From contig NZ_CP026118.1 of the NCBI RefSeq assembly GCF_004101865.1, positions 1,691,001-1,755,000 of the forward strand: DNA of 64,000 nucleotides. Reading direction: 5' to 3'. Position 1 is the stretch's first letter. Each line of letters begins with the position of its first letter. The DNA is from Halobacillus litoralis. Its GTDB lineage: Bacteria; Bacillota; Bacilli; Bacillales; Halobacillaceae. Position numbers and translations under genes: made by a program. Shown in pieces: positions 1 to 64,000 of this stretch. The notes beneath the pieces were generated by a model. The model had not been told where the DNA came from. It searched no databases and was given only the letters and a program-made list of their open reading frames with translations.

Positions 1-58
1 CTATGATTTCGCCCATATCTACCAAACTAGTTAGTTCTTCTTTATTTAATATCAGCAA
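1..58 (-). CDS. Ornithine cyclodeaminase family protein, N-terminal fragment at window edge
   Basis: Only the first 19 or so codons are inside the window. They read LLILNKEELTSLVDMGEII, which fits the N-terminus of the ornithine cyclodeaminase/mu-crystallin family (typically M-L-I-L-...-DM-E-I). A GGAAAGGA ribosome site lies about 11 bases before a TTG codon at 56-58. The gene follows the amine oxidase on the same strand with about 106 bases between them, so the two may be cotranscribed. The family includes NAD(H)-dependent cyclodeaminases and imine or amino-acid dehydrogenases, so a role beside an amino-acid oxidase is plausible. Identification rests on a short stretch and is tentative. Confidence 0.5.
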   Translation of the reverse strand, partial: MLILNKEELTSLVDMGEII

Positions 59-164
59 GCGTACTCATCCTTTCCTGCTTCCTTCCTAACCGTATATTTT
101 CAATGGTAATGGTCATAAATTCTTTGAAACCAACTCATTCTATAATTTCTCATCATCGGTAACT

Positions 165-1631
165 TCATATCCTTTTGTTAATTTCATACGCTTCCCTAAT
201 TCCGGATTCAATTGCTCCTTCTATCCACCCATGAAATTTGGAGGGGCCTTCTCCAGCAAAATGCAAGCGCCCCTCCGGTTTTCTCATCACTTCGTTTAAC
301 ATTTCCCCTTGATCTGGAAGAAACAAAGTGAAAGCTCCAGCTGAAAAGGAATTAAGTCCCCAGTCGTAAGCCACAGTTGTTACATACTCATCATATACTA
401 CATTCCCGTATATTTCAGAAAGATCTGTGAGAGCTTCCTTGATTTTTTTCTCCAGGGGTAAACTTGTCCACAATTCTGAATCATGCCCCCAGGTGTAACT
501 GGCTAATAGCACGGCTGGTCCATGTGTGCCCAAGCCATGACTTGAAACGTAGGTATACCTCGTCGGTTGATCGGTAACAGCATTTCCTACACCTGCCCTC
601 TCCCAAAAACGGGTCTTAAATTCCATTCCTATCTTAACAGCATTTATAGTGTTCAGTTCCCTTATGATTTGATATTTCTCAAATGAAATAGATTCATAGG
701 GGTAAACATCTATAAATTGAAACAAAGGAAATGGAATAGTTACAATTACATAGTCTGCATCAAAACATCTTTTATATTTCGTTTGAGGATTTATAGTCTC
801 AACCTTTACTCTTCTTTCGGTCTGATATATTTTTTCAGCTTGCTGATTAAACCGAATGTTATCTTTTAACTCAGGATAAAAAGACCATGGTAATAGATCG
901 TTCCCACCCGTAATTTCAATAAAATCTATAGATTGACTGAAAATCGGGAAGGCGATATCAGTTAAGATATCAATGAATGAATACTCTGGAAACCCCTCAA
1001 TACCTAAAAGAACATACATTTTCCTTATAGCAGCATCTGACATATCAATGCTGAAGGGATTGTACTTTAAAAATTCTCTCATCGAATAATGAGCATACTT
1101 CTCCCTCAGTCTTTGCTTTTCCTCCAGTGTACTACCATAGTATAGGTCAATGAAAGGCTGGGTAGCTTCCAAAAAAAGCTCTTTTGCAGTCTTCCCTTTC
1201 TCATTCTCTTTCAAAGGATAATTTAAAACGTCTGGATTTATTTCGTAATACTTCCTAGTTGTAAGGACATTATTTGCATAAATCAAATCTTCGGGCGATG
1301 TGTTGATAAAAGGATTAACAGGTAAACCAAATTTCCGTATATATTCCATCACTAATTTGTGATTTGTCGGAATTCTCATTGCACCAACATCCAAGTAATT
1401 CCCAAATCCAAAGAAGGGTGATCTAATCGTATAAACTCTCCCGCCAATACGATTGTTGCCTTCTAATATAGTCACATCATGACCTGCTTGCTTAAGTAAT
1501 GAAGCGGCAACAAGCCCTGCCATTCCAGCTCCTATGATTAGAATTCTTTTGGATTCCCCCTGTTTAGGCAAACCATTTCTGATGATTGAAAGCATATCAT
1601 TCGGATATCGTAAAGTACTATTATTTCCCAC
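165..1631 (-). CDS. Flavin monoamine oxidase / L-amino-acid oxidase family protein
   Basis: FAD-dependent amine oxidase of about 488 residues. The N-terminus holds a Rossmann dinucleotide-binding motif (ILIIGAGMAGLVAASLL) followed by the acidic end of the second strand (VTILEGNNRIGGR, the GG-R motif of monoamine oxidases). The C-terminus has LHFAGEGPS..HGWIEGAIESG, the usual second FAD contact. No signal peptide is seen, so a cytoplasmic enzyme is expected. It resembles Bacillus YobN-type enzymes that oxidise L-amino acids or amines to imino acids with H2O2. An ATG at 1637 directly abuts the GGGGGAG ribosome site, whereas the GTG at 1631 lies six bases from it, so I prefer 1631. The ornithine-cyclodeaminase-like gene lies downstream. 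The substrate cannot be inferred. Confidence 0.88.
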   Translation of the reverse strand: MGNNSTLRYPNDMLSIIRNGLPKQGESKRILIIGAGMAGLVAASLLKQAGHDVTILEGNNRIGGRVYTIRSPFFGFGNYLDVGAMRIPTNHKLVMEYIRKFGLPVNPFINTSPEDLIYANNVLTTRKYYEINPDVLNYPLKENEKGKTAKELFLEATQPFIDLYYGSTLEEKQRLREKYAHYSMREFLKYNPFSIDMSDAAIRKMYVLLGIEGFPEYSFIDILTDIAFPIFSQSIDFIEITGGNDLLPWSFYPELKDNIRFNQQAEKIYQTERRVKVETINPQTKYKRCFDADYVIVTIPFPLFQFIDVYPYESISFEKYQIIRELNTINAVKIGMEFKTRFWERAGVGNAVTDQPTRYTYVSSHGLGTHGPAVLLASYTWGHDSELWTSLPLEKKIKEALTDLSEIYGNVVYDEYVTTVAYDWGLNSFSAGAFTLFLPDQGEMLNEVMRKPEGRLHFAGEGPSKFHGWIEGAIESGIREAYEINKRI

Positions 1632-1637
1632 CAACAT

Positions 1638-1951
1638 CTCCCCCCATTTAAACCTATATGTAAATATTTAGGAAATATGCTCTATCCCTATTACAGCATA
1701 GATCAAAAACTTCACAAGTAAGGAGTATAGACTTGAAGCGAAGGCCATTAAATAAGAGGGAAAGGCTAAGTAGTACTAAATTTCGTCTGAAAAAGCGTTT
1801 AATATTTTCAACCTGAATCATGTATTTAATATGTAACTGTAACAAAAACATTAGTTTAATCATATGTATGATAGAGAGTGAAATACCAGAATAAATTGTC
1901 TTAAACTTTATATTGGTGTTTAAGAAATTATAAATTCTAGGAGAGAAAAAA
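1638..1951. other. Divergent intergenic region, no gene recognised
   Basis: A+T-rich spacer between the divergently oriented amine oxidase gene and the small ORF/glycosyltransferase gene. It presumably contains promoters for both directions. Short open frames here lack ribosome sites and recognisable content. Confidence 0.5.
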
Positions 1952-2053
1952 TTGAAAAGATTAAATGTTTCATATAAAAGAAGCTTTAAAAATTATAAAA
2001 CCATATCAATTGATATAAAGAAAAAGCCAAGGAGGGGCATGAAAAATAAATGA
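1952..2053 (+). CDS. Possible small basic peptide, coupled to the GT29-like gene
   Basis: A 33-codon frame starts with TTG, preceded by AGGAGA seven bases upstream, and is rich in Lys and Arg (it begins LKRLNVSYKRSFKNYK). Its TGA stop overlaps the ATG of the next gene in an ATGATG arrangement, and the AAGGAGGGG site of the next gene lies inside its last codons. This suggests either a translationally coupled leader peptide or chance. I do not recognise the sequence. It is too short to exclude a random frame. Confidence 0.3.
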   Translation: MKRLNVSYKRSFKNYKTISIDIKKKPRRGMKNK

Positions 2054-3267
2054 TGGAATCAAACGAGATAACAAATATATTGAAAGTTGGAGATAATAAG
2101 GCTTTTCAGAAGGGATTATCAAAATTAAACGATATATATAATAGTAACTTAGAAAATTATGAAGGGTTACCTAGTGATTATTTACAAAAGGTGTTAAGAG
2201 CTATAGAACAAAGGCACAATATAAAAAAATACACATCTAATTATTCAGAAGTGCTTATTGAACATACGTCTAAACTGAGTGCAAATTCATTACCGAGTAT
2301 AAAGTGGAATGGTTTGGTGTTTTTATTAATATCCAATGGTCTTTTTAAAGTTGCTCATGTTGCAAGGACAAAAGGAATTGAGAGTGCAACATATAACTCC
2401 TTTGGGGAATCATTTAATAATACTTCAATACACTCCTTGAAAGCATTTGCTGACCAAGGAGACCTCAAAAGTGCGAAAGAAATTATCGCTAGGATCAAAA
2501 AAAATGACTTTGATAAGTCATTATTGGATAGATGGAAAATATTCCACACCATACTGAAAGGTGATAAAAAACAGGCTACCATTTTATGTGAACCTAATTT
2601 TTCAAAAGCGGATCGGACATTTTTTAATTATATAAGCGGGAAAAGAGTAGCCATTGTTGGACCAGCGCCGGTAAAAGAAGATTTTTCAAAAGAAATCAAC
2701 TCCTTTGATGTTGTGATCAGGTTTAATTATAAAGGAGGATTACCAAAGAACGGTTTTGGTAATCGAATAGATGTTTCTTATTATAATGGTGGAACAGCAA
2801 ACTATCTAAATAGTAATGATACTTATTTCCTGAACGATGTAAAGTTTTCGTGCTTTAAAAGTATTCGATATCAGTACCAGAAGGACAAAATATCTACCCA
2901 GGAAGGTAGAGCTTTTTTTCCTTTACCTGCTGAATTCTTATTTAGCGGAAGTCCAAATGCCCTCCCCAACGTCTTATTCGACATCCTCCACTTCAACCCT
3001 AAATATATTAAAGTTTTCCATTGTAATTTATATTTGACAAACACACCTCATTATCAAGGCTATCAACTTAAAAAAAGAGAAAAAAACAGCTTTTGGCAGG
3101 CATTTGCTGTCCATGAACTAATTACCCAATTTAATTTCTTGAAGAATATTTGGAAAGTAAAATTATTCGAACCTGACAAAACATTAGAGGCGGTATTAAA
3201 GTTGACCCCGGAAAAATATATGGAAACGATGGAAAAGATTTATGTGTATCCATTTTTAATGAAATGA
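2050..3267 (+). CDS. Sialyltransferase-like (GT29-type) glycosyltransferase
   Basis: A 405-residue protein. The first 190 or so residues are unassigned and look helical. The C-terminal half begins with a clear sialyl-motif-L-like stretch, VAIVGPAPVKED followed by INSFDVVIRFN near residue 225. In GT29 sialyltransferases the corresponding segment (VGNSG...IDSHDFVLRMN) binds the CMP-sugar. A late SFWQAFAVHEL segment may correspond to the acceptor or small-motif region. No signal peptide or membrane segment is visible. The neighbours make and activate a nonulosonic acid (NeuB and NeuA on the opposite strand), which supports transfer of that sugar to a surface glycan. An AAGGAGGGG site lies about 12 bases upstream. 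Family assignment rests on motif reading; the acceptor is unknown. Confidence 0.7.
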   Translation: MMESNEITNILKVGDNKAFQKGLSKLNDIYNSNLENYEGLPSDYLQKVLRAIEQRHNIKKYTSNYSEVLIEHTSKLSANSLPSIKWNGLVFLLISNGLFKVAHVARTKGIESATYNSFGESFNNTSIHSLKAFADQGDLKSAKEIIARIKKNDFDKSLLDRWKIFHTILKGDKKQATILCEPNFSKADRTFFNYISGKRVAIVGPAPVKEDFSKEINSFDVVIRFNYKGGLPKNGFGNRIDVSYYNGGTANYLNSNDTYFLNDVKFSCFKSIRYQYQKDKISTQEGRAFFPLPAEFLFSGSPNALPNVLFDILHFNPKYIKVFHCNLYLTNTPHYQGYQLKKREKNSFWQAFAVHELITQFNFLKNIWKVKLFEPDKTLEAVLKLTPEKYMETMEKIYVYPFLMK

Positions 3268-3368
3268 TAGTAGGGGGTTTAGTAATATCCTATTTACTGT
3301 GAATTACTTGCAGTCTGATGACCTATGGGAAAGCCTAACTACTGTCCATATTTCCGTCGTTTTTCATT

Positions 3369-4493
3369 TTAACCTGAGGCTACGTGGGTATTTACCCACC
3401 TCTTTATACTTTTAAAAATATATGAATGTGATATATAAAGTTGATCCAATAAATCAGCATGATTGTGCGAGCTTTTTTTGAAATGTCCAATAATATCAAA
3501 AGCACTGAAATTTTCATTAATGTTAAAAATGTTTTCTAAATCCAGACTGTTGAATAATGCTAGAAGTCTTTGGTCTAAAGTCAAGGCAACAAAAGGTATA
3601 TTTAGCCTTACACATGAAATACTTGCATGAAACCTCATCACAATAGCTTGATTGCAATTAACGTAAGAACCAATTACTTCTTTGCCACTTTTGCTATTAG
3701 TTTGTAATTCACTTACAGTAATATTATTTCTAAGGATACTATCTTCCAGATAATCAAACAAATCGACTAAAAGTTTATAATCATTAAAGGTGTGCGGTAT
3801 GAATTTTATATTATAAGATTCTTTAACGTAGAAGGAAATAATTGTGGTGAGTTTTTTAATAAAAGATTGATATTCATCCGGGGAAAGCTTTGCCTTTAAT
3901 CTATCTTCTGAAATTGATATACCTAATATTTTTTCATTGTCATTACTTAGTTGAAAATTCTCTGTAGGACAAAAGAAGCCATTGTCAGGTATTTCAAAGA
4001 CTTTATTTGAGTATTTCTTGCCAATAACATTTTTTATAAAAGAATACGATCCATCATTTCTTACAGTGAAAAAATAGTTATCACTTGCTTCAGATAAGAG
4101 AATATGATCCAAAAATTCCCTTATGTTATGAATTGTGCTTTCACTGTATCCTAAGCTTCCTTCACAACCGACTGCATTGAATAAAATAGGGGTTTTGATT
4201 TTTTTTAAATTATCAATTGATATATCAAATGTTGTACCATTGTTAGATATTTCTAACCATGGAGATAAAAAATTACCTCCGCCAATAACTATAAGATCAA
4301 AGCTGTTAGCTAACTTGATGAATTTTTCCGTGTTAAAACTTTTATGACTTCTAACTTTATAATAATCCCGAATCTCTTCCCTTACGAATTCTATATTATT
4401 ACAAACATTCTTTTTGAATTGCGCATCAAATCCAGCATGGTTTATTATATCTCCAATATTCCCATTAAAACTTGCAATGTGAAGTGCCTTCAC
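3369..4493 (-). CDS. Polysaccharide pyruvyl transferase family protein
   Basis: A 374-residue protein with a GTG start and features of the polysaccharide pyruvyl transferase family (CsaB/WcaK-like GT-B fold). These are an N-terminal GNIGD, a central FDLIVIGGGNFLSPW, and a late VMRFHASISCVRLNIPFVAL, where the family has its conserved R-(F/L)-H. Such enzymes add a pyruvate ketal from phosphoenolpyruvate to a sugar in wall polymers or exopolysaccharide, although members near NeuB/NeuA genes may instead act as glycosyltransferases. It is the last gene of the neuA-neuB set, 13 bases after neuB, and its ribosome site (AAAGG) is weak, suggesting coupling. It converges on the GT29-like gene. Confidence 0.78.
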   Translation of the reverse strand: MKALHIASFNGNIGDIINHAGFDAQFKKNVCNNIEFVREEIRDYYKVRSHKSFNTEKFIKLANSFDLIVIGGGNFLSPWLEISNNGTTFDISIDNLKKIKTPILFNAVGCEGSLGYSESTIHNIREFLDHILLSEASDNYFFTVRNDGSYSFIKNVIGKKYSNKVFEIPDNGFFCPTENFQLSNDNEKILGISISEDRLKAKLSPDEYQSFIKKLTTIISFYVKESYNIKFIPHTFNDYKLLVDLFDYLEDSILRNNITVSELQTNSKSGKEVIGSYVNCNQAIVMRFHASISCVRLNIPFVALTLDQRLLALFNSLDLENIFNINENFSAFDIIGHFKKSSHNHADLLDQLYISHSYIFKSIKRWVNTHVASG

Positions 4494-4506
4494 TTAGTAC
4501 CAACCT

Positions 4507-5388
4507 TTACCTTTTGTATTTTCCTACATATTTCAATTTCTTTCTTTGAATTTGTTCGATATCTAAGATTTCTTTTTCTTTATAATTAAGTGCTTTTCTA
4601 ACACTTTCTAAATCTCTGACTAGCCTTCTTATTCCCTCAGGCTCTAATGACGCTGCATGATCTGTACCTTGCCATGTTCGATCAAGCGTATAATGCCTCT
4701 CGATATATTCAGCACCCAAAGTATAAGCTGCAATATCTACTGCAATTCCTCTATGGTGCCCGGAGAAACCTACAGCTTTTATTTTATTTCCATACTTTTT
4801 TTTAAGATTATTTATTTCTAACAAAGCTACATCCTCAAACGGAACTGGATAGCCCGATGTACAGTTATATAAAACTACATCTTTGTTTCTTTTCTTTTCA
4901 ATAAACAAATTCATTATTCGATCAATCTCTTTTTTGTCGGTCATACCAGTCGAGACGTGAATTTCTCCCGAATAATTTTCACACAACCATGCCAACATCC
5001 TGTAATCTGTATTACAAGCAGATGGAATCTTTATGAATTCAGGGTTTAATGCAGCTATCCCTTTTGCCGAGTCAATATCCCACACAGAAGTACTATAAGT
5101 AATTCCTATTTCCTCGCAATATCTTTTCAGTTCCACATGCTGATCTATAGAAAATTCAAGGAATTCTCTATGTTCCTGATAAGTATTACCGTATGAATTA
5201 TGTGGATTGGGATGTGGCCCGTTATACATATCAGGCATTCTCTCCGCCCATACTTTTATGTTTCTTGTTTGAAATTTTATAATATCAGCTTTGCAAAAAA
5301 TTTTCGCTACTTTTATTAATTCTTTTGCAACAGCCATATCACCTTTATGATTCCCCCCAATTTCAGCGATCACTTTAGACTTTTTCAG
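4507..5388 (-). CDS. neuB: N-acetylneuraminate synthase family protein (NeuB-like), short form
   Basis: NeuB-family synthase that condenses phosphoenolpyruvate with a hexosamine-type acceptor to form a nonulosonic acid. Diagnostic segments are VIAEIGGNHKGD at the N-terminus, IIKFQTRN, YSTSVWDIDSA, FIKIPSACNTD, EIHVSTGMT, and SGHHRGIAVDIAA with IERHYTLDRTWQGTDHAASLEP near the end. The protein stops at about 290 residues and lacks the C-terminal antifreeze-like SAF domain of typical NeuB proteins of about 345 residues. A GTG at 5373 is 22 bases from the only good ribosome site (AGGAGG at 5396-5401), but an in-frame CTG at 5386-5388 is seven bases from it and gives the normal N-terminus LKKSKVIAEIGG, so I prefer CTG. 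It lies 11 bases after neuA in one operon. Confidence 0.87.
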   Translation of the reverse strand: MKKSKVIAEIGGNHKGDMAVAKELIKVAKIFCKADIIKFQTRNIKVWAERMPDMYNGPHPNPHNSYGNTYQEHREFLEFSIDQHVELKRYCEEIGITYSTSVWDIDSAKGIAALNPEFIKIPSACNTDYRMLAWLCENYSGEIHVSTGMTDKKEIDRIMNLFIEKKRNKDVVLYNCTSGYPVPFEDVALLEINNLKKKYGNKIKAVGFSGHHRGIAVDIAAYTLGAEYIERHYTLDRTWQGTDHAASLEPEGIRRLVRDLESVRKALNYKEKEILDIEQIQRKKLKYVGKYKR

Positions 5389-5399
5389 AAGTATTCCTC

Positions 5400-6560
5400 C
5401 TAAAATCTTTTGTTGTAATTCATGATGAATTTCACTACTTCCCGAACAGCTTTAAACCCTCCTCTATTTGTAAGAATTACATCACTTTCCATCTTAACTT
5501 CTTCCATTGCATTAGCAGGACAGATCCCCCACCCTACTGAACATATGTTAGGTAAATCATTAATATCATCACCTACATATGCTAAATCATTTCTTTTGAG
5601 ATTGAGGTCTTTCAATAAATATTCCAACAAGGAGTATTTATCTTTTACACCCGAGTAAACATGTTCAATATGTAATTTATTCATTCTGTGAACCACTATG
5701 TCACTTTTTTCTGAAGTCATGACAACTATTGGTAAGTTACATTCTCTAAGTAGCTCAACACCCATTCCATCCTGCATATTAAACTCTTTAGAAAAATCCC
5801 CATCCGTGGAATAAGTTATGTTCCCATTTGTAAAAACTCCGTCGACGTCAAAGACAACTGCTTTAATGGTCGTAGGTGCTCCTTTAGATTGTTTTAATCG
5901 ATTTAATAATAATTTTTCCACCACGACTAAATCATTTGGTTCATCCACTTCTGTAAGTGTATCTTCAGGCATTTTAACCACCCCTATATTACCACCCAGC
6001 CTATTGCCTGAATTGATAAATTGGGATTTAGTCGTAACGTACACTGCTCCATTTTCTACTAAAGTTCCCTTGAATTCTTGTCTTCTAGGTCGATTACTAA
6101 AATCATAGTTTAAACTAACTCCTTCTTCATTCCAGAAGAATCTTTTGTATTCTACGACGGTTAAACATGAATCAAAATTTTTATTTACTACTTTTTCCAG
6201 TGTGCTATTAATATATTCCTTTGTCGTCAATGGAGAAGTTGCCTGCAAAAGACATAAAACATCATAATCATATTTTATTTTTGAAGAAAATTCCTTCATA
6301 GCTAATTCCGTGCTAGCTTCATCGGTAGCACTTTCCTCACTTCTGGACAGTACTTTGACCTTAGCAGACCATTTGTACTCATTTTTAACATAATTTATTA
6401 TCAATTCGTCATCTGTGTAAATGTATATCTCATCAAGGTTACTAGCAATTGCTTCACCTAATACCCATGTGAATAACGGTCTCCCCAATACTTTTTTTCT
6501 ATTTTTGTTAATTATACTTTTAGAGCCTTTTCTTAGAGGGATTATAGCAGTTGTTTTCAC
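5400..6560 (-). CDS. neuA: CMP-nonulosonate cytidylyltransferase fused to a HAD phosphatase (NeuA-KdsC type)
   Basis: A 386-residue fusion. Residues 1 to about 225 form an N-acylneuraminate cytidylyltransferase: AIIPLRKGSKSIINKN is the CTP-binding signature and LLQATSPLT and EVDEPNDL are typical of the family. Residues from about 232 form a HAD phosphatase of the KdsC/YrbI type with VFDVDGVFTNG (nucleophile Asp and Asp+2), VVMTSEKS, a lysine in KDKYS, and YVGDDINDLP. The first domain couples CTP to a nonulosonic acid. The second could remove a phosphate from a 9-phosphate precursor, as separate enzymes do in the animal and KDN pathways. The GTG start has AGGAGGT seven bases upstream. It is first gene of the neuA-neuB-pyruvyltransferase operon. 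No NeuC epimerase gene is present. Confidence 0.9.
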   Translation of the reverse strand: MKTTAIIPLRKGSKSIINKNRKKVLGRPLFTWVLGEAIASNLDEIYIYTDDELIINYVKNEYKWSAKVKVLSRSEESATDEASTELAMKEFSSKIKYDYDVLCLLQATSPLTTKEYINSTLEKVVNKNFDSCLTVVEYKRFFWNEEGVSLNYDFSNRPRRQEFKGTLVENGAVYVTTKSQFINSGNRLGGNIGVVKMPEDTLTEVDEPNDLVVVEKLLLNRLKQSKGAPTTIKAVVFDVDGVFTNGNITYSTDGDFSKEFNMQDGMGVELLRECNLPIVVMTSEKSDIVVHRMNKLHIEHVYSGVKDKYSLLEYLLKDLNLKRNDLAYVGDDINDLPNICSVGWGICPANAMEEVKMESDVILTNRGGFKAVREVVKFIMNYNKRF

Positions 6561-6924
6561 ATTTGATACCTCCTGGTCAATTCATCTTATAAATACTCAT
6601 CGATTTAATAAATATTACTTGAAATGTATTATAAGTCTCCTTTTTAGAAACATCATGGCTCTCGTATTTAAATCTATTTTGCCAGCCTTTAGTGAGATTT
6701 TATTATTTTGAAAAGTACTTGATTTGCAAACGCTTCGCATACGTTTGAACGATGGACCTTCTTACCTTCCAGATCCTTAGACAAAAGAGCGATCTAACGC
6801 TTCGAGCGATGACGGTCACGGAGAATCACAATATGTCCTTTTCGATATTCCAACATCTCCCAGCCATGAGGGCCACCCATATACATATGAGCGATAAATT
6901 TATATTTATATGAGGAGGAATCGT
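6561..6924. other. Intergenic region between divergent neuA and asparagine-synthase-like genes
   Basis: This 360-base spacer must hold promoters for both directions. Its right half (about 6730-6895) is richer in G+C than the flanks. On the minus strand it contains a start-less open frame reading MYMGGPHGWEMLEYRKGHIV and ending in a stop, which looks like the relic of a gene I cannot name. No riboswitch or clear terminator was recognised. Confidence 0.4.
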
Positions 6925-8724
6925 ATGAAAATCTCTATTAATAAGACAACTGGTAAATGGGATGCAGATGTAAAACCAAGTTATATCATAGATGTAACAA
7001 ATAATGACTCCACGCTGTTGTTATATGGAAAACCACTTCTACTAGACTCATCAGCATTTTCCCCTGAAAAATTTAGTAAGTTAAGAAACATCAAGTTTAC
7101 CGACCTGATCCCTCGATTGACAGGTGATTGCTTTTTTTTAGAAACAAAAAACGGGGAAATCATTAATTTTGCAGTGGATTTTTATGGCCATTGTCGGATG
7201 TATATGAATGAAATTTCGGAGGATATTTTCATTAGTAACGACTTATATTCACTACCACAGCAAACAGATCCAGATTTAGATTGGTTTCAAATCTTTTATT
7301 TCCTGAACTGGGATCACACGTGGTGTGGTGGAACGTTTTATAAGAAGATTCATTTATTAACGCCTACTAAAGTATATAAGCTCATAAATAATGAGGTAAT
7401 TGAAGGTTATTTGAAGATGCCAAAACCGAGATATAAAAACATAAAAGATGCTATCACTGAGGTTTTATTTGCCCTTTCAGGTGAGGGGAAAGCGCCATTG
7501 ATGATGCTCTCTGGAGGACTTGACTCTATGCATATTGCTAGTATTGCGAAGAACAATGAAGTGAATCTCCACTATGTAACAGGTGAAATTAAAGATTTAG
7601 TGCTCGATGATAACTTAAAAGATCAATCAGGAGTTCAAAAAATTGCTGAACTGTACAATTTAGACATCAATTATATAGAAGTTAAGATAAAGGATTTCTA
7701 CGATAAGTGGCAAGGAAAACTCGATGATCTACTTCCATTCGAGTATAAAGATGGTAGACTATGGATTTATATGGCTTCTTATGCACAAGAAAACGGATAT
7801 GAGATTCTTATGAGCGGGCAAAATGCGGATGCAATCTATAATTATAGTTATACAAATGATACTTCAATAAAAGAAGTATTTAAAATGTTGATAAAGTCCT
7901 ATTTTAAACCTGGAAAGATGACTTTCTCCGAACGCTTACAAAAAACAGGCTTAAATGAATATATCATGCGTCTATTCAGTACAGATAAAATTCTTCAAAA
8001 GGTGTTAGATCACAATCATTACTCTAAATTTTTCAAGCTTATATGGAAAAGTATTAACAAGGATTTGCCTCTTACAAGGGAGAACTACATTGCTCACTAT
8101 GCTGTTAAAGGAAATGGATACCCAAAAACTATTGGTTTATTTGTATCAGAAGCTGCGAATGAAAATGGAAAAAAGTTCTACACAGAAAAGTTAACAAGTG
8201 AATTTGAAAAGCTTATCGCACTATATGATAAAAAAACTTATAAAACAGGTCGGGAATTATTGTTGATGTCAAAATTATCAGGTTATTGTCAAGGTGAAGA
8301 TCAGCGTGCAATAACAGAAGCTTGCAGACTAAACGGGATCAGTAGTTTCCAAATATATACAAGCGCCCCGGTCCTTCCTCAATATAATAACTTACGGCTT
8401 GGTATTAAGGATATATTTCGGCCTAAATATAAAACCTATAGAGAAGTAAACGAAAATGGTTTAATGCAAGAAAGGAAATCAATAAATAAAGAAACGAATT
8501 CAAAGAACACGGTCAATGCTTCTCAAGTTTGGCAAATCATTTACAACATACTTGATCACAAACTTGACTTTACTGAATGTATTATATATGCGACAAAGGC
8601 AATGGATGAATCTGGTATGGTTGATATTGAAGAATTGAATAGCGTTATGGAAAAAGATATTGGAATAAAAATGAGAGTGGCGTGGTTTGGCTTATCGCTT
8701 AAGAAGATGGGAAACACTTGTTAG
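6925..8724 (+). CDS. Asparagine synthase-like protein without the N-terminal catalytic cysteine
   Basis: A protein of about 599 residues in the asparagine synthetase superfamily. The middle carries the pyrophosphatase loop LMMLSGGLDSMHIAS followed by DDNLKDQSGVQKIAELYNL, the ATP-binding half that adenylates a carboxylate. The N-terminal 160 or so residues look like a degenerate class II glutaminase domain. The start is MKISINK, so the Cys2 nucleophile needed for glutamine hydrolysis is absent and another amine donor or partner is implied. Similar degenerate enzymes include beta-lactam synthetase, lasso cyclases and sugar-acid amidating enzymes. Next to nonulosonate genes, glycan amidation is a reasonable guess. 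An earlier ATG at 6910 overlaps the GAGGAGG site (6912-6918), so the start is 6925. A terminator follows. Confidence 0.75.
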   Translation: MKISINKTTGKWDADVKPSYIIDVTNNDSTLLLYGKPLLLDSSAFSPEKFSKLRNIKFTDLIPRLTGDCFFLETKNGEIINFAVDFYGHCRMYMNEISEDIFISNDLYSLPQQTDPDLDWFQIFYFLNWDHTWCGGTFYKKIHLLTPTKVYKLINNEVIEGYLKMPKPRYKNIKDAITEVLFALSGEGKAPLMMLSGGLDSMHIASIAKNNEVNLHYVTGEIKDLVLDDNLKDQSGVQKIAELYNLDINYIEVKIKDFYDKWQGKLDDLLPFEYKDGRLWIYMASYAQENGYEILMSGQNADAIYNYSYTNDTSIKEVFKMLIKSYFKPGKMTFSERLQKTGLNEYIMRLFSTDKILQKVLDHNHYSKFFKLIWKSINKDLPLTRENYIAHYAVKGNGYPKTIGLFVSEAANENGKKFYTEKLTSEFEKLIALYDKKTYKTGRELLLMSKLSGYCQGEDQRAITEACRLNGISSFQIYTSAPVLPQYNNLRLGIKDIFRPKYKTYREVNENGLMQERKSINKETNSKNTVNASQVWQIIYNILDHKLDFTECIIYATKAMDESGMVDIEELNSVMEKDIGIKMRVAWFGLSLKKMGNTC

Positions 8725-8770
8725 GTCTTACGGTGCCATCCCTATCCCCCTGCATACGCATTTCCATTAG

Positions 8771-8820
8771 AAAAACACCACCAACTGTAAGTAGTATTAC
8801 AACTTTGCAGGTGTCTTATT
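8771..8820. terminator. Bidirectional hairpin terminator after the asparagine-synthase-like gene
   Basis: The outer arms ACACC and GGTGT and inner pairs CAA/TTG and GTAA/TTAC form an interrupted stem. It is flanked by TCTTATT on one side and by a T-run on the opposite strand, so it may work in both directions. Confidence 0.55.
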
Positions 8821-8877
8821 ACGTTTCATTTTATTAAGTCACTCTATTCCCTTCCTGATAACAGGACTTTCTTCATT

Positions 8878-8904
8878 GTTTAAGTTGCTCTCCTCCCAGG
8901 GTAA
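8878..8904 (+). promoter_or_regulatory. Sigma-B-type promoter of the YflT-like gene
   Basis: GTTTAA (8878-8883) and GGGTAA (8899-8904), separated by 15 bases, match the Bacillus sigma-B consensus GTTTAA-N12-15-GGGWAW almost exactly. Transcription would begin near 8911, which rules out any translation start upstream of that point and supports the TTG at 8930. Confidence 0.75.
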
Positions 8905-8929
8905 CCTCTTTCTAAAGGAGGCGATATCA

Positions 8930-9271
8930 TTGCAACCGAACTATCAAATTTTTGGTGATGATGAACAAATGGGTGAATCTATCGACAGAATTAAAGAACA
9001 TGGAGTAGATGAAGATAATATTTACATTCTTTCACATGACAATGACCACGTCAGACGTGCGAAAAGACAGACAGATGCCAACAAGATCGGTGTAAGTGAA
9101 ACTGGACTCGGTACAGCGACAAAGAATATTTTCCGTGGGAAAGACGATAAGTTGATTTCCAAGATGAAAGAAATCGGGTTCGAACAATCCAAGGCTAAGG
9201 AGATACACAAAGAATTAGAGAAGGGTAAAACATTATTGGTCGTAGCAAATGAAGAAGACATCAAATTTTAA
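8930..9271 (+). CDS. General stress protein 17M-like (YflT domain)
   Basis: A 113-residue cytoplasmic protein with the YflT general-stress fold. The first half covers YQIFGDDEQMGESIDRIKEHGVDEDNIYIL, then a glycine-rich link, and a C-terminal KGKTLLVVANEE strand. The family is induced by heat, salt and energy stress through sigma-B in Bacillus, and its biochemical role is not known. The start is TTG at 8930, with AAAGGAGG (8914-8921) eight bases upstream. A TTG at 8876 would lie upstream of the predicted transcription start. The upstream sigma-B promoter fits the family. A hairpin terminator follows. Confidence 0.87.
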   Translation: MQPNYQIFGDDEQMGESIDRIKEHGVDEDNIYILSHDNDHVRRAKRQTDANKIGVSETGLGTATKNIFRGKDDKLISKMKEIGFEQSKAKEIHKELEKGKTLLVVANEEDIKF

Positions 9272-9295
9272 AAAATCGCTTGATCCTCATTTAAG

Positions 9296-9340
9296 AAGCG
9301 GAGAGACCCCAGTCATGGGCCTCTCCGCTCCTGTTTATTA
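9296..9340 (+). terminator. Terminator after the YflT-like gene
   Basis: The stem GCGGAGAG / CTCTCCGC is extended by CCC/GGG around a short loop and followed by a weak T-rich tail (TCCTGTTTATTA). It lies 25 bases after the stop codon. Confidence 0.65.
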
Positions 9341-9517
9341 TATAGGTACAATAAGAATACTGCTGCCACAGGCATGAAAACACCCCTGCCCCTTACTCGA
9401 AAAGATCAACTTTCTAGAATATGGTCGTGCAATAAAGTACTTTTCAACCTCTTCTTCCCTTGGTGAATGATGATTTTTTTCATCATAAACTGGTACATCA
9501 TAGCAATAGTCCCCGTA

Positions 9518-10369
9518 CTAGTGCTCTAACCCTGCTACCCCGAAACCCCCGGCTCCAGAATGCGTCGAAATCATACCGCCCGCTTGAATCCATCTAATAT
9601 TTCGGAATCCATTTTCTTCAGCAAGCTCATCCATCCGCTGTTTGATCTTTTCATCAAGTCCGATGGAGTAGATAAAATAAACCTGCTCTCTATTGATGTC
9701 GAATTCAGTTAAGTAATCCCTCAAAAGTTTTTCAGCAGCTCCACCCATTTTCCCGCGATACTTCTTTGTAGGCATAAGCTTTCCATCCTTCAACTCTATG
9801 CATGGCTTTATTTTCAACAGAGCTCCAATCAGAGAGGCCATATTGCTTACTCGTCCTCCAGCTTTAAGAAACTCCAGGCTGCCTGGGATGAAAGCCAGCC
9901 TTGCTTTAGGAACGATTGCCTCTATTTTTTCAATTAATCGTTCCGGTTCAATGCTCGGATCTTTTTCTAATAACTCAGCAGCATACAATACAATCGCAGC
10001 TAACCCTCCAGTAACATTCAGAGCATCTATGAGAAAAATATCTTCAAACTCTTCCGCAGCAATGACAGCATTTTGAAAAGAAGAAGACGCTTTTGATGTA
10101 TAACCAATATGTATAATGAAGCAATCTGGATAATTCTCTCTTATAGTTGCAAAAAATTCTTGATACTCATGAGCGTTTGTGGAGGTGGTGGAAGGTATTT
10201 TCTTCGTACGTTCGTAATAGTCATAAATATCCTGGACCGGCAAAGAACCGTCTAAATAATCCTTCCCATCCATAATAATGTGCATGGGAACTACTTGAAT
10301 ACCGTACTTTTCAGCTAGATCACCCGGTAAGTCGGCGCCGCTTTCGGTCGATAAGATTATCTTTCGCAT
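9518..10369 (-). CDS. DegV family protein (fatty-acid binding)
   Basis: A 283-residue DegV-family protein. It begins with MRKIILSTESGADLPGDLAEKY, the usual D/E-S-x-x-D-L-P opening, and contains the conserved TSTNAHEYQEFF and IHIGYTSKASSSFQNA segments, GGRVSNMASLIGALLKIKPC, and a C-terminal HSGAGGFGVAG. DegV proteins bind a single fatty acid. Some act as FakB subunits that present exogenous fatty acids to the FakA kinase for phospholipid synthesis, so a lipid-handling role in the cytoplasm is likely. The length is standard for the family. It is transcribed alone and divergently from the SDR gene. Confidence 0.9.
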   Translation of the reverse strand: MRKIILSTESGADLPGDLAEKYGIQVVPMHIIMDGKDYLDGSLPVQDIYDYYERTKKIPSTTSTNAHEYQEFFATIRENYPDCFIIHIGYTSKASSSFQNAVIAAEEFEDIFLIDALNVTGGLAAIVLYAAELLEKDPSIEPERLIEKIEAIVPKARLAFIPGSLEFLKAGGRVSNMASLIGALLKIKPCIELKDGKLMPTKKYRGKMGGAAEKLLRDYLTEFDINREQVYFIYSIGLDEKIKQRMDELAEENGFRNIRWIQAGGMISTHSGAGGFGVAGLEH

Positions 10370-10504
10370 TCTAATTCCCCCTTGGTTATATTCAGGACCA
10401 CGTTCACGCTTCCTGCATTATGCTTTCACTATACATGAGAAAAACGTATTAGCAATGTGATAACTATTATTCCCGTACATTTAGTGCACATTTCAGGGAG
10501 TAGT

Positions 10505-10530
10505 GTTTTAACAAATGGACATGTGGGAAC
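10505..10530 (+). promoter_or_regulatory. Candidate sigma-B-type promoter of the SDR gene
   Basis: GTTTTA (10505-10510) and GGGAAC (10525-10530) are 14 bases apart and close to the sigma-B consensus GTTTAA-N12-15-GGGWAW. The SDR start codon is 38 bases further on. The -35 has one mismatch and the -10 has one. Confidence 0.55.
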
Positions 10531-10568
10531 TACACTGACATAGGATTTCGTAAGGGAGGAAGTGAAAA

Positions 10569-11354
10569 ATGAGTAAAACGATCTTTATCACTGGTGCAGG
10601 CAGCGGTTTAGGAAAAGGCACAGCAATCGGATTAGCCAAAAAAGGCCATCACGTGATTGCGGCAGTTGAGATCATCTCCCAAATCACTAGTTTAAGAGAA
10701 GCAGCTTCAGAAGCTGGAGTAGAATTAGAAGTAATTAAATTAGACATTAAAAATCAGCGGGACCAGCAGTTAATTCATGACTATAATTATGATATTTTCA
10801 TAGCCAATGCAGCTATTGGAGAAGGCGGTCCCATTGCGGAGATTCCAGTCGACCGCGTCCGGGATATATTTGAAACAAACGTATTTTGCACTCTGGAAAA
10901 TGCTCAAATAGCAGCTAAGAAGTTCGTAGAAAAGAAAGCAGGGAAAATTGTATTTATGAGTTCCATTGCCGGTGTTGTCGGCATGCCGTACCTTGGGCCT
11001 TATGTAGCATCCAAGCATGCACTGGAAGCGGTAGCGAAGACAATGAAAGCCGAACTTGAAGAGTTTAATGTCCAGGTAGCTACTATTAACCCTGGACCAT
11101 TCGAAACCGGCTTTAACGACCGTATGTTTGAAGAAAAGCATAAATGGTACGATGAAAATAAAAACTTCACACCAAGAGAGTCGATTGCTGAAACGGAGAA
11201 AATTTTAGACGATCAATATGATCCGCAGGAAATGATCGATAAAATGGTAGAAGTGATTGAATCTGACCATCATGCTTTCCGGACAGCATACCCTCAGGAC
11301 GCAGAAGATATGATGAAAGATGAAGAAAAGAAAAATTGGGAAGCGAAAATATAA
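10569..11354 (+). CDS. Short-chain dehydrogenase/reductase, probably stress-induced
   Basis: A 261-residue classical SDR. It has the cofactor loop TGAGSGLGKG at residues 7-16, the NAA motif in ANAAIGEGG, the catalytic serine in VFMSSIAG and the catalytic Y-x-x-x-K in YVASKHALEA, then PGPFETGF. The reaction is NAD(P)(H)-dependent oxidoreduction of an unknown substrate. GGGAGGA lies six to seven bases before the ATG. The sigma-B-type promoter upstream suggests that it belongs to the general stress regulon. It is a single-gene unit with its own terminator. Confidence 0.88.
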   Translation: MSKTIFITGAGSGLGKGTAIGLAKKGHHVIAAVEIISQITSLREAASEAGVELEVIKLDIKNQRDQQLIHDYNYDIFIANAAIGEGGPIAEIPVDRVRDIFETNVFCTLENAQIAAKKFVEKKAGKIVFMSSIAGVVGMPYLGPYVASKHALEAVAKTMKAELEEFNVQVATINPGPFETGFNDRMFEEKHKWYDENKNFTPRESIAETEKILDDQYDPQEMIDKMVEVIESDHHAFRTAYPQDAEDMMKDEEKKNWEAKI

Positions 11355-11387
11355 TTGCCTCTATTTGTGGGAGTTCAACAAAACTGG

Positions 11388-11432
11388 AAGCCGTTTGACG
11401 CCTTTACCCTAAGGTGTCAAGCGGTTTTCTGT
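11388..11432 (+). terminator. Terminator after the SDR gene
   Basis: An imperfect stem of CCGTTTGACGCCTT against AAGGTGTCAAGCGG closes a short loop and is followed by TTTTCTGTT. It lies 35 bases past the stop codon. Confidence 0.8.
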
Positions 11433-12020
11433 TCACCACGACGAAGGAGCCATTTTTTTGTTGCTCAAACTAACAGAAAGAACCCTATGGAAACTATTAC
11501 TAAGTACACCCCCTTTCTTGTTTATATAAGAATACTCATAGATTTAAGGAATGCTTGGACAAATTGAGCCTCTCTATTTACTTTGTCGTAGAGACCTCGA
11601 AACATTTAGTAGTTATCCTTTTAATTCTATGGCTTCGATAAAACATTTTTTATCGAAGCTAGTTTTATAAAACACTGACAGAATCTGTCGTCTGGGAGTG
11701 TAATACTGGACACAAAAAAGAACCTGTTTTAAAGAGCAGATCCCTTTTTGTTCTCTCTATATTCATAGAGAATAGCAGTCAATTCTGGTGAGGATTTTCT
11801 TTAAACCTGATGGGCATTCCCTAAAAAATCGCCGTAGATGAATGATAACTCTTCTACGGTGATTTTTCGTTTATGTATGATGCTTTATAGTCAGTGAAAG
11901 AATTGGACGAGAGAGAATACTTAACTGATCTTGATCAATATTTTTCTGTTACTATTATCAAGTTTCATGGCTCAATTTTTCGTTTCCCAAAAAATTATAC
12001 ACAGTTTGGCTTTATAAAAT
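11433..12020. other. Intergenic stretch with one strong hairpin, no gene recognised
   Basis: About 590 bases without a supportable gene. An inverted repeat at 11824-11868 (AAAAATCGCCGTAGA against TCTACGGTGATTTTT) is flanked by A- and T-runs and looks like a bidirectional terminator, but no gene feeds into it from either side. It may therefore mark a lost gene. No other feature was recognised. Confidence 0.5.
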
Positions 12021-12060
12021 AAAAGCCCTCAAAAGTTTTATTAACTCTTGAGGCTTGTTC
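12021..12060 (-). terminator. Terminator of the SEC-C/UPF0158 unit, GAGGCTT hairpin family
   Basis: On the minus strand, AAGCCTCAAGAGTT and AACTTTTGAGGGCTT pair around a short loop and are followed by TTATTTTAT. It sits 37 bases after the UPF0158 stop codon. It belongs to the same sequence family as the hairpins at 14.9, 42.1, 53.5 and 57.8 kb. Confidence 0.75.
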
Positions 12061-12096
12061 ATTCGACACTTTTAATATTGGAAAGTCATTCTCTTC

Positions 12097-12555
12097 TCAT
12101 ATGGCAATATCATTTCTTTCACACCATTCTCTGGCCGCTTGCTTATATCCTTTTTCCCGAAAATCATACCAATCGTAAAGCAGCCCCCAGGCCTCAATAT
12201 TCTTCCTGAAACGACGAAAGGCCCCGCGTCCGCGGATAGCTTTTAACAGGCTTCCCCTCTGCAATTCATCCTTTATCGAATAAGAAAATTCTTCGATCAT
12301 CCTATATTCATCCACATCCTCCTCTTCTGACAAGTGGATGAAGCGGTCTGATACATCGTCCATGACCATATCTGCTGCTTTTCGCTCATTTCTCTGCCAT
12401 TCTGGTAAATGATCATACGGTTCGTCAGCCTCTGCGGCACGAGCGCTTTCCTGACTGAAGGTAACAAATTCATAGGTCTGTTTATCAAAATATATAGCCC
12501 ATTCAGGGTTATCCATTTCTAAGAGTTCGACTACTTTATCCAGCTTTACTTTCAT
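12097..12555 (-). CDS. UPF0158 family protein
   Basis: The conserved part begins MKVKLDKVVELLEMDNPEWA and continues through IYFDKQTYEFV and the acidic EEEDVDEYRMIEEF stretch to AAREWCERNDI, which matches the uncharacterised UPF0158 family. The frame is open further upstream, but that part overlaps the preceding SEC-C gene. An ATG at 12555 or a GTG at 12567, just after the SEC-C stop and near AGGAGG at 12571-12576, is therefore the likely start. The spacing is not ideal for either. About 152 residues, soluble, function unknown. It is probably cotranscribed with the SEC-C gene. Confidence 0.75.
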   Translation of the reverse strand: MKVKLDKVVELLEMDNPEWAIYFDKQTYEFVTFSQESARAAEADEPYDHLPEWQRNERKAADMVMDDVSDRFIHLSEEEDVDEYRMIEEFSYSIKDELQRGSLLKAIRGRGAFRRFRKNIEAWGLLYDWYDFREKGYKQAAREWCERNDIAI

Positions 12556-12580
12556 AGCTTTTCTCACTGGCCTCCTCTCT

Positions 12581-13759
12581 TTATTTTCCACAGCATTTTT
12601 TATATTTTTTCCCACTTCCGCAAGGACAGGGATTATTCCGCCCGATTTTTTTCGGCTGTTGAAATGGAAGAATGTTACTTTTCTTTTCATCAGCAGCTTC
12701 GGACTTGTTTCCCCTTGAGAGTTCAGTTGGTTTATAACCTTTTAGCATCCAAAGCCGAGTATGATTATTTGCGAAAATAAGAGAATCTGTCATTTCTTTT
12801 AAGACTTCAACTGATGGAATTTCAAACATTTCCTGTACATCTTCCAACAGCTCCTTCATGCTATAGTCTTCCTTAATCATGCTTTCATATAAACCGGCGA
12901 TTTCCTCCCGTTCTTCTCCCTTTATATCATAATTCGCCCGCATAACTTGAAGAAAGGGCTCCATAGCTTCTGAAGGGCCTATCCTACCAGCCCCTGTCTG
13001 TAACAGCTGTTTTTTCGTAAAAGGATAAAAGGAAAGTTCCGAACGTTTTTTTTGTTCTTCTTTTAACACAGTAAAATCATCGACCTCTAAATCGGCATAG
13101 CCGTCATTTACGCTGACAATACCTCCGTGGAGGCTCTGATATGCACTTATGACGCGAAAATAGCGGAGACTCTCAACCTCTGTATCGGTATATTTTTCCA
13201 GCAAGGAAAGGAGATCCCTATGATTCAGGTAACCATAATAATGCAACATCCCTCTGGTGAGCTGAATCCATTCGGTATTCTCCTTCACGATTTGCTCCAG
13301 CTTCTGCCCTTTAAGCTGATGAAAAGCCTGAATCAATTCCTCCGGCAGAATCAGTACCCTGTTTCCCTCGTTCATCGCAGGAAAAGCGAGACTGTAGGCT
13401 ACCAGGCTGCTGGCTTGATAGTAATTATAGGTTCGTCCACTTACATGCCCTTGCTTCACAATCCATTTTACAAGCTTATAACGCTCCTGATCCAGTAAAT
13501 AAACAGAACGATAGAAGTGCTCGGGAAGTAATTTGAGGAGTTCCTGAACTAACTGCCTTTTATTCAACGAACTGAGTCCAGGGAAATCAAACTTCTTTCT
13601 GATCTCATCAAGCTCATTCTTGGTGAGTCGCATTAAAACAGTCTCCAGTTTGTCCGAATTGTCTGGATGATTCCAGAATTTCTCCTCCCGATTTCTTTGC
13701 ATCTCCTGTTCACGTTCCCAGCCCTTCCTTAAGTTTTTCTCCAATTGTTTCTCGTTCAC
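12581..13759 (-). CDS. SEC-C metal-binding domain protein
   Basis: A protein of about 392 residues ending in NNPCPCGSGKKYKKCCG, the SEC-C zinc-binding motif (C-x-C-x8-C-C) found at the end of SecA and in many stand-alone proteins. The N-terminal part contains a SAP-like segment (LTKNELDEIRKKFDFPGLSSLNKRQLVQELL), and the middle is helical and unassigned. An ATG at 13789 leaves no ribosome site, while GTG at 13759 has GAGGAGG (13768-13774) eight bases upstream, so I start there. The UPF0158 gene follows within 30 bases, suggesting a two-gene unit closed by the terminator at 12021-12060. The precise role is unknown. Confidence 0.83.
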   Translation of the reverse strand: MNEKQLEKNLRKGWEREQEMQRNREEKFWNHPDNSDKLETVLMRLTKNELDEIRKKFDFPGLSSLNKRQLVQELLKLLPEHFYRSVYLLDQERYKLVKWIVKQGHVSGRTYNYYQASSLVAYSLAFPAMNEGNRVLILPEELIQAFHQLKGQKLEQIVKENTEWIQLTRGMLHYYGYLNHRDLLSLLEKYTDTEVESLRYFRVISAYQSLHGGIVSVNDGYADLEVDDFTVLKEEQKKRSELSFYPFTKKQLLQTGAGRIGPSEAMEPFLQVMRANYDIKGEEREEIAGLYESMIKEDYSMKELLEDVQEMFEIPSVEVLKEMTDSLIFANNHTRLWMLKGYKPTELSRGNKSEAADEKKSNILPFQQPKKIGRNNPCPCGSGKKYKKCCGK

Positions 13760-13979
13760 ATATTCGTCCTCCTCGCCTTTTAAATGCACCCTGCCTCATA
13801 CCAGCAATCCAACCTGTTTGTTTCCTTTATTTCCGTTTCACTATTACATTCATTCTATCAATTGAAAAGAGGAAATGAATCATTAAAAGATGTATTTTCT
13901 TAAAAAACGTGCTCCCTCGAGTAAGAAAAGGTGAGCCGTGCAAACTAAGAAAAGCTTACATTATAAAGGACGTGACCGT

Positions 13980-14684
13980 ATGGATTTCTTTCAAGCCCAG
14001 CACAGCCTGACGACCATCGAATGGATACTCAGATCCGCTGTCGCCTATCTTTTTCTAGTGGCGGTCGCCCGCATGTTCGGCCAGCGAGCCATTTCCCAAT
14101 TAAGGCTTATCGACTTTGTCCTGGCGCTAATTATTGGTAACATTATCGCCAACCCCCTGGCGGACCACGAAGTCAGCTTAAATGGCTCACTTATTACCAC
14201 CCTCGCCCTCGTCCTTTTTTACATTGGAACAACCTATGGAACGTTAAAATGGAACACCTTCAACAAGCTTGTCACCGGCTCACCGATTCCCGTCATCCGA
14301 AACGGGGAGATTATTTATAATGGAATGAAAAAGGCCCGGATACCGATGGATCTCCTTTTAGAAGAACTGCGGAGGCTCCAGGTCAAATCGGTCGAAAACA
14401 TCGGACTGGCTACATGGGAAGCCAGTGGCCAACTTTCCGTTTTCCTTAAACCTGAATTTGAACCCGTTACGGCAGGGGCCCTCCAGCTGACCGTACAACC
14501 ATTTGATCTGCCACGAACGATCATTAAAGAAGGAAAGCTTTTAAAGGAAGAGCTGTTGGCGGTAGGTAAAAGGGAGGGCTGGGTAAAAGCGGAGTTGAAC
14601 GCACGGTTCCATACCGAGTTGGAAGATGTGCTGCTCGCTACGATTGATGGGAAAGATCAGCTGCAGGTTTTTTATTATCGTTAG
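13980..14684 (+). CDS. DUF421 / YetF-type membrane protein
   Basis: A 234-residue protein of the DUF421 (YetF/YcaP) family. Hydrophobic segments occur near residues 16-33 (SAVAYLFLVAVARMFG), 43-57 (IDFVLALIIGNIIAN) and 68-84 (LITTLALVLFYIGTTYG). They are followed by a cytoplasmic domain with the family core PIPVIRNGEIIYNGMKKARI and DLLLEELRRLQVKSVENIG. An in-frame GTG at 13938 exists, but AAAGGA lies nine bases before the ATG at 13980, which also gives the usual N-terminus. Members of the family occur in spore-forming Bacilli with largely unknown roles. It is a single gene followed by the relic hairpin region. Confidence 0.85.
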   Translation: MDFFQAQHSLTTIEWILRSAVAYLFLVAVARMFGQRAISQLRLIDFVLALIIGNIIANPLADHEVSLNGSLITTLALVLFYIGTTYGTLKWNTFNKLVTGSPIPVIRNGEIIYNGMKKARIPMDLLLEELRRLQVKSVENIGLATWEASGQLSVFLKPEFEPVTAGALQLTVQPFDLPRTIIKEGKLLKEELLAVGKREGWVKAELNARFHTELEDVLLATIDGKDQLQVFYYR

Positions 14685-14691
14685 ATACCCG

Positions 14692-14845
14692 CGAACTAGA
14701 AATCATAAAGCCAAACTACTATATAAGCAAAGCCCTATACGAATTTACTAACGGCTGGGGCTTTACCTTTTAATGGCTGTTCCATCACTTTACCACTCAT
14801 CCGTTCAACCCATTGATGAAGAAGGCTATTATGCAGGGTCCCCAT
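14692..14845 (-). pseudogene. Relic of the HEPN (hepT-like) gene 3' end and its terminator
   Basis: This stretch is clearly related to 54276-54425, the end of the intact HEPN gene and its terminator. Shared segments include CATAAAGCCAAACT, GGGGCTTTA and CATCCGTTCAACCCATTGATG, with point differences. Only the last 25 or so codons survive here. The hairpin AAAGCC...GGGGCTTT at 14730-14765 may now serve as a terminator for the DUF421 gene. Confidence 0.65.
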
Positions 14846-14906
14846 TAACTACACCACTTTATTCGTGTGCTACTCTATATATCTTTCGCAATTTAAGATT
14901 AAAAGA

Positions 14907-14943
14907 AAAGCCTCTCAAAAGTTTATGATCTCTTGAGAGGCTT
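14907..14943. repeat. GAGAGGCTT hairpin, repeat family copy
   Basis: AAAGCCTCTCAAAAGTTTAT and its partner TCTTGAGAGGCTT form a stem-loop. The family recurs at 12.0, 42.06, 53.53 and 57.78 kb, with variants at 24.86 and 25.08 kb. Here the groEL-like core that follows it elsewhere is missing. Confidence 0.7.
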
Positions 14944-15076
14944 GGAAATTTAAAAAATATTCCTAATCCATTCAAATTGTTCAGATGCGATCCCATATGT
15001 GAAGAAAGTTCATAGCTACTCTTTCAAGCTAAAAGAGTAGATCTTCAATAACCTTTCCATTAAAGTGTCACCTTTT

Positions 15077-15290
15077 TCACTTGGTATATTCAGCACTGAA
15101 ATACAGTGTTTCCCCTATGATTTCCATCAAATTTTGAGGTATTAAAATAAAGTCAAAGTTGGTTGGATATTTATTATCAACTTTGACCTTATTCCCTTTG
15201 AAGTAAAGCTTAACGGATTGTGGAACGCCATCAGGATAAGATGATGAACAAAATATTTCTGCTAACTTATCATTTGCCTTAACTAAAGTT
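15077..15290 (-). other. Orphan open frame after the giant repeat gene
   Basis: A frame of about 70 codons overlaps the last codons of the giant gene by one frame shift and runs on to 15077. It reads, in part, DATLVKANDKLAEIFCSSSY and IPQNLMEIIGETLYFSAEYT. It has no usable start codon or ribosome site. It could be the remains of a longer C-terminus of the giant protein cut off by a frameshift, or the tail of another gene. I do not recognise it. Confidence 0.3.
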
Positions 15291-18200
15291 GCATCTAAAA
15301 ATGAGCCTCTCTACATCAATGGAGATCTCTTTTTCTACGCATACCTGAATCCAATCTAACACACGTGTGACGCTTATACATATATCACCCTCTCGCTGCG
15401 CTTCCACCTCTTCACCTCTAGCTGAGTTGAACGTACCGTCTAATCGCACGGTTGCGTCAGTTTGAGTTTGAAGGCTTTGGTTCCAAAATAATCGAAGAAT
15501 AACAGAGCTGAGATTTCCATTTCTACACTCAAGGTCTAAAGTACATTCACTTAAAGCGACGGAGCAATGGATAACAGTGTCTTGAGGCGCATACATGAGC
15601 ACTTGATTATAAATCGTCCGTTGCACCGGATCACTCACACAAACTCCATTTGTACCCTCTATGGTAATGGTTACATCAAAAGTCATAGCTACATTTATGA
15701 CCTGCAACATTACTTGATCTCCACTTGGCAGCTGCACTGATCTATTTTCTCTGCGATTTGGATTCCCGACCTCCCAGCACGTAAGATTCTCAACCGTACA
15801 GAATCCCCTTCGATCATCAAGCGAACACGGATCTCCTCCCCCATCCAGTTCAACCCGGACATAGGTCGTTTCACCGTTCACAACTTCAATAATCACCGTT
15901 TCTGTTTCATATCCGCGCCTTGAGATACGTAAGCGGTAGGTCCCCTTCGGCACATCTTCAAAGCGGAATAATCCTTCTTCATCTGTAATGGAGGAAGCTA
16001 TAACGGTCCCGTTGGCATTTATCAACTCAACGAGGGCTCCGTGGATCGGGAAAGTAGTTTCCCGATCCACAACCTGACCGATTACCCTCCCCAGTGGAAT
16101 CCGTTGGAGTGTTACAGCTAATTCCAGAACCTCGTTTGCTTCAATTACGATAGTCTGGGTTTCTGTAATATAATTCTCAGCATCTACAGATAGGATAAGC
16201 TCACCCGTTGGCAGACCTGTAACAATTACATCTCCATTGCTGTCTGTCACTCCAGAACCGATAAGTGTTCCATCAGGGAGATTAACAGTTACACTCGCTC
16301 CTGAAATCGGAACTCCAGTCATACGATCCCTTACATTCACTGACAACGTACCAGGTTCACCTTGAAGCACAACCGTAATCATCGTCGTTTGGCCAGCGGT
16401 GATCATTGCACTTACAACGGCAGTTTCATACCCTGGCGCTGAGACAACCACCCGATAATCCCCCGCTTCCAAGTTCAACACGGTGAATTCACCCAGATCA
16501 TTCGCCAACAGAGTTTCCACAAGACGCCCTTGTTCATTGAAAATCTGTACACTGATCCCTTGTTCCATAATAGGGAATCCGTCTGAATCAAATACTTGAC
16601 CTTCGAGTGAGCCGGTTAAGGAAGTTAACGGAATATCCACTCTCTCGGTGACATCTGATTCCACCACAACGGCACCCGTGCTCGGACCATACCCTATGGC
16701 GCTTGCGGTGATTGTATAAAGTCCGGGTGAAAGCCCAGTTACTGTATACCTTCCATTTGAATCAGCAGTGGTACTAGCTACCACGGTAGACGTATCCCCG
16801 ATCACCCTCCTAATGACAAGATCTCCCCCGGTGATCCCCCGTTCCGTCGCCGAATCGTAAACAATTCCTGCTATCGCCCCCGGGTTTGGTTGGAGCACTG
16901 CATCTACTCCAGTCTCTTCTTCTCCTTGGGAAAGAATAACCCCTATAACCACACTCCCGAACCCAGCTGCGCTAAAGATTACAATGTGTGAACCCGGTGG
17001 CAGATTACCAATGACATAGGAACCATCAAATGCAGTTACCCCTGTTCCTAAGACCGTCTCATTTTGGTCGACTACACGTACCGTCGCTCCTTGAACGGGA
17101 AACCCATCATTTGATGTGACCGACCCACTGATTGAAGCCTGATCAGGCATTAGGAAAATATCGATGATCGTCACTTGATTTTCAATAACGGTTGCACCAA
17201 CTGCTCCTCTTGCGTAACCAGTTAAAGAGGCCGTTACAGTATATTCCCCAGGGGCCACTCCGTTGAACGAATAGAAACCATCCTCATCAGTTACAGCATT
17301 GGCTACAGGTATAAGACTTTGGGCAGGAAACAATTGAACAACAGCTCCAGGGAGCGGAAATTCACCAAACGCATCCAATACTTGCCCTTCTAGCATTCCA
17401 GGTGATGGACGAAGAGCCGCATTAACGATCGACGTTTCATTTGCCGAAATGGTTGTTCCGATACTTGCTGTTTGGAAAGAAGGGTGGAAAAGTACAATCG
17501 TATTGTTTCCTGGACTCAGCCCTTCCACACGGTATCTTCCTTCACTATCCGTCTGAGTAACAACAACAAGAATACCGTTATCATCATAAACCGAAACCCT
17601 TGTATCCCTTAGTCCTTCTCCTGTAACTGAAGAAGTGACTATCCCCTCTACAGCTCCTGCATCAGGAGAGAGAGCGAGTGTAACCATTGTCGTTATACCT
17701 GCCACAACAGATACTGTTGCGGTTTGTGATCCGGAGGAAGGGCTGAACGCAGTTACCGCGTATACTCCTGGGGTTATCCCCATTACTAAAAATTCCCCGT
17801 TGCTGTCTGTTGCGGCAGTCTGAACAATGGGTCCTGTCGGAGAAAATTGGCGGATGACAACAGTAACACCGATGAGTGGATCCCCGGTAGAATCATTGAT
17901 TACGAGACCTTGAATGTTACCAGGGTTTTCACTCAGTGCAAAATCTGCTTGTGTTAATTGATTCGACACAATGTCCACGTCCTGAATCCCGGTTCCGAAC
18001 CCTGAAGCTGAAACAACGATTCGATAGGTGCCTGCTGATAAGCTGTTAAATTGGTACACCCCATCAGGGTCGGTCACAAGTGTGGCTACTAAAGCTCTCG
18101 TTGCATCAAAAATCTGCACTACTGCTCCAGATATGGGATCACCAGTACCCTCAGCTGTTACAGTTCCCGTTACTCCTCCCGGGTTAGCTACTAACGCCAG

Positions 18201-21200
18201 TGTTGTTGAAACTGTTGCATTTGGAGATAATAAAACAGCTGTCGAAGCTGTGCCATATCCAGTGGCTGCAGCTGAAACGATAACGGTGGTTGGCGGAAGG
18301 CCAGGTATAGAGAAACTTCCATTTTCATCGGTTACTGTATTCGTGATTGGGAGTCCATTTATATCGGTTACGGTAACAACTGCTCCGCTAATAGGAGCAA
18401 GTGTATCCGCATCAAAAACTTCACCGATGATTCGTGCAGGATTCGGGCTTAAAGGAACGGATAAAAATGTAGTCCCTCCAGATTCAACAAGAGCTCCTAC
18501 AGTTGTCGCCGCATAATTCGATGCCGTAATAGAAAGTTGATAAGTTCCTGGAGAAAGACCCGTTATGAAGAATCCCCCCTGGGAGTCTCCCAACACGGTT
18601 TGAATAAGATTTCCCGCTTGATCAAACACTTTGATCTCGATGATGGAATTCAATATCGGCATTCCCTCTTCATCTGTTACAACGCCAGAAATACTGCCGA
18701 CCTCAGGGGACAAAGCAATATCCGCCGTTGTCGTTTGCCCGCTTTCAACTAGAGCACCCACGGTTGTTATTGCATAACCAACTGCAGAGCTAGAGATAGA
18801 ATAGGAACCAGGAGCTAGCCCTCCAATCACATAATTCCCATTTTCATCAGTCACCACAGACGCTACAACAACAGGAACACCTGCAACCGTCCTTGCAACC
18901 GTAACGGCGCCAATAATCGGCAAACCCGTTGTAATATCCGTTACTTGCCCATGAATATTGCCCGGGTTAGGGGTCAGAACAAAATTAACGTTGTTCAATT
19001 GTTCACCAGGAGTTAATATAATGCCCCCAAGAACAGTAGAAAACCCTGGTGCGCTTACAATTACCTGATGATTCCCTGGAGGCAGATTAGACAGGGCATA
19101 ATTCCCAAATTCATCTGTAACCGTTGTCCCTAACACTGATTCATTTTGATCAAGTACACGCACTGAAGCATTCGATATAGGATTTCCCGAGGTGGAACTG
19201 ACATTTCCTGTAATCGTTGCAGGGTTCGGAAGTAAAATAATCGTCGAGCTGCTCGTTTGATTGGAAAACACGCTGATACCTGTTTGCCCAGTCGAGTAAT
19301 TTTCAAAAGTAGCGATGAGGTTGTAGGACCCAGGTGATAACCCAGACAAAGAAAAGCTGCCGGTACCGTCAGTTACTAGCGTAGCGATCGGTAATAAACC
19401 TGAGGAAGGAAATACCCTTACAGAAGCCCCAATTAACGGATTCGCTTCAGAATCGAGCACCTGACCGGTAATCTCTCCTGGATCTGCTATTAAAATCGCA
19501 TTAACTACGGCTGTTTCATTCGGATTCGTCATAAGGCCAATCGATTGAGTCTGATAGTCCGGCCGACTAAACGTAATCGTGTACTGACCAGGTGTAAAAT
19601 CTTCAATTCGATATGAACCATCTACTGCGGTTTGGAAGGAACCAATCAGTACTCCATTCGTGTTAAACAATTGAATAAGCACGTCTGGTAACGGATCCCC
19701 TGTATTTGCGTCAGTCACAGTCCCGTCAACATTTGAAACCAACTGGGTTAATGTGAAATTTTGTGTAACCGTACTCCCAGGTTCAAGCAAAACAGAAGCT
19801 GTCTCTGTACCATAGACTGCGGCGGTTACAATAATTGTAAAAGACCCTTGTGGCAGTGAAGGAACCAAGTATCCTCCATCTCCATGAGTGATTGCCGTTG
19901 CAATAACAGGGCCAGCCGCTGTAAACTGGCGAACCACTATTTCAGCACCGACAATAGTGTCCCCATTTTCATCAGTGACCAGTCCCTGTAGGGTAGAAGG
20001 ATTAGGATCTAATGCAAAACTAGCAGTGGAAGTTTCGTTGGGTTGAATGGAAAAGCTAATGAGTTGATTGCTGTAGCCAGTTAAACTGGCTACGGCTGTA
20101 TAACTCCCCGGAGAAAGGTTGGTAGCTACATAATTTCCTAAGGCATCGGTTACCGTAGAGAATGTAAATGCCCCTGTTTGATCAAAGATTTGAATACTCG
20201 CTCCCGTAAGAACGGCCACAGTAACTCGGTCGATGACGCTCCCACTCACTGTCCCCGGGTTCGGTTCCAGTGACAAGGTTGTCGTTGAGGTTCCTCCCGC
20301 CACAAGAAATACAGCCGTCGATGCGGAACCAAAGCTTGTGGCTGAAGCGGAAACATTATACGTACCAGCAGGCAGGTTGTCGATTCTGAAATTACCTTCT
20401 GAATCCGTGAAGGCCGTACCTACAATGACTCCAGTAACCGGGGAGGTTACTGTCACGGCGCTTCCGCTGATTCCCATACCAGATTGGGCACTGATAACCT
20501 CCCCCGTTAATACAGCCGGTGAGGCATTCAGAGGAATAACGGTTTGCGTCACCTGCCCCGCTTCTACCAGGACTCCTACCGATCCGGTTTGGTAACCTGG
20601 TGCAGTGGCCGTAATGATGTACGTACCCGGTAAGACATCCAGAAACAAGAAACCACCATCAGGATTTGCGAGAATGGTAGAGATGACAACATTAAAATCA
20701 TTCAATAAGCGTAATTGCAGGTTTGCACCAGTAATCGGGTTTCCGTTCGAGTCGACCAACTGTCCTTCAATTGACCCTCTTAACTCTGACAAGTCAATAT
20801 TAGCGTTCGTTGTCGTGTCGCTGACGACTACTGCTCCAGCGGTTTGAGTGCCAAACCCTGTTAATGATGCTGTAACCGTATAGCTCCCCGGTGCCAAACC
20901 GGTAACAGAATAGTTACCAAATGAACTCGTCGTAACCGTAGCTACAATTTGATCTGCCGCACCAGCTTGGCGAACGATAACAATGGCATTAGCGAGTGGA
21001 TTTCCTGTGTCCACATTCGTGACCTGCCCGCTGATTGCGCCAGGGTTTGCAACCAAAGCAAAATTCACATTCGTAATACTTGCACCTGGTGTCAAAATAA
21101 CCCCGGATACTACCTGGCTGTAGCTGGGAGCTGAAACAACAATGGTTAAGGCGCCCGCCGGTAAATTGCTGACAGAATAGAATCCGCTGTCATCAGTCCC

Positions 21201-24200
21201 TGAAAGACTTATAGGAACTTCATTCGCATCCAATACGGTAATAGTGGCGTTAGGAATTGGATCTCCACCTTCATCTACTACCAATCCAGAAAAAGAGGCA
21301 GGATCAGCAATCAAGGTAAAATCAACGATCGCTGTGTCGTTTGCATTAACCGCAGCCCCTGCAGCAACCGTCGTATAGTTAAGAGCACTAGCTGTAAGAA
21401 TATAGCTTCCCGGAGCTATATTCTTAAATTCATATACTCCGTTTACATCTGCTAACACACTTGCGATAAAAACGTTACTCGCCGTGTAGAGCTGGACAAT
21501 GGTGTTGGATTGCATTGGCGTAACCGTTCCACCGATAGCCCCTGGTGAAGCTAAAAGAGACAGGTTGACAACCGTCGTAGTATTAGAAAGGACAATCGCT
21601 CCTCCAACCTTGGTTTGAAAACCTTCTGCACTTGCAATGACGTTGTAGTTCCCTGGTGCCAAACCATTCACCGAATACTGCCCCAATTGGTCCGTAATTG
21701 CGGTGCCAAGCTGCACATTGTTTTGATTAACAAACTGGACAATGGCGCCTCCAATCGGATCTGCCGTCGAATCGGAAGAAATGATCCCCTCGATAGCTCC
21801 TGGATTTGGTTCCAAAGAAATAAGGATGCTCTCCTGCCCCCCAGGTGGTACGGTAACCGTCGCGAAATTCGTTTGGAAGGATGGCGCGGAAGCTAAAACT
21901 GTATAGGTTCCTGGAACCAATTGATCCACCAAAAACTGTCCGCTCGTATCCGTAAACGTCGATTGAACGACTGCCCCATTGACATCCAGAACTCTGACTT
22001 CGATCTGAGCCCCTGTAATCGGATCCCCAGTCTGCTGGTTAATGACCGTACCAATGATTGATACAGGGTTAGGCTCTAAGGTAAAGTCTGCTGTGCTCGT
22101 CATGTTGGCTTGGATAAAAACACCTTGGGAAGCGGCTTGGAAGTCCGTGGCAGTAGCCGTGATGGTGTAGGAGCCCGGTGATAATTGAGGAATTGTGTAA
22201 AAGCCACCCTCATTTGCTACCCCTGTACCGACCACAGTATCTCCTACACTCGTTCTTACCGTGATCACCGCTCCAGGGATCGGATCCAGGTTTCCCTCCG
22301 TAACAGCCCCCTCCAGAATGCCTGGATTCTCCAATAAAGTGAAGTTTACTATAGTCGTTTGAAATTCAGTCACTAGTGCACCAAGTGCCTGGGTCTGGAA
22401 GTTCTCAGTAGAAGATCGGACCGTATAATTTCCAGGAGAAAGGTTCGGAAACGTATATTGCCCTGAACTATCACTAAGGGTAGAAGCGATAGCTATTCCG
22501 TTAAGAAGCAGCTGCACAACAGCACCGCTTATGGGCTGATTATTACTATTTTCTACCGTTCCTTGAATGACACCCGCGCGCAGGGTGAGCTGCGCATCCA
22601 GCATCGTCGTTCCATTTGCAACGATGATTACCCCAACCGTTTGGGCTGCATACCCCGATTGACTAATGGTCACCGTATAAGAACCTGGCGGAAGATTATC
22701 AATGGTATAGTTACCCACCCCATCCGTAAGGGCTGTCGCGATGGTAATCCCACTCTGGTCGATCACCTGGACAGAAGCCCCCTCAATAGGGTCTCCTGTT
22801 GTATTGTCTGTGACTTCACCAGACAACGTTCCTGGCTGATCGATCAAAGTAACATTCTGTATGACGGTTTGACCCTGAGCTACCGTAAATCCAAGCAAAC
22901 TAGTTTGGTACAAAGGTGCTGATGTCCTCAGCGTATAGGTTCCAGGGGCCAATTGATCGATCGTATACATGCCTAAAGCGTCAGTCGTTGTAGTCGCAAT
23001 GACGTTATTAGCGAGATCCAGCACTTGAACGGTGGCATTTGGTATCGCGACATCAGCTTCATTCTCGACTGTCCCCGTAACCGTTCCCGGCGAACCTGCA
23101 AGTTGAAAATCTTCTACCGTAGCAGCATTAGACTCAACCGTTGTCCCCCGTGTTTGAGATTGGTAAGTCGAAGCACTAACCGAAAGAATGTATGTGCCAG
23201 TTTGAACGGTGTTAAACGTATATTTCCCTTGAGCATTCGTCATCTCTGTTGCAAGAACCGTATTAAAGTTATCAATCAAAAGAACTTGTGCTCCCGGAAT
23301 AGGCATGTTTCCAGTCGCAGTGGCTGTTCCCGTAATCGAACCAGGGGCCGGTGTCAACAACAAATCGACGACTTGGGTTTGCCCCGCCGCTACTGTAGTG
23401 GAACGAGTCGCCGTCATGTAATCAGAAAAAATGTACGTTAACGAATACGTCCCAGGAGTCAGTGAAGTGAAATTGTAGGTTCCACTACCGTTTGTTGCTG
23501 TCGTCGCAATTAGTACATTCATAGCATTCCGCAACTCTACCGTAACTCCGGTTAAAGGAAGCCCATTCACCCCCGATGTAACTTGCCCTGTAATTGCTGC
23601 AGCGGATTGAACATTTACAGTATTCGATACCGTCTGAACAGGCAGCTGCCCCCCTGTAAAATCATCAAATCCTGTTGCCGTGACTGTATTCAGCGTTCTC
23701 GTTCCGGGGGTTGTAAACGTACCAATAACACCATACGTCAATGTCGCGGTCTGACCAGGATTTAAATTCCCAACATTCCAGGACAAGGTACCTGTGGAGC
23801 TGTTAAAAGCTGTCGACCCCAATGATGTAGAAATACCATTTACATTAGTTAACTGATTAATCTGGAAAAGATCATTGATGAACACCTGCCTCGCTATAGA
23901 TCGACCAGAATTCGTTATAGTGACTGTCTGTGACCAAGTCCCTTCATTCCCATTTAGTAAACTGGAAGGTCCAGAAGTAATAGACTTGGAGACAGATAAC
24001 TCTGCACGAACATCTACATCTTCCGGTGGGACGGGATTCGTCAAAGAGTTGACGAATTGAAAGCCTTCACTTGTACGTAGCGAATCTTTGTTATAATTAT
24101 TCGCATTCGCTGATGAAAAAATAATAAATTGAAGCGGTGTGCTTTCTGTAATCCCTAACGTCTGGAAAAAGGTACTCGCTGAAAACTGAAAATCTAAAAA

Positions 24201-24665
24201 ATAATCCGGGTTCCCCCCAAAATTTGAACCATCATTCGTCAAAGTAGCACGCGCCACATCAAAATTGACGATCGGTCTTGAATAGTTCGGGGCTCCTTGA
24301 CCATTCGTTCCTTCTGCTTGATCGTTCCAAGAGTTGAACTGCCTTACTGTATTTTGAACAAGATTAATGGTGCTACTCAGACCATTGACGTTTACCAGCC
24401 AGTCATACACCCCTGGCGTCCCTGAGGTATTAACAAGCATCCCCCAGGCAAAGTTTCTAAAACCAGTGGACTGACTGTTCACCGGATTTGTATTTAGCCT
24501 TATCCGAAAATAAATGTTCTGGCCGTCGTATGCGAAGAAAGCGGCGGGAAACTGTGTATTGCCCACGATATCCGTAGAGCTTGGAGCTTCATCACCTACC
24601 ACGTCAAAGATAGGTTGAGAGCCTATTAATAAAGGTTGGAACTGATTATTAGACGGAAATGCCAT
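15279..24665 (-). CDS. Giant protein of 30 carboxypeptidase-regulatory-like repeats with Cys-rich C-terminus
   Basis: About 3,128 residues. Residues 1-215 form a unique domain, about 218-353 a DUF11-like domain (VTITNSGRSIARQVFINDLF), and about 355-2940 some 30 tandem repeats of 78-89 residues. Each repeat resembles a carboxypeptidase regulatory-like or Cna-B beta-sandwich (G-V-T-D--G-P-I-GA-V ... TD-G-Y---L-PG-Y-V--SA). The last 185 residues carry about ten cysteines, whereas I see none in the repeats. There is no signal peptide, membrane anchor or LPXTG motif. The start is ATG at 24665 with AAAGGAGG ten bases upstream; upstream in-frame codons are spurious. A fibrous surface protein is likely. 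A spore-surface location after mother-cell lysis would explain the missing signal peptide, but that is inference. It is monocistronic, flanked by hairpins. Confidence 0.9.
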   Translation of the reverse strand: MAFPSNNQFQPLLIGSQPIFDVVGDEAPSSTDIVGNTQFPAAFFAYDGQNIYFRIRLNTNPVNSQSTGFRNFAWGMLVNTSGTPGVYDWLVNVNGLSSTINLVQNTVRQFNSWNDQAEGTNGQGAPNYSRPIVNFDVARATLTNDGSNFGGNPDYFLDFQFSASTFFQTLGITESTPLQFIIFSSANANNYNKDSLRTSEGFQFVNSLTNPVPPEDVDVRAELSVSKSITSGPSSLLNGNEGTWSQTVTITNSGRSIARQVFINDLFQINQLTNVNGISTSLGSTAFNSSTGTLSWNVGNLNPGQTATLTYGVIGTFTTPGTRTLNTVTATGFDDFTGGQLPVQTVSNTVNVQSAAAITGQVTSGVNGLPLTGVTVELRNAMNVLIATTATNGSGTYNFTSLTPGTYSLTYIFSDYMTATRSTTVAAGQTQVVDLLLTPAPGSITGTATATGNMPIPGAQVLLIDNFNTVLATEMTNAQGKYTFNTVQTGTYILSVSASTYQSQTRGTTVESNAATVEDFQLAGSPGTVTGTVENEADVAIPNATVQVLDLANNVIATTTTDALGMYTIDQLAPGTYTLRTSAPLYQTSLLGFTVAQGQTVIQNVTLIDQPGTLSGEVTDNTTGDPIEGASVQVIDQSGITIATALTDGVGNYTIDNLPPGSYTVTISQSGYAAQTVGVIIVANGTTMLDAQLTLRAGVIQGTVENSNNQPISGAVVQLLLNGIAIASTLSDSSGQYTFPNLSPGNYTVRSSTENFQTQALGALVTEFQTTIVNFTLLENPGILEGAVTEGNLDPIPGAVITVRTSVGDTVVGTGVANEGGFYTIPQLSPGSYTITATATDFQAASQGVFIQANMTSTADFTLEPNPVSIIGTVINQQTGDPITGAQIEVRVLDVNGAVVQSTFTDTSGQFLVDQLVPGTYTVLASAPSFQTNFATVTVPPGGQESILISLEPNPGAIEGIISSDSTADPIGGAIVQFVNQNNVQLGTAITDQLGQYSVNGLAPGNYNVIASAEGFQTKVGGAIVLSNTTTVVNLSLLASPGAIGGTVTPMQSNTIVQLYTASNVFIASVLADVNGVYEFKNIAPGSYILTASALNYTTVAAGAAVNANDTAIVDFTLIADPASFSGLVVDEGGDPIPNATITVLDANEVPISLSGTDDSGFYSVSNLPAGALTIVVSAPSYSQVVSGVILTPGASITNVNFALVANPGAISGQVTNVDTGNPLANAIVIVRQAGAADQIVATVTTSSFGNYSVTGLAPGSYTVTASLTGFGTQTAGAVVVSDTTTNANIDLSELRGSIEGQLVDSNGNPITGANLQLRLLNDFNVVISTILANPDGGFLFLDVLPGTYIITATAPGYQTGSVGVLVEAGQVTQTVIPLNASPAVLTGEVISAQSGMGISGSAVTVTSPVTGVIVGTAFTDSEGNFRIDNLPAGTYNVSASATSFGSASTAVFLVAGGTSTTTLSLEPNPGTVSGSVIDRVTVAVLTGASIQIFDQTGAFTFSTVTDALGNYVATNLSPGSYTAVASLTGYSNQLISFSIQPNETSTASFALDPNPSTLQGLVTDENGDTIVGAEIVVRQFTAAGPVIATAITHGDGGYLVPSLPQGSFTIIVTAAVYGTETASVLLEPGSTVTQNFTLTQLVSNVDGTVTDANTGDPLPDVLIQLFNTNGVLIGSFQTAVDGSYRIEDFTPGQYTITFSRPDYQTQSIGLMTNPNETAVVNAILIADPGEITGQVLDSEANPLIGASVRVFPSSGLLPIATLVTDGTGSFSLSGLSPGSYNLIATFENYSTGQTGISVFSNQTSSSTIILLPNPATITGNVSSTSGNPISNASVRVLDQNESVLGTTVTDEFGNYALSNLPPGNHQVIVSAPGFSTVLGGIILTPGEQLNNVNFVLTPNPGNIHGQVTDITTGLPIIGAVTVARTVAGVPVVVASVVTDENGNYVIGGLAPGSYSISSSAVGYAITTVGALVESGQTTTADIALSPEVGSISGVVTDEEGMPILNSIIEIKVFDQAGNLIQTVLGDSQGGFFITGLSPGTYQLSITASNYAATTVGALVESGGTTFLSVPLSPNPARIIGEVFDADTLAPISGAVVTVTDINGLPITNTVTDENGSFSIPGLPPTTVIVSAAATGYGTASTAVLLSPNATVSTTLALVANPGGVTGTVTAEGTGDPISGAVVQIFDATRALVATLVTDPDGVYQFNSLSAGTYRIVVSASGFGTGIQDVDIVSNQLTQADFALSENPGNIQGLVINDSTGDPLIGVTVVIRQFSPTGPIVQTAATDSNGEFLVMGITPGVYAVTAFSPSSGSQTATVSVVAGITTMVTLALSPDAGAVEGIVTSSVTGEGLRDTRVSVYDDNGILVVVTQTDSEGRYRVEGLSPGNNTIVLFHPSFQTASIGTTISANETSIVNAALRPSPGMLEGQVLDAFGEFPLPGAVVQLFPAQSLIPVANAVTDEDGFYSFNGVAPGEYTVTASLTGYARGAVGATVIENQVTIIDIFLMPDQASISGSVTSNDGFPVQGATVRVVDQNETVLGTGVTAFDGSYVIGNLPPGSHIVIFSAAGFGSVVIGVILSQGEEETGVDAVLQPNPGAIAGIVYDSATERGITGGDLVIRRVIGDTSTVVASTTADSNGRYTVTGLSPGLYTITASAIGYGPSTGAVVVESDVTERVDIPLTSLTGSLEGQVFDSDGFPIMEQGISVQIFNEQGRLVETLLANDLGEFTVLNLEAGDYRVVVSAPGYETAVVSAMITAGQTTMITVVLQGEPGTLSVNVRDRMTGVPISGASVTVNLPDGTLIGSGVTDSNGDVIVTGLPTGELILSVDAENYITETQTIVIEANEVLELAVTLQRIPLGRVIGQVVDRETTFPIHGALVELINANGTVIASSITDEEGLFRFEDVPKGTYRLRISRRGYETETVIIEVVNGETTYVRVELDGGGDPCSLDDRRGFCTVENLTCWEVGNPNRRENRSVQLPSGDQVMLQVINVAMTFDVTITIEGTNGVCVSDPVQRTIYNQVLMYAPQDTVIHCSVALSECTLDLECRNGNLSSVILRLFWNQSLQTQTDATVRLDGTFNSARGEEVEAQREGDICISVTRVLDWIQVCVEKEISIDVERLIFRCNFS

Positions 24666-24856
24666 ACATTTGCTTCCTCCTTTTTTGCGTTTTGATATTG
24701 ATATTAGTCTATTTTTACCCTGGCTTTTTGACTGTCCGCTTGCCCAGTTTTTCTCGACAACTACAATGGAGTTTCTTATAACGGTGATTTGTCCAACTGA
24801 ATTTCGAGTGGCCACGTTTTCGATAAAAGATGTAACCACTTGAAAAAGAAATATAA

Positions 24857-24897
24857 AAAAACCACTCAAAAGTTATAGAACTTTTGAGTGGTCTATT
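24857..24897 (-). terminator. Strong hairpin upstream of the giant gene
   Basis: On the minus strand, ACCACTCAAAAGTT pairs with AACTTTTGAGTGGT and is followed by TTTTTTATATTT, a good intrinsic terminator. It lies about 190 bases before the giant gene start and would stop any transcript arriving from the right. The sequence is a diverged member of the CTCAAAAGTT hairpin family. Confidence 0.75.
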
Positions 24898-25083
24898 AAA
24901 TTTATAGCCAACAACATGCATATGTGTAATCTCCCTTGAAAATCCCCATTTAAATTGACTCGAACATCTACCATAACGAGCTATCTTAGCCCCACACTCG
25001 CGTTAAGATCGGCCTACCAAGTATCGATTGAGAACTAAGTCTCTAACTACTTATACTTAATAGACTCGATAATATCCATAAAA
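24898..25083. other. Spacer without recognised features
   Basis: About 190 bases between two minus-strand hairpins. No open frame with a ribosome site is present. The sequence is not obviously repeated elsewhere in the window. Confidence 0.4.
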
Positions 25084-25385
25084 AAAGTCCCTCAACAATT
25101 AGAAAATTTGTTGAGAGACTTTTCCTTGAAACATTTTCTATTTTTCGAATGACATAAAGTATGTCATTAATTGATTAACAGAGGATATAAGCCCATCACA
25201 TTAAGTTTGGGCGTTATTATATCATGCCCCCCTTTCACTAGGCTATTTAATAGGACAATAATAAGCCCCACAGGACTTTGTTATATCAAGGTTTCCATCG
25301 CAAAGTTAATTTATAAACTACAATAAGTTTTAATACTTTATGAACAATATACAGTCATAATCCAGTCCCCAAAAACATTACCTAA
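25084..25385. repeat. Attachment-like repeat module: hairpin, degenerate groEL-end core, CAGTC repeats
   Basis: This stretch aligns by eye with 42061-42365. It starts with a hairpin (GTCCCTCAACAATT/AATTTGTTGAGAGAC; T-run on the minus strand). Next comes AATGACATAAAGTATGTCATT, then a degenerate core ATCATGCCCCCC (25221-25232) that corresponds to the groEL-end-like ATCATGCCGCCCAT of other copies. It closes with CAAGGTTTCCATCGCAAAGT, GTTTTAATACTTTATGAACA and CAGTCATAATCCAGTC. It appears to be an old, decaying attachment site or insertion junction. Confidence 0.65.
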
Positions 25386-25439
25386 AATTCAGATTAAAAG
25401 AAATGGATCTTTAATCGTTTGGACTAATGCATTTATTAG

Positions 25440-25652
25440 GTTCACAAACTAGGAGTAGTTCCTAAAGTCTGAGGCTTTATCTTCATCCGTTCAACCCACT
25501 GATGGAGAAGGTCATTATACCAGGGCGATTTTAATGGCCACTTCTTCATTATAGGTATGGACAGTTAAATTACGATCATTTACCATTTCTAACGCCAGAA
25601 CGGCCTCTTCATCCTCCAACAAGTGAACCTCTCTACAACTGCGAATTACCAA
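25440..25652 (-). pseudogene. Relic of the HEPN (hepT-like) gene, C-terminal part
   Basis: The minus strand matches the last 55 or so codons of the intact HEPN gene at 54367-54765. Shared segments are CATCCGTTCAACCCA, GATTTTAATGGCCACTTCTT, TATGGACAGTTAAATTACG and CCTCTTCATCCTCCAACAAG. A stretch encoding Lys-Tyr-Asn is shortened, and the similarity stops abruptly near 25650. A partial terminator relic precedes it. Confidence 0.75.
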
Positions 25653-26034
25653 GGGACTGACCCAAAAATTCTTTTTTTAATCAATTCTTAAATGATTATT
25701 TTTGAGATGACGCGGAAGCGTTGTATGTAGCTTATATCCATGATTTGGGGTAGTACCAACGAAGCTCTTCCTTTGTTAATTATATATCTTAAGAAAGCCT
25801 CTATATGTAAGCGATTTTTCTTTATTTTTAATGATTTATTACGCTTGATGAACCCCAATTTTATTCTGTCAGGTATAATTCCCCCTTTAAAATAACTTTT
25901 ATGTATTTTCGAGGCCTTTTCTAATCTGATTTTGTCTAGTCATGACTAATCTTGTCTAAGGTATTTCAAATTAAACTAAATCCCTCCATAATAAATCTCA
26001 TGTTATTTCAATAAAAAAGGAGGACTTTATATTT
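25653..26034. other. Spacer before the Spo0E-like gene
   Basis: About 380 bases of A+T-rich sequence with no gene. It begins where the HEPN relic breaks off and must contain the promoter of the Spo0E-like gene. I cannot name a promoter with confidence. Confidence 0.4.
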
Positions 26035-26187
26035 TTGGTGAAGGTAGAAGAATGGCTGTTGCAGTGTATAAATAAAAAAAGACAGAAAATGATTAAGTTA
26101 GCTTTGGACAAGGGGTTTACAAGTAAAGAAGCTGTTAAATGTAGTCAAGAGTTGGATCAGCTATTGAATTTATACAGCGCGATATAA
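26035..26187 (+). CDS. Spo0E-like sporulation regulatory peptide
   Basis: A 50-residue peptide that carries the Spo0E family signature. It has an N-terminal helix with KKRQKMIKLALDKGF, then SKEAVKCSQELDQLLNLY, which contains the conserved S-Q-E-L-D motif. Spo0E-type proteins are small helical phosphatases that remove phosphate from Spo0A and so delay sporulation. AAAGGAGG (26017-26023) lies 11 bases before TTG 26035 and 14 before GTG 26038; both are in frame and differ by one residue. It stands alone on the plus strand. The match to the motif is good, but the target response regulator is inferred from the family. Confidence 0.75.
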   Translation: MVKVEEWLLQCINKKRQKMIKLALDKGFTSKEAVKCSQELDQLLNLYSAI

Positions 26188-26397
26188 TCAAAATTACATA
26201 TTGTGGGTAGTAAAGCAGTAAAACACCGCTACATAGTCTGTTCATTTGTCGCTAGAAAAGCACTACCTCTTTTAGAAAGTAAACAGTTTAATCTCTAAGT
26301 AATATTGAATCAAATTGCAACATAGACGCTCTGAGAAACAGTCAAATTTAAGACTGTAAATTATTTTATATAGGAAAGGGAAAGGAGAAACATATTT

Positions 26398-26652
26398 ATG
26401 CAAAGTAAAGATGAATGGATAAAGAAAAATATAGAATCTCTTTTTGAACTATTACCTGATGAATCTGTCATAGGGGAACCATTCTGGACAATCATGGAGA
26501 AAGATTCAGGTTATGAACAAGGTGTGAACGGTAATTATATTAGAATGGAGGGTAATGTTACCCCCTTATTTTTTTCTAAGAAAATGGCAATTGAAGCCTC
26601 TAAAAGGTTAAGAAAAGAAGGAGTAGTTAGGGGGTTTCTCAATCACATTTGA
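26398..26652 (+). CDS. Hypothetical small protein
   Basis: An 84-residue soluble protein that I do not recognise. It begins MQSKDEWIKKNIESLFELLPDE, with central EPFWTIMEKDSGYEQGVNGN and a C-terminal helix SKKMAIEASKRLRKEGVVRGF. GGAAAGGGAAAGGAG lies close upstream of the ATG. Its last codons overlap the start of the next small gene (TTGA overlap), which suggests a cotranscribed, coupled pair. A terminator at 27.0 kb follows both. Confidence 0.55.
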   Translation: MQSKDEWIKKNIESLFELLPDESVIGEPFWTIMEKDSGYEQGVNGNYIRMEGNVTPLFFSKKMAIEASKRLRKEGVVRGFLNHI

Positions 26653-26876
26653 AACATCTTATTGCACTATCGGAGGAAAAAATAGGAGACATGAAACTAT
26701 GTTTAATATTATTGGAAGAAACAAAAGCGATGGTAGTAGAACCCAAGTTACTAACTGATTATTTTTTGCTTGATCAGCATGAAAGCCTTCAAAATTCTGC
26801 CCACCAATTCATAGGAAGAGCTTCAAAACAAACACTCAAGGAAGAATATTGGACTTTAAACAGAAAGTTTATCTAA
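26649..26876 (+). CDS. Hypothetical small protein, coupled to the previous gene
   Basis: A 75-residue frame starting at a TTG that overlaps the stop of the preceding gene by four bases. The text MKHLIALSEEKIGDMKLCLIL..EETKAMVVEPKLLTDYFLL is not recognised. It has no membrane segment. The overlap and the shared downstream terminator support a real gene, but the start codon is weak and there is no independent evidence. Confidence 0.42.
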   Translation: MKHLIALSEEKIGDMKLCLILLEETKAMVVEPKLLTDYFLLDQHESLQNSAHQFIGRASKQTLKEEYWTLNRKFI

Positions 26877-26997
26877 ACACTTGATTACAGCCAAAGGAAT
26901 GTACCATCTGCGCCATATTTTTTACCAGCAGTTCCCACGAAATTTACCACTTGCTGTCACCTTATTTACAATAGAAGAACGTCACCGACTCTGAAGT

Positions 26998-27042
26998 AAA
27001 AAAGCCTAATCCACCTTTTCTTTACCGAGGAATTAGGCTTTG
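26998..27042 (+). terminator. Terminator after the two small genes
   Basis: AAAGCCTAATCC pairs with GGAATTAGGCTTT around an 18-base loop, with an A-run before and TTTGGT after. It is positioned about 120 bases after the second small gene. Confidence 0.6.
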
Positions 27043-27365
27043 GTCTTCCGCAATCGCGCCAATTGTGAAATATCATTTTCTATTGAACAGTATATTTGTA
27101 CGGCGCAGCACATGCAAATGGATTTTTTGTTTTTTCGTCTTTCTACTTGAACATTAGCGCCCGATTGCAGAACTGATCATCAATGTATTTTCCATCTTTT
27201 TTTATTTGTTATTTCTTCACCTTTTTTATTATTATATCCTATTACATAAACATTGTCTGAATCAGTAAGTCCAATTATATTACTCTTACGAGAAGATTCT
27301 TAAGTTTTTATACTAATACCAACATCTTACATCTTCAACTAGTACAGTCATTTTATAATAATTTA
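27043..27365. other. Intergenic region, no feature recognised
   Basis: About 320 A+T-rich bases between the small-gene terminator and the end of the convergent monooxygenase gene. I see no gene, repeat copy or clear hairpin. Confidence 0.4.
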
Positions 27366-28673
27366 TTATGTTAATCCTAAATGTTCACGGAAGGTATGAC
27401 CTTCATATTTCTTTCTGAAAATACCTCTTTTTTGCATTTCAGGAACAATTAGTTCAACAAAGTCCTCTAAACTACCTGGTAATGTAGGAGGCATAAGATT
27501 AAATCCGTCAGCCACACCAGCTTCAAACCACACTTCCATCTGATCCACAATTTCTTCGGGTGTACCTATCAGCGTGTGATGTCCACCGCCTGCATTGAGA
27601 TATCCTAATAATTCTCTTACTGTAGGTTGTGTATCATTAATAATTTCCAGGATCGTTTCGTAGCGTCCAACTGGACCAGTAAATTCTTCTACTGGAGGTA
27701 ATTGAGGTACTTCTTTGGCCATTTCCCAATAAGAACAGTCTTGTTGGATAAAGTAACTCAACTGTTTTAAAGATGTTTCAAGAGGTAATTGCTCATCTAA
27801 TGCTGCTTTTTCAGCTAAAGCTTCTTCATGAGTATGACCTACATAGGTTACTAAGCCTGGAAATACTTTAATATGTCTATTGCTGTCTTCGCTTTGTTTA
27901 ACTTGTTCATCTAATCTTTCACGAAATTTTTTTGCTTGCTTTAAGTTCCACGACACTGAATAGACTGCATCGGCATATTTTGCGGCTAATGCAATGCCTT
28001 GTTTAGATGCCCCTGCTTGCATTGACACTGGTTTGCCTTGCGGACTTTCTGGCGTAGTGGATGGGCCATACACTTTAAAATAAGTACCATCGTGATTAAA
28101 AGGCTGAATGTTTGAAGAATTTATCAATTTTCTTTCTTCTCGGTTATATAGAAACTCATTACTGTCCCATGAAAGAAATAACTTATTCATTAAGGCAGCG
28201 AATTCATCTGCCTTTTCATAGCGTTTGTCATGAGAAGGTAGTTCTTCCATACTATGATTTAACGCCTCTAAATCATTCATTGACGTAACGAGATTCCAAC
28301 CAACACGTCCTTTTGTAATATGATCTAAACTTAATAGTTGTCGTGAAGCTGTGAAAGGATTAGAAAAAGTACTTGAAATTGTTGAAACTAATCCCACGTG
28401 ATTTGTCACTTGAGAAATAGCAGTTAAATTGACTACTGGATCAAACCAAAATGCTGGCATATTACTAGAATCTTTACCTGGAAATGATTGATTATCAGCA
28501 AAGAATACAGCGTCAAAATAACCTTTTTCTGCTAACTGTGCTAAAGATTGATAATAAGAAATGTCTCCAATACGTTCAACGCTTGAGTCAGGCATTAACC
28601 AAGCAGCTTGATGGTGCCCGCAACCATACAGCAAAACACCTAAGTGTAGTTGTTTTTCTTTAGTTTTTGTCAT
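27366..28673 (-). CDS. LLM-class FMN-dependent monooxygenase (NtaA/DmoA/DszA-like), in a TPP-riboswitch operon
   Basis: A protein of about 435 residues in the luciferase-like flavin monooxygenase superfamily. Family signs are an N-terminal LHLGVLLYGCGHHQAAW, FDAVFFADNQ, GLVSTISSTFSNPFTASRQLLSLDHITKGRVGWNLVTS, PVSMQAGASKQGIALAAKYADAVYS, and the C-terminal LIGTPEEIVDQMEVWFEAGVADGFNL. It probably uses FMNH2 from a reductase to oxidise an organic substrate in the cytoplasm. The ATG at 28673 has GAGGTG seven bases upstream; an earlier TTG at 28688 does not. It lies 83 bases after the SDR gene on the same strand, and both sit behind a TPP riboswitch, which links the enzyme to thiamine or a thiamine breakdown product (inference). 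Confidence 0.85.
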   Translation of the reverse strand: MTKTKEKQLHLGVLLYGCGHHQAAWLMPDSSVERIGDISYYQSLAQLAEKGYFDAVFFADNQSFPGKDSSNMPAFWFDPVVNLTAISQVTNHVGLVSTISSTFSNPFTASRQLLSLDHITKGRVGWNLVTSMNDLEALNHSMEELPSHDKRYEKADEFAALMNKLFLSWDSNEFLYNREERKLINSSNIQPFNHDGTYFKVYGPSTTPESPQGKPVSMQAGASKQGIALAAKYADAVYSVSWNLKQAKKFRERLDEQVKQSEDSNRHIKVFPGLVTYVGHTHEEALAEKAALDEQLPLETSLKQLSYFIQQDCSYWEMAKEVPQLPPVEEFTGPVGRYETILEIINDTQPTVRELLGYLNAGGGHHTLIGTPEEIVDQMEVWFEAGVADGFNLMPPTLPGSLEDFVELIVPEMQKRGIFRKKYEGHTFREHLGLT

Positions 28674-28756
28674 TTGTTTACACCTCAAAACACATCATTA
28701 TTGGTTGTCTTGTACACTCCTTTTTTTCGAAGGATTATCTATGGTATTTTAAGCTA

Positions 28757-29509
28757 TTAGTTCATTGTCAAACCGCCATCTACTGTGAAATTTTGACCAG
28801 TAATACCGTTCGCATTTTCCGAAGATAGATAAGCAACCATATTGGCTACATCTTGAGGTGTGGTCACCTTCTTCAATGGAGTTGATTGAGCAATTATATC
28901 GAATACTTCTGGCGTTGTAACAGCACTGGCGTCAGTCATTTTTAATAAACCACCTGAAACTACATTCGCTTTTATACCATATTGTCCTAATTCAGAAGCG
29001 ATATTACGTGTAAAACCTATTAATCCAGCTTTAGCTGTTGTATATTCGTGGTAGGGTACAACAGGATTTTGGTATAAATTAGTACCTATACTTATAATAC
29101 TTCCATTTTGTCTTTCAATAAATTGAGGTATGACGCTTTGAACTACGTTGAAAGCTGCTTTTAACGTACCATCTAGTTGTTTTTGATAATCCTCCCAAGT
29201 TAGTTCTGTGAAGTTTTTTTGTTTATTTGGATCAAATTTGAAGTCTACTAATGCATTGTTGACTACAACATTTATTTGACCAAGATATTCCATTGCTTTT
29301 TTTATCAATTTATCTACTTCTTTACGATTTGTTACATCAGCCTGAATTGCAATAGCATTCTCTTCCCCAATCTCAGAAACGAGCTTTTCAGCAGCATCTT
29401 TGCTTTTGTAGTAATTGATAACCACTTGAAACCCTTGTTGTGCCAATGTCTTTACAATAGTTGCTCCTAAACCTCTACTACTACCTGTTACTAATACTGT
29501 TTTAGTCAT
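28757..29509 (-). CDS. SDR family oxidoreductase in a TPP-riboswitch operon
   Basis: A 250-residue classical SDR similar to 3-oxoacyl-ACP reductases. It has the cofactor loop TGSSRGLGATIV, NVVVNNALVDF, catalytic Ser in SIISIGTN, catalytic YTTAK and a C-terminal SSENANGITGQNFTVDGG. It differs from true FabG in the region between NNA and the active serine. An AGGAG site precedes the ATG. It is the first gene after the TPP riboswitch terminator and precedes the monooxygenase gene, so the two are probably cotranscribed. Together they suggest a two-step oxidation that runs when thiamine diphosphate is scarce. The substrate is not known. Confidence 0.85.
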   Translation of the reverse strand: MTKTVLVTGSSRGLGATIVKTLAQQGFQVVINYYKSKDAAEKLVSEIGEENAIAIQADVTNRKEVDKLIKKAMEYLGQINVVVNNALVDFKFDPNKQKNFTELTWEDYQKQLDGTLKAAFNVVQSVIPQFIERQNGSIISIGTNLYQNPVVPYHEYTTAKAGLIGFTRNIASELGQYGIKANVVSGGLLKMTDASAVTTPEVFDIIAQSTPLKKVTTPQDVANMVAYLSSENANGITGQNFTVDGGLTMN

Positions 29510-29564
29510 CCCAATAACTCCTATATTTTTAATTTTGATAAAACTTAAATAATAAAATAAAAAA

Positions 29565-29612
29565 TACGCAACCTTCCCATAGGAACATAGGAAAGTTGCG
29601 TAAAAACAAATA
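29565..29612 (-). terminator. Intrinsic terminator of the TPP riboswitch
   Basis: On the minus strand, TACGCAACTTTCCTA pairs with TAGGAA...GGTTGCGTA (a long interrupted stem) and is followed by TTTTTTATTTTATTATTT. It lies between the TPP aptamer and the SDR gene, so it is the likely expression platform that stops transcription when the ligand is bound. Confidence 0.85.
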
Positions 29613-29663
29613 ACTACATATCAAGAATAAGGCACAATCGCCCTTTAAGTATGTATTAGAGTT

Positions 29664-29749
29664 TACACTTCCCTACGCTAGTTTCAGCTAGTTCAGGTTC
29701 AAAGGGTTTGAGGGAAAACTCATCTCAGTTAAATAACACCCCTAGTGCA
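29664..29749 (-). promoter_or_regulatory. TPP (THI-box) riboswitch aptamer
   Basis: Minus-strand order: a P1 arm TGCACT, then AGGGGTG, CTGAGATGA, ACCCTTTGAACCTGA, CTAGCTGAAACTAG (variable stem), GTAGGGAAGTG and the closing P1 arm AGTGTA. CTGAGA, ACCCTTTGAACCTGA and GTAGGGAA are the diagnostic conserved blocks of the thiamine-diphosphate aptamer. A terminator follows about 50 bases on. It controls the SDR and flavin monooxygenase genes, which are not classical thiamine synthesis or transport genes. Confidence 0.92.
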
Positions 29750-29755
29750 TATATT

Positions 29756-30173
29756 TAAGTTATATTCCATGTTATAGTTTTAAAAAATATATGTCAATGA
29801 AATCTGGCTAGTCAAAGTATTTCTATAACTTGTTATTCTAAAATTAACATGTTAGATTTTCTTTCATATACGAAATTATTTGTTTCGCAGTATTTAGTCT
29901 ACTACGTAATACAAGAGTTACCCCATAATCAGTCCCCTTTGCAAAAGGCTGACCTTATTAAAGCTCAATCCGATTTTTATAACATTTTGATTCTCCAAAC
30001 AATGGCTATATTCTCTTATAATCATTAGGATTGCAGTGGTAAACGACATGTCATTCTTTGGTACACACTTCTAGTTACTTGGTAAATAAAATAATTGAAG
30101 ATAAGATGTAAGATCCCCTGTATAATCGCCTTTCCAACTTTATTCAACACCCAATCTTCAGACTTGTTTTTTA
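29756..30173. other. Intergenic region, no gene recognised
   Basis: About 420 A+T-rich bases between the riboswitch and the end of the cobalamin operon. The right part must hold the promoter of the TPP-controlled operon, and the left part the end of the cob operon. No confident terminator or repeat was found. Confidence 0.4.
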
Positions 30174-30890
30174 CTACAAAGTAGTTAAGGAATGAAAAAG
30201 ATCTCCTGTCAATGTCCGAATGTCTGCTTCCTTACCCTCTTCATAGGTAATAATAAAGCATGTGGAAGGACCAGCTGGTTTATGTAGATCTATATCACAA
30301 TTCGACTGAATTGATGTAGAAAGACCATTGATTTGAAGCAACATTCTTATTTCCTTTTCAATCCCTTTTGAACCAACCGGCAAGACTTCATAGACACCAT
30401 TATGGTGCACCACCTGTTCGAACGTAGACAACGGTACCATACGCTCTTGATGTGCAATTACCTCTTCTCCTACAAGGGGTTCCCCAATCACCGCGAACCT
30501 TGCGCCCTCAGGGGTCTTCCTGTCCTTTATTTTTCGCTTTTCTACTCTTCCGATAATGGATAAACCAAAAGCCGACTGAGATAATGGGAAGTTGGATTCG
30601 GTACTCCCTGTAATTGGTACATCAAACCCCAGCGAATTCAACTGCTTCTTAATGGTTTGAACCCATTCTTCCCAGACGTATTCATCTGAAAAATTATATA
30701 AGACCACCGTTAATGGTTGAGCACCAACAGCTCGATTTTCCATGAAGGCGACACGGAATAATGACTCTGCTACTAAACTGTAAGGAGCCCGGATTTGATC
30801 GCCCTCTTTCTCCCCGATGTTAGCCGCATTATCTGAGCTAATTACGAGATCATAAGTCTTATCAACAGAAACATAACAGACGTCTCTCAC
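30174..30890 (-). CDS. cblS: Alpha-ribazole kinase (CblS-like), AIR-synthase-related
   Basis: A 238-residue protein of the PurM/ThiL/SelD-like ATP-binding superfamily. Readable parts are VISSDNAANIGEKEGDQIRAPYSLVAESLFRVAFMENRAVGAQPLTVVLYN near the start, ITGSTESNFPLSQSAFGLSIIG and KPAGPSTCFIITYEEG. In Listeria and Geobacillus the equivalent gene, next to cblT, encodes a kinase that phosphorylates alpha-ribazole. That bypasses CobT and supplies the lower ligand of cobalamin. Here it directly follows cblT with an ATGA overlap and closes the cobalamin operon, and no cobT is present, which fits this role. Confidence 0.8.
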   Translation of the reverse strand: MRDVCYVSVDKTYDLVISSDNAANIGEKEGDQIRAPYSLVAESLFRVAFMENRAVGAQPLTVVLYNFSDEYVWEEWVQTIKKQLNSLGFDVPITGSTESNFPLSQSAFGLSIIGRVEKRKIKDRKTPEGARFAVIGEPLVGEEVIAHQERMVPLSTFEQVVHHNGVYEVLPVGSKGIEKEIRMLLQINGLSTSIQSNCDIDLHKPAGPSTCFIITYEEGKEADIRTLTGDLFHSLTTL

Positions 30891-31366
30891 GGCTTCGCCA
30901 CCTCTTTAGTAGATCTAATCAACATGCTGAGTTTTGGAACGACAACCATAACCAGAATTAAGTTTATCAGCGATCCAATTAGAAGCGCTGGAACTAGAGT
31001 ATAGTAAAAAGGTGCACTCATCAAAAAGTAAAAAGGAAGAGGCAGCAAGAGGCTGTTTCCCACCCAGAAGAAAATCAATCCGATCCATTTCTGAATTGAG
31101 TAAAGATAAGAGAAACCAGCGTAAAGAAGCGCCATTCCCCCGGCAATTAAAAGGTGGAAAATCCCCAGTGGGAAACCGCCTGTTAAGGCAGACATAAAAT
31201 GTCCAAGGCCTCCAACTACGGCTCCCCCTAATGGCCCTAAGATGATGGATGCAGCCAAGGCAGGCGCAGCATCGAGGGCAACACTTCCAAGGCCGACAGG
31301 GATTTTGATAAAGCTTCCGACTGCTGAAAGAGAGATAAACAAAGCCAAAAGTACAAAACGCTTCAT
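30887..31366 (-). CDS. cblT: Alpha-ribazole transporter (CblT-like), ECF S-component type
   Basis: A 159-residue integral membrane protein with five or six hydrophobic segments (FVLLALFISLSAVGSF, ALAASIILGPLGGAVVGGLGHFMSAL, FHLLIAGGMALLYAGFSYLY, WIGLIFFWVGNSLLLPLPFYFL, LIGSLINLILVMVVV). These features fit an ECF-transporter substrate-binding S component. Placed between pduO and cblS with four-base overlaps, it matches CblT, which imports alpha-ribazole for phosphorylation by CblS. The energising ECF ATPases and T-component must come from elsewhere in the genome. Confidence 0.8.
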   Translation of the reverse strand: MKRFVLLALFISLSAVGSFIKIPVGLGSVALDAAPALAASIILGPLGGAVVGGLGHFMSALTGGFPLGIFHLLIAGGMALLYAGFSYLYSIQKWIGLIFFWVGNSLLLPLPFYFLMSAPFYYTLVPALLIGSLINLILVMVVVPKLSMLIRSTKEVAKP

Positions 31367-31953
31367 CGCTTATCCTTTTTCTTTGTTTTACCGCGGAAAA
31401 CTTCTTCACTTCGTATGTATTCTACATCAGAATGGCCATTGACATAATTGATATAGCGGCTCACAGCGAAGAAGTAATCGGATAGTCGATTTAAATACCT
31501 TAAACATACTTCAGGTGCCTCTTCTATTTTTTTCAAAGTAACAACAAGACGTTCCGCTCTCCTTGTAACGGTTCGCGCAATATGGATGGTCGCTGCGGCC
31601 TCGGATCCTCCTGGAAGAATGAATCGCTTTAATTCAGGCGTTTCTTTAATATAAGCATCCATTCGTTCTTCTAGCCATAGAATGCTTTTCTCCTCTAGTT
31701 TAAGCTTCCTGTTCGATTTTTTATTGGCTAAATCCCCACCGCAGTCAAAAAGTTCATGCTGAATTCGCTCCAGTTCTTGATCCAATTGCTTCAATTTTTC
31801 GTTTGACAGGTTTAACTCTGTCCGGGCTTTTCCGACAAAACTATTTGCTTCATCAACCGTGCCATACGCTTCAACACGAACATCATCTTTGTCTACACGG
31901 CCACCGATCACACTCGTCTGTCCCTTATCTCCCGTTTTTGTATAAAGTCTCAT
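31363..31953 (-). CDS. pduO: Cob(I)alamin adenosyltransferase, PduO type
   Basis: A 196-residue PduO-type adenosyltransferase that transfers the adenosyl group of ATP to cob(I)alamin or cobinamide. The N-terminus has the ATP-binding TKTGDKGQTSVIGG. The middle has the D-E-x-N segment TVDEANSFVGKAR and ILPGGSEAAATIHIARTVTRRAER, with the C-terminal RYLNRLSDYFFAVSRYIN. All are family hallmarks. It follows the short cobU-like gene by 16 bases and overlaps cblT. Adenosylation is required for CbiZ-linked salvage and for kinase and transferase steps of the operon. Confidence 0.92.
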   Translation of the reverse strand: MRLYTKTGDKGQTSVIGGRVDKDDVRVEAYGTVDEANSFVGKARTELNLSNEKLKQLDQELERIQHELFDCGGDLANKKSNRKLKLEEKSILWLEERMDAYIKETPELKRFILPGGSEAAATIHIARTVTRRAERLVVTLKKIEEAPEVCLRYLNRLSDYFFAVSRYINYVNGHSDVEYIRSEEVFRGKTKKKDKR

Positions 31954-31969
31954 TACGTATTCCTCCCTG

Positions 31970-32368
31970 TTATTTTAATTTTTCGCCTAACCCAAACCAA
32001 ATGAGATAAGCATTATCTGCCTGCTTCATCACCGTTTGGAATAGAAATCCCGTTCGATCACGCCACTCCCGATCTGATCGTTCAAGAGGAACAATCCCCT
32101 TTGTTGTATCACTTCCGATCAAGACTGCCAGACGACCACCTTCTCCTTTTTCCCAATGCAAAATCTCTTCCAATTCCTCTATAGCACTGGCTACCTCATT
32201 TTCTTTTACCATATATTCTATATTCTCTACTACTAGTATGCTTGCCCCTGGAATGGGGATTTTTTCATTAGCTAAATCTATCCATGTCACTTCATTCTCT
32301 CTTTCAAGAAGTTTCTCTCTTACCCATTCACTTTTACCGTTATAAGCTCCGCCTGTAACAAAGTCCAT
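31970..32368 (-). CDS. Short CobU-like adenosylcobinamide kinase/guanylyltransferase paralogue
   Basis: A 132-residue CobU-like protein. It starts MDFVTGGAYNGKSEWVREKL, a P-loop of the CobU type (GG-x3-GKS), and ends with GIVPLERSDREWRDRTGFLFQ and ADNAYLIWFGLGEKLK, which match the conserved C-terminus of CobU. About 50 residues of the middle are missing compared with a full CobU. A longer frame upstream overlaps cobC and is spurious; ATG 32368 has GGGAGGG seven bases before it. It overlaps cobC by about 50 bases. A second, full-length cobU is at 35155-35697 but has a divergent C-terminus. Confidence 0.72.
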   Translation of the reverse strand: MDFVTGGAYNGKSEWVREKLLERENEVTWIDLANEKIPIPGASILVVENIEYMVKENEVASAIEELEEILHWEKGEGGRLAVLIGSDTTKGIVPLERSDREWRDRTGFLFQTVMKQADNAYLIWFGLGEKLK

Positions 32369-32940
32369 GTTTGATCCCTCCCTTGTTTCATCTGAAGATG
32401 GTAGCCCCCTCCAGGATGAGCGTTCCATTTCCAGATAGGTTTTGAGTCCCCATAGAGCCAACGCATAAGCTCTCGTATTACCCCTCCATGGGTGATGACA
32501 GCTATGTTTTTCCGATCTTGATGCTCCTCCAGTTCGGAGAAAAAACGAAAGAGCCAATGTTCTACCCTTGACTGGAACACTTGATAACGCTCTCCTCTTG
32601 GAGGTGCCGTCGAAGCAGGTTCTGATACCCACTTCCGATATAAAGCATTGTTCTTTAAGTCTTCGTAAGTGTGCTTTTCCCAATCCCCAAAGTGGATTTC
32701 ACGCAGCAATTGCGTTCTCCTTGCTTTCTTCTCAGGAAAAAGTTGGGCTGCCGTGTCGACACATCTGACTAAATCGCTTGTCCACACCATATCAACGTTA
32801 GGGATGAGGGAACGAGTGATGTGTAAAGCTTCCACCCCATCCGGGTGAAGAGGAAGATCACTCCATCCGATATACTGTTTTCTTATATTTCCTTCTGTCA
32901 GCCCATGACGAATAAGGTAGAAATCCACAACACGATCCAT
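32320..32940 (-). CDS. cobC: Alpha-ribazole phosphatase / histidine phosphatase (CobC)
   Basis: A 206-residue histidine phosphatase. It has the phosphate-binding FYLIRHGLTEGN near the start, TSDLVRCVDTA, a mid HFGDWEKHTYEDL, and the second histidine in VITHGGVIRELM. CobC removes the 5'-phosphate from alpha-ribazole phosphate or from adenosylcobalamin phosphate in nucleotide-loop assembly. The start codon at 32940 lies about 12 bases after GGAGG. It overlaps cobS by about 40 bases and the short cobU-like gene at the other end, so it is embedded in the operon. Confidence 0.85.
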   Translation of the reverse strand: MDRVVDFYLIRHGLTEGNIRKQYIGWSDLPLHPDGVEALHITRSLIPNVDMVWTSDLVRCVDTAAQLFPEKKARRTQLLREIHFGDWEKHTYEDLKNNALYRKWVSEPASTAPPRGERYQVFQSRVEHWLFRFFSELEEHQDRKNIAVITHGGVIRELMRWLYGDSKPIWKWNAHPGGGYHLQMKQGRDQTWTLLQAELITVKVNG

Positions 32941-33692
32941 AAAAAGGTTTCGCCTCCTTCTACTGTTGCTCCAAGTACATCTCCAGTCATTCCGCCAAAT
33001 GACTGGAGGGCTATTGAACGACTCATTGTATAAAGGCCTGCTGCAGCCAGAAATAAGAAGGCAAGCATATACAGAAGGTCCGTGTCAATCAGGACTGCTA
33101 CAGCTCCCAAAACAATGAAGTTACCTAAATTTGCCCAGAGCACACCTACTGAATAAGCTGAGGCAAACCAATGACTCAGCCCTTTTTCTTTTGCTAAGGG
33201 TGTCCAGGCAAAATGAAATACAAGCACCAGCCGGGATAGAAACGGGACGGCAAGCACTCCGAACGCAAACGTGAAAAAGGAAACAATCAGTGTCTCATGA
33301 ATAAAGATAAATCGGAGGAACAGAAGGCCTATGACAGAAATAACCCCAAACGCGCCTGTCCGAGGATCTTCCATAATAGCAAGCCGCTTTTCTTTTGGTT
33401 GATAGGAAAAATACGCATCGCTCGTATCCATCCATCCATCTAAATGAATTCCTCCGCTTCCGATAATGGAGAATGCCATAGTGAGCCCCGCTGCACCAAA
33501 CGTAGACATTAGCGTATAATCAAGGAAAATCCAGGCTGACATAAGAGGGAAAACACCTATCATTATACCCACCCACGGCAAGCTGATGATCGCTCCTCTC
33601 AGCTGCTTTTTTTCCATAGGAATTTCCCGTTTGACTGGGAATACCGAGAAGAATTGAATAGCTAGAATCAATCCCTGTATATATAGTTTCAT
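32898..33692 (-). CDS. cobS: Adenosylcobinamide-GDP ribazoletransferase (cobalamin synthase)
   Basis: A 264-residue membrane enzyme that joins adenosylcobinamide-GDP to alpha-ribazole or its phosphate, the last step of the nucleotide loop. The conserved GSGGIHLDGWMDTSDAYFSYQPKEKRLAIMEDPRTGAFG is present, and there are about six hydrophobic segments. The length is typical. Start codon 33692 overlaps cobQ by four bases. It acts at the inner face of the cytoplasmic membrane. Confidence 0.93.
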   Translation of the reverse strand: MKLYIQGLILAIQFFSVFPVKREIPMEKKQLRGAIISLPWVGIMIGVFPLMSAWIFLDYTLMSTFGAAGLTMAFSIIGSGGIHLDGWMDTSDAYFSYQPKEKRLAIMEDPRTGAFGVISVIGLLFLRFIFIHETLIVSFFTFAFGVLAVPFLSRLVLVFHFAWTPLAKEKGLSHWFASAYSVGVLWANLGNFIVLGAVAVLIDTDLLYMLAFLFLAAAGLYTMSRSIALQSFGGMTGDVLGATVEGGETFLWIVLWISTLFVMG

Positions 33693-35158
33693 TTTGGAAA
33701 TTCCTCATTATTAACGAGGGAAAAGATAGTATCTGTGTCTACTTCGCTCTCAAACATTTCAGCCAGCTGATCATATGGATCCTTTTTTGGCAATGCAGCA
33801 GCGGGTATGGGAAGGTCTTTTTTGATTCTTATTCGGTTCAGCCATTCTTTTCGAAATTGTTCATTGTGAAAGACATGATGGAGGTGAGTTCCAATGATCC
33901 TCCCACCGTCAAGAACAGCTCCTTCCTCTTCATTTTCAAGATAAAACAAAGGGATAAGGTCTCCCTTCTCACTCTTCATGTCACCATGATGAATTTCATA
34001 CCCTTCTACTTTACTAGACGGGAAGCCGCTCCTTGAATGAACAGTACCTTTGATTCGCCGAGTCTTCTTCGCCTCTTGAAAAATAGTGGTGATAGGAAAT
34101 ATCCCCATACCACTCATCACCTTATCTCCTTCTATAAATTGTTCGGTGAGCACTTGATATCCTCCACAAATCCCCGCAACCGTTCCGCCTTCGCGAATAT
34201 AGGCGAGAAGCTTCTCTTCAATTCCGCGATTCCTTATTTCCTCTAAATCATCTACCGTACTCCTCGTGCCTGGCAGGATCACAGCATCTGGTCTACCTAA
34301 TTCTTCTTTTCGAGAAACATAACGGATGCTTACATCTTCCTCCTGATAAAACGGGTCGACATCTGTAAAGTTTGATAGATACGGAAATACAACAACAGCA
34401 ATGTCTAAGGGGTTGGCTGCTGAAGAAACTTTGTTTTCCCTGATGGACAACGAATCCTCCGCCTCAATTTCATGATCGGTATAGGGAAGAACACCGAGTA
34501 CGGGGATCCCTGTGTACCGCTCTAGCCAGTCAACACCATCGTTAAACAACTCGGGATCCCCGCGGAATTTATTAATTATAATCCCTTTTACTCTCCTTCG
34601 ATCAGCTTCCGGTAAGAGCTGAAGAGTCCCGACAATTGATGCAAATACGCCACCTCGATCGATATCTGCAACAAGAATGACAGGCATATCAGCGATATCT
34701 GCCACAGCCATGTTCACAAGCTCCCGATCATTCAAGTTAACTTCAACCGGACTCCCTGCTCCTTCGATGACGATAAAGTCAAAGTGTTTTTCTAATTGGG
34801 CAAGACTTTCTTCGATGACCTTTTTTCCTGCCTCATAGAAATACGTCCGGTATTCTTTTCCTGAACACGATTCTACTGATTTTCCAAGGCAAATGACTTC
34901 TGATGTCTGATCATTTTTCGGTTTTAACAGAATGGGATTCATTTCGGGCAAGGCGATCGTTTTACAAGCTTCCGCCTGTACCCCCTGCGCCCGTCCGATT
35001 TCTGTTCCAGCTTCTGTTACGTACGAGTTGTTGGACATGTTCTGGGACTTGAATGGAGCGACACGATATCCTTGATTCGTCAGCCAGCGGCAGATGGCCG
35101 TAACGACTAAACTTTTCCCGACATTGGATGCCGTTCCCTGGACCATGATTCCTTTCAT
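33689..35158 (-). CDS. cobQ: Cobyric acid synthase (CobQ/CbiP)
   Basis: A 489-residue glutamine-dependent cobyric acid synthase that amidates four side chains of the corrin ring. The N-terminal ATPase-like domain has MVQGTASNVGKSLVVTAICRW and PFKSQNMSNNSYVTEAGTEIGRAQ. The C-terminal class I glutaminase has the nucleophile cysteine in VAGICGGYQVL and a late HGDM..GTHLHHVFHN. The GTG or ATG start overlaps cobU by four bases. In a pure salvage operon its job is to rebuild cobyric acid amides after CbiZ cleavage or to use scavenged precursors. Confidence 0.94.
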   Translation of the reverse strand: MKGIMVQGTASNVGKSLVVTAICRWLTNQGYRVAPFKSQNMSNNSYVTEAGTEIGRAQGVQAEACKTIALPEMNPILLKPKNDQTSEVICLGKSVESCSGKEYRTYFYEAGKKVIEESLAQLEKHFDFIVIEGAGSPVEVNLNDRELVNMAVADIADMPVILVADIDRGGVFASIVGTLQLLPEADRRRVKGIIINKFRGDPELFNDGVDWLERYTGIPVLGVLPYTDHEIEAEDSLSIRENKVSSAANPLDIAVVVFPYLSNFTDVDPFYQEEDVSIRYVSRKEELGRPDAVILPGTRSTVDDLEEIRNRGIEEKLLAYIREGGTVAGICGGYQVLTEQFIEGDKVMSGMGIFPITTIFQEAKKTRRIKGTVHSRSGFPSSKVEGYEIHHGDMKSEKGDLIPLFYLENEEEGAVLDGGRIIGTHLHHVFHNEQFRKEWLNRIRIKKDLPIPAAALPKKDPYDQLAEMFESEVDTDTIFSLVNNEEFPK

Positions 35159-35697
35159 AGAATTCTTCCTTTCTTGATTTGCGGATAGCTAAACTCCATC
35201 TTCACAGCACGATCGGCTTTTTTCACGAGTTGTTGATGAAGCTTCCCTATTAACTGCAGAAATTCTTGAATCGCTGGTTCAAATTTCATTGCATCCGAGA
35301 ACAGATCATTTGATACTAAGATAAGATGTTCAGTACTCTGCATCATTTTCTCGACCTCTGTCACCATTCGTGTAACCAGTTCATCCATCGTTTCCGATTC
35401 TATTTTCTCCATCCATTCGTTGGCTGTCCATGTCGTGACACAATCAAGCAAAACTGTTCCCCTTTGCTGAAGTTTGATAGAGGATGGACGAGTAGGACGC
35501 TCAAAAACGATCCATTGCTGCGGAGCCTCTTTTCGTGCCTTCTTATGCTTTATAATCCGTTCATTCATTTCTTCATCTGTATTGACGCTCGTAGCTATGT
35601 AGTAAAGAGAGTCGGTCTGGGAATGGGAATGGGCAGCAAGCTTTTCTGCATATGTACTTTTTCCGCTTCGTACGCCGCCGATGATCAGGGTAAGCAT
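35155..35697 (-). CDS. cobU: Adenosylcobinamide kinase / guanylyltransferase (CobU-like)
   Basis: A protein of about 180 residues with the CobU P-loop LTLIIGGVRSGKSTYAEKLA and the kinase region DEEMNERIIKHKKARKEAPQQWIVFERP, followed by VLLDCVTTW. The C-terminal third (VSNDLFSDAMKFEPAIQEFL) lacks the G-I-V-P and F-R-D elements that the short paralogue at 31970 still has. It phosphorylates adenosylcobinamide and adds GMP from GTP. The frame opens at 35709, but AAAGGTGGAG is best placed for ATG 35697. It overlaps cobD and cobQ. Confidence 0.85.
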   Translation of the reverse strand: MLTLIIGGVRSGKSTYAEKLAAHSHSQTDSLYYIATSVNTDEEMNERIIKHKKARKEAPQQWIVFERPTRPSSIKLQQRGTVLLDCVTTWTANEWMEKIESETMDELVTRMVTEVEKMMQSTEHLILVSNDLFSDAMKFEPAIQEFLQLIGKLHQQLVKKADRAVKMEFSYPQIKKGRIL

Positions 35698-36770
35698 AGA
35701 GAACTCCACCTTTCGAGAGAGGATAAGAGGCGTTCATTCTCCTCTGTTCGTTTAATCGCTAACCGCACAAACCTTCCATCAAGAGAGGGAAAATTATAGG
35801 TATGCCTTACGATGACCCCATTCTTCAGCAAAAACTCAATCATCTGCTTCGTATCTTCATGAAAGGGATCCTTCATTAAAAAGTAATTGGTTTGGGTCCT
35901 CATAGGCTGGTACCCCAGCTCTTTAAGCTTCAGAAAAAGAGATTGCTTCTCAACAGAAATCGCTTCTGCAGTCTGTTGTCGGAAACCAGAGGCATCTAAA
36001 CAATACAATCCCGCCTCTTCAGCAAATGCATTGACACTCCAAGTTGGCTGGTACGTTTTCATCTGTTTGATCAGGGAGGGATTCCCCAGCACATATCCGA
36101 GTCGCAAACCAGGAATAGCAAACATTTTCGTCAGTGATCGAAGGAGAATGACATTTGAGTTTTCCAAAACACTCGGAGAATAGAACGATTCATCTATCAC
36201 AAAGTCGTGGAATGCTTCATCTATCAATACGACGATTCCTTTTTGTTCACATCGGCAGATCAGATCCCGTAAGACGAGTGGATGGTACATGGCTCCTGTC
36301 GGATTATTTGGATGACATAGAAAGAGGACGTCAATCTTCTCCAGATAGGATTCATAATCCGATTGGTGTAAGGCAAACTGATACTGCTCTTCTAACATGA
36401 TCGGATAAATCGTGCATCCGTAGGCTTGACACGCCTTTTGGTACTCAGAAAATGTCGGCTGGACAACCCCTATATGCTTGCCTTGCCATAATTGAGCAAA
36501 TAGATATATCAGTTCGGATGCACCATTGCCTAGCAACACGTTGTCTAACGATACCTCATGGTGTTCGGCTAGTCTTTGATGCAAGCGCTCACTGTCTGGG
36601 TCAGGGTAACTATGAATTTTTCCGAGAATTTTTTCTAAATGGGATATTAATCCCTCCGGCGAACCAAATGGATTGGTATTTACGCTGAAATCAAGCAATG
36701 ACGTTGGTGGTTCCGCATTCATTTTATTATAAAGTTTAGTTGGATTCGCTCCATGTGATGGCCAATTCAA
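35685..36770 (-). CDS. cobD: L-threonine-O-3-phosphate decarboxylase (CobD)
   Basis: A 361-residue PLP enzyme of aminotransferase fold I that makes (R)-1-amino-2-propanol phosphate, the linker of the nucleotide loop. Readable motifs are LDFSVNTNPFGSPEG and NVLLGNGASELIYLFA at the N-terminus, FLCHPNNPTGAMYHP, VVLIDEAFHDFV, and LRSLTKMFAIPGLRLGYVLG with the PLP-binding lysine. A TTG start at 36770 has AGGAGG eight bases upstream and overlaps the end of cbiB by about 35 bases. Confidence 0.92.
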   Translation of the reverse strand: MNWPSHGANPTKLYNKMNAEPPTSLLDFSVNTNPFGSPEGLISHLEKILGKIHSYPDPDSERLHQRLAEHHEVSLDNVLLGNGASELIYLFAQLWQGKHIGVVQPTFSEYQKACQAYGCTIYPIMLEEQYQFALHQSDYESYLEKIDVLFLCHPNNPTGAMYHPLVLRDLICRCEQKGIVVLIDEAFHDFVIDESFYSPSVLENSNVILLRSLTKMFAIPGLRLGYVLGNPSLIKQMKTYQPTWSVNAFAEEAGLYCLDASGFRQQTAEAISVEKQSLFLKLKELGYQPMRTQTNYFLMKDPFHEDTKQMIEFLLKNGVIVRHTYNFPSLDGRFVRLAIKRTEENERLLSSLERWSSLCLP

Positions 36771-37707
36771 TTCCGATTCCTCCTAACCATAGTAATAACA
36801 TCCACATCCAGACCGTAATAGCTAAAAGATGGTTCACCTGTTCGATATGATAAGCAGCTGGGGATCTCAAGGCTTTTCCAATCTTCGGTCGTTCTGATTT
36901 TTCGCCAAAATAATAATTTATCCCCCCTAATTGCACCCCCAGAAGTAAAGCAGTCGCCGCTTCTCCCCAACCGCTGTTTGGGCTTGGATGACGCCGCGCC
37001 TGCACGGGAAGTTCCTGAAACAGCTTCTGTTTTTCTTTTATAGAAAAAGATGAAAAAAGAATCATCACAAAAGCAGTTAGCCGACTTGGAATCAAGTTAA
37101 AAAGATCATCCAATTTGGCAGAGACAAACCCAAAATCCTTAAAACGCTCATTTCTGTAGCCCACCATGGAGTCACAGGTGTTGATTGCGCGATAGGCAAT
37201 GGCAAGAGGGGCTCCTCCGATCAGGGCATAAAATAGCGGGGCTGTTACCCCATCGCTAATGTTCTCTGCCACTGTTTCTACTGTCCCTCTTACAATCTGA
37301 GGCTCTTCTAAATGATCGGTGTCACGCCCGACGATATAGGATAAATACTTTCTCGCTCTCGGAAGGTCCCCTTTCTTTAATGGACGATACACTTCCATTG
37401 CAGCTTGACGAAGTCCTTTTTCAGCAATGGTCGTCCAAATGAGTACAGCTTCCAATCCAATTGCTGCATAGTGATTCCAATCGAATAACTGCTCAACCAT
37501 CACAAAACTACTGAAAAAACAGATTCCGATGACGAGAACAGCCATAAATCCACCTTTGACTATTCTGCCTCCCCCTTGGTTCCAAACTTTTTCTAAATAC
37601 GATATCAGCTTCCCCATTCCTATGACTGGGTGAGGTATTCCTTTTGGATCACCAAACAATCGATCTAATCCATATGCAAGCGTAATGGCAATCAAGTGAG
37701 ATAGCAT
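36736..37707 (-). CDS. cbiB: Adenosylcobinamide-phosphate synthase (CbiB)
   Basis: A 323-residue membrane enzyme with the family opening ITLAYGLDRLFGDPKGIPHPVIGMGKLI, a conserved GRDTDHLEEPQIVRGTVETVAENISDGVTAPLFYALIGG, AYRAINTCDSMVGYRNERF and SPNSGWGEAA. CbiB attaches aminopropanol phosphate to adenosylcobyric acid. The ATG overlaps the stop codon of the btuD-cbiZ fusion in a TGATG arrangement, showing tight coupling. Several hydrophobic helices are evident. Confidence 0.94.
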   Translation of the reverse strand: MLSHLIAITLAYGLDRLFGDPKGIPHPVIGMGKLISYLEKVWNQGGGRIVKGGFMAVLVIGICFFSSFVMVEQLFDWNHYAAIGLEAVLIWTTIAEKGLRQAAMEVYRPLKKGDLPRARKYLSYIVGRDTDHLEEPQIVRGTVETVAENISDGVTAPLFYALIGGAPLAIAYRAINTCDSMVGYRNERFKDFGFVSAKLDDLFNLIPSRLTAFVMILFSSFSIKEKQKLFQELPVQARRHPSPNSGWGEAATALLLGVQLGGINYYFGEKSERPKIGKALRSPAAYHIEQVNHLLAITVWMWMLLLWLGGIGIELAITWSESN

Positions 37708-39173
37708 CAGGCCTCACCTCGTCGTTTTAAATAGCGTTCAATCGCAAGCTTTGTCGTGTCAAACACAGCCCTGCCTATCACCCTTCCTAAAGGGGAAATG
37801 GAACCACCATATTCTAGTCTCTTACCTTGCTGGGTGCTTCCGATTAATGTACTGTCCGTCGATGTTCCGGTCGCAAGCGTCCCAGATACATCATCCCGAA
37901 TATTAAGCTCCACCATTGCTTTCACCTTAGCCTCTGTTGCTGTCATCACCGATTGCACGTAAGCCTGCTCTGACAAATCACCATCTACGAAAATCCACGT
38001 GTTGATCGTTCCTGGTACAGCTTGTTGAATATGCTGATTTGCGTGGATCACATCTACGGCATTGCTTGTACCTGCTGTCACTACTACGAGCACTCGGAAT
38101 CCGTCACCCTCTATGACTTTATCACAGACATCTTCGACCATCGCTGCGGTCATCATTCCTAGCGTCTCATATGTCTGATAGCCTTGTTCATCCGCATAAT
38201 CTTCGAGGTACGCAACAGGATTTTCACAATTAAATGACTGGTCGACATGAAGATTGATAAAATGGCGGTACCATCCGAATCCTGGGTGCAATACTGCAGA
38301 AGAATAACATTTCAAGGGTGATGGACTATGGTAATAAACTCGATCAGAACAGATATCAAGATAGTTGGGGTCTACACTTACTTTTTCTATGTTACCTGTA
38401 TAAGAAGGTACGACATTCGTGAGAGGTTTAGAGAAATAAGGGTGAGCATGAACGTTAATGCTCGACTGGTAAACTTCAGATAACTTAGTCCCCTCCAATA
38501 CTTTTTCCGGGGTATGGAATGCTCTTACTCGCCCCTCTTCTAAAAGCAGGAGTCGATCACAATACAGGCTGGCCAGATTCAAGTCGTGGAAAATCGCAAT
38601 GACTGTCAGGCTTTCTTGAATGGACATCTCCTTTAACGCGTCTAACATGTTTTTTTGATAACTGAAATCCAAATGATTGGTCGGCTCGTCCAATAACAGG
38701 ATTTGAGGCTGTTGAGCCAGCGCCTGGGCCAGGAATACTCGCTGTCGTTCCCCGCCACTCAAAGATAGCAGTAATTTATTACGAAATCGCTTTATACCTG
38801 TTTGCTCCATTACTTTATCTACAATGTTGTAATCCTCAACCTTCCAATGTTTAAATAGCCCTTTCTGATAAGGGTACCGCCCCATTAATACCGTCTGCTC
38901 GACACTGAAGGAAAAGGATAGTTGATGATGTTGCGGGAGTACGGCCATTTCCCTGGCCATTTCCTTAGATGTCAAAGCATCTGCCGCACGTCCATCAATG
39001 AGAATTTCCCCACGTACTTTAGAAAGAGTTTGATTTAAAGCTTTTAAAAGAGTTGTTTTCCCGCTCCCATTAGGACCGATGATGCCCAATACTTCTCCTT
39101 TTTGAACCAAAAAGGAAACATCACGTAAAATATCTTTTTCATAGCCCGCGTAAAGATGATTGACCTCAATCAT
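37707..39173 (-). CDS. Cobalamin ABC transporter ATPase fused to CbiZ amidohydrolase
   Basis: A 488-residue fusion. Residues 1 to about 255 are a BtuD/FecE-type ABC ATPase with Walker A GPNGSGKTTLLKAL, signature LSGGERQRVFLAQAL, Walker B ILLLDEPTNHLD and the switch histidine in AIFHDLNLAS. Residues from about 265 are CbiZ, an adenosylcobinamide amidohydrolase that removes the aminopropanol arm so that scavenged corrinoids can be rebuilt. Typical stretches are SSAVLHPGFGWYRHFINLHVD, TLGMMTAAMVEDVC and VVVTAGTSNAVD. The fusion couples import to remodelling. It overlaps btuC by four bases and cbiB by one. Confidence 0.92.
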   Translation of the reverse strand: MIEVNHLYAGYEKDILRDVSFLVQKGEVLGIIGPNGSGKTTLLKALNQTLSKVRGEILIDGRAADALTSKEMAREMAVLPQHHQLSFSFSVEQTVLMGRYPYQKGLFKHWKVEDYNIVDKVMEQTGIKRFRNKLLLSLSGGERQRVFLAQALAQQPQILLLDEPTNHLDFSYQKNMLDALKEMSIQESLTVIAIFHDLNLASLYCDRLLLLEEGRVRAFHTPEKVLEGTKLSEVYQSSINVHAHPYFSKPLTNVVPSYTGNIEKVSVDPNYLDICSDRVYYHSPSPLKCYSSAVLHPGFGWYRHFINLHVDQSFNCENPVAYLEDYADEQGYQTYETLGMMTAAMVEDVCDKVIEGDGFRVLVVVTAGTSNAVDVIHANQHIQQAVPGTINTWIFVDGDLSEQAYVQSVMTATEAKVKAMVELNIRDDVSGTLATGTSTDSTLIGSTQQGKRLEYGGSISPLGRVIGRAVFDTTKLAIERYLKRRGEA

Positions 39174-40234
39174 TCCGATTGTCCTCCTCTCCGTCGTCTA
39201 ACTAAAATAAAGGCAAACATCGGGGCTCCAATTAAGGCTGTCACAACTCCTATCGGCATTTCCGATGGAGATATGATCGTACGAGCAAATAGATCAGCCA
39301 AGATTAAAAAGGTACTGCCGTTTAAGATACAAAGTGGAATCAAATGACGATGGTCACTTCCGAAAAGTTTCCGACAAATATGAGGAATAACGAGTCCGAC
39401 AAATCCTATTGTTCCGGAAACTGCGACTGCTGCCCCTGTTAAAATCGATGCACCGATTAATACCATATACTTCTGACGTTCTACATTGACACCTAACTGC
39501 TTGGCGCGTTCTTCTCCAAATGTCATCGCATTCAATTCTTGCCCTGTTACCATCAGAAGAAGGACTCCCACCACGAAGAATGGAAGCATCAGATAAACAT
39601 AGTCCCATCCGCGCATTCCCACACTTCCTAAAAGCCAGTTCACAATTTGCCGGAGCTCTTCTCCCGTCAGTGAAATCATTAACGAGATCAGTGACCCTAA
39701 GAAGGAACTGAAGATGATCCCGGTTAAAATAATCGTCGTCATTGACATGGAACGGTCGACTAATCTAGTAAAGCTGACGACAAGAACAATCGTTGCTATC
39801 GCAGCTAAAATGCTTACAGCCGGCAAGGTAAATCCGCCTGCAAAGGGAAGAGTGATTCCTAAAAACAGCACAGCCACAGCTCCGACTGAGGCACCGGAAG
39901 AAACTCCTAGTGTATAAGGATCAGCGAGTGGGTTTTTCAACAGTCCTTGAAAGACTGCACCTGCTAAGGCCAATGCCCCGCCAACAAGCGCAGCCAGGAT
40001 CACTCTAGGCAGTCGGATATTAAGAATGATCGCTTTCTGCATGTCATCGATGCCTTCTGTCATATGTAAAAAAGGAAGCAATTGTTCACCTATAATGCGA
40101 GCAATAACCTCAAATGAGATCGATACGCTTCCTATCGATGTTCCTAGAAACATACAAAACACTAAAACTAATAAGCTAGCACTATATTGAAACGATTTAT
40201 TCACTGAAAACTTCTGGATAGATAGCTTCTCCAA
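39170..40234 (-). CDS. btuC: Cobalamin ABC transporter permease (BtuC/FecCD family)
   Basis: A 354-residue permease of the FecCD/BtuC family with about ten hydrophobic segments. Diagnostic pieces are ILNIRLPRVILAALVGGALALAGAVFQGLLKNPLADPYTLGVSSGASVGAV, IVNWLLGSVGMRGWDYV, GEERAKQLGVNVER and GTIGFVGLVIPHICRKLFGSDHR, the last being the coupling-helix region. It forms the membrane channel for the BtuF-bound corrinoid and pairs with the BtuD-CbiZ ATPase. Its start overlaps the end of btuF by about 38 bases. Confidence 0.92.
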   Translation of the reverse strand: MEKLSIQKFSVNKSFQYSASLLVLVFCMFLGTSIGSVSISFEVIARIIGEQLLPFLHMTEGIDDMQKAIILNIRLPRVILAALVGGALALAGAVFQGLLKNPLADPYTLGVSSGASVGAVAVLFLGITLPFAGGFTLPAVSILAAIATIVLVVSFTRLVDRSMSMTTIILTGIIFSSFLGSLISLMISLTGEELRQIVNWLLGSVGMRGWDYVYLMLPFFVVGVLLLMVTGQELNAMTFGEERAKQLGVNVERQKYMVLIGASILTGAAVAVSGTIGFVGLVIPHICRKLFGSDHRHLIPLCILNGSTFLILADLFARTIISPSEMPIGVVTALIGAPMFAFILVRRRRGGQSE

Positions 40235-41198
40235 GTTCCCTTACCCCTTTAACTAAACGAGGCCCCGGACGTGTGACAAGATCCGAATGGACATCATAGA
40301 CCTGCTCTTTTTCAACAGCTGGAACAGAACCCCATCCATCACGACTCAACACCTTTTTCTTCGAGTTCTCTGTATAATAGCCATACGTTGTAATAATAAC
40401 TTCTGGCTGTAATTCAACAATCGCCTCGTTATTCATTTTGAACCAATCTTCTTGGTCACCGACTACGTTATCCGCGTTGATGGCTTGAAGCATTCCATTT
40501 AGGAACGTTCCTTTTCCGCCACTATAGATTTCAGGGGCTGGTGCCACTTCGATAAATACGTTCTTCTTGTCTTCTTCAGCTATTCCGCTGGCCTTTTCTT
40601 TGATCACTTCTAAGTCTTCTTTCATACCAGTCACGATTTCTTCAGCTTTGTCAGAGGTTCCAGTAATACTCCCTATTGTTTGTATACTCTCGTACACTGC
40701 ATCAAAAGACGTCGCATCCTGGACAACGAACACCTTCACTCCAGTATTACGAAGCTGCTTTAAAGCTTGTTCCGAGTTATGCGCACCTGACGCATGAGCC
40801 AACACTAAATCAGGTTTTAACGAGAGAATCTTCTCCACATTTAAATCCTGCCCGCCAATCTTTTCTTTTTCCGTCACCTCATCGGGATAATTCGCAAAAT
40901 CACTTACCCCGACTACTTCTTCAGCCAATCCTAATGTGAAAAGGATCTCCCCATTACTCGGTATGGTGCTGATTATTTTCTCGGGTTCTTCCTCAAATGT
41001 CACTTCATGATTCAATGCATCTGTTACGGTTAATGGATAAGATGTATCTGTTTCTTCTCCGCTATTTGTCTGTTCTTCTGTTTTTTCTTGAGAGTTATCA
41101 CTCGTCGAGCTTGCTTCTTCATTCCCCCCAGAGGCACAGCCGGCTAATAATCCTATAACCAGAAATAAGGGTAATAATTTCTTCCAAATTCGGTTCAA
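40197..41198 (-). CDS. btuF: Cobalamin-binding lipoprotein (BtuF-like)
   Basis: A protein of about 333 residues, a periplasmic-binding-protein-type receptor anchored as a lipoprotein. The signal peptide is followed by the lipobox LLAGC, then a Ser/Glu-rich linker. The body carries YPLTVTDALNHEVTFEEEPEKIIST, VVGVSDFANYPDEVTEKEKIGG and VVGDQEDWFKMNNEAIVELQPEVIITTYG, typical of corrinoid/siderophore receptors. The frame opens at 41240 inside the riboswitch terminator, but TTG at 41198 has AAAGGAGG eight bases upstream and is the credible start. It is the first gene of the operon. It captures corrinoids outside the membrane. Confidence 0.9.
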   Translation of the reverse strand: MNRIWKKLLPLFLVIGLLAGCASGGNEEASSTSDNSQEKTEEQTNSGEETDTSYPLTVTDALNHEVTFEEEPEKIISTIPSNGEILFTLGLAEEVVGVSDFANYPDEVTEKEKIGGQDLNVEKILSLKPDLVLAHASGAHNSEQALKQLRNTGVKVFVVQDATSFDAVYESIQTIGSITGTSDKAEEIVTGMKEDLEVIKEKASGIAEEDKKNVFIEVAPAPEIYSGGKGTFLNGMLQAINADNVVGDQEDWFKMNNEAIVELQPEVIITTYGYYTENSKKKVLSRDGWGSVPAVEKEQVYDVHSDLVTRPGPRLVKGVRELGEAIYPEVFSE

Positions 41199-41228
41199 AA
41201 TTAACTCCTCCTTTTGTCTTTTGCACAC

Positions 41229-41260
41229 AAAAAAACACATCTTTTGATAAAAAGATGTGC
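41229..41260 (-). terminator. Intrinsic terminator of the cobalamin riboswitch
   Basis: On the minus strand, CACATCTTTT pairs with AAAAGATGTG around TATC and is followed by TTTTTTTG. It lies between the aptamer and the btuF ribosome site and is the probable expression platform. Confidence 0.88.
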
Positions 41261-41345
41261 ACTATCAGGAGCTCACTACCTACAAAGGGGCTCCTAATCT
41301 TCTCGACACACCTCCCTATCCGCGTAGGTTAAATTGGTGTAAAAA

Positions 41346-41480
41346 GCAGGTAGGTCTCCTGACTTCAGATTATCGCTTCCTTGCCCCTTCCCATGCTTGA
41401 TAAGCACAGTGGACCAGCAAAGTTACTCCCTGTCACAGTGGCGGGACCGTGTTGGATTTGCACCAACTTCCCTTTTAAGC
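41346..41480 (-). promoter_or_regulatory. Cobalamin riboswitch aptamer
   Basis: The minus strand shows GGGAAGTTGGTGCAAATCCA, the core CCCGCCACTGTGACAGGGAG, CTGGTCCACTG, GGGAAGGGGCAAGGAAG and finally the B12 box AAGTCAGGAGACCTACC (41349-41365). These are the conserved elements of the adenosylcobalamin riboswitch in standard order. With the terminator it would switch off the 13-gene operon from btuF to cblS when coenzyme B12 is plentiful. Confidence 0.95.
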
Positions 41481-41520
41481 CATTGAAATAATAAAACGGC
41501 GCCTACTTTTCCAATATGTA

Positions 41521-42060
41521 ATTACTTTTTCATTGTAAACGATATTGACCGAAATTGCTCACTTTTTCAACTAAATGGGGAAAGGTTCCACTTAATAAAA
41601 GTATGCACCTCTAAAATTAGCCTCCTCAAGCTAAAGACTTGATTCATAATAAATTATTCCCTTCTGCCAACTCCAAATTTTTATGGATTTGGCTACACTT
41701 GTTTTTTCTCTGCCTTTCATAATCCCTTAATACTTTTAAAGCCGGTTTTCTTTTAAAAAAAGATAGCCGCCATATTCAACCAACCCACCAAACCCTAAAT
41801 CCCCCCATTACCCAAGCGATTGTCACTGAATTCTACTATAGAAAACAAAAAACAAAGTGGGGTGAAACTGGGAAGAGAAACAAAACCTACTCTCAAAACA
41901 GAATCTGTGGAGAGCATGGCGGAGAAAAAGAATCAATCCAGTTCTGTTTTGAATCAGGTATGGATTATGTAAGCTGCTCCCCTTTCCGTGTTCCTTATTT
42001 GTAGTTTCAATAACTGCTTCTATGGTTCGATTTTTACCCACGGATTTCCATAAAAAAGAA
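41521..42060. other. Intergenic region upstream of the cobalamin operon, no gene recognised
   Basis: About 540 bases. The left end must contain the operon promoter; TTTACA with a weak TATTGG downstream on the minus strand near 41510-41540 is a possible but unproven match. A 72-codon minus-strand frame at 41823-42041 has no ribosome site and unlikely composition. Nothing else was recognised. Confidence 0.4.
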
Positions 42061-42365
42061 TAAGCCTCTCAAAAGTTCTGTGAACTAATGAAAGGCTAAC
42101 TATTATATTTATTTTTCCTTTTTGAATGACAAGAAGTATGTCAATCAGGGTTTAAACAGGTAACAAACCCATTCATATCAGGTCTTTGGGCGTTATCACA
42201 TCATGCCGCCCATTCACTCGGCTAATTAAAAGGACAATAATTAGACCGACAGAATCTTGTTATACCAAGGTTTCCATCGCAAAGTTAATTTATAAACCAC
42301 AATGAGTTTTAATACTTTATGAACAGTATCCAGTCATAATCCAGTCACCAAAAACATTACATAGA
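42061..42365. repeat. Attachment-like repeat module with intact groEL-end-like core
   Basis: It begins with a hairpin relic (AAGCCTCTCAAAAGTT) and continues with GAATGACAAGAAGTATGTCA and GGGCGTTATCACATCATGCC. The core TCACATCATGCCGCCCAT (42196-42213) on the minus strand reads Met-Gly-Gly-Met-Met-stop, the usual end of groEL. It then has ACAATAATTAGACC, CCAAGGTTTCCATCGCAAAG, GTTTTAATACTTTATGAACA and CAGTCATAATCCAGTC. The whole copy parallels 25084-25385 and 53530-53815. No groEL coding sequence is attached. Confidence 0.75.
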
Positions 42366-42417
42366 TTTGAAACAATGGCTTTTTTACCGTTTGTACTAAT
42401 GCATTTTTAAAATGTTT

Positions 42418-42643
42418 TGGTTCACAAACTAGAAGTAGCTACTAACGTCTGGAACTCTAGTTTTTTATGTCTATTCCATCACTTTCCCATTCATCCGTTC
42501 AACCCATTGATGGAGAAGGTTATTATACTTGGCCAAATTTTTGCGGATTTTAATGGCCACTTCTTCCTTTTAGGTATGGACGGTCAAATTACGATCATTG
42601 ACCATTTCCAAAGCTAGAACGGCATCCTCATCCTCCAACAAGT
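42418..42643 (-). pseudogene. Relic of the HEPN (hepT-like) gene, C-terminal part
   Basis: Nearly identical to the end of the intact HEPN gene at 54367-54545, with TCATCCGTTCAACCCATTGA, GAGAAGGTTATTATACTTGG and CATTTCCAAAGCTAGAACGG in common. The reading frame is broken near a CTTCC/CTTCA difference, and homology ends abruptly after CCTCCAACAAGTGG. A diverged terminator relic precedes it. Confidence 0.8.
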
Positions 42644-42764
42644 GGCTGTTTACAAAATAATAAAAAGTTGTTTAACAACTGTTTATTGTTTGGAATAAAG
42701 GAGTTTAACGGTAGTGGATATACTTTGGTTGTGATTTTATATTAATTCAAAAGGAGCAATTAAA

Positions 42765-42953
42765 ATGAACAATATCTTATTTATGCCTTTATTGTCCATT
42801 CCCTCTGGGCATCATGACGCTGCGGCCATGCTCGACGACGTCCCCAGCGCGTTCCCGGCGGGGAAATTCACGGTTGTGATGGGTTCGGGCAAGTCGACGA
42901 TGACAATATGTAGTAATCAGGTTTGGAGGTGGGACCATGGGAGTACCTTATAA
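42765..42953 (+). pseudogene. Chimeric remnant: glycosyltransferase start joined to a deleted ABC ATPase segment
   Basis: The frame opens behind AAAGGAGC with MNNILFMPLLSIPSGHHDAA, which resembles the N-terminus of MGDG-synthase-type glycosyltransferases (I-L-F-x-P-L-L-x-x-x-S-G-H-H). From about 42825 the sequence becomes G+C rich and matches the beginning of the next ABC ATPase gene, including GCTGCGGCCATGCT, TTCCCGGCGGGGAA and GGTTCGGGCAAGTCGACGAT, but with internal deletions. The Walker A is shortened to VVMGSGKST. A non-functional product is likely. It shows that foreign DNA was joined inside an older glycosyltransferase gene. Confidence 0.6.
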
Positions 42954-43713
42954 ACGGCAGTCCGGGAGCGCTCTGTCAGCCAATGCTGATGAAGCTGCGG
43001 CCATGCTAGTCGGCGCAGTTAAGCGATACGGCTCTGGCGAGTCGGCCGTCGTCGCGCTCGACGACGTCACCATCGCGTTCCCGGCGGGGAAGTTCACGGC
43101 TGTGATGGGACCGTCGGGTTCGGGCAAGTCGACGATGATGCACTGCGCCGCCGGGTTGGATCAACTGACGTCGGGTCGCGCATTCGTTGGCAGCACCGAT
43201 TTGTCGACCCTCGACGACCGCGAGTTGACCAGACTGCGCCGAGAACAGATCGGGTTCGTGTTCCAGACGTTCAATCTCGCTGAGACCCTCACGGTCGAGG
43301 AGAACATCTGCCTGCCTTTAACGTTGTCGGGCCGGCAGCCGAGCGATGGAGTGCTCGATCAGGTCGTGTCGATGCTGCGCCTCGGTGATCGCATGCATCA
43401 TCGGCCGGCGGAGCTCTCGGGCGGCCAGCAACAGCGCGTCGCCGTCGCCCGGGCGCTGGTCGCCCAGCCACAGGTGGTGTTCGCCGATGAGCCCACCGGC
43501 AACCTCGACACCCTGTCCGGACATGAGATCCTCGGATACCTGCGATCAGCGGTCGACAAGCATCATCAGTCGATCGTGGTAGTCACGCACGATCCCAACG
43601 CCGCTGCCTGGGCGGACCAAGTCGTGTTCGTCGTCGACGGCAAAGTGCACGACGTGATGGATCGCCCGTCAGCCGATTCGGTGCTCGACGTGATGAAGGG
43701 GCTGGGACGATGA
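42937..43713 (+). CDS. ABC transporter ATP-binding protein, actinobacterial-type (MacB/LolD-like)
   Basis: A 258-residue ATPase with Walker [11 protein letters not shown] (residues 58-66), the Q-loop FVFQTFNL, signature [15 protein letters not shown], Walker [13 protein letters not shown] and switch histidine VVVTHDPN. It belongs to the MacB/LolD/FtsE type that powers FtsX-like permeases. The third codon positions are almost all G or C, unlike any neighbour, so the gene probably came from a high-G+C actinobacterium. The first 15 or so codons look host-like, and GGAGGT six bases before the ATG is a good Bacillus ribosome site, so the foreign gene seems to have acquired a local start. It overlaps the permease gene by four bases. 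Confidence 0.9.
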
Positions 43714-46244
43714 ACCAGATGGTGCGGAGCGCGGTCCGGAGCGTGCTCGCGAGTCGGGGTCGGTTCCTGCTCACGGGCACGGCGATCGCGCTTTCGGTGG
43801 CGTTCCTCGTCTCGACGCTGGTGCTGTCCGACTCGATGCGAGGCCGAGCGGCCAGCGATATCGCCGAAGCGTTGGCCGGGACGGACGCCGTGGTGCAAGG
43901 CGTTTCCCTCGGCGAGCCAGGCGGAGGACCGGGAGATCCTGTCAGGTCGGTTCGGCAATCACTAGATCCCGATATTACTGAGCGCGTGGCTGCGGTCGAC
44001 GGCGTCGACAAGGCTGCCTCGCAATGGAAAGGCTTCGCGAAGCTGGTCGTCAACGGATCGCCGGTCGGAACCGGCACGGCTAGCGACGTCGGTCGCAACT
44101 GGGTCGCCAACCCGGAGCTCAATCCGTTCCGGCTAGAGAGCGGGCGACCACCCACTGAGGTCGGAGAGGTCGTGATCGATCGATCGCTCGCCGATGACGC
44201 AGGCGTGGCTCCGGGTGACATCGTACAGGTCCTGACCGCGACGGGGATGCACGACGCGACCATCACCGGTATTGCGACGTTCACGTCGGCGGACGCGTCA
44301 CCGCTGGAGCGAACAGTTCTGTTGCCCGACGGAGCAGTTTCCTCCTGGCTCGACACGGCGGCGCCGACCGAGGTGCTCGTCGACGTCGCGGAGGGTGCCG
44401 ACCGCGCCGAGGTGCTCGGCCGATTGTCGGCGCTGTCCGATGCCGAGGTCGTCGACGGACCCGACTACATCCGGACGATGCAGGACACCGCTACTTCACC
44501 TCTGCAGTTCCTGAACGTGTTCCTCCTGGCCTTCGCCGTGGTCGCGATTCTGATCGGCGTGACGATCATCTTCAACACGTTCACGCTCACCGTCGCCCGC
44601 CGCCGGCGGGAGTCGGGGCTCCTGCGTGCGATCGGTGCTGAACGACGCCAAGTACTCGGCGGAGTGGTGATCGAGGCGGCGTTTGTCGGAACGATCGCCA
44701 CGCTCGCCGGCCTCGTATGCGGAGTCGCAGGAGTGGGCGCGTTACGCTGGGTCGTCGGACTCACTGGGATCAGCCTGATCACCGGGCCGACGATCGTGAG
44801 CCCGACCTCGATCGCGATTGCCGCGACCGTCGGTATCGGCGCAACGCTCCTCTCGGCATGGATCCCGGCTCGCCGCGCGGCGGCGACACCACCGATCGAG
44901 GCTCTGCGCGAGAGCGCGGCGGAACCCCGGGTAGTGAGCCGAGCACGGACTGCAAGCGGACTCGTGCTCGCTGCGGTGGCGATCGTTGGAGGAGCTGTGG
45001 CTGTGGTGGGCTCGAACCCAGTGTGGCTCATGCTCGCTGCTGCCATTATCCCGGCGCTCGTGCTGTGCGGCCCGGCGCTCGTGACAGCTTCAGCACGTTG
45101 GAGCTCTCCGGTGGCCCGCCGCGCCGCCGGTGTTGGCGGCTCGATCGCAGCGGGCAACCTGGCTGCGAGCCCCCGTCGATCGGCATCGACGGCGCTCGCG
45201 ATCATGCTCGGAACCGCGATGGTGACGATGTTCGCGATGTTCGCGAGCTCACTGACGAGCGCAGTGGGAACAGACGTTCGCGACGGGCTGCGTGCGGACC
45301 TGGTGGTCACGTCGGCGACCCCCGACTTCTCGACGATCGACCCCACCCTGGCCGGCCGGATAGCAGAGCTGCCCGACGTCGACTCGGTAACTGCGCTGTC
45401 GATCGATGAAGGGATCGTGGAAGGGAAAGCCGAGATGATCGGCGGCATCGAACCGACGGCACTGCCCACTATGTTCGACCTCGACCCGATCGCCGGCGAC
45501 CTCGCAAATCTGAGCTCGGGAGGCGTGGCCGTGGTCGGTGATGACCCGGCGCTGCTTGGCGGAACCCTGGAGATCGAGTTCGAACGAACGACCATTGAAG
45601 CGCCAATCGTTGCCGTGGTCGAGAGGAGCACCGGCGGTTTCGAAGCCCCAGTGTACTTCATCGACCGTGCGAGACTCGACGACTCGGCCGGTCGTCAGCT
45701 CGATGCGCAGGTGTTCATCGACCTCGCCGGCGGAGCGGAGACGGACGCCGAGGAAAACGTGAGTACCCTGGTACGAGATACGCCCGGGTCTTTCCTGGCG
45801 ACCCAGGAAGAACACGTCGCCAGCAGCGGGAGCGAGATCGCTGCGTTCAGGAACTTCATCGACGGGATGCTCATTCTGGCGAGCTTCATCGCGCTTCTTG
45901 GAGTCGCCAACACCACGGCGCTCGCGATAAATGAACGCTCTGGAGAGATCGGGCTGCTGCGAGCGGTCGGGACTTCTCGGCGGGAGCTGCGTCGCATCGT
46001 GCGGCTCGAGGCGGCACTCCTGTCGTTCGTTGCAGCATCGATCGGTATCGCCGTCGGAGCTGGTTTCTGCTGGGCGATGATCGATGTCACTGGAGGCGCG
46101 GAGATCCCGTCCGTCGTCGTACCCTGGCTCCGTCTGGCAGTGACGCTGATCGTCGCAGTCGCAGCGAGCGTAATCGCTGCAGCGTGGCCCGCGTTCCGGG
46201 TCTCCCGGGTGCCTGTGCTCGAGCTGGTGAGCGGGGACCGCTGA
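43710..46244 (+). CDS. FtsX-like ABC transporter permease, actinobacterial-type
   Basis: An 844-residue permease with two FtsX domains. Hydrophobic segments are near the N-terminus (FLLTGTAIALSVAFLVSTLVL), around 270-390 (FLLAFAVVAILIGVTIIFNTFTL, FVGTIATLAGLVCGVAGVGAL), in the middle (GLVLAAVAIVGGAVAVVG) and near the end (FIDGMLILASFIALLGVANTTAL, LIVAVAASVIAAAWP). Large extracytoplasmic domains lie between them, including SPLERTVLLPDGAVS. The pair fits MacB-like or lipoprotein-releasing systems that export peptides or lipids or give antibiotic resistance. Strong G/C bias at third positions sets it apart from the host. Cargo is unknown. Confidence 0.88.
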   Translation: MNQMVRSAVRSVLASRGRFLLTGTAIALSVAFLVSTLVLSDSMRGRAASDIAEALAGTDAVVQGVSLGEPGGGPGDPVRSVRQSLDPDITERVAAVDGVDKAASQWKGFAKLVVNGSPVGTGTASDVGRNWVANPELNPFRLESGRPPTEVGEVVIDRSLADDAGVAPGDIVQVLTATGMHDATITGIATFTSADASPLERTVLLPDGAVSSWLDTAAPTEVLVDVAEGADRAEVLGRLSALSDAEVVDGPDYIRTMQDTATSPLQFLNVFLLAFAVVAILIGVTIIFNTFTLTVARRRRESGLLRAIGAERRQVLGGVVIEAAFVGTIATLAGLVCGVAGVGALRWVVGLTGISLITGPTIVSPTSIAIAATVGIGATLLSAWIPARRAAATPPIEALRESAAEPRVVSRARTASGLVLAAVAIVGGAVAVVGSNPVWLMLAAAIIPALVLCGPALVTASARWSSPVARRAAGVGGSIAAGNLAASPRRSASTALAIMLGTAMVTMFAMFASSLTSAVGTDVRDGLRADLVVTSATPDFSTIDPTLAGRIAELPDVDSVTALSIDEGIVEGKAEMIGGIEPTALPTMFDLDPIAGDLANLSSGGVAVVGDDPALLGGTLEIEFERTTIEAPIVAVVERSTGGFEAPVYFIDRARLDDSAGRQLDAQVFIDLAGGAETDAEENVSTLVRDTPGSFLATQEEHVASSGSEIAAFRNFIDGMLILASFIALLGVANTTALAINERSGEIGLLRAVGTSRRELRRIVRLEAALLSFVAASIGIAVGAGFCWAMIDVTGGAEIPSVVVPWLRLAVTLIVAVAASVIAAAWPAFRVSRVPVLELVSGDR

Positions 46245-46347
46245 TGCGAAGGTCTCTGCACCTGGTCCGGGGTGGCCCACGACCGGCCCCGGTGCATGCG
46301 GTTGACGTGCTCGGCTTTTATCGCGTTCGGAAAAAGGAGGTGCTGAA

Positions 46348-46860
46348 AATATAAAAAAAAGGTATTAACCATTTCTTCTGATAATACAGGGCATGGACAT
46401 AAGAGTATAACTGAATCTTTATCCGAAAAGATTGGTGTTAATAGTGATGATGTAAAAATACATGTAGCTGACGGTTTTTCACTTGAGATCTATGGTTTTA
46501 CGAAAAATATTCAAGATTTAATGTTTGCATCCGATATTGCTTTTACAAGAGGTAGCCCAAACTTTATGTTTGAAGCCGTAGCGTCAAAAAATCCACTTAT
46601 CATTACTGGTGCTTTACCTGGTCAAGAAGAGGACAACCCTGCATTTGCTCAAAAGCTAAATCTTGGCGTAGTAAGTGATGATATAAATAATATTAAACCG
46701 ATTATTGAAGATTTAATTTAAAATGATGATTATAAGTTGAACAGCATTAAAAGATCACAAAAAGCGTTCATCAATGATCATGCAGCAGAGGATATTTTAC
46801 AATTTATTTTAGAAACTGATAAACTTTATTATCAAGAAGAGACAAATGATGAAGTTAGTC
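46348..46860 (+). pseudogene. MGDG-synthase/UgtP-type glycosyltransferase pseudogene
   Basis: The frame reads KKKVLTISSDNTGHGHKSIT at the start, the N-terminal signature of processive diacylglycerol glucosyltransferases. Within 45 codons it jumps to a C-terminal part, FASDIAFTRGSPNFMFEAVA and PLIITGALPGQEEDNP, so about 200 central residues are missing. There is no start codon in frame, and a stop at 46719-46721 interrupts it before a continued match NDDYKLNSIKRSQKAFINDH. G+C content returns to the host level here. It lies right after the foreign transporter. Confidence 0.75.
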
Positions 46861-46900
46861 TTTCGTACAATTAATAATCTGTTTAACTGGCATACATGGC

Positions 46901-46946
46901 AGTATTCCAAGTAAGGAAAAGCTTATTTGGAATACTGTTTTTTTTA
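46901..46946 (+). terminator. Terminator after the glycosyltransferase pseudogene
   Basis: AGTATTCCAAGTAAG pairs with CTTATTTGGAATACT and is followed by GTTTTTTTTAT. It is a strong Rho-independent terminator, left intact although the gene before it is broken. Confidence 0.88.
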
Positions 46947-47671
46947 TAACGGTCCGGTTTCCTCACCCGGACGTTCGTGACGGACTGCAAAACCATTAAC
47001 AAATGCTTGAAAAAGTGGTTGCCATGTTTGTTACAAAAACTTTACCGGGATAAGAGGACATTAACTTAAAGTATTTAAGGAAGCATGACCTTGTTCAAGT
47101 TTTAAATTACATATCTCTTATGAAGAACAAATTACTGAATTTCTAATTAATGAAGATAAAGTTTCCAAATACAAGACAGCAAGATCAAAATACCTTAAGG
47201 ATATAAAAGTGGAAAGTTCCGAGTATATAGCTTCTTTGATTGAGCAGAGTAAGTAACCCTAGGGTGAGGAATTAATGATTGATGACCTTTTGGGGGTTGT
47301 ACAGTCAGTTTATGGAAAAAATAGTTGAAGAAATATCATTTAGAAAACATGTGGACTTACGCTTTCCTAAAAAAGGTTTAACTAAGGGAAACCACATAGG
47401 AATAAATTACTTTTCGTTGATTTTAAAGGAGTCACTTTAGTTTAAAAACTGTTTAAGTTTTAAAATAAAGGAGTTTAAAAATAACCGATAAACTATTATG
47501 TGTGACTCTACTTCTAGCCGGGTGAGTGATAAGGACGATTTATTAAGGATGAACCTAATGAAAATGAGAAGCTTAGGGATTTAAAAGATAGGTTCGGTAA
47601 AGTTGGATTACTAGTTGAGCTTGAGGAAATATACGGAAATTAGTACGTGTTTCGTAATGTAAAGGATGTTA
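46947..47671. other. Decayed sequence with short open-frame remnants
   Basis: No intact gene is supported. Remnants on the plus strand include a 50-codon tail ending ..KYKTARSKYLKDIKVESSEY..SLIEQSK near 47257, a 42-codon frame at 47312-47440 (MEKIVEEISFRKHVDLRFPK), and about 44 codons at 47550-47682 (DEPNENEKLRDLKDRFGKVG) with one internal stop. I recognise none of them. At 47438-47480 a segment GAGTTTAAAAATAACC... shares GTTTAA-AACTGTTTA and AATAAAGGAGTTTAA with 42672-42715. Confidence 0.45.
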
Positions 47672-47704
47672 TGACAAAGTGAGAAGTCAGACTTTGTTTT
47701 TTTA
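47672..47704 (+). terminator. Terminator upstream of the histidine kinase gene
   Basis: ACAAAGT (47674-47680) pairs with ACTTTGT (47691-47697), followed by TTTTTT. It ends the decayed unit before the two-component operon. Confidence 0.65.
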
Positions 47705-47756
47705 CTCCGTCAGATAATAATAAACTAAAGCAAATTAAACTTGAGGTGTAAGAGTT

Positions 47757-49088
47757 TTGACTATAAAACTTCGCTTATTCTTATCTAATGCATTAATAAT
47801 TATAATTTTATTAATTGCTTTCCAATTTGAAGAGTTGATAGAAAAGGATGACTTAGAGCTAATAATTAGTGATATTGAGCAGAGGGAAATACTAGACAAA
47901 AGCGAAGCTATTGCTTTTGCTATATATAAAGATGAAAATATCTTATACGACATAGGAGGTTTTCAGGAAAATGCACTTTTTGATATAGCTAGTGATCAAG
48001 AATCTCGTCATTATTTTACTATGGATAATACCGCACTATATTCGATAAGTAGTGGGGACTATCGACTTTATTTATCTTATGAATACGGTGGTGAAGAAAA
48101 TAAGATCAAAGGTTATAACCCCCCTTTTCCTTGGGATATTGTAATAATGGTACTTATTTTATTTGTTGCAATCTGGCTGTTAAACAGGTTGGTGTTCAAG
48201 AGTATTGTTATTCCTTTGGATATTCTTGTTGATGGAGTACGTGAAATTCGTGATGGAAACCTTAACTACCGTCTCCGATACAAAAGAAAAGATGAATTTT
48301 TAAATGTCTGTGAGGATTTTAATGAAATGGCTGGGCAGTTACAACGATTAATAGAAGCAAAAAAGAGAGATGATGCAAATAGGAGAGAATTAATTGCTGG
48401 AATTTCACATGATTTGCGTACACCACTTACATCCATTAAAGCATATGTGGAAGGTCTAGAAAAAGGTGTAGCTTCAAATCCCGAAATGAAAAAGGAATAT
48501 TTAAGGACAATAACTAAAAAGACCGATGACTTAAATCATGTTGTCAATCAACTTTTTTTGTTCTCAAAATTGGATGCAGGTGATTTCCCTCTTTCAATAG
48601 AAACCCTTGACATAGGTAGGTTGTTAAAGGTCTATGAACAAAATGTCACAACAGAGTACAATGAGCGGGGGTTGGAAACAACCTTTTTAAATTTTGCGGA
48701 AAATGTTTTCGTGAAAGTTGACTCTGTTCAAATACGAAATGTTTTCACAAATATTATTGAGAATTCTTTAAAATACGGAAACCAAGAAAATAACTCACTC
48801 AAAATAGAATGCATTCCAAGGGGAGAAGAAGTAAAAATCACATTTCAAGATAATGGACCAGGTGTGCCCGAAGACAAGCTTGAAAATTTGTTTGATGCTT
48901 TTTATAGAACAGATGGAGCTAGACGGAACCCTGGTCAGGGGAGCGGACTGGGTCTCGCCATTTCAAATAAGATCATAGAGAGATTTGGAGGTACTATTTC
49001 TGCAAAAAGTCCTTCTAATAGTGGTTTGATCATAACCATTGCTCTCCCTATAGTTGGAGGTAAAAATGAAACGGATTCTTATAATTGA
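47757..49088 (+). CDS. Sensor histidine kinase (VanS/PhoR type)
   Basis: A 443-residue membrane kinase. One hydrophobic segment is near residues 8-22 and a second at about 127-144. An extracytoplasmic sensor domain of 100 residues lies between them. A HAMP domain (IVIPLDILVDGVREIRDGNLN) follows, then the phosphoacceptor H218 in AGISHDLRTPLTS, N-box NIIENSLKYG, G1 DNGPGVPEDK, F-box FYRTDGARR and G2 GSGLGLAIS. The TTG start has GAGGTG eight bases upstream. It precedes and overlaps the response regulator gene, so HK comes before RR, the reverse of the common order. The signal is unknown; this subtype often senses cell-wall stress. Confidence 0.9.
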   Translation: MTIKLRLFLSNALIIIILLIAFQFEELIEKDDLELIISDIEQREILDKSEAIAFAIYKDENILYDIGGFQENALFDIASDQESRHYFTMDNTALYSISSGDYRLYLSYEYGGEENKIKGYNPPFPWDIVIMVLILFVAIWLLNRLVFKSIVIPLDILVDGVREIRDGNLNYRLRYKRKDEFLNVCEDFNEMAGQLQRLIEAKKRDDANRRELIAGISHDLRTPLTSIKAYVEGLEKGVASNPEMKKEYLRTITKKTDDLNHVVNQLFLFSKLDAGDFPLSIETLDIGRLLKVYEQNVTTEYNERGLETTFLNFAENVFVKVDSVQIRNVFTNIIENSLKYGNQENNSLKIECIPRGEEVKITFQDNGPGVPEDKLENLFDAFYRTDGARRNPGQGSGLGLAISNKIIERFGGTISAKSPSNSGLIITIALPIVGGKNETDSYN

Positions 49089-49761
49089 AGATGACTATGC
49101 AATAGCTGAAATAGAGAAGGATTTTCTTGTAATTAATGGTTATGAAGTAGTTATTGTAGAAGATGGAAAAAAGGGGCTGGAGAATGCGTTGTCAGGTAAA
49201 TATGATTTAATACTGCTAGACCTAATGTTACCTAACATGGATGGAATCGAAATCATAAGGAGAATTAGAGATCAATTAAATATTCCAATATTAATGGTGA
49301 CTGCTAAAACTGAGGATATAGATAAAATTAAAGGATTGGGCTTAGGTGCAGACGACTACATTACCAAACCCTTTTCTCCAACAGAACTTATAGCTAGGGT
49401 GAAAGCAAACTTGGCGCAATATGAAAGAATGTTATCGGGAGAACCTCAACTGTCAATTCCTAAAGACATTGCTTATGGGCGCCTTCGTATAAATACACAA
49501 TCACGACGGGTCTATAAAGATAACGAAGAAATATTTATTAAGAACAAAGAATATGAGTTGTTATATTTCCTAGCCACAAATCCAGAGACAGTCTTCACTA
49601 GAGAGGAATTATATACACGTATTTGGGGACTAGATGCCTATGGTGACAGTAGAACAGTTTCTGTCCATATAAATCGGATAAGAGAAAAAATTGAAACAGA
49701 CCCCTCTAATCCCAATCATGTACAAACTGTTTGGGGAGCCGGTTATCGTTTTCAGCCATAG
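49066..49761 (+). CDS. OmpR-family response regulator
   Basis: A 231-residue two-domain regulator. The receiver has acidic residues in IIEDD, phosphoacceptor D52 in LILLDLMLPNMDG, T in LMVTAKT and K in DDYITKPF. The winged-helix DNA-binding domain spans about 130-230, with KEYELLYFLATNPETVFTREELYTRIWG and RTVSVHINRIREKIE..VWGAGYRF. The start codon 49066 has GGAGG six bases upstream and lies 23 bases inside the kinase gene. It is the cognate partner of that kinase. The target genes may have been lost from the decayed neighbourhood. Confidence 0.92.
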   Translation: MKRILIIEDDYAIAEIEKDFLVINGYEVVIVEDGKKGLENALSGKYDLILLDLMLPNMDGIEIIRRIRDQLNIPILMVTAKTEDIDKIKGLGLGADDYITKPFSPTELIARVKANLAQYERMLSGEPQLSIPKDIAYGRLRINTQSRRVYKDNEEIFIKNKEYELLYFLATNPETVFTREELYTRIWGLDAYGDSRTVSVHINRIREKIETDPSNPNHVQTVWGAGYRFQP

Positions 49762-49840
49762 ATTAATCAAATATAGGGACGTGCATATTTAACATCGATT
49801 TTTGTATTCCTTTAAGCAAATTTTCACAAACCCTTAGGTT

Positions 49841-50155
49841 GCTTTATTATTTATTTTGTCCTTTTTTGCTTCGGCATTCCAGTCAGCCAATACACCTAAT
49901 TGGTTGGCTTTAATTACTGACGTAAACCTGCCAGAGCATCGAGGAACTGCCTTTAGCGTAGCTAATCTGTTTAACAGTTTAGGACGTACCCTCGGGAATA
50001 TAGGTGTAGCAATAGTACTTGGGATTGTTTCTACTCATTTTGTGGAATCATACAGCTATGTTGTAACATTATCCCTACTACAAATATTTCTTATCCCTTC
50101 TGCTATTGGTTATTTAAAATGGCTAAAGATAACGTTACTGATATCAAACAAGTGA
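49841..50155 (+). pseudogene. MFS transporter C-terminal remnant
   Basis: About 104 codons without a credible start, reading SFFASAFQSANTPNWLALIT, VNLPEHRGTAFSVANLFNSL and LGNIGVAIVLGI. This is the C-terminal half of a major facilitator transporter, with the E-H-R-G-x-A-x-S motif after transmembrane segment 10 or 11. The N-terminal 280 or so residues are absent. Confidence 0.7.
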
Positions 50156-50196
50156 AAAAAACGCTCAAACGTCGGGTCGAAGTGGATAATAAATAA

Positions 50197-50503
50197 CTCT
50201 CGGGCTTGTTATTATGGAAGCGATGGCATCCGGCCTGCCTCTCGTTGCTGCCAAGAGCGGTCCGACGTGTGAACAGATCGAGAACGAACGGGACTGCTCT
50301 ATGACCCGGAGAAGGATGGAGATTTCACAAAAACTGTATGTCGCTTTGAAGACGAGATTCTGAGTAACCGATTAGCGCTGAATGCACACAAGGATATTGC
50401 TGAGCTCGGATGGGCTGGAGTTGCTGAACAAATGGGAGATTTATATGAAGAAGTGATCGGACTGGATAGAAAACGTCCAATGAAAAAGAAAAAATTAATG
50501 TAA
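50197..50503 (+). pseudogene. GT4 glycosyltransferase C-terminal remnant with frameshift
   Basis: It begins LGLVIMEAMASGLPLVAAKS, the E-x7-E region of GT4 glycosyltransferases (the donor-binding end), and continues GPTCEQIENE. A frameshift follows near 50288, after which the other frame reads TGLLYDPEKDGDFTK and continues to KRPMKKKKLM and a stop. The N-terminal three quarters are missing. The gene once preceded gtrA, a common pairing in lipid- or teichoic-acid glycosylation loci. Confidence 0.72.
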
Positions 50504-50530
50504 GAAGCACCAAAAGAAGAGGAATAACCG

Positions 50531-50974
50531 ATGAAGAAAAAAAAGATGCGAAAAGGGCCATTTCAAATTATGACGTTCAGTGCGATCGGAATAGCTAATG
50601 CGGCAGTAGACATCGGTTCATTAAATGTGCTGCTGGTGCTTTTTCCTACAGATGAGCGGGGAATTCTCGCCTTATATAATACAATTGCTTATTCACTTGC
50701 AGTGGCAAACAGCTATTTTTGGAATTCATATATCACGTTTAGACACAGTGATGAAGGAAGCAACAGACAACGGATTGCATTTATACTCCAGGGAATTGTC
50801 AGTCTCGGTGTCAATAATCTCGTGTTTCTTGGAGCAAATCAGCTCTTTCAAATCATTGAAATCCCACGCTGGCTCAGGTATAACCTAGCGAAAGGTCTCG
50901 CAATGTTTTTATCCTTTACTGCCAGCTTTTTCATGGTAAAGCATTTTGTGTTCAGAGATTCCTCAAAAAAATAA
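50531..50974 (+). CDS. GtrA family membrane protein
   Basis: A 147-residue protein with four hydrophobic segments and the GtrA/DPMS family pattern: ITFSAIG-like start (IMTFSAIGIANAAVDIGSLNVLLV), YNTIAYSLAVANSYFWNSYITFRH, and a final FLSFTASFFMVKHFVFR. GtrA proteins are thought to move polyprenyl-linked sugars across the membrane for surface glycosylation. A GAGG site precedes the ATG. The neighbouring glycosyltransferase gene is now a remnant, so this gene may have lost its partner. Confidence 0.85.
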   Translation: MKKKKMRKGPFQIMTFSAIGIANAAVDIGSLNVLLVLFPTDERGILALYNTIAYSLAVANSYFWNSYITFRHSDEGSNRQRIAFILQGIVSLGVNNLVFLGANQLFQIIEIPRWLRYNLAKGLAMFLSFTASFFMVKHFVFRDSSKK

Positions 50975-51439
50975 TATGCAGTAACAAGTATTTTTTTAAC
51001 CCGGTTCCAGCCCTGATAGGAGGATTTGGGTTGTATAGTAGGAGGTCTCATCTTAAGGCACAACAAATATTAAGTTTGCATTTATTTATGAGAAAGCTCG
51101 TTTCTTTTTTATCAACGATCGTCTTAAATCCTTAAGCCCCCTCCCCTTCCTTCTTTTGATAACTTTTAGTATGTTAGGGGCTTTGTATCTGATACTTCTT
51201 TATTATTGTTTGATAAACATCACGCGCTAAGCTTGTTGCGGCTGTTGAGAGCCAGATATTAGCTGATGAAAAAATTAATACAAATGCTTCAAGTTCTTAC
51301 ATTATTAGAAACACAAGTGGCTCGTCACAGTATTTGAGAAGAAGACCTGTATTTTTTCTTTTAGCGATTTTTCTTCTCTTTCAAACCTCTTCATTTAATG
51401 AAGACGATGATCTTTATTGCAGACTGAATGGAAAAGCAC
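50975..51439. other. Intergenic region, no gene recognised
   Basis: About 465 bases. A plus-strand open stretch near 51230-51440 (..LVAAVESQILADEKINTN..) has no start or ribosome site and is unrecognised. The region between the end of gtrA and the convergent esterase gene shows no convincing terminator. Confidence 0.4.
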
Positions 51440-52510
51440 TTACTTTCGCAGCACCTGCAAAAAATGGCTGGAAACTTCTTTGATCGCATCCGCTGATTGA
51501 GGATAGTAGCCGAGCTTTCTGACAAAAGCATGATCCATTCCTTTATATTTAAAATGGAGTACTGGAACTCCTGCCTCTAGCTGCTGGGTGGAAAACTCTT
51601 CTCCCTGAATTCGCAAAAAATCGAACTCAGCTGTCACGATCGTGGTAGGTGGCAGAGTGGTTTTATCTTTGCGCAGTAACGGAGAAACAAGCGGCAGAAA
51701 CACATCTTCTAAATTAGTAAGATAGAGTGACTGAATGAACATAAGAGAATCTTTCATAGTCACGAGCTCTTGGCGAATTAACTCAGCATCTTTGGACATG
51801 TCATAATGTTTTACATTCCAAGTATTTCTTGATACTTCAGACAAATCTACCAGCGGGCAGAACATCCCCATATAACGTATTTCCCATTTTTCCCCTAAAC
51901 TTAACTGATGTACCCCAAGAGCAAGATTCCCCCCGACACTGTCTCCCACAAGGCCCATTTGATCAACATCAACATGAAACTTTTCGGGATTTTCGTAAAT
52001 ATATCGCACTGCTTCCAAACAATCGTTCAAGCCATCCTGATAAGGATTCTCCGGCGCTAGACGATACTCTATCCCCACTACTACCGCGTTGGCTTCTTGC
52101 GCTAAGAACTTGCAGATATTTTCCATCACGTCCATATCTCGCTCAAAAAAACCTCCGCCGTGAAGATAAATAAGGACCGGCTTTTTTTCTGTTGTCTGGT
52201 TATAAATCCCCAAGGGAATTTCATGATCCTCCAAAATGATTTTAATCGTTTCCGAACGAATTCCACTACTTAAATCTTTATTATTTACTTCCACTCTCTT
52301 TCGGGTAATTTCCAGGTCATCGATTTCGAGCGGACGTCTTACGTTCGGATCTGCCTCGTTTGTAAGAAAATTTTTCACACGCGGATCTAAACCGCGGCTC
52401 CCCTCCTGAAAAGGAATTTCTTTATTAATAACGCTTAATCTTCCTTTTTTTGAATACGTGGCATTTTCTTGTAATCTTGCGGTAAGCTCCTCGTGCGTGT
52501 GGTTCATCAC
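51440..52510 (-). CDS. Alpha/beta hydrolase, HSL-type esterase
   Basis: A 356-residue hydrolase of the hormone-sensitive-lipase family. The oxyanion-hole motif is YLHGGGFF (about 115-122). The nucleophile serine is in GDSVGGNLAL (S191), the acid residue is likely in the TAEFDFLR segment and the histidine in MDHAFVR near the C-terminus. No signal peptide is visible, so it is probably cytoplasmic. It would hydrolyse short- to medium-chain esters or lactones; the natural substrate cannot be inferred. GTG 52510 is seven bases from AAGGAGG and ATG 52507 is ten bases; both are plausible. It is a single gene. Confidence 0.87.
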   Translation of the reverse strand: MMNHTHEELTARLQENATYSKKGRLSVINKEIPFQEGSRGLDPRVKNFLTNEADPNVRRPLEIDDLEITRKRVEVNNKDLSSGIRSETIKIILEDHEIPLGIYNQTTEKKPVLIYLHGGGFFERDMDVMENICKFLAQEANAVVVGIEYRLAPENPYQDGLNDCLEAVRYIYENPEKFHVDVDQMGLVGDSVGGNLALGVHQLSLGEKWEIRYMGMFCPLVDLSEVSRNTWNVKHYDMSKDAELIRQELVTMKDSLMFIQSLYLTNLEDVFLPLVSPLLRKDKTTLPPTTIVTAEFDFLRIQGEEFSTQQLEAGVPVLHFKYKGMDHAFVRKLGYYPQSADAIKEVSSHFLQVLRK

Positions 52511-52578
52511 ATACCATCCTCCTTAGCAAAACAGCCGGGTAGCAGCCTGTAGGCTGACCCGACTGGTAAATATCTAAA

Positions 52579-53215
52579 TTACCGGTCCTCTTTTAACCGA
52601 GCTATACAGGGAAACAGCTTCTGCTTGGAAAACCCAGGACAAAAAACAGTATTTTCTATTATATTTCCATTTACCTTTAAAAAGAAACGTTTAATCAAGC
52701 AATCGTAGGACCTCAAGATCTTTATTATGCGAAAGATACTAACCGTAAACGACCAACAGTTTATATTTCTTAAAGAATTTGCGAGAATCGCTTCTGCAAG
52801 CTTTTGAATCTCATCCACATTATTATAGAAGGTGTCGATTCTGCGTATAAATTGGTCTTTAAATGTATAATAGTGCAGACTAATAAATGCATTTGCAGTA
52901 GTCGAATTACTGAGTTGAGCCCGCTTTTCCACAGGAATAAACGTATCGCCTGTTCGGCTAAATGTAGCGGAAGCCCCCCCCTTTTATCACGCAACTGTTC
53001 ATCAACTTTTTTCGCTGTAGATAGTGTTATTGCTTTTTCGTATAGTTCTGACCGAACTGCACCCGGATTTTTTCCCGTGGCCTGGGTCAATAATAAAGTG
53101 ATACCCAGACAAAGTCTTTTCACCACTTTGGTTTGGTGCATCCCCCAACTTTAACGTTTCTACATTGACTTTATATAATTGCCCACTATCCGCATCAACT
53201 GTGGGTTGTAAAATA
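52579..53215 (-). pseudogene. N-acetylmuramoyl-L-alanine amidase pseudogene with two homopolymer frameshifts
   Basis: Reading across three frames gives an Amidase_3 (CwlC-type) N-terminal half: GYHFIIDPGHGK, then NPGAVRSELYEKAITLSTAK, then ASATFSRTGDTFIPVEKRAQ with ISLHYYTFKDQ. DPGHG and the E in YEKAITL are zinc ligands of the family. Frame changes occur at a T-run at 53068-53073 (A6 on the coding strand; A5 would restore frame) and a C-run at 52974-52981 (G8; G9 would restore it). The C-terminal part is further decayed, so this is probably a true pseudogene rather than only sequencing error. Confidence 0.72.
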
Positions 53216-53529
53216 AATAGGCAGAATATAGACTACCAATATACCTCCTGGTCCAACTAGATTGGCTTAGGCATGAGGTTGTAACGACGGTTCCATATAA
53301 AAGAGAAGCAATTCTTTATGATGAGAGATTTACAGAATTAGAAAAATAACTGAGGAGGTTATATAGCGTTTTACTAGTATCATATAGAGCGTTGTTTAAT
53401 CTGAGCCTTCCATTATTATTCCCTATACTTGAAGACACAGTTTCGAGTTAATTATATTTTCATATAATAACAATTATTCCAAAATCACCCATTAACTAGC
53501 TCCAACTCTTATAAATTAGGAATAAAAGA
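53216..53529. other. Intergenic region with a 33-codon remnant
   Basis: A plus-strand start-less frame at 53251-53349 reads VQLDWLRHEVVTTVPYKREA and ends at a stop codon. It is not recognised. No other gene or clear regulatory site is seen before the hairpin at 53530. Confidence 0.35.
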
Positions 53530-53815
53530 AAAAGCCTCTCAAAAGTTTATAAACTCTTGAGAGGCTTTTAGGTTTTGTGGACGATTTTAAAAATCAGTCA
53601 AAATCCAGTCAAACTGTTATCAAACCCTATGATGGAAGGGGGGTGGGCGCAATCACATCATGCCGCCCATTCACTCGCTTAGTTGAAAAGACTATAACAA
53701 ATCCCGTAGAACCTTGTTATAACAAGGTTCTCGTTAGCAAGTAAAATGATTAACCACAATAAGTTTTAATACTTTGTGAACAGTATCCAGTCATAACCCA
53801 GTCCTCTATAGTGGA
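53530..53815. repeat. Attachment-like repeat module with intact groEL-end-like core
   Basis: It has a perfect hairpin AAAGCCTCTCAAAAGTTTAT / CTCTTGAGAGGCTTTT, then CAGTCAAAATCCAGTCAAAC, then the core TCACATCATGCCGCCCAT (53653-53670), which on the minus strand reads Met-Gly-Gly-Met-Met-stop. It ends with GTTTTAATACTTTGTGAACA and CAGTCATAACCCAGTC. It parallels 42061-42365 and 57776-57918. The hairpin would also act as a terminator for minus-strand transcripts. Confidence 0.75.
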
Positions 53816-53905
53816 ATAACAGACGTAATTCAATACCCTTGGTGGTGTCTGTTTTCCTGTATAAGCTATAATTTTATTATTTAGAATACAAACAAGAGTT
53901 TTATT

Positions 53906-54157
53906 TTATGACCAACACACTTCGTCGATCTCATAATCTTCCGAGGCACCCGCTTCCCCAGTTATACAAGAAAAACACCCCTGGTTAGCAACTGCACTGC
54001 CAATAGCCCAAATTTCCTGATCACATTTGAAGCAAATCACCCCATTTTCCTTATCATTAACCGCCTCTTTAAGCCTTTTCTTTAATTTGTTTGGTTCTTC
54101 GTCAGGATTACTCTTACAATGCTTATTCACAAAGGAGATTATAGAAATGGGTATCAT
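53906..54157 (-). CDS. Small Cys-rich protein, possible zinc-binding
   Basis: An 83-residue protein starting MIPISIISFVNKHCKSNPDE. It carries two C-x2-C pairs, in VICFKCDQEIWAIGSAV and GCFSCITG, about 15 residues apart, which could bind one zinc ion. An acidic tail follows. AAAGGA lies nine bases before the ATG. It sits between the attachment-like repeat and the HEPN/MNT pair on the same strand. This gene is absent from the other copies of the module, so it looks like an insertion into this copy. Function unknown. Confidence 0.55.
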   Translation of the reverse strand: MIPISIISFVNKHCKSNPDEEPNKLKKRLKEAVNDKENGVICFKCDQEIWAIGSAVANQGCFSCITGEAGASEDYEIDEVCWS

Positions 54158-54317
54158 AAATGATTTCCTTTCTTATGCTTTTTTTGATATTTTATATTAA
54201 CTAAAAGGCATACCATTCATGCAGCCCTGTATTAGAGGACTTGATTATATAAAGTTCACAAATCCAAAAACACCTTCTCTGCGAACTATAAATCATAAAG
54301 CCAAACTTCTATATAAA

Positions 54318-54355
54318 CAAAGCCACGGACGTAGTTGCTAACGTCTGGGGCTTTA
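54318..54355 (-). terminator. Terminator of the MNT-HEPN operon
   Basis: On the minus strand, AAAGCCCCAGACGT pairs with ACGTCCGTGGCTTT and is followed by GTTTATAT. It lies about 12 bases after the HEPN stop codon. Relics of it accompany the relic HEPN copies at 14.7, 25.4 and 42.4 kb. Confidence 0.75.
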
Positions 54356-54366
54356 TCTTTTAATAG

Positions 54367-54765
54367 CTATTCCATCACTTTCCCATTCATCCGTTCAACC
54401 CATTGATGGAGAAGGTTATTATACTTGGCCAAATTTTTGTGGATTTTAATGGCCACTTCTTCATTATAGGTATGGACGGTCAAATTACGATCATTGACCA
54501 TTTCCAAAGCTAGAACGGCCTCCTCATCCTCCAACAAGTGGACCTCCCTGCAACTGCGAATGACGCTCTTCGGAGAGCCGACATCTACCCCTTCTATGTC
54601 ATATAAATATTGCTTAGCCGCTTTCCAACTAGCCTCGAAAGAAAATTCAAATCGTTGAATCGCTGCATCTCGTTCCACATCGTTCGGGTTTTCAAGGTTA
54701 GCTAGCTTTTCAAAGGAAGCCAACGCTTTTTCTGCTGCTTCTAATCTTTGGCGTAATCTTTCCAT
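54367..54765 (-). CDS. HEPN-domain toxin-like protein (HepT/HI0074 family)
   Basis: A 132-residue helical protein of the nucleotidyltransferase-substrate-binding HI0074 family. It begins MERLRQRLEAAEKALASFEK, includes RFEFSFEASWKAAKQYL, and carries the HEPN R-x4-H motif in VNDRNLTVHTYNEE. HEPN proteins of this type are RNases whose activity is blocked by the partner MNT enzyme, which AMPylates them (type VII toxin-antitoxin), though some members only bind nucleotide. It overlaps the MNT gene by 25 bases. Three truncated relics of it occur elsewhere in the window, showing that this module was brought in several times. Confidence 0.88.
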   Translation of the reverse strand: MERLRQRLEAAEKALASFEKLANLENPNDVERDAAIQRFEFSFEASWKAAKQYLYDIEGVDVGSPKSVIRSCREVHLLEDEEAVLALEMVNDRNLTVHTYNEEVAIKIHKNLAKYNNLLHQWVERMNGKVME

Positions 54766-55064
54766 AAAATCCCCTCCTCTTTCACATGTTGGACTAGAAC
54801 TTCTTTGGCATCATGTAAATCCACTACATCTACCTTGTAAGGGATGGTAGACTCTTCAATTTGCTCGATCAGTTTGTTCCATTTAAAAGGAGAGATCGGG
54901 GAGTGGGATTCGATAGCGATGTCGATATCCGAACTATGTTTTTCTTCCTGTCGGGCCCAGGAACCAAATAAGTAAACACGCGCTTTTTCCTTGCCGAGTT
55001 GTTCATTCAAAATCGACTTGAGTTGTTCTAGAATTTGCTGCCGTAAATATGCAGGAACTCCCAT
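54741..55064 (-). CDS. MNT-domain nucleotidyltransferase, antitoxin of the HEPN pair
   Basis: A protein of about 107 residues of the minimal nucleotidyltransferase family. It has the catalytic VYLFGSWARQEEKHSSDIDIAIE, with G-S and D-x-D metal-binding aspartates, and a third acidic residue in KVDVVDL. The likely start is ATG 55064 with GAAGGG upstream; the frame opens earlier at 55145 without a ribosome site. In HepT/MntA systems the MNT protein adds AMP to a tyrosine near the HEPN active site to neutralise it. The HEPN sequence here contains HTY within its motif, which fits. The IS21 element lies about 145 bases upstream. Confidence 0.86.
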   Translation of the reverse strand: MGVPAYLRQQILEQLKSILNEQLGKEKARVYLFGSWARQEEKHSSDIDIAIESHSPISPFKWNKLIEQIEESTIPYKVDVVDLHDAKEVLVQHVKEEGILWKDYAKD

Positions 55065-55261
55065 AATATCCCTTCCTCTTTTTTGTCCCATTATAGCATA
55101 TGGACATCTTCTCTCTGCAGGATTTTCCTTACCCACTTCGACCATTCAGAAATTCGATCGGTAACGGGGCCAATATTAACTACACCAAAACCTAAATATG
55201 TCTTCCATTGTCAACAACGGTTTGAAATTCCCTGTTTTCAACGGAATCAAATTCCCTATTA

Positions 55262-56023
55262 TCAGCGAATATTGGCTGGCTGGATGCCGGCCTTTTTCTT
55301 TTCCCTCAGACGATAAGAGTCTCCTTTAATATTAAAGGTCGTGGAATGGTGGATTAGACGATCCAAGATGGCCGTTGCTAAAACTTCATCTCCAAAGATC
55401 TTTCCCCATTCAACGTACGATTTATTTGAAGTAATAATCATTGCTCCATGTTCGTATCTTCTTGATATGATTTGGAAAAGTGTGTGTGCGCTGAGTTCAT
55501 CGAAACTAAAGTAACCTAGTTCATCAATAATTAGTAATTCTGGGCGGCTATACCTTTTAATAATCCGTTGGATTAACCCTTGTTTTTCTGCCTTTTGGCA
55601 TTCAGCGATAAAATCATTGGCTGTAATAAAAAGTGCTTGGTGTCCGTTCGTGATAGCTTCAAAAGCCATGGAAATGGCTAAATGTGTCTTTCCTACTCCT
55701 GGTGGTCCAAGGAGTAGGATATTATCTCCATTATGGATATATCGACCCGATAACACTTCTTTAACTCTTCGTTCATCTATACTCGGTTGAAAACTAAAGT
55801 CGAAGTCATGAATACTTTTAATGTAGGGAAGCTTTGCTTTTTTAAGACGCTTATCTAAAGCTGCCTTTTCCTTCTGTTCGATTTCTTGTGATAATAGCGT
55901 GATTAAGAAGTCCGAATATGGTACATTATTTTTAGATGCGTCTTCAAGCAGGCCATCTATTTGATCGGCGGTGTGATGCCAACCGATTTCTTCTAAGCGT
56001 TCAACTAAAAGGTTTGTGGTCAT
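55262..56023 (-). CDS. istB: IS21-family helper ATPase IstB
   Basis: A 253-residue AAA+ ATPase related to DnaC. It has an N-terminal ERLEEIGWHHTADQIDGLLE, Walker A LLGPPGVGKTHLAISMA, Walker B LLIIDELGYFSFDELSAHTLFQII and sensor region GAMIITSNKSYVEWGKIFGD. It assembles on DNA and activates the IstA transposase and target choice. The start overlaps istA by four bases, as usual in IS21. Length and motifs are complete, so the element may be active. Confidence 0.94.
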   Translation of the reverse strand: MTTNLLVERLEEIGWHHTADQIDGLLEDASKNNVPYSDFLITLLSQEIEQKEKAALDKRLKKAKLPYIKSIHDFDFSFQPSIDERRVKEVLSGRYIHNGDNILLLGPPGVGKTHLAISMAFEAITNGHQALFITANDFIAECQKAEKQGLIQRIIKRYSRPELLIIDELGYFSFDELSAHTLFQIISRRYEHGAMIITSNKSYVEWGKIFGDEVLATAILDRLIHHSTTFNIKGDSYRLREKKKAGIQPANIR

Positions 56024-57255
56024 GATTGATCACCTCCTTCTAGTTGCTCATAAATTTGAAGGGAACGTTGTTCTACTTCAATATCAGGGGACTGTAAACG
56101 GCTGTGGGTCGGCAAACCATCAGTAGTCGTTTGCAGTCCTTTATAATGTTTAAGGTTTATATGGTCTCTTACCTTACCAGTCATAATAGGATGTTTAGCC
56201 ACACATTCATAATGGTCATAAATTTCTAAATGATGATCTAATGTTTCTTTTATCTTCAACTCTTGTCCAACGTACCGAAAAGGTACGGAATACCTTTTAC
56301 CGAGATAGGAAACAAAGCAATCCTTACTCACTTTCCTAATTTCCCAATGATGAATAGGAAACAATGGTTTCGTATTTGACGTCATCAAATGCTTCTGTTC
56401 ATGCTGGAAACGATTATGAGGTGATTCGAGCGTTGTCTGATGAACCTTACGGTTTGCTACTTGATCTAACCACACTCTTACATCTTCATTTAAAGCTTTT
56501 AACGTAGGTTCATGCTTGCGCTGCAAAAAGTTCTTCTTTAAATATCCAACAACATTTTCTACTTTTCCCTTTGTTTGTGGTCGGTGTGGTTTACATGCCT
56601 TTGGAACAATTCCATAGTAAGCTAAAAATTCTTCGAACTTCCGATTGAATCTTATTTCGACTGGGCTATGCCTGATAACAGCAGTTTTCATATTGTCATA
56701 CAAAATTTGCTCAGGCACTCCATTGAAATAAGCAAAAGCATTCATATGGCACTTCATTAACGTTTCTAAATCCATGCTGTCCGTAAACTCTACATATTTA
56801 AGCCTCGAATAACTCAGTAAAATCACAAAAGCATAAATATCCTTTATTTCACCATCAACTGCGAATTTACCAATGTGTCCCCAATCCATTTGAGCTTGTT
56901 TTCCAGGAGGAGTCTCGTATCTTATGGTAGCTTGCTTTTTTGGTCGCACCCGATATGGTCGAATGAAATCCCGGAGGATTGTCATTTTGCCCTCGTACCC
57001 CATAGATATAATTTCATCTAATAATACGGTGCAGTTCGTGGTACCTTCCTTCATGCGTTTCTCTAAGTAATCTTTGAAGGGATCTAGCTTACTACCTTTA
57101 CTTGGTACTTTCTTCATCCTTGGTAACTCTTCAGATTTTATGTACTTCCTAATAGTTTTAGGGTCAAAGCCAGTCTCTTTAGAGATAGCTGTGATTGACC
57201 ACCCTTTTTGAAATAGTTCTCTAATCATAATGAATTCCCCAATCTTGATCATCAT
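56020..57255 (-). CDS. istA: IS21-family transposase IstA
   Basis: A 411-residue DDE transposase. The N-terminus has a helix-turn-helix (FQKGWSITAISKETGFDPKTIRKYI). The catalytic core shows the first Asp in QMDWGHIGKF, the second in LYDNMKTAV and the Glu in KPHRPQTKGKVENVVGYLKKNF. It ends near PFRYVGQELKIKETLDHHLEIY. GGAGTG lies just before the ATG. The gene appears intact and lies about 100 bases from the right terminal repeat. Confidence 0.94.
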   Translation of the reverse strand: MMIKIGEFIMIRELFQKGWSITAISKETGFDPKTIRKYIKSEELPRMKKVPSKGSKLDPFKDYLEKRMKEGTTNCTVLLDEIISMGYEGKMTILRDFIRPYRVRPKKQATIRYETPPGKQAQMDWGHIGKFAVDGEIKDIYAFVILLSYSRLKYVEFTDSMDLETLMKCHMNAFAYFNGVPEQILYDNMKTAVIRHSPVEIRFNRKFEEFLAYYGIVPKACKPHRPQTKGKVENVVGYLKKNFLQRKHEPTLKALNEDVRVWLDQVANRKVHQTTLESPHNRFQHEQKHLMTSNTKPLFPIHHWEIRKVSKDCFVSYLGKRYSVPFRYVGQELKIKETLDHHLEIYDHYECVAKHPIMTGKVRDHINLKHYKGLQTTTDGLPTHSRLQSPDIEVEQRSLQIYEQLEGGDQS

Positions 57256-57359
57256 TTCTACACTCCAAATCTTTATCTAGTATAGAAATGATTATCTGTT
57301 ATTATTGGGGAATTTGAAACCGTTGTTATTAGGGATTTTAGCACCGTTGTTCACACCAT

Positions 57360-57475
57360 TAACTGCGCTTTAAAGTTATGGCAAAAAATCTTTGTTAGTT
57401 AAATTCTCAAGTGCTTTGAATTATGAATTTCATCCTTATATTTCAACTATTCGTTCAGACCCATAATTTTATCTA
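57360..57475. other. Flank of the IS21 insertion, no feature
   Basis: A+T-rich sequence that was contiguous with 55065-55208 before IS21 inserted. No gene is recognised in either part. Confidence 0.35.
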
Positions 57476-57742
57476 TCAAAATAACTTCATCTGCTGCCCA
57501 CTACTATTTTCTTCATCATTGCCTTGAACTTTGTAGTCCATCGACTTATATCCCTGCATGCGCTTTTCATACATGGCTTTCAACTCGGGAACCCGATAAT
57601 CAACATAGTCATACACTTTACTTATCCGTATGAACACGATGCAATCTACCGACATATTGCTGGAGCGTTCCTTTCCAGGCGATTGGCATGGCAAGGAACT
57701 TCTTGTAAATATCTCCAAAATATTAATCCTGGTGTAAACAAT
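57476..57742 (-). pseudogene. Remnant of a superfamily II helicase/restriction protein C-terminus
   Basis: The frame has no credible start, but its last 45 residues read VYDYVDYRVPELKAMYEKRM followed by QGYKSMDYKV. These resemble the end of the COG1061-type DEAD/DEAH helicases (YDYVD--VP-L--M--KR--GY). The rest of the gene is missing, and its upstream end runs into the hairpin repeat. It may be a leftover of another defence or restriction gene. The assignment rests on a short stretch. Confidence 0.4.
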
Positions 57743-57775
57743 TGTATCCCCCTGATCATATTTTAGAATAAAAGA

Positions 57776-57940
57776 AAAGCCTCTCAAGAGTTAATAAACT
57801 CTTGAGAGGCTTTTAGGTTTTAGTGGACAATTTTAAAAAAACAGTCAAAATCCAGTCAAATTGTCCTTAATCCCTATGATGAAAGGGGGTTCGGGCGTTA
57901 TTACATCATGCCGCCCATGGATTCCCTAAGATAAATAATG
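57776..57940. repeat. Attachment-like repeat module, hairpin plus groEL-end-like core
   Basis: It has a perfect hairpin AAAGCCTCTCAAGAGTTAAT / ACTCTTGAGAGGCTTTT, then CAGTCAAAATCCAGTCAAAT, and the core TTACATCATGCCGCCCAT (57901-57918), which on the minus strand gives Met-Gly-Gly-Met-Met-stop. Unlike the others, the sequence after the core differs from the other copies, so a junction lies at or near 57918. About 100 bases further on, GTATGTCA occurs twice (58020-58060). Confidence 0.72.
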
Positions 57941-58366
57941 AAAAATAATGCCCGAATCAAAGGTGTTTATAAGTTTTAGTTAGGCTTATCTCCTTTATAA
58001 TGAATAACAGGATATAATCAAAAATGCGAAAAAGTATGTCAATGAGTATGTCATTTTAAGGATGAAATACGTCATACACTCCAGGATTGGAGAGTAATTT
58101 CAGAAATAGCGTAGTAGCAAACTAAAAATAACAGAATTACCACACTTCTGTAATTGGATATTCTCTTTGATGACTTAGATTTAATTGATAGATTACTTCC
58201 TTCACCTTAAGTAAATGAGATGATTCATAATCCTTATAAATAAAAAGTAGGCCCTCATTTTTTATTCTTTAATAAAAATTCATATTCTCTTAAGAACTCT
58301 TACTGATACATCACAATACCATTGAAATTTGTAAACCCTCATAAAATAATACATTTGTATAGAGTT
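57941..58366. other. Intergenic region after the repeat, with GTATGTCA direct repeats
   Basis: About 425 A+T-rich bases. At 58020-58060 GTATGTCA appears twice, followed by GTCATACACTCCAGGATTGGAGAGT, which contains a small hairpin. GTATGTCA also occurs within the modules at 25.15 and 42.13 kb, so it may belong to the mobile unit. No gene is supported. No clear terminator for the restriction genes was found. Confidence 0.45.
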
Positions 58367-61300
58367 TTAGCTGTTAATATCAGTATGTAGTTTTGCTAAA
58401 ATTTGTTCCATCACAAATTCTCCGTCCTCGAAGAACAACACATTTTTGTCATTAAGTTCTTGTTTCGTAATACCATTTGGATTAAATAAGGATTCGTAAG
58501 GAGTTGGAGAGATAATAAATGATTCTAATATTGGTCTTTCCCCCTCAGATATTTTTATTGAATTTTGTAGGCTCTTAATTTTTTCTGAAAAATTAATCTT
58601 AGCACTATTAATTATATCTTCATATTGAAGACTATGAGGTTCTATAAAGAAGATATACTCATTTTCACGATCAAAAACCCACATTATAAAATCCGGATAA
58701 AATCCTTCATCATCAAAAAATCCTATTCCTTTTCTGGAAGCATTACGTATTAAATATATTTCACGGTGTTTAAAAAATTGTTCATGTTTAAGCTTATATG
58801 TTTGATAATATTTCAGAAATTGCCATTCACTTTCAACAAGAGAAGTTGGCACAAATTTTATATCTGTAATATCTTTAGCGGTGTAAAATAAAGGATTAAA
58901 TAATGATTCTTTAAGTTCTATCCATTCTAACCCTTGGACTTTCGAAATACCTTTATATTGTTCAAATTGATCATTAATAATGGCTTCCCTAAGATTATCG
59001 AGCATATTTTTAGAACTCAAAGACGATTCATAGTCTTCAATAATAACATTATATTCATCAATAAAATTCGGATCATTTGTACGCAAGGGGGCGTATTCTA
59101 ACAAGGGAGCTTCAAACTTTTTCTTAGAGACTGTATAAATCTTATCAATATATTTTTTCATAAGTGACAGACCGATTCTATTAAATCTTTCAAAGTCTTT
59201 AAATAATTTTACTGCCAATTCACTTTTTGGAATATATAATTTATACCAAGAATTATTTTTCAGTATTTTTTCAACGTCACTTAAAGAAAAGATTACATTC
59301 CAATATTTCTTCTCTTTCTTATAATCTAATAAGTCAAAATATATCTTCTCAAAATCCATCCCAAAATAATGTCGACTATCTAATTTACCTAATTCTTTTT
59401 GAGCACCATTATATTTTTTATAGTTGAGGGATGTCTCAAATTGTACTTTGCCATAAGTATCCAAAATTATAGGTTTAGCTAAATACTGATTAAAAGCAGG
59501 AGCAGGAGCATCTTTTAAGAAATTTAAGTTGTTTTTTACTCGTATGGTCTTTATCTTTTCTTTAGGATAATTTGTCCTTACTGTGGGAATTACAATTTCA
59601 TACGTTTTATTCTCAGAATGAAGTCCTTCATTTGAAAGATAATTTTTGAATTGCTGCATGTAGTTAGCTCTTAATCCAAATATATTTAACGTTTCGACTA
59701 TAGATAAGAGTTGCATATCTTCTATTGGTAATTTGGGTTCAAATCTAAAATCACTATGGTAGGCACTGCTTCTTTTTAAACTATATTTTCCATCTCTGTT
59801 CCTACCTTTTAACCTAACCCCTCTTCCAAATAATTGTATAATTTGGCTTCCTTCTTTTTGACCTACATTCATTAACCCCATTGTAGATACTCGCCAACTA
59901 TTCCATCCTTCTGAAAACTTCTTGGATCCAATTAAAATATTTATTGTGCTTTTTTTATTATTAATGGTATCGAAAAGAGAATCTGTAAAATGTACTTGAT
60001 TAGTAGTTATACCTAATTTTTCAAATATTCCCAATACATTCTTATCATTTCCTACATTAATTACTCCAAATGAAGAATTCATACCAATTTTTAAACGAAG
60101 CTCCCCTTCGACTGCGGTGGGATTATCTACCTGGAGAGTATGTCCTCTAATATCTGTATGGAATATAATTGATAATATATCATCGTAAATTTCGTCAGGT
60201 GTTAGATTCTTTGATACTAGGTAACTAAATCTTCCAGAGAAGATATCATTCTCCCTATTATCTATAAGACCTGCTTCCCCATGGAGTATTTCGTGAATTG
60301 CTAAAATACTATCCTCAGAATTATTTATGAAATATGAGAGAAAATTGACAATTTCTATAACATCACTATTTGCCTCTCTTGCAGTTACATTACCGCCAAC
60401 AAAAACTAATAATGGATTTTCAATATTATAATCAAACATAATATCTTTTTTATCTAGGTATATTTTCTTCTGTTGATAATAGCTTAATAATGAAGCAATT
60501 AAGTATTTTATTTCAAGATTGCTTTCCAGTTTTTCTGGAACATTTAAGATACTATAATCCTTACCGTATCCATCTTCGTAAAAGTTCTTATAAGAATAAT
60601 CAAATAGGATACATTTAGCGTATTCTTCCTCCAGTACCCTTTTCTTACTTACTGCTTGACTGAATGTTGCTGAATATTCAAATGAAAAACCATTACTACA
60701 TAACGAATTTCTATATTTATACCAACTATCACCAGAAGATCCTCGATGACCTTCATCGACAAATAATATATTTTTATTACCAAACCTAGAGACAGCAACA
60801 GTTTCCTTTATATCTTTTTCTCCTATCTTAGAATTTTCAACCACTTGAATATCATCTGCATTACTGAACAATTTTACATCATCTTTTATATATCGTTCAG
60901 CTTGAATTGATGAATCTCTGTATTCATCTAAATGCTGACTTGACAGTGATTCACTAGGAGTTAATAAAATATATGATCCATCAAATTTTGTATTATATTT
61001 ATTTAAGAAATATTTTATTTGAAAATAGTTGAAATGCATTAGGAGGGTTTTTCCACTGCCAGTTGCACTCCAAATTGCTAATTTGTTTAAATCATTATAT
61101 TCGGAATATTTAAGTCCAAGCTCCTCATTTTGTTTATTCAATTCAGAGTTTAATGAGTGTTTAAGTTTGGTCGGATTAGCAAAAAAATTATCCAAATAAG
61201 CTTCGACAAAAATTAGAGAAAAATATTGAAAATACTTGAGAGTAATTTTATCTTTTCTATTTTTATTTATCTTTTTTAGATGAGAAATCAAGTTTTGATC

Positions 61301-61525
61301 ATACTCAGCAAAATCTTCTTTTGTAATAGTCTTCGGTGCTTCAGAAAATATTTTCCAATATTCATTAAAGAATTTTGATTCACCTTCGGTTGATATACCT
61401 TCATGTAGAGGGTCTGAAAAATATTTTCTAATGTCATTAAAAGAATTGAAACCAAAATAATTCAAAAAGTATTTATTTAACACGAGCTTTTTTTGAAATG
61501 GAATTTCATTCTTATGATTAGTCAA
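58367..61525 (-). CDS. Type III restriction enzyme Res subunit-like helicase-nuclease
   Basis: A 1,052-residue protein with superfamily II helicase motifs: Walker A IWSATGSGKTLL (about 153-160), the Walker B variant FVDEGHRG (about 256-261), SATF, and later SEGWNSWRVSTMGLMN and LFGRGVRLKGR (motif VI). Near the C-terminus, YPDFIMWVFDRENEYIFFIEPHSL occupies the position of the PD-(D/E)xK nuclease, with His where the usual lysine would be. With the methyltransferase it should form a type III restriction complex that cuts when two sites face each other. It overlaps the mod gene by four bases. G+C content is lower than most of the window, suggesting transfer. Confidence 0.88.
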   Translation of the reverse strand: MTNHKNEIPFQKKLVLNKYFLNYFGFNSFNDIRKYFSDPLHEGISTEGESKFFNEYWKIFSEAPKTITKEDFAEYDQNLISHLKKINKNRKDKITLKYFQYFSLIFVEAYLDNFFANPTKLKHSLNSELNKQNEELGLKYSEYNDLNKLAIWSATGSGKTLLMHFNYFQIKYFLNKYNTKFDGSYILLTPSESLSSQHLDEYRDSSIQAERYIKDDVKLFSNADDIQVVENSKIGEKDIKETVAVSRFGNKNILFVDEGHRGSSGDSWYKYRNSLCSNGFSFEYSATFSQAVSKKRVLEEEYAKCILFDYSYKNFYEDGYGKDYSILNVPEKLESNLEIKYLIASLLSYYQQKKIYLDKKDIMFDYNIENPLLVFVGGNVTAREANSDVIEIVNFLSYFINNSEDSILAIHEILHGEAGLIDNRENDIFSGRFSYLVSKNLTPDEIYDDILSIIFHTDIRGHTLQVDNPTAVEGELRLKIGMNSSFGVINVGNDKNVLGIFEKLGITTNQVHFTDSLFDTINNKKSTINILIGSKKFSEGWNSWRVSTMGLMNVGQKEGSQIIQLFGRGVRLKGRNRDGKYSLKRSSAYHSDFRFEPKLPIEDMQLLSIVETLNIFGLRANYMQQFKNYLSNEGLHSENKTYEIVIPTVRTNYPKEKIKTIRVKNNLNFLKDAPAPAFNQYLAKPIILDTYGKVQFETSLNYKKYNGAQKELGKLDSRHYFGMDFEKIYFDLLDYKKEKKYWNVIFSLSDVEKILKNNSWYKLYIPKSELAVKLFKDFERFNRIGLSLMKKYIDKIYTVSKKKFEAPLLEYAPLRTNDPNFIDEYNVIIEDYESSLSSKNMLDNLREAIINDQFEQYKGISKVQGLEWIELKESLFNPLFYTAKDITDIKFVPTSLVESEWQFLKYYQTYKLKHEQFFKHREIYLIRNASRKGIGFFDDEGFYPDFIMWVFDRENEYIFFIEPHSLQYEDIINSAKINFSEKIKSLQNSIKISEGERPILESFIISPTPYESLFNPNGITKQELNDKNVLFFEDGEFVMEQILAKLHTDINS

Positions 61526-64000
61526 ATATTACCCTCCATATTAAACATTTCTTTTTTCATTGTAGATTCAATTTGAAAAACTTCAGTTTGATAAATGCTT
61601 TTTAAGCTAGAATCTCCATTTATATAGATTCTATTATAGTTGTTTAATTGAATCTTATATTCTTGAATAACTTTCTTTAAAACTGCATCACTAAGTATTA
61701 GATCTTCATCCAGTGTTCTCCAAATCACTAATACTCTAATATCATCTTCGATCTTTCCTTCAATTATTTTATATTTGTAATCATTACCATCTTCTAATGA
61801 TACAACGATTTTACCTAAATTATCTTGAGTAGTGGTAATAGCAAACTCTTTTGTTTCATAAGATTTAATTAAACTTATACCTAGAAGGTAATTAAAAGTT
61901 TCTATCAAATCTATATTTCTTACAGTCATTTCTCCTCTTTCCGAAATATTCATTTGATATTTAAATGGATTGCTAAGATATTTTATATTTAAATATGTCA
62001 TACTATCTTTTGTCTCATATTCAAAAATATAATTTATAAGGTAGTCGTATTCTATTTTATTTTTATATTGACCTGTAGGAATGGTTTCATTAGAAAACTG
62101 AATATTATTCAATGCATCTTCATAGGATTCAAATAGTTGATACTTAAAAGCGTAGGATAAACCTTTTCTATCTTTAGGCTTACCTTTATACCATTCTTCA
62201 GAATACATACTTTTGGCAATTCTTTTCTTTGTTTCGCTTTCAAAATACTTTCCCATTTCAATTAGAATCATTCTTCTAACAGTATTGTCATTGTCTTTTC
62301 TCATTAATTGAAGAGCTGCCTCTCCTGTTGTTCCTGACCCTGCAAAATAATCTAATACTACAGAATCATGATTCTTCATTCCAGTTATTTGTAACGTATC
62401 CATTACTGCATGAATAGATTTGGGGTAGTTAAATACACTTCTAGGAATAATTTTTTGCAGATGCTTAGTGCCATATTCTACTGCAGAATACTTTGTTTCT
62501 TTCCAAAAAGAGGATGGTGAAATACCTTTAGATCTAGGTCTGAATTTATAATACATTTGTAACCCTGACTTTTGTCTTAATACATATATTTCATCTCTAT
62601 CTCTATTCACATGTTCCCAAGACCAACGCCAATTTTTTTCTATATTATCATCATTTATTGGCCAAATAACCTGTTCATGAACATTTGGTTGTTCGTGAGT
62701 TCTCCACTCTCCTATTTCATCATCCCAGTATAATTTCGGAATGCGCCACTCAAGAGTGTTCTCATCTACAAAGAATGGGTACCATTGTTTAATACCATCT
62801 TCTTTATCGGAGTTAGAACCATCTCTTCTTAAATTACGTTGTTCATATGGTCCTTTTTCATCTTTTTTATTATATCTTTTCAACTGCTTTTCATTGCGGT
62901 CAAATTCACCTATTTTAGATTCTTCCGAATTTTTATAAGTAAGTAGGTATTCATGAGATTGAGCAATTCCACCTTCTCTAGGTCTACCACTTGGATTACT
63001 TAGTACTGATATAATACCTGCAAAGTTTGGCCTACCAAATTCCATTTCTAATAATGAATATAATTCCTTTAGTTCAAAATCATCAATAGCTGTAGTTTGT
63101 ATCCCACTTCTTTTTAAAAGCTTTCTACCTAAATTAATTCTATCAGCCATTAAGCTCATCCATGAAGAGTGACGATAGTTATTTTTATATAAAATTTGAC
63201 TAGCATCTGTGTTATAAGGTGGATCTATATATATTGTGTCAACCTTGTTCTTATACAATTTTGATAAAAGATTTAAGGCTTGGTAATTATCGCTATTTAT
63301 TAACAGCCCTGGTATTTGTTCTTCAATATTTTCAAAACTTGCTATTAGCTTATCTTTGAATACTTCATCATAAAACTTTGTATCTATTGATAAAGTTCTA
63401 TGATTCTTTAAAAAGTCGACATCTACAGGATTATTATTTAATATCTCATCAATTGCAAAATCTTTTCTCCATTGGTTTATTTGCATTTTATTTTTAATAA
63501 TCTCAGGATAAAAACTATCATCAATTTTATCTAAAGTTATTATATAATCAGTAGATACAACAAATTTTTTCTTTAGCCATAATTTTTTTTGAAACTCTTC
63601 AATCTGACTTAGAAATTCAATCAACTTTTTTGCAACTACAGACATTGCCTTAACCATAGATACAGTTGCAGAAAAACTGTCTTTATCTAAATCATTTAAA
63701 TTAATAATTTCGTTTTTAATGTAATTTTCCAACTCTAATTCAAGAAATCCTTTTAAATTTTTGTGGATAAAGTAATCTTGAGTATTTTTAGTTGTATATG
63801 TAGACAACTCAATTTCTAATCTTGAAAGAGCAGATTTAGTAGGCTTATGAAGTAAATTATGAAACTCAGAAAAATTACTATCATTTATAATAATATCTTC
63901 TAGCTTCATTAATATATCTTTATTAATCTTTTTTTGTTTCGCTTTCTTTACATTCACATATTGAAAATATACAATCAATTTATCATTAATAATAGTTGGG
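61522..64000 (-). CDS. Type III restriction-modification methyltransferase Mod, partial at window edge
   Basis: At least 818 residues, open to the right edge (the frame continues upstream as TIINDKLIVYFQYVNVKK), so the true start lies beyond 64000. The catalytic motif IDPPYNTD is at about 251-258, and the SAM-binding VVLDYFAGSGTTGEAALQLM comes later, the beta-class order that forms N6-methyladenine. The middle part (IIPRSVFNYPKSIHAV) fits type III Mod. It recognises the target and methylates one strand; the sequence specificity is not readable. Together with res it forms a two-gene unit. Confidence 0.9.
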   Translation of the reverse strand, partial: PTIINDKLIVYFQYVNVKKAKQKKINKDILMKLEDIIINDSNFSEFHNLLHKPTKSALSRLEIELSTYTTKNTQDYFIHKNLKGFLELELENYIKNEIINLNDLDKDSFSATVSMVKAMSVVAKKLIEFLSQIEEFQKKLWLKKKFVVSTDYIITLDKIDDSFYPEIIKNKMQINQWRKDFAIDEILNNNPVDVDFLKNHRTLSIDTKFYDEVFKDKLIASFENIEEQIPGLLINSDNYQALNLLSKLYKNKVDTIYIDPPYNTDASQILYKNNYRHSSWMSLMADRINLGRKLLKRSGIQTTAIDDFELKELYSLLEMEFGRPNFAGIISVLSNPSGRPREGGIAQSHEYLLTYKNSEESKIGEFDRNEKQLKRYNKKDEKGPYEQRNLRRDGSNSDKEDGIKQWYPFFVDENTLEWRIPKLYWDDEIGEWRTHEQPNVHEQVIWPINDDNIEKNWRWSWEHVNRDRDEIYVLRQKSGLQMYYKFRPRSKGISPSSFWKETKYSAVEYGTKHLQKIIPRSVFNYPKSIHAVMDTLQITGMKNHDSVVLDYFAGSGTTGEAALQLMRKDNDNTVRRMILIEMGKYFESETKKRIAKSMYSEEWYKGKPKDRKGLSYAFKYQLFESYEDALNNIQFSNETIPTGQYKNKIEYDYLINYIFEYETKDSMTYLNIKYLSNPFKYQMNISERGEMTVRNIDLIETFNYLLGISLIKSYETKEFAITTTQDNLGKIVVSLEDGNDYKYKIIEGKIEDDIRVLVIWRTLDEDLILSDAVLKKVIQEYKIQLNNYNRIYINGDSSLKSIYQTEVFQIESTMKKEMFNMEGNI

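Follow-up and report, generated by a model that had tools for sequence, protein, structure and literature searches.

The ICESt1-related elements of Streptococcus thermophilus are said to make up composite islands formed by accretion. Tyrosine recombinases also act at fixed sites on the cargo-carrying tycheposons and other helper-dependent elements, in other hosts and at sites other than groEL; in integron cassette arrays, IntI beside attI acts on attC sites in their folded single-stranded form; and mycobacteriophage Bxb1 is found at groEL1. Closer to the locus described here, according to the parts of two reports that deal with them, are the S. salivarius islands at rpmG, rpsI, fda and rplL, which are CIMEs or composite islands formed by accretion: at the 3' end of a housekeeping gene, integrase-less elements with both attL and attR form a tandem array with an ICE, in the order CIME-ICE-target gene, and cargo-free micro-CIMEs occur as well (PMC7563491; PMC5704250). 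For groEL itself, excerpts of two further papers describe a staphylococcal PICI, SeCISE48, whose attB is the groEL 3' end, with the last 18 bp overlapping att and the gene unaltered by insertion (PMC8125051), and the Geobacillus prophage phiOH2, flanked by groES/groEL and carrying an integrase gene at its terminus (PMC8303945). In what these sources cover, accretion of ICEs and CIMEs at a gene 3' end and groEL as attB of staphylococcal islands are already known; what is new here is the length of the stack, its recurrence across the family and an arm-repeat code.

In the Halobacillus genome considered here, the region downstream of groEL is a composite island formed by site-specific accretion, with tandem elements at one target, direct core copies between them and an ICE and a prophage next to groEL. 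Like the S. salivarius CIMEs, as far as the cited parts describe them, it has integrase-less tandem elements that retain both att ends and share a gene 3' end with an ICE. Unlike those islands, which in the same descriptions hold at most three elements, Halobacillaceae stacks are longer (seven further exact cores stand behind groEL in one relative, G017), and the groEL stack includes a prophage and several arm-repeat classes on one core. SeCISE48 shares its attB with the Halobacillus elements, but is described as a single phage-packaged island with its own integrase (PMC8125051), whereas an ICE, a prophage and integrase-less elements are stacked in Halobacillus; phiOH2, in the excerpt available, is one prophage, unlike this multi-element stack. 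The Halobacillus elements also differ from integron cassettes in their ends, which are att sites bearing arm repeats, and in their integrases, which are of the phage/ICE type. Literature searches on groEL as an integration site or attB, CIME accretion, Halobacillus islands, tycheposons and tandem arrays gave no report, by title and start of abstract, of groEL stacks in Halobacillus.

Within the window (the whole 64-kb stretch of DNA that was analysed), a hairpin, GAGAGGCTT, has seven matches against 0.46 expected, and a core, ATGGGCGGCATGATGT, has four matches with at most three mismatches against 0.33 expected; neither count was reached in any of 100 shuffles. The recurrence of hairpin-plus-core modules claimed in the original prediction is thus real, as is their common orientation, all four window cores lying on the minus strand (Table 1). 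That the same module stands at every site is true of the core at 42.2, 53.65 and 57.9 kb; the core at 25.2 kb is degenerate and adjoins a hairpin of another sequence, and one arm of the hairpin at 42.2 kb has diverged. The 14.9-kb copy is not hairpin-only, as had been thought: an end profile whose training set excluded this genome aligns there over model positions 50-155 of the hairpin-plus-arm end, so that the arm region is present too, with no recognisable groEL-end core.

The groEL gene, rightly expected outside the window, lies 86 kb to its right, on the minus strand (genome 1841173-1842807); a second copy was ruled out by the single PF00118 match in the genome. Cores at genome 1716209, 1733188, 1744645, 1748893 and 1791525, all on groEL's strand, place five copies within 125 kb downstream of the gene and in its orientation. 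A genome search for further copies with a 281-bp module query gave 13 matches (E up to 1), all within 1705906-1841192. The repeats are most likely the scars of mobile elements inserted serially at the groEL end, in a stack of roughly 135 kb.

Table 1. Elements, ends and cores of the groEL stack (window positions unless marked as genome).
Feature	Position	Strand	Profile support or content
Leftmost recognised element, decayed right end (hairpin + arm region, GACTGG class)	14891..14983	-	end profile, E 9.9e-13
E1	~15.0-25.2 kb		3196-aa repeat protein (ORF 15279-24869)
E1 right end (hairpin + arms, TGACATA class)	25076..25232	-	R_TGACATA profile, 72 bits
Degenerate groEL-end core, 3 mismatches	25219..25234	-	
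E2 left end (GACTGG arm repeats)	25219..25390	-	L_GACTGG profile, 120 bits
E2, 17.0 kb	25235..42197		luciferase-like monooxygenase, SDR, cobalamin uptake/salvage genes
E2 right end (TGACATA class)	42047..42212	-	R_TGACATA profile, 125 bits
groEL-end core, exact	42198..42213	-	
E3 left end (GACTGG repeats)	42196..42368	-	L_GACTGG profile, 145 bits
E3, 11.5 kb, GACTGG at both ends	42214..53654		ABC exporter, histidine kinase/response regulator, GtrA, alpha/beta hydrolase
E3 right end (GACTGG)	53515..53669	-	R_GACTGG profile, 134 bits
groEL-end core, exact	53655..53670	-	
E4 left end (GACTGG repeats)	53653..53808	-	L_GACTGG profile, 122 bits
E4, 4.2 kb, GACTGG at both ends	53671..57902		nucleotidyltransferase/HepT-like toxin-antitoxin pair + IS21-type insertion
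E4 right end (GACTGG)	57750..57917	-	R_GACTGG profile, 136 bits
groEL-end core, exact	57903..57918	-	
E5 (ICE) left end (TGACATA repeats)	57901..58061	-	L_TGACATA profile, 97 bits
E5, 42.6 kb	57919..64000 (window part); to genome 1791535		type III restriction-modification in window
Integrase g105 (E5)	genome 1790265-1791443	+	

Identity by segment, computed across the five copies as had been proposed, is uneven. The core is 100% identical among the 42.2-, 53.6- and 57.9-kb copies; the arm to its right is 87% identical between the 25.2- and 42.2-kb copies, 69% between either of these and the 53.6-kb copy, and 31-43% in all three pairs with the 57.9-kb copy; the hairpin-to-core segment is 83% identical for 53.6/57.9 and 19-60% in the remaining nine pairs. 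Since the identities differ by side of the core, the module is a mosaic, its two sides coming from different elements. Most likely it represents an attachment-site junction, in which the putative relic of an integrase-gene 3' end (the hairpin) would be followed by arm repeats, the last groEL codons (the core) and the arm of the next element. The hairpin would then most likely be a fossil integrase-gene end and no independent feature: at 42.2 kb it translates to ASQKFCELMKG-stop and at 53.6 kb to KEKASQKFINS-stop, and KASQKF or near variants occur in the frame of the integrase C-terminus at many integrase-less ends. Candidate intermediates toward such a relic are a 76-aa integrase remnant in one relative (G015) and ATIYSQITETM-stop-EKASQKFSELMRG-stop in another (G009).

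Cargo differs between copies, as predicted: cobalamin genes in E2, ABC and two-component genes in E3, toxin-antitoxin genes in E4, whose insertion carries an IS21 transposase pair. CobQ, from the E2 cargo, occurs in 5 of 22 genus genomes; E2 itself, with its different left and right ends, is probably composite, and a PF00589 search found no tyrosine integrase in it. E3 and E4 have kept both att ends, of the GACTGG class and with exact cores, and their ends retain codons resembling the integrase C-terminus. Neither has a PF00589 match, and no relaxase or T4SS model was found in either by a Pfam scan of ORFs of at least 100 aa (8 of the 16 in E3, the other 8 overlapping these, and 4 of the 5 in E4, outside 57476-57787). 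Beyond the window, E5 carries PDC-M22 proteins, a TraG-type coupling protein (T4SS) and integrase g105 beside the next core. Nearest groEL is E6, a contractile-tailed prophage with portal, terminase, tail sheath, tape measure and its own tyrosine integrase.

A tyrosine recombinase near groEL, suggested as something to look for, is present twice: of the eight PF00589 matches in the genome, only g105 and g177 belong to the tract, and both genes end next to a core. R211, H331, R334, H357 and Y367, the catalytic residues of tyrosine recombinases, are invariant in an alignment of seven integrases. Among the best 80 of 360 genome loci of the g105/g177 integrase family, groEL is present at 22 (ten genera); the integrase ends at most 600 bases from groEL at 15 of these and 2.2-4.2 kb away at 5, distances having been computed for the groEL loci among the first 27 of the best 80. 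A family integrase, intact or broken, is found in 7 of 13 groEL-proximal delimited elements, being absent from the other 6, vs 1 of 23 distal ones (Fisher p 0.0013; 0.0021 after dropping two doubtful distal intervals).

Counted from the cores, arm repeats fall at about +44/+55 to +69/+80 behind one core and, for the most part, around -136/-124 ahead of the following one. In a set that included three of the 22 family genomes outside Halobacillus, the same repeat stands at both ends in 28 of 39 typed intervals (shuffled mean 16.9; 1 of 20,000 shuffles reaches 28), or in 28 of 38 without one doubtful interval (shuffled mean 16.4; 0 of 20,000); across a shared core, arms match in 15 of 31 cases. 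The 11 typed intervals with mismatched ends, that at 25.2-42.2 kb included, and the 12 of all 51 intervals not typable at both ends imply that part of the intervals are composites or products of rearrangement.

Similar groEL-end stacks occur in related salt-loving bacteria. At least two exact cores are present in 33 of 44 family genomes, and 59 of the 60 non-groEL cores on groEL's contig and within 200 kb of it (27 genomes) are downstream and co-oriented. Other exact cores do not fit this layout: one lies close to groEL on the opposite strand, 12 (7 genomes) share groEL's contig at distances above 200 kb, and 31 belong to other contigs or to an unmapped genome. The end modules are alike, the enclosed cargo mostly unrelated. 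The proposed synteny comparison did uncover emptier sites: in some relatives the groEL end is unoccupied or less occupied, and no more than ~10-13 kb separates groEL from the DegV gene in three relatives (G004, G020, G013) vs ~140 kb here.

The groEL 3' end is very probably the chromosomal attB of a tyrosine integrase family carried on ICEs and prophages, serial insertion having built the stack and older members having lost their integrase. Serial integration at this site, the central claim of the original prediction, agrees with the position and strand of groEL, the two tract integrases beside cores, the matched arms, the relatives and the emptier sites. Each element's core is a copy of the last groEL codons and presumably where strand exchange occurs; insertion would restore the end of groEL, in many cases changing its stop codon and placing a new hairpin downstream, and the core copy displaced downstream would become the junction with an older element. 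New elements would enter at or near the groEL-proximal site and the stack would grow outward, giving the order prophage E6, ICE E5, then E4, E3, E2 and E1 from groEL. Older members would have lost integrase and transfer genes, keeping the att ends (arm repeats and core) as well as the final codons of the integrase; the hairpin of these codons resembles a terminator and may act as one. They would then be CIME-like relics with accessory cargo, possibly still a substrate for a resident or incoming integrase.

Rearrangement among copies, which had been put forward alongside serial integration, also applies in part, to the 11 of 39 typed intervals with mismatched ends. Duplication or rearrangement of one ancestral groEL-end module within the chromosome as the source of the copies is very improbable: the mismatched intervals, and E2 with its GACTGG left and TGACATA right ends, are what it would lead one to expect, but arm classes differ between elements and match within them above chance, two of the intervals correspond to a prophage and an ICE, each with an integrase of its own, and the short groEL-DegV distances in three relatives also speak against it. 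It is extremely improbable that the modules belong to some ordinary family of intergenic repeats, namely hairpin terminators with a chance resemblance to the groEL end, even though 12 of 23 groEL-proximal ends pass a strict stem rule vs 4.75% of 400 control windows (at 7 of the 23, this genome's included, the strict terminator rule has no match). All 13 module matches are confined to the tract, the arms stand at constant positions with respect to the core, and integrases end at such sites; this confinement, together with the enclosed prophage, ICE and mostly unrelated cargo, argues against the non-mobile intergenic repeat family that the original prediction had set against itself.

It is possible, if rather doubtful, that the integrase-less elements form a non-autonomous lineage whose minimal ends span ~150 bp and which is mobilised in trans by integrases reading the same arm repeats, and that the tract is a cassette array gaining, losing and reordering cargo. 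Among 25 GACTGG right ends, 15 have a 44/55 spacing, none of these with a family integrase, and the two with one (G018, broken; G019) have a 56/67 spacing. Homology inward from the core stops at a median of 144 nt in the 15 right ends, with 73 of 99 pairs in the range 123-163 nt, and at 160 nt at the opposite ends of the same elements, where 26 of 37 pairs are in the range 122-202 nt. However, sharing runs past 190 nt in 12 of the 99 right-end pairs and past 350 nt in 8 of the 37 left-end pairs, and the same inner boundary would be expected from independent integrase loss with selection keeping the hairpin. A 7.0-kb integrase-less element is 97-98.5% identical between two relatives (G007, G011) in which its next neighbours differ and groEL is 94.4% identical, and a ThrE gene pair, present in 13 records, exceeds groEL in similarity in 69 of 78 comparisons, with a correlation with groEL of only r = 0.28; such poor tracking of groEL divergence by an integrase-less cassette points to horizontal movement, although homologous recombination could shift the same segments. 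One genome (G024) has a 287-bp element without cargo. Against mobilisation in trans, the nearest match to the GACTGG-type G019 integrase among the eight loci of the Halobacillus genome is g105, at 61%. A 24-mer of the common integrase-less end had no matches in viral contigs. Only tentatively might one envisage a family-wide, groEL-anchored cassette system with ~150-bp ends (core, two arm repeats, terminator-like integrase relic) moved in trans by visiting ICE or phage integrases, the arm repeats being a code that assigns each cassette to an integrase class, and insertion giving groEL a new stop codon and terminator.

Under serial insertion with loss of integrases, the stacks are a natural series of island decay and stacking at one essential gene in a halophilic Bacillales family, running from phages and ICEs with an integrase, through an integrase with a broken frame, down to relics some dozen codons long and the 287-bp cargo-free remnant. 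From the arm-repeat code one can predict, in a form open to test, which relics a given integrase is still able to move, and expression of groEL may depend on terminators brought by successive insertions.

Toward the left edge of the stack, the gene at 13938-14684 was useless as a synteny landmark, having relatives in 41 of 41 genomes searched. A near-match to the core, with one mismatch in the 16-mer (~0.1 such match expected by chance), lies at genome 1671494, ~45 kb beyond the five-core tract, with a weak left-end profile match (E 0.011). Orthologues of two genes just to its right (g002, g003) and of one to its left (1663560-1664975) follow groEL in G006 with their order conserved, which suggests that the DNA flanking the near-match is resident chromosome and would make it a doubtful left edge.

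The recurring module of the window, an attachment-site junction with hairpin, arm repeats and core, is real, as first proposed, and occurs far more often than expected by chance. On the minus strand its core, a copy of the last groEL codons, reads ATGGGCGGCATGATG plus a stop, the end of GroEL; the original suggestion that the true groEL may lie outside the window was borne out, the gene (the only Cpn60 match in this genome) being 86 kb to its right. Across the core, the window's three exact copies, at 42.2, 53.6 and 57.9 kb, are identical. A segment-by-segment identity comparison finds that each flank agrees in a different set of copies: the module is a mosaic with the core in the middle, as expected if one element supplies its left side and the neighbouring element its right side. 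A whole-genome pattern search allowing up to two mismatches places five cores on groEL's strand, within 125 kb downstream of it, delimiting a stack of elements that runs leftward from groEL as E6 to E1 (see table). When the module at 53.6 kb (281 bp) was used as query, the same genome gave 13 matches (E up to 1), each of them between 1705906 and 1841192.

Features of the groEL stack (G, genome coordinate; W, window coordinate)
Feature	Size	Position	Description
groEL		G C1:1841173-1842807, minus	
Cores		G 1716209, 1733188, 1744645, 1748893, 1791525	
Doubtful core	16-mer	G 1671494, groEL's strand	1 mismatch; ~0.1 such match expected by chance
E6	49.6 kb	nearest groEL	contractile-tailed prophage with integrase g177
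E5	42.6 kb		ICE; integrase g105 adjoins core 1791525; TraG-type coupling protein, type III restriction-modification, PDC-M22 proteins
E4	4.2 kb		HepT-like toxin-antitoxin pair, IS21 pair
E3	11.5 kb		ABC exporter, two-component system, others
E2	17.0 kb		cobalamin uptake and salvage genes, cobalamin riboswitch
TPP riboswitch		W 29653-29753, minus	precedes SDR and luciferase-like monooxygenase gene
E1	~10 kb		3196-aa repeat protein
3196-aa protein		W 15279-24869	30 carboxypeptidase-regulatory-like repeat matches, plus SdrD/SpaA-type matches
Hairpin of the same kind		W 24847-24907	at 5' end of the 3196-aa ORF (E 0.002-0.006)
Decayed right end		W 14.9 kb	closes an older element, left of E1
Partial right-end profile match		W 12012-12079	E 1.8e-4; possibly one more decayed end
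DegV-family gene		W 9518-10369	

About 90 bases separate the end of the g177 gene from the groEL stop codon. At the other extreme, the DegV-family gene has an orthologue close behind groEL (about 10-13 kb) in G004, G020 and G013, so the resident chromosome is probably reached at its position, giving a tract of about 135-140 kb. The cobyric acid synthase of E2 has matches (E up to 1e-30) in five of the 22 genomes of the genus, in G017 at 325 kb from groEL.

At least two exact cores are present in 33 of 44 genomes of the family Halobacillaceae (15 of 22 within the genus); a backward-read control pattern yielded none in this search of the family genomes. The exact cores number 142, of which 39 are groEL's own and 59, in 27 genomes, share its contig and strand and lie no more than 200 kb downstream of it; one within 200 kb is on the opposite strand (G059:C3:24899, 7 kb away). 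Another 12, from seven genomes, are on groEL's contig more than 200 kb away, and the remaining 31 come from other contigs or from the unmapped genome G021. Five of these 12 distant cores form a second, co-oriented cluster in the single-contig genome G047 (C1:4755008-4825263), 1.8 Mb from groEL. A terminator, probably native, stands directly behind groEL in G003 and G006, and a terminator of that kind comes after a core where four stacks, or pieces of stacks, end on the side away from groEL (G007, G002_C16, G002_C26, G021_C508).

Repeat pairs (GACTGG, TGACATA, CCTCACA, GCTAAC-type or GCTCAT-type) follow the core at nearly fixed distances, and the same kind of pair precedes the next core, mostly near -136/-124. 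Among 51 inter-core intervals from 16 genomes, 39 were typed at both ends (12 were dropped), and the arm class is equal at both ends in 28; 20,000 shuffles, uncorrected for genome kinship, gave a mean of 16.9 and reached 28 once. Neighbours across one core match in 15 of 31 cases. Applied to random positions, the typing rules hit 2.4% and 2.6% of them. The motifs were picked by eye from these very data, so the typing rates are optimistic; this choice weighs less on the shuffle test. One of the 11 mismatched intervals is that of our genome running to the doubtful core; without it, 28 of 38 match, the shuffled mean is 16.4 and none of 20,000 shuffles reaches 28. Profiles trained without our genome recovered its element ends.

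Integrases of the g105/g177 family, intact or broken, occur in seven of 13 groEL-proximal versus one of 23 distal delimited elements (p 0.0013; p 0.0021 without two doubtful distal elements, namely our genome's interval that runs to 1671494, and G004:6258-15939, which has its far core inside the DegV gene). Such an integrase or a fragment is present in nine of the 51 intervals. A PF00589 scan of 12 genomes (G009, G002 and G021 left out) found a different kind of recombinase, 201 aa long, in a distal element of G024; the proximal elements of G016 and G008 also contain other recombinases. At loci L161-L165, the distance from groEL to the end of a GACTGG-like integrase (61-62% to g105) is 2.2-4.2 kb. 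L163 shares its contig with G019; there, cargo separates an integrase-like end hairpin from an intact integrase, possibly a way of capturing cargo.

In g105 itself, the last codons (EKASQKFSELMRG) contain the hairpin. Many integrase-less ends read in the same frame KASQKF or a near variant, then a stop or a few residues; the 42.2-kb end gives ASQKFCELMKG-stop, and one in G009 gives ATIYSQITETM-stop-EKASQKFSELMRG-stop. Some ends, those of the ThrE cassettes among them, have no KASQKF-like reading. With the 76-aa C-terminal integrase remnant kept by G015 and the frame-broken copies in G005, G017 and G018, the KASQKF-type ends form an apparent decay series. Because the hairpin ends and the integrase C-terminus agree in frame, place and arms, we infer their common descent; the KASQKF letters could also reflect constraint from a hairpin retained as terminator.

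Of 25 GACTGG right ends, 15 have a 44/55 spacing, all without an integrase of the g105/g177 family; the two with an integrase have another spacing. Among these 15, homology extends for a median of 144 nt from the core (123 to 163 in 73 of 99 pairs) before it stops; at their opposite ends the median is 160 nt (122 to 202 in 26 of 37 pairs). Beyond, cargo is usually unlike, and a few pairs share much more. Integrase-less ends with such short shared homology leave room for movement of the 44/55-spaced GACTGG elements in trans. G007 and G011 share an integrase-less element of 7.0 kb at 97-98.5% identity, against 94.4% for groEL, and its next neighbours differ between the two. A ThrE exporter pair found in 13 records exceeds groEL in similarity in 69 of 78 genome pairs (correlation with groEL, 0.28). 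With groEL as sole yardstick, these identities point to transfer, mechanism aside.

The groEL stack appears to belong to an already known kind of system, since both its architecture and its site have precedents: CIMEs, decayed elements that keep att sites but have lost integration and transfer genes, and the composite islands described in S. salivarius, which comprise up to three elements (PMC7563491, PMC5704250), and the groEL 3' end as attB of staphylococcal PICIs (PMC8125051). Phage phiOH2 likewise adjoins groES/groEL (PMC8303945). The present stack is larger than the cases described in the cited passages of these four papers. S. salivarius also carries cargo-free micro-CIMEs of 130-220 bp (PMC7563491, PMC5704250), which are resembled by a 287-bp cargo-free element of G024 (L112, positions 16381-16668 from groEL), lying between two cores with its right end fused to its left.
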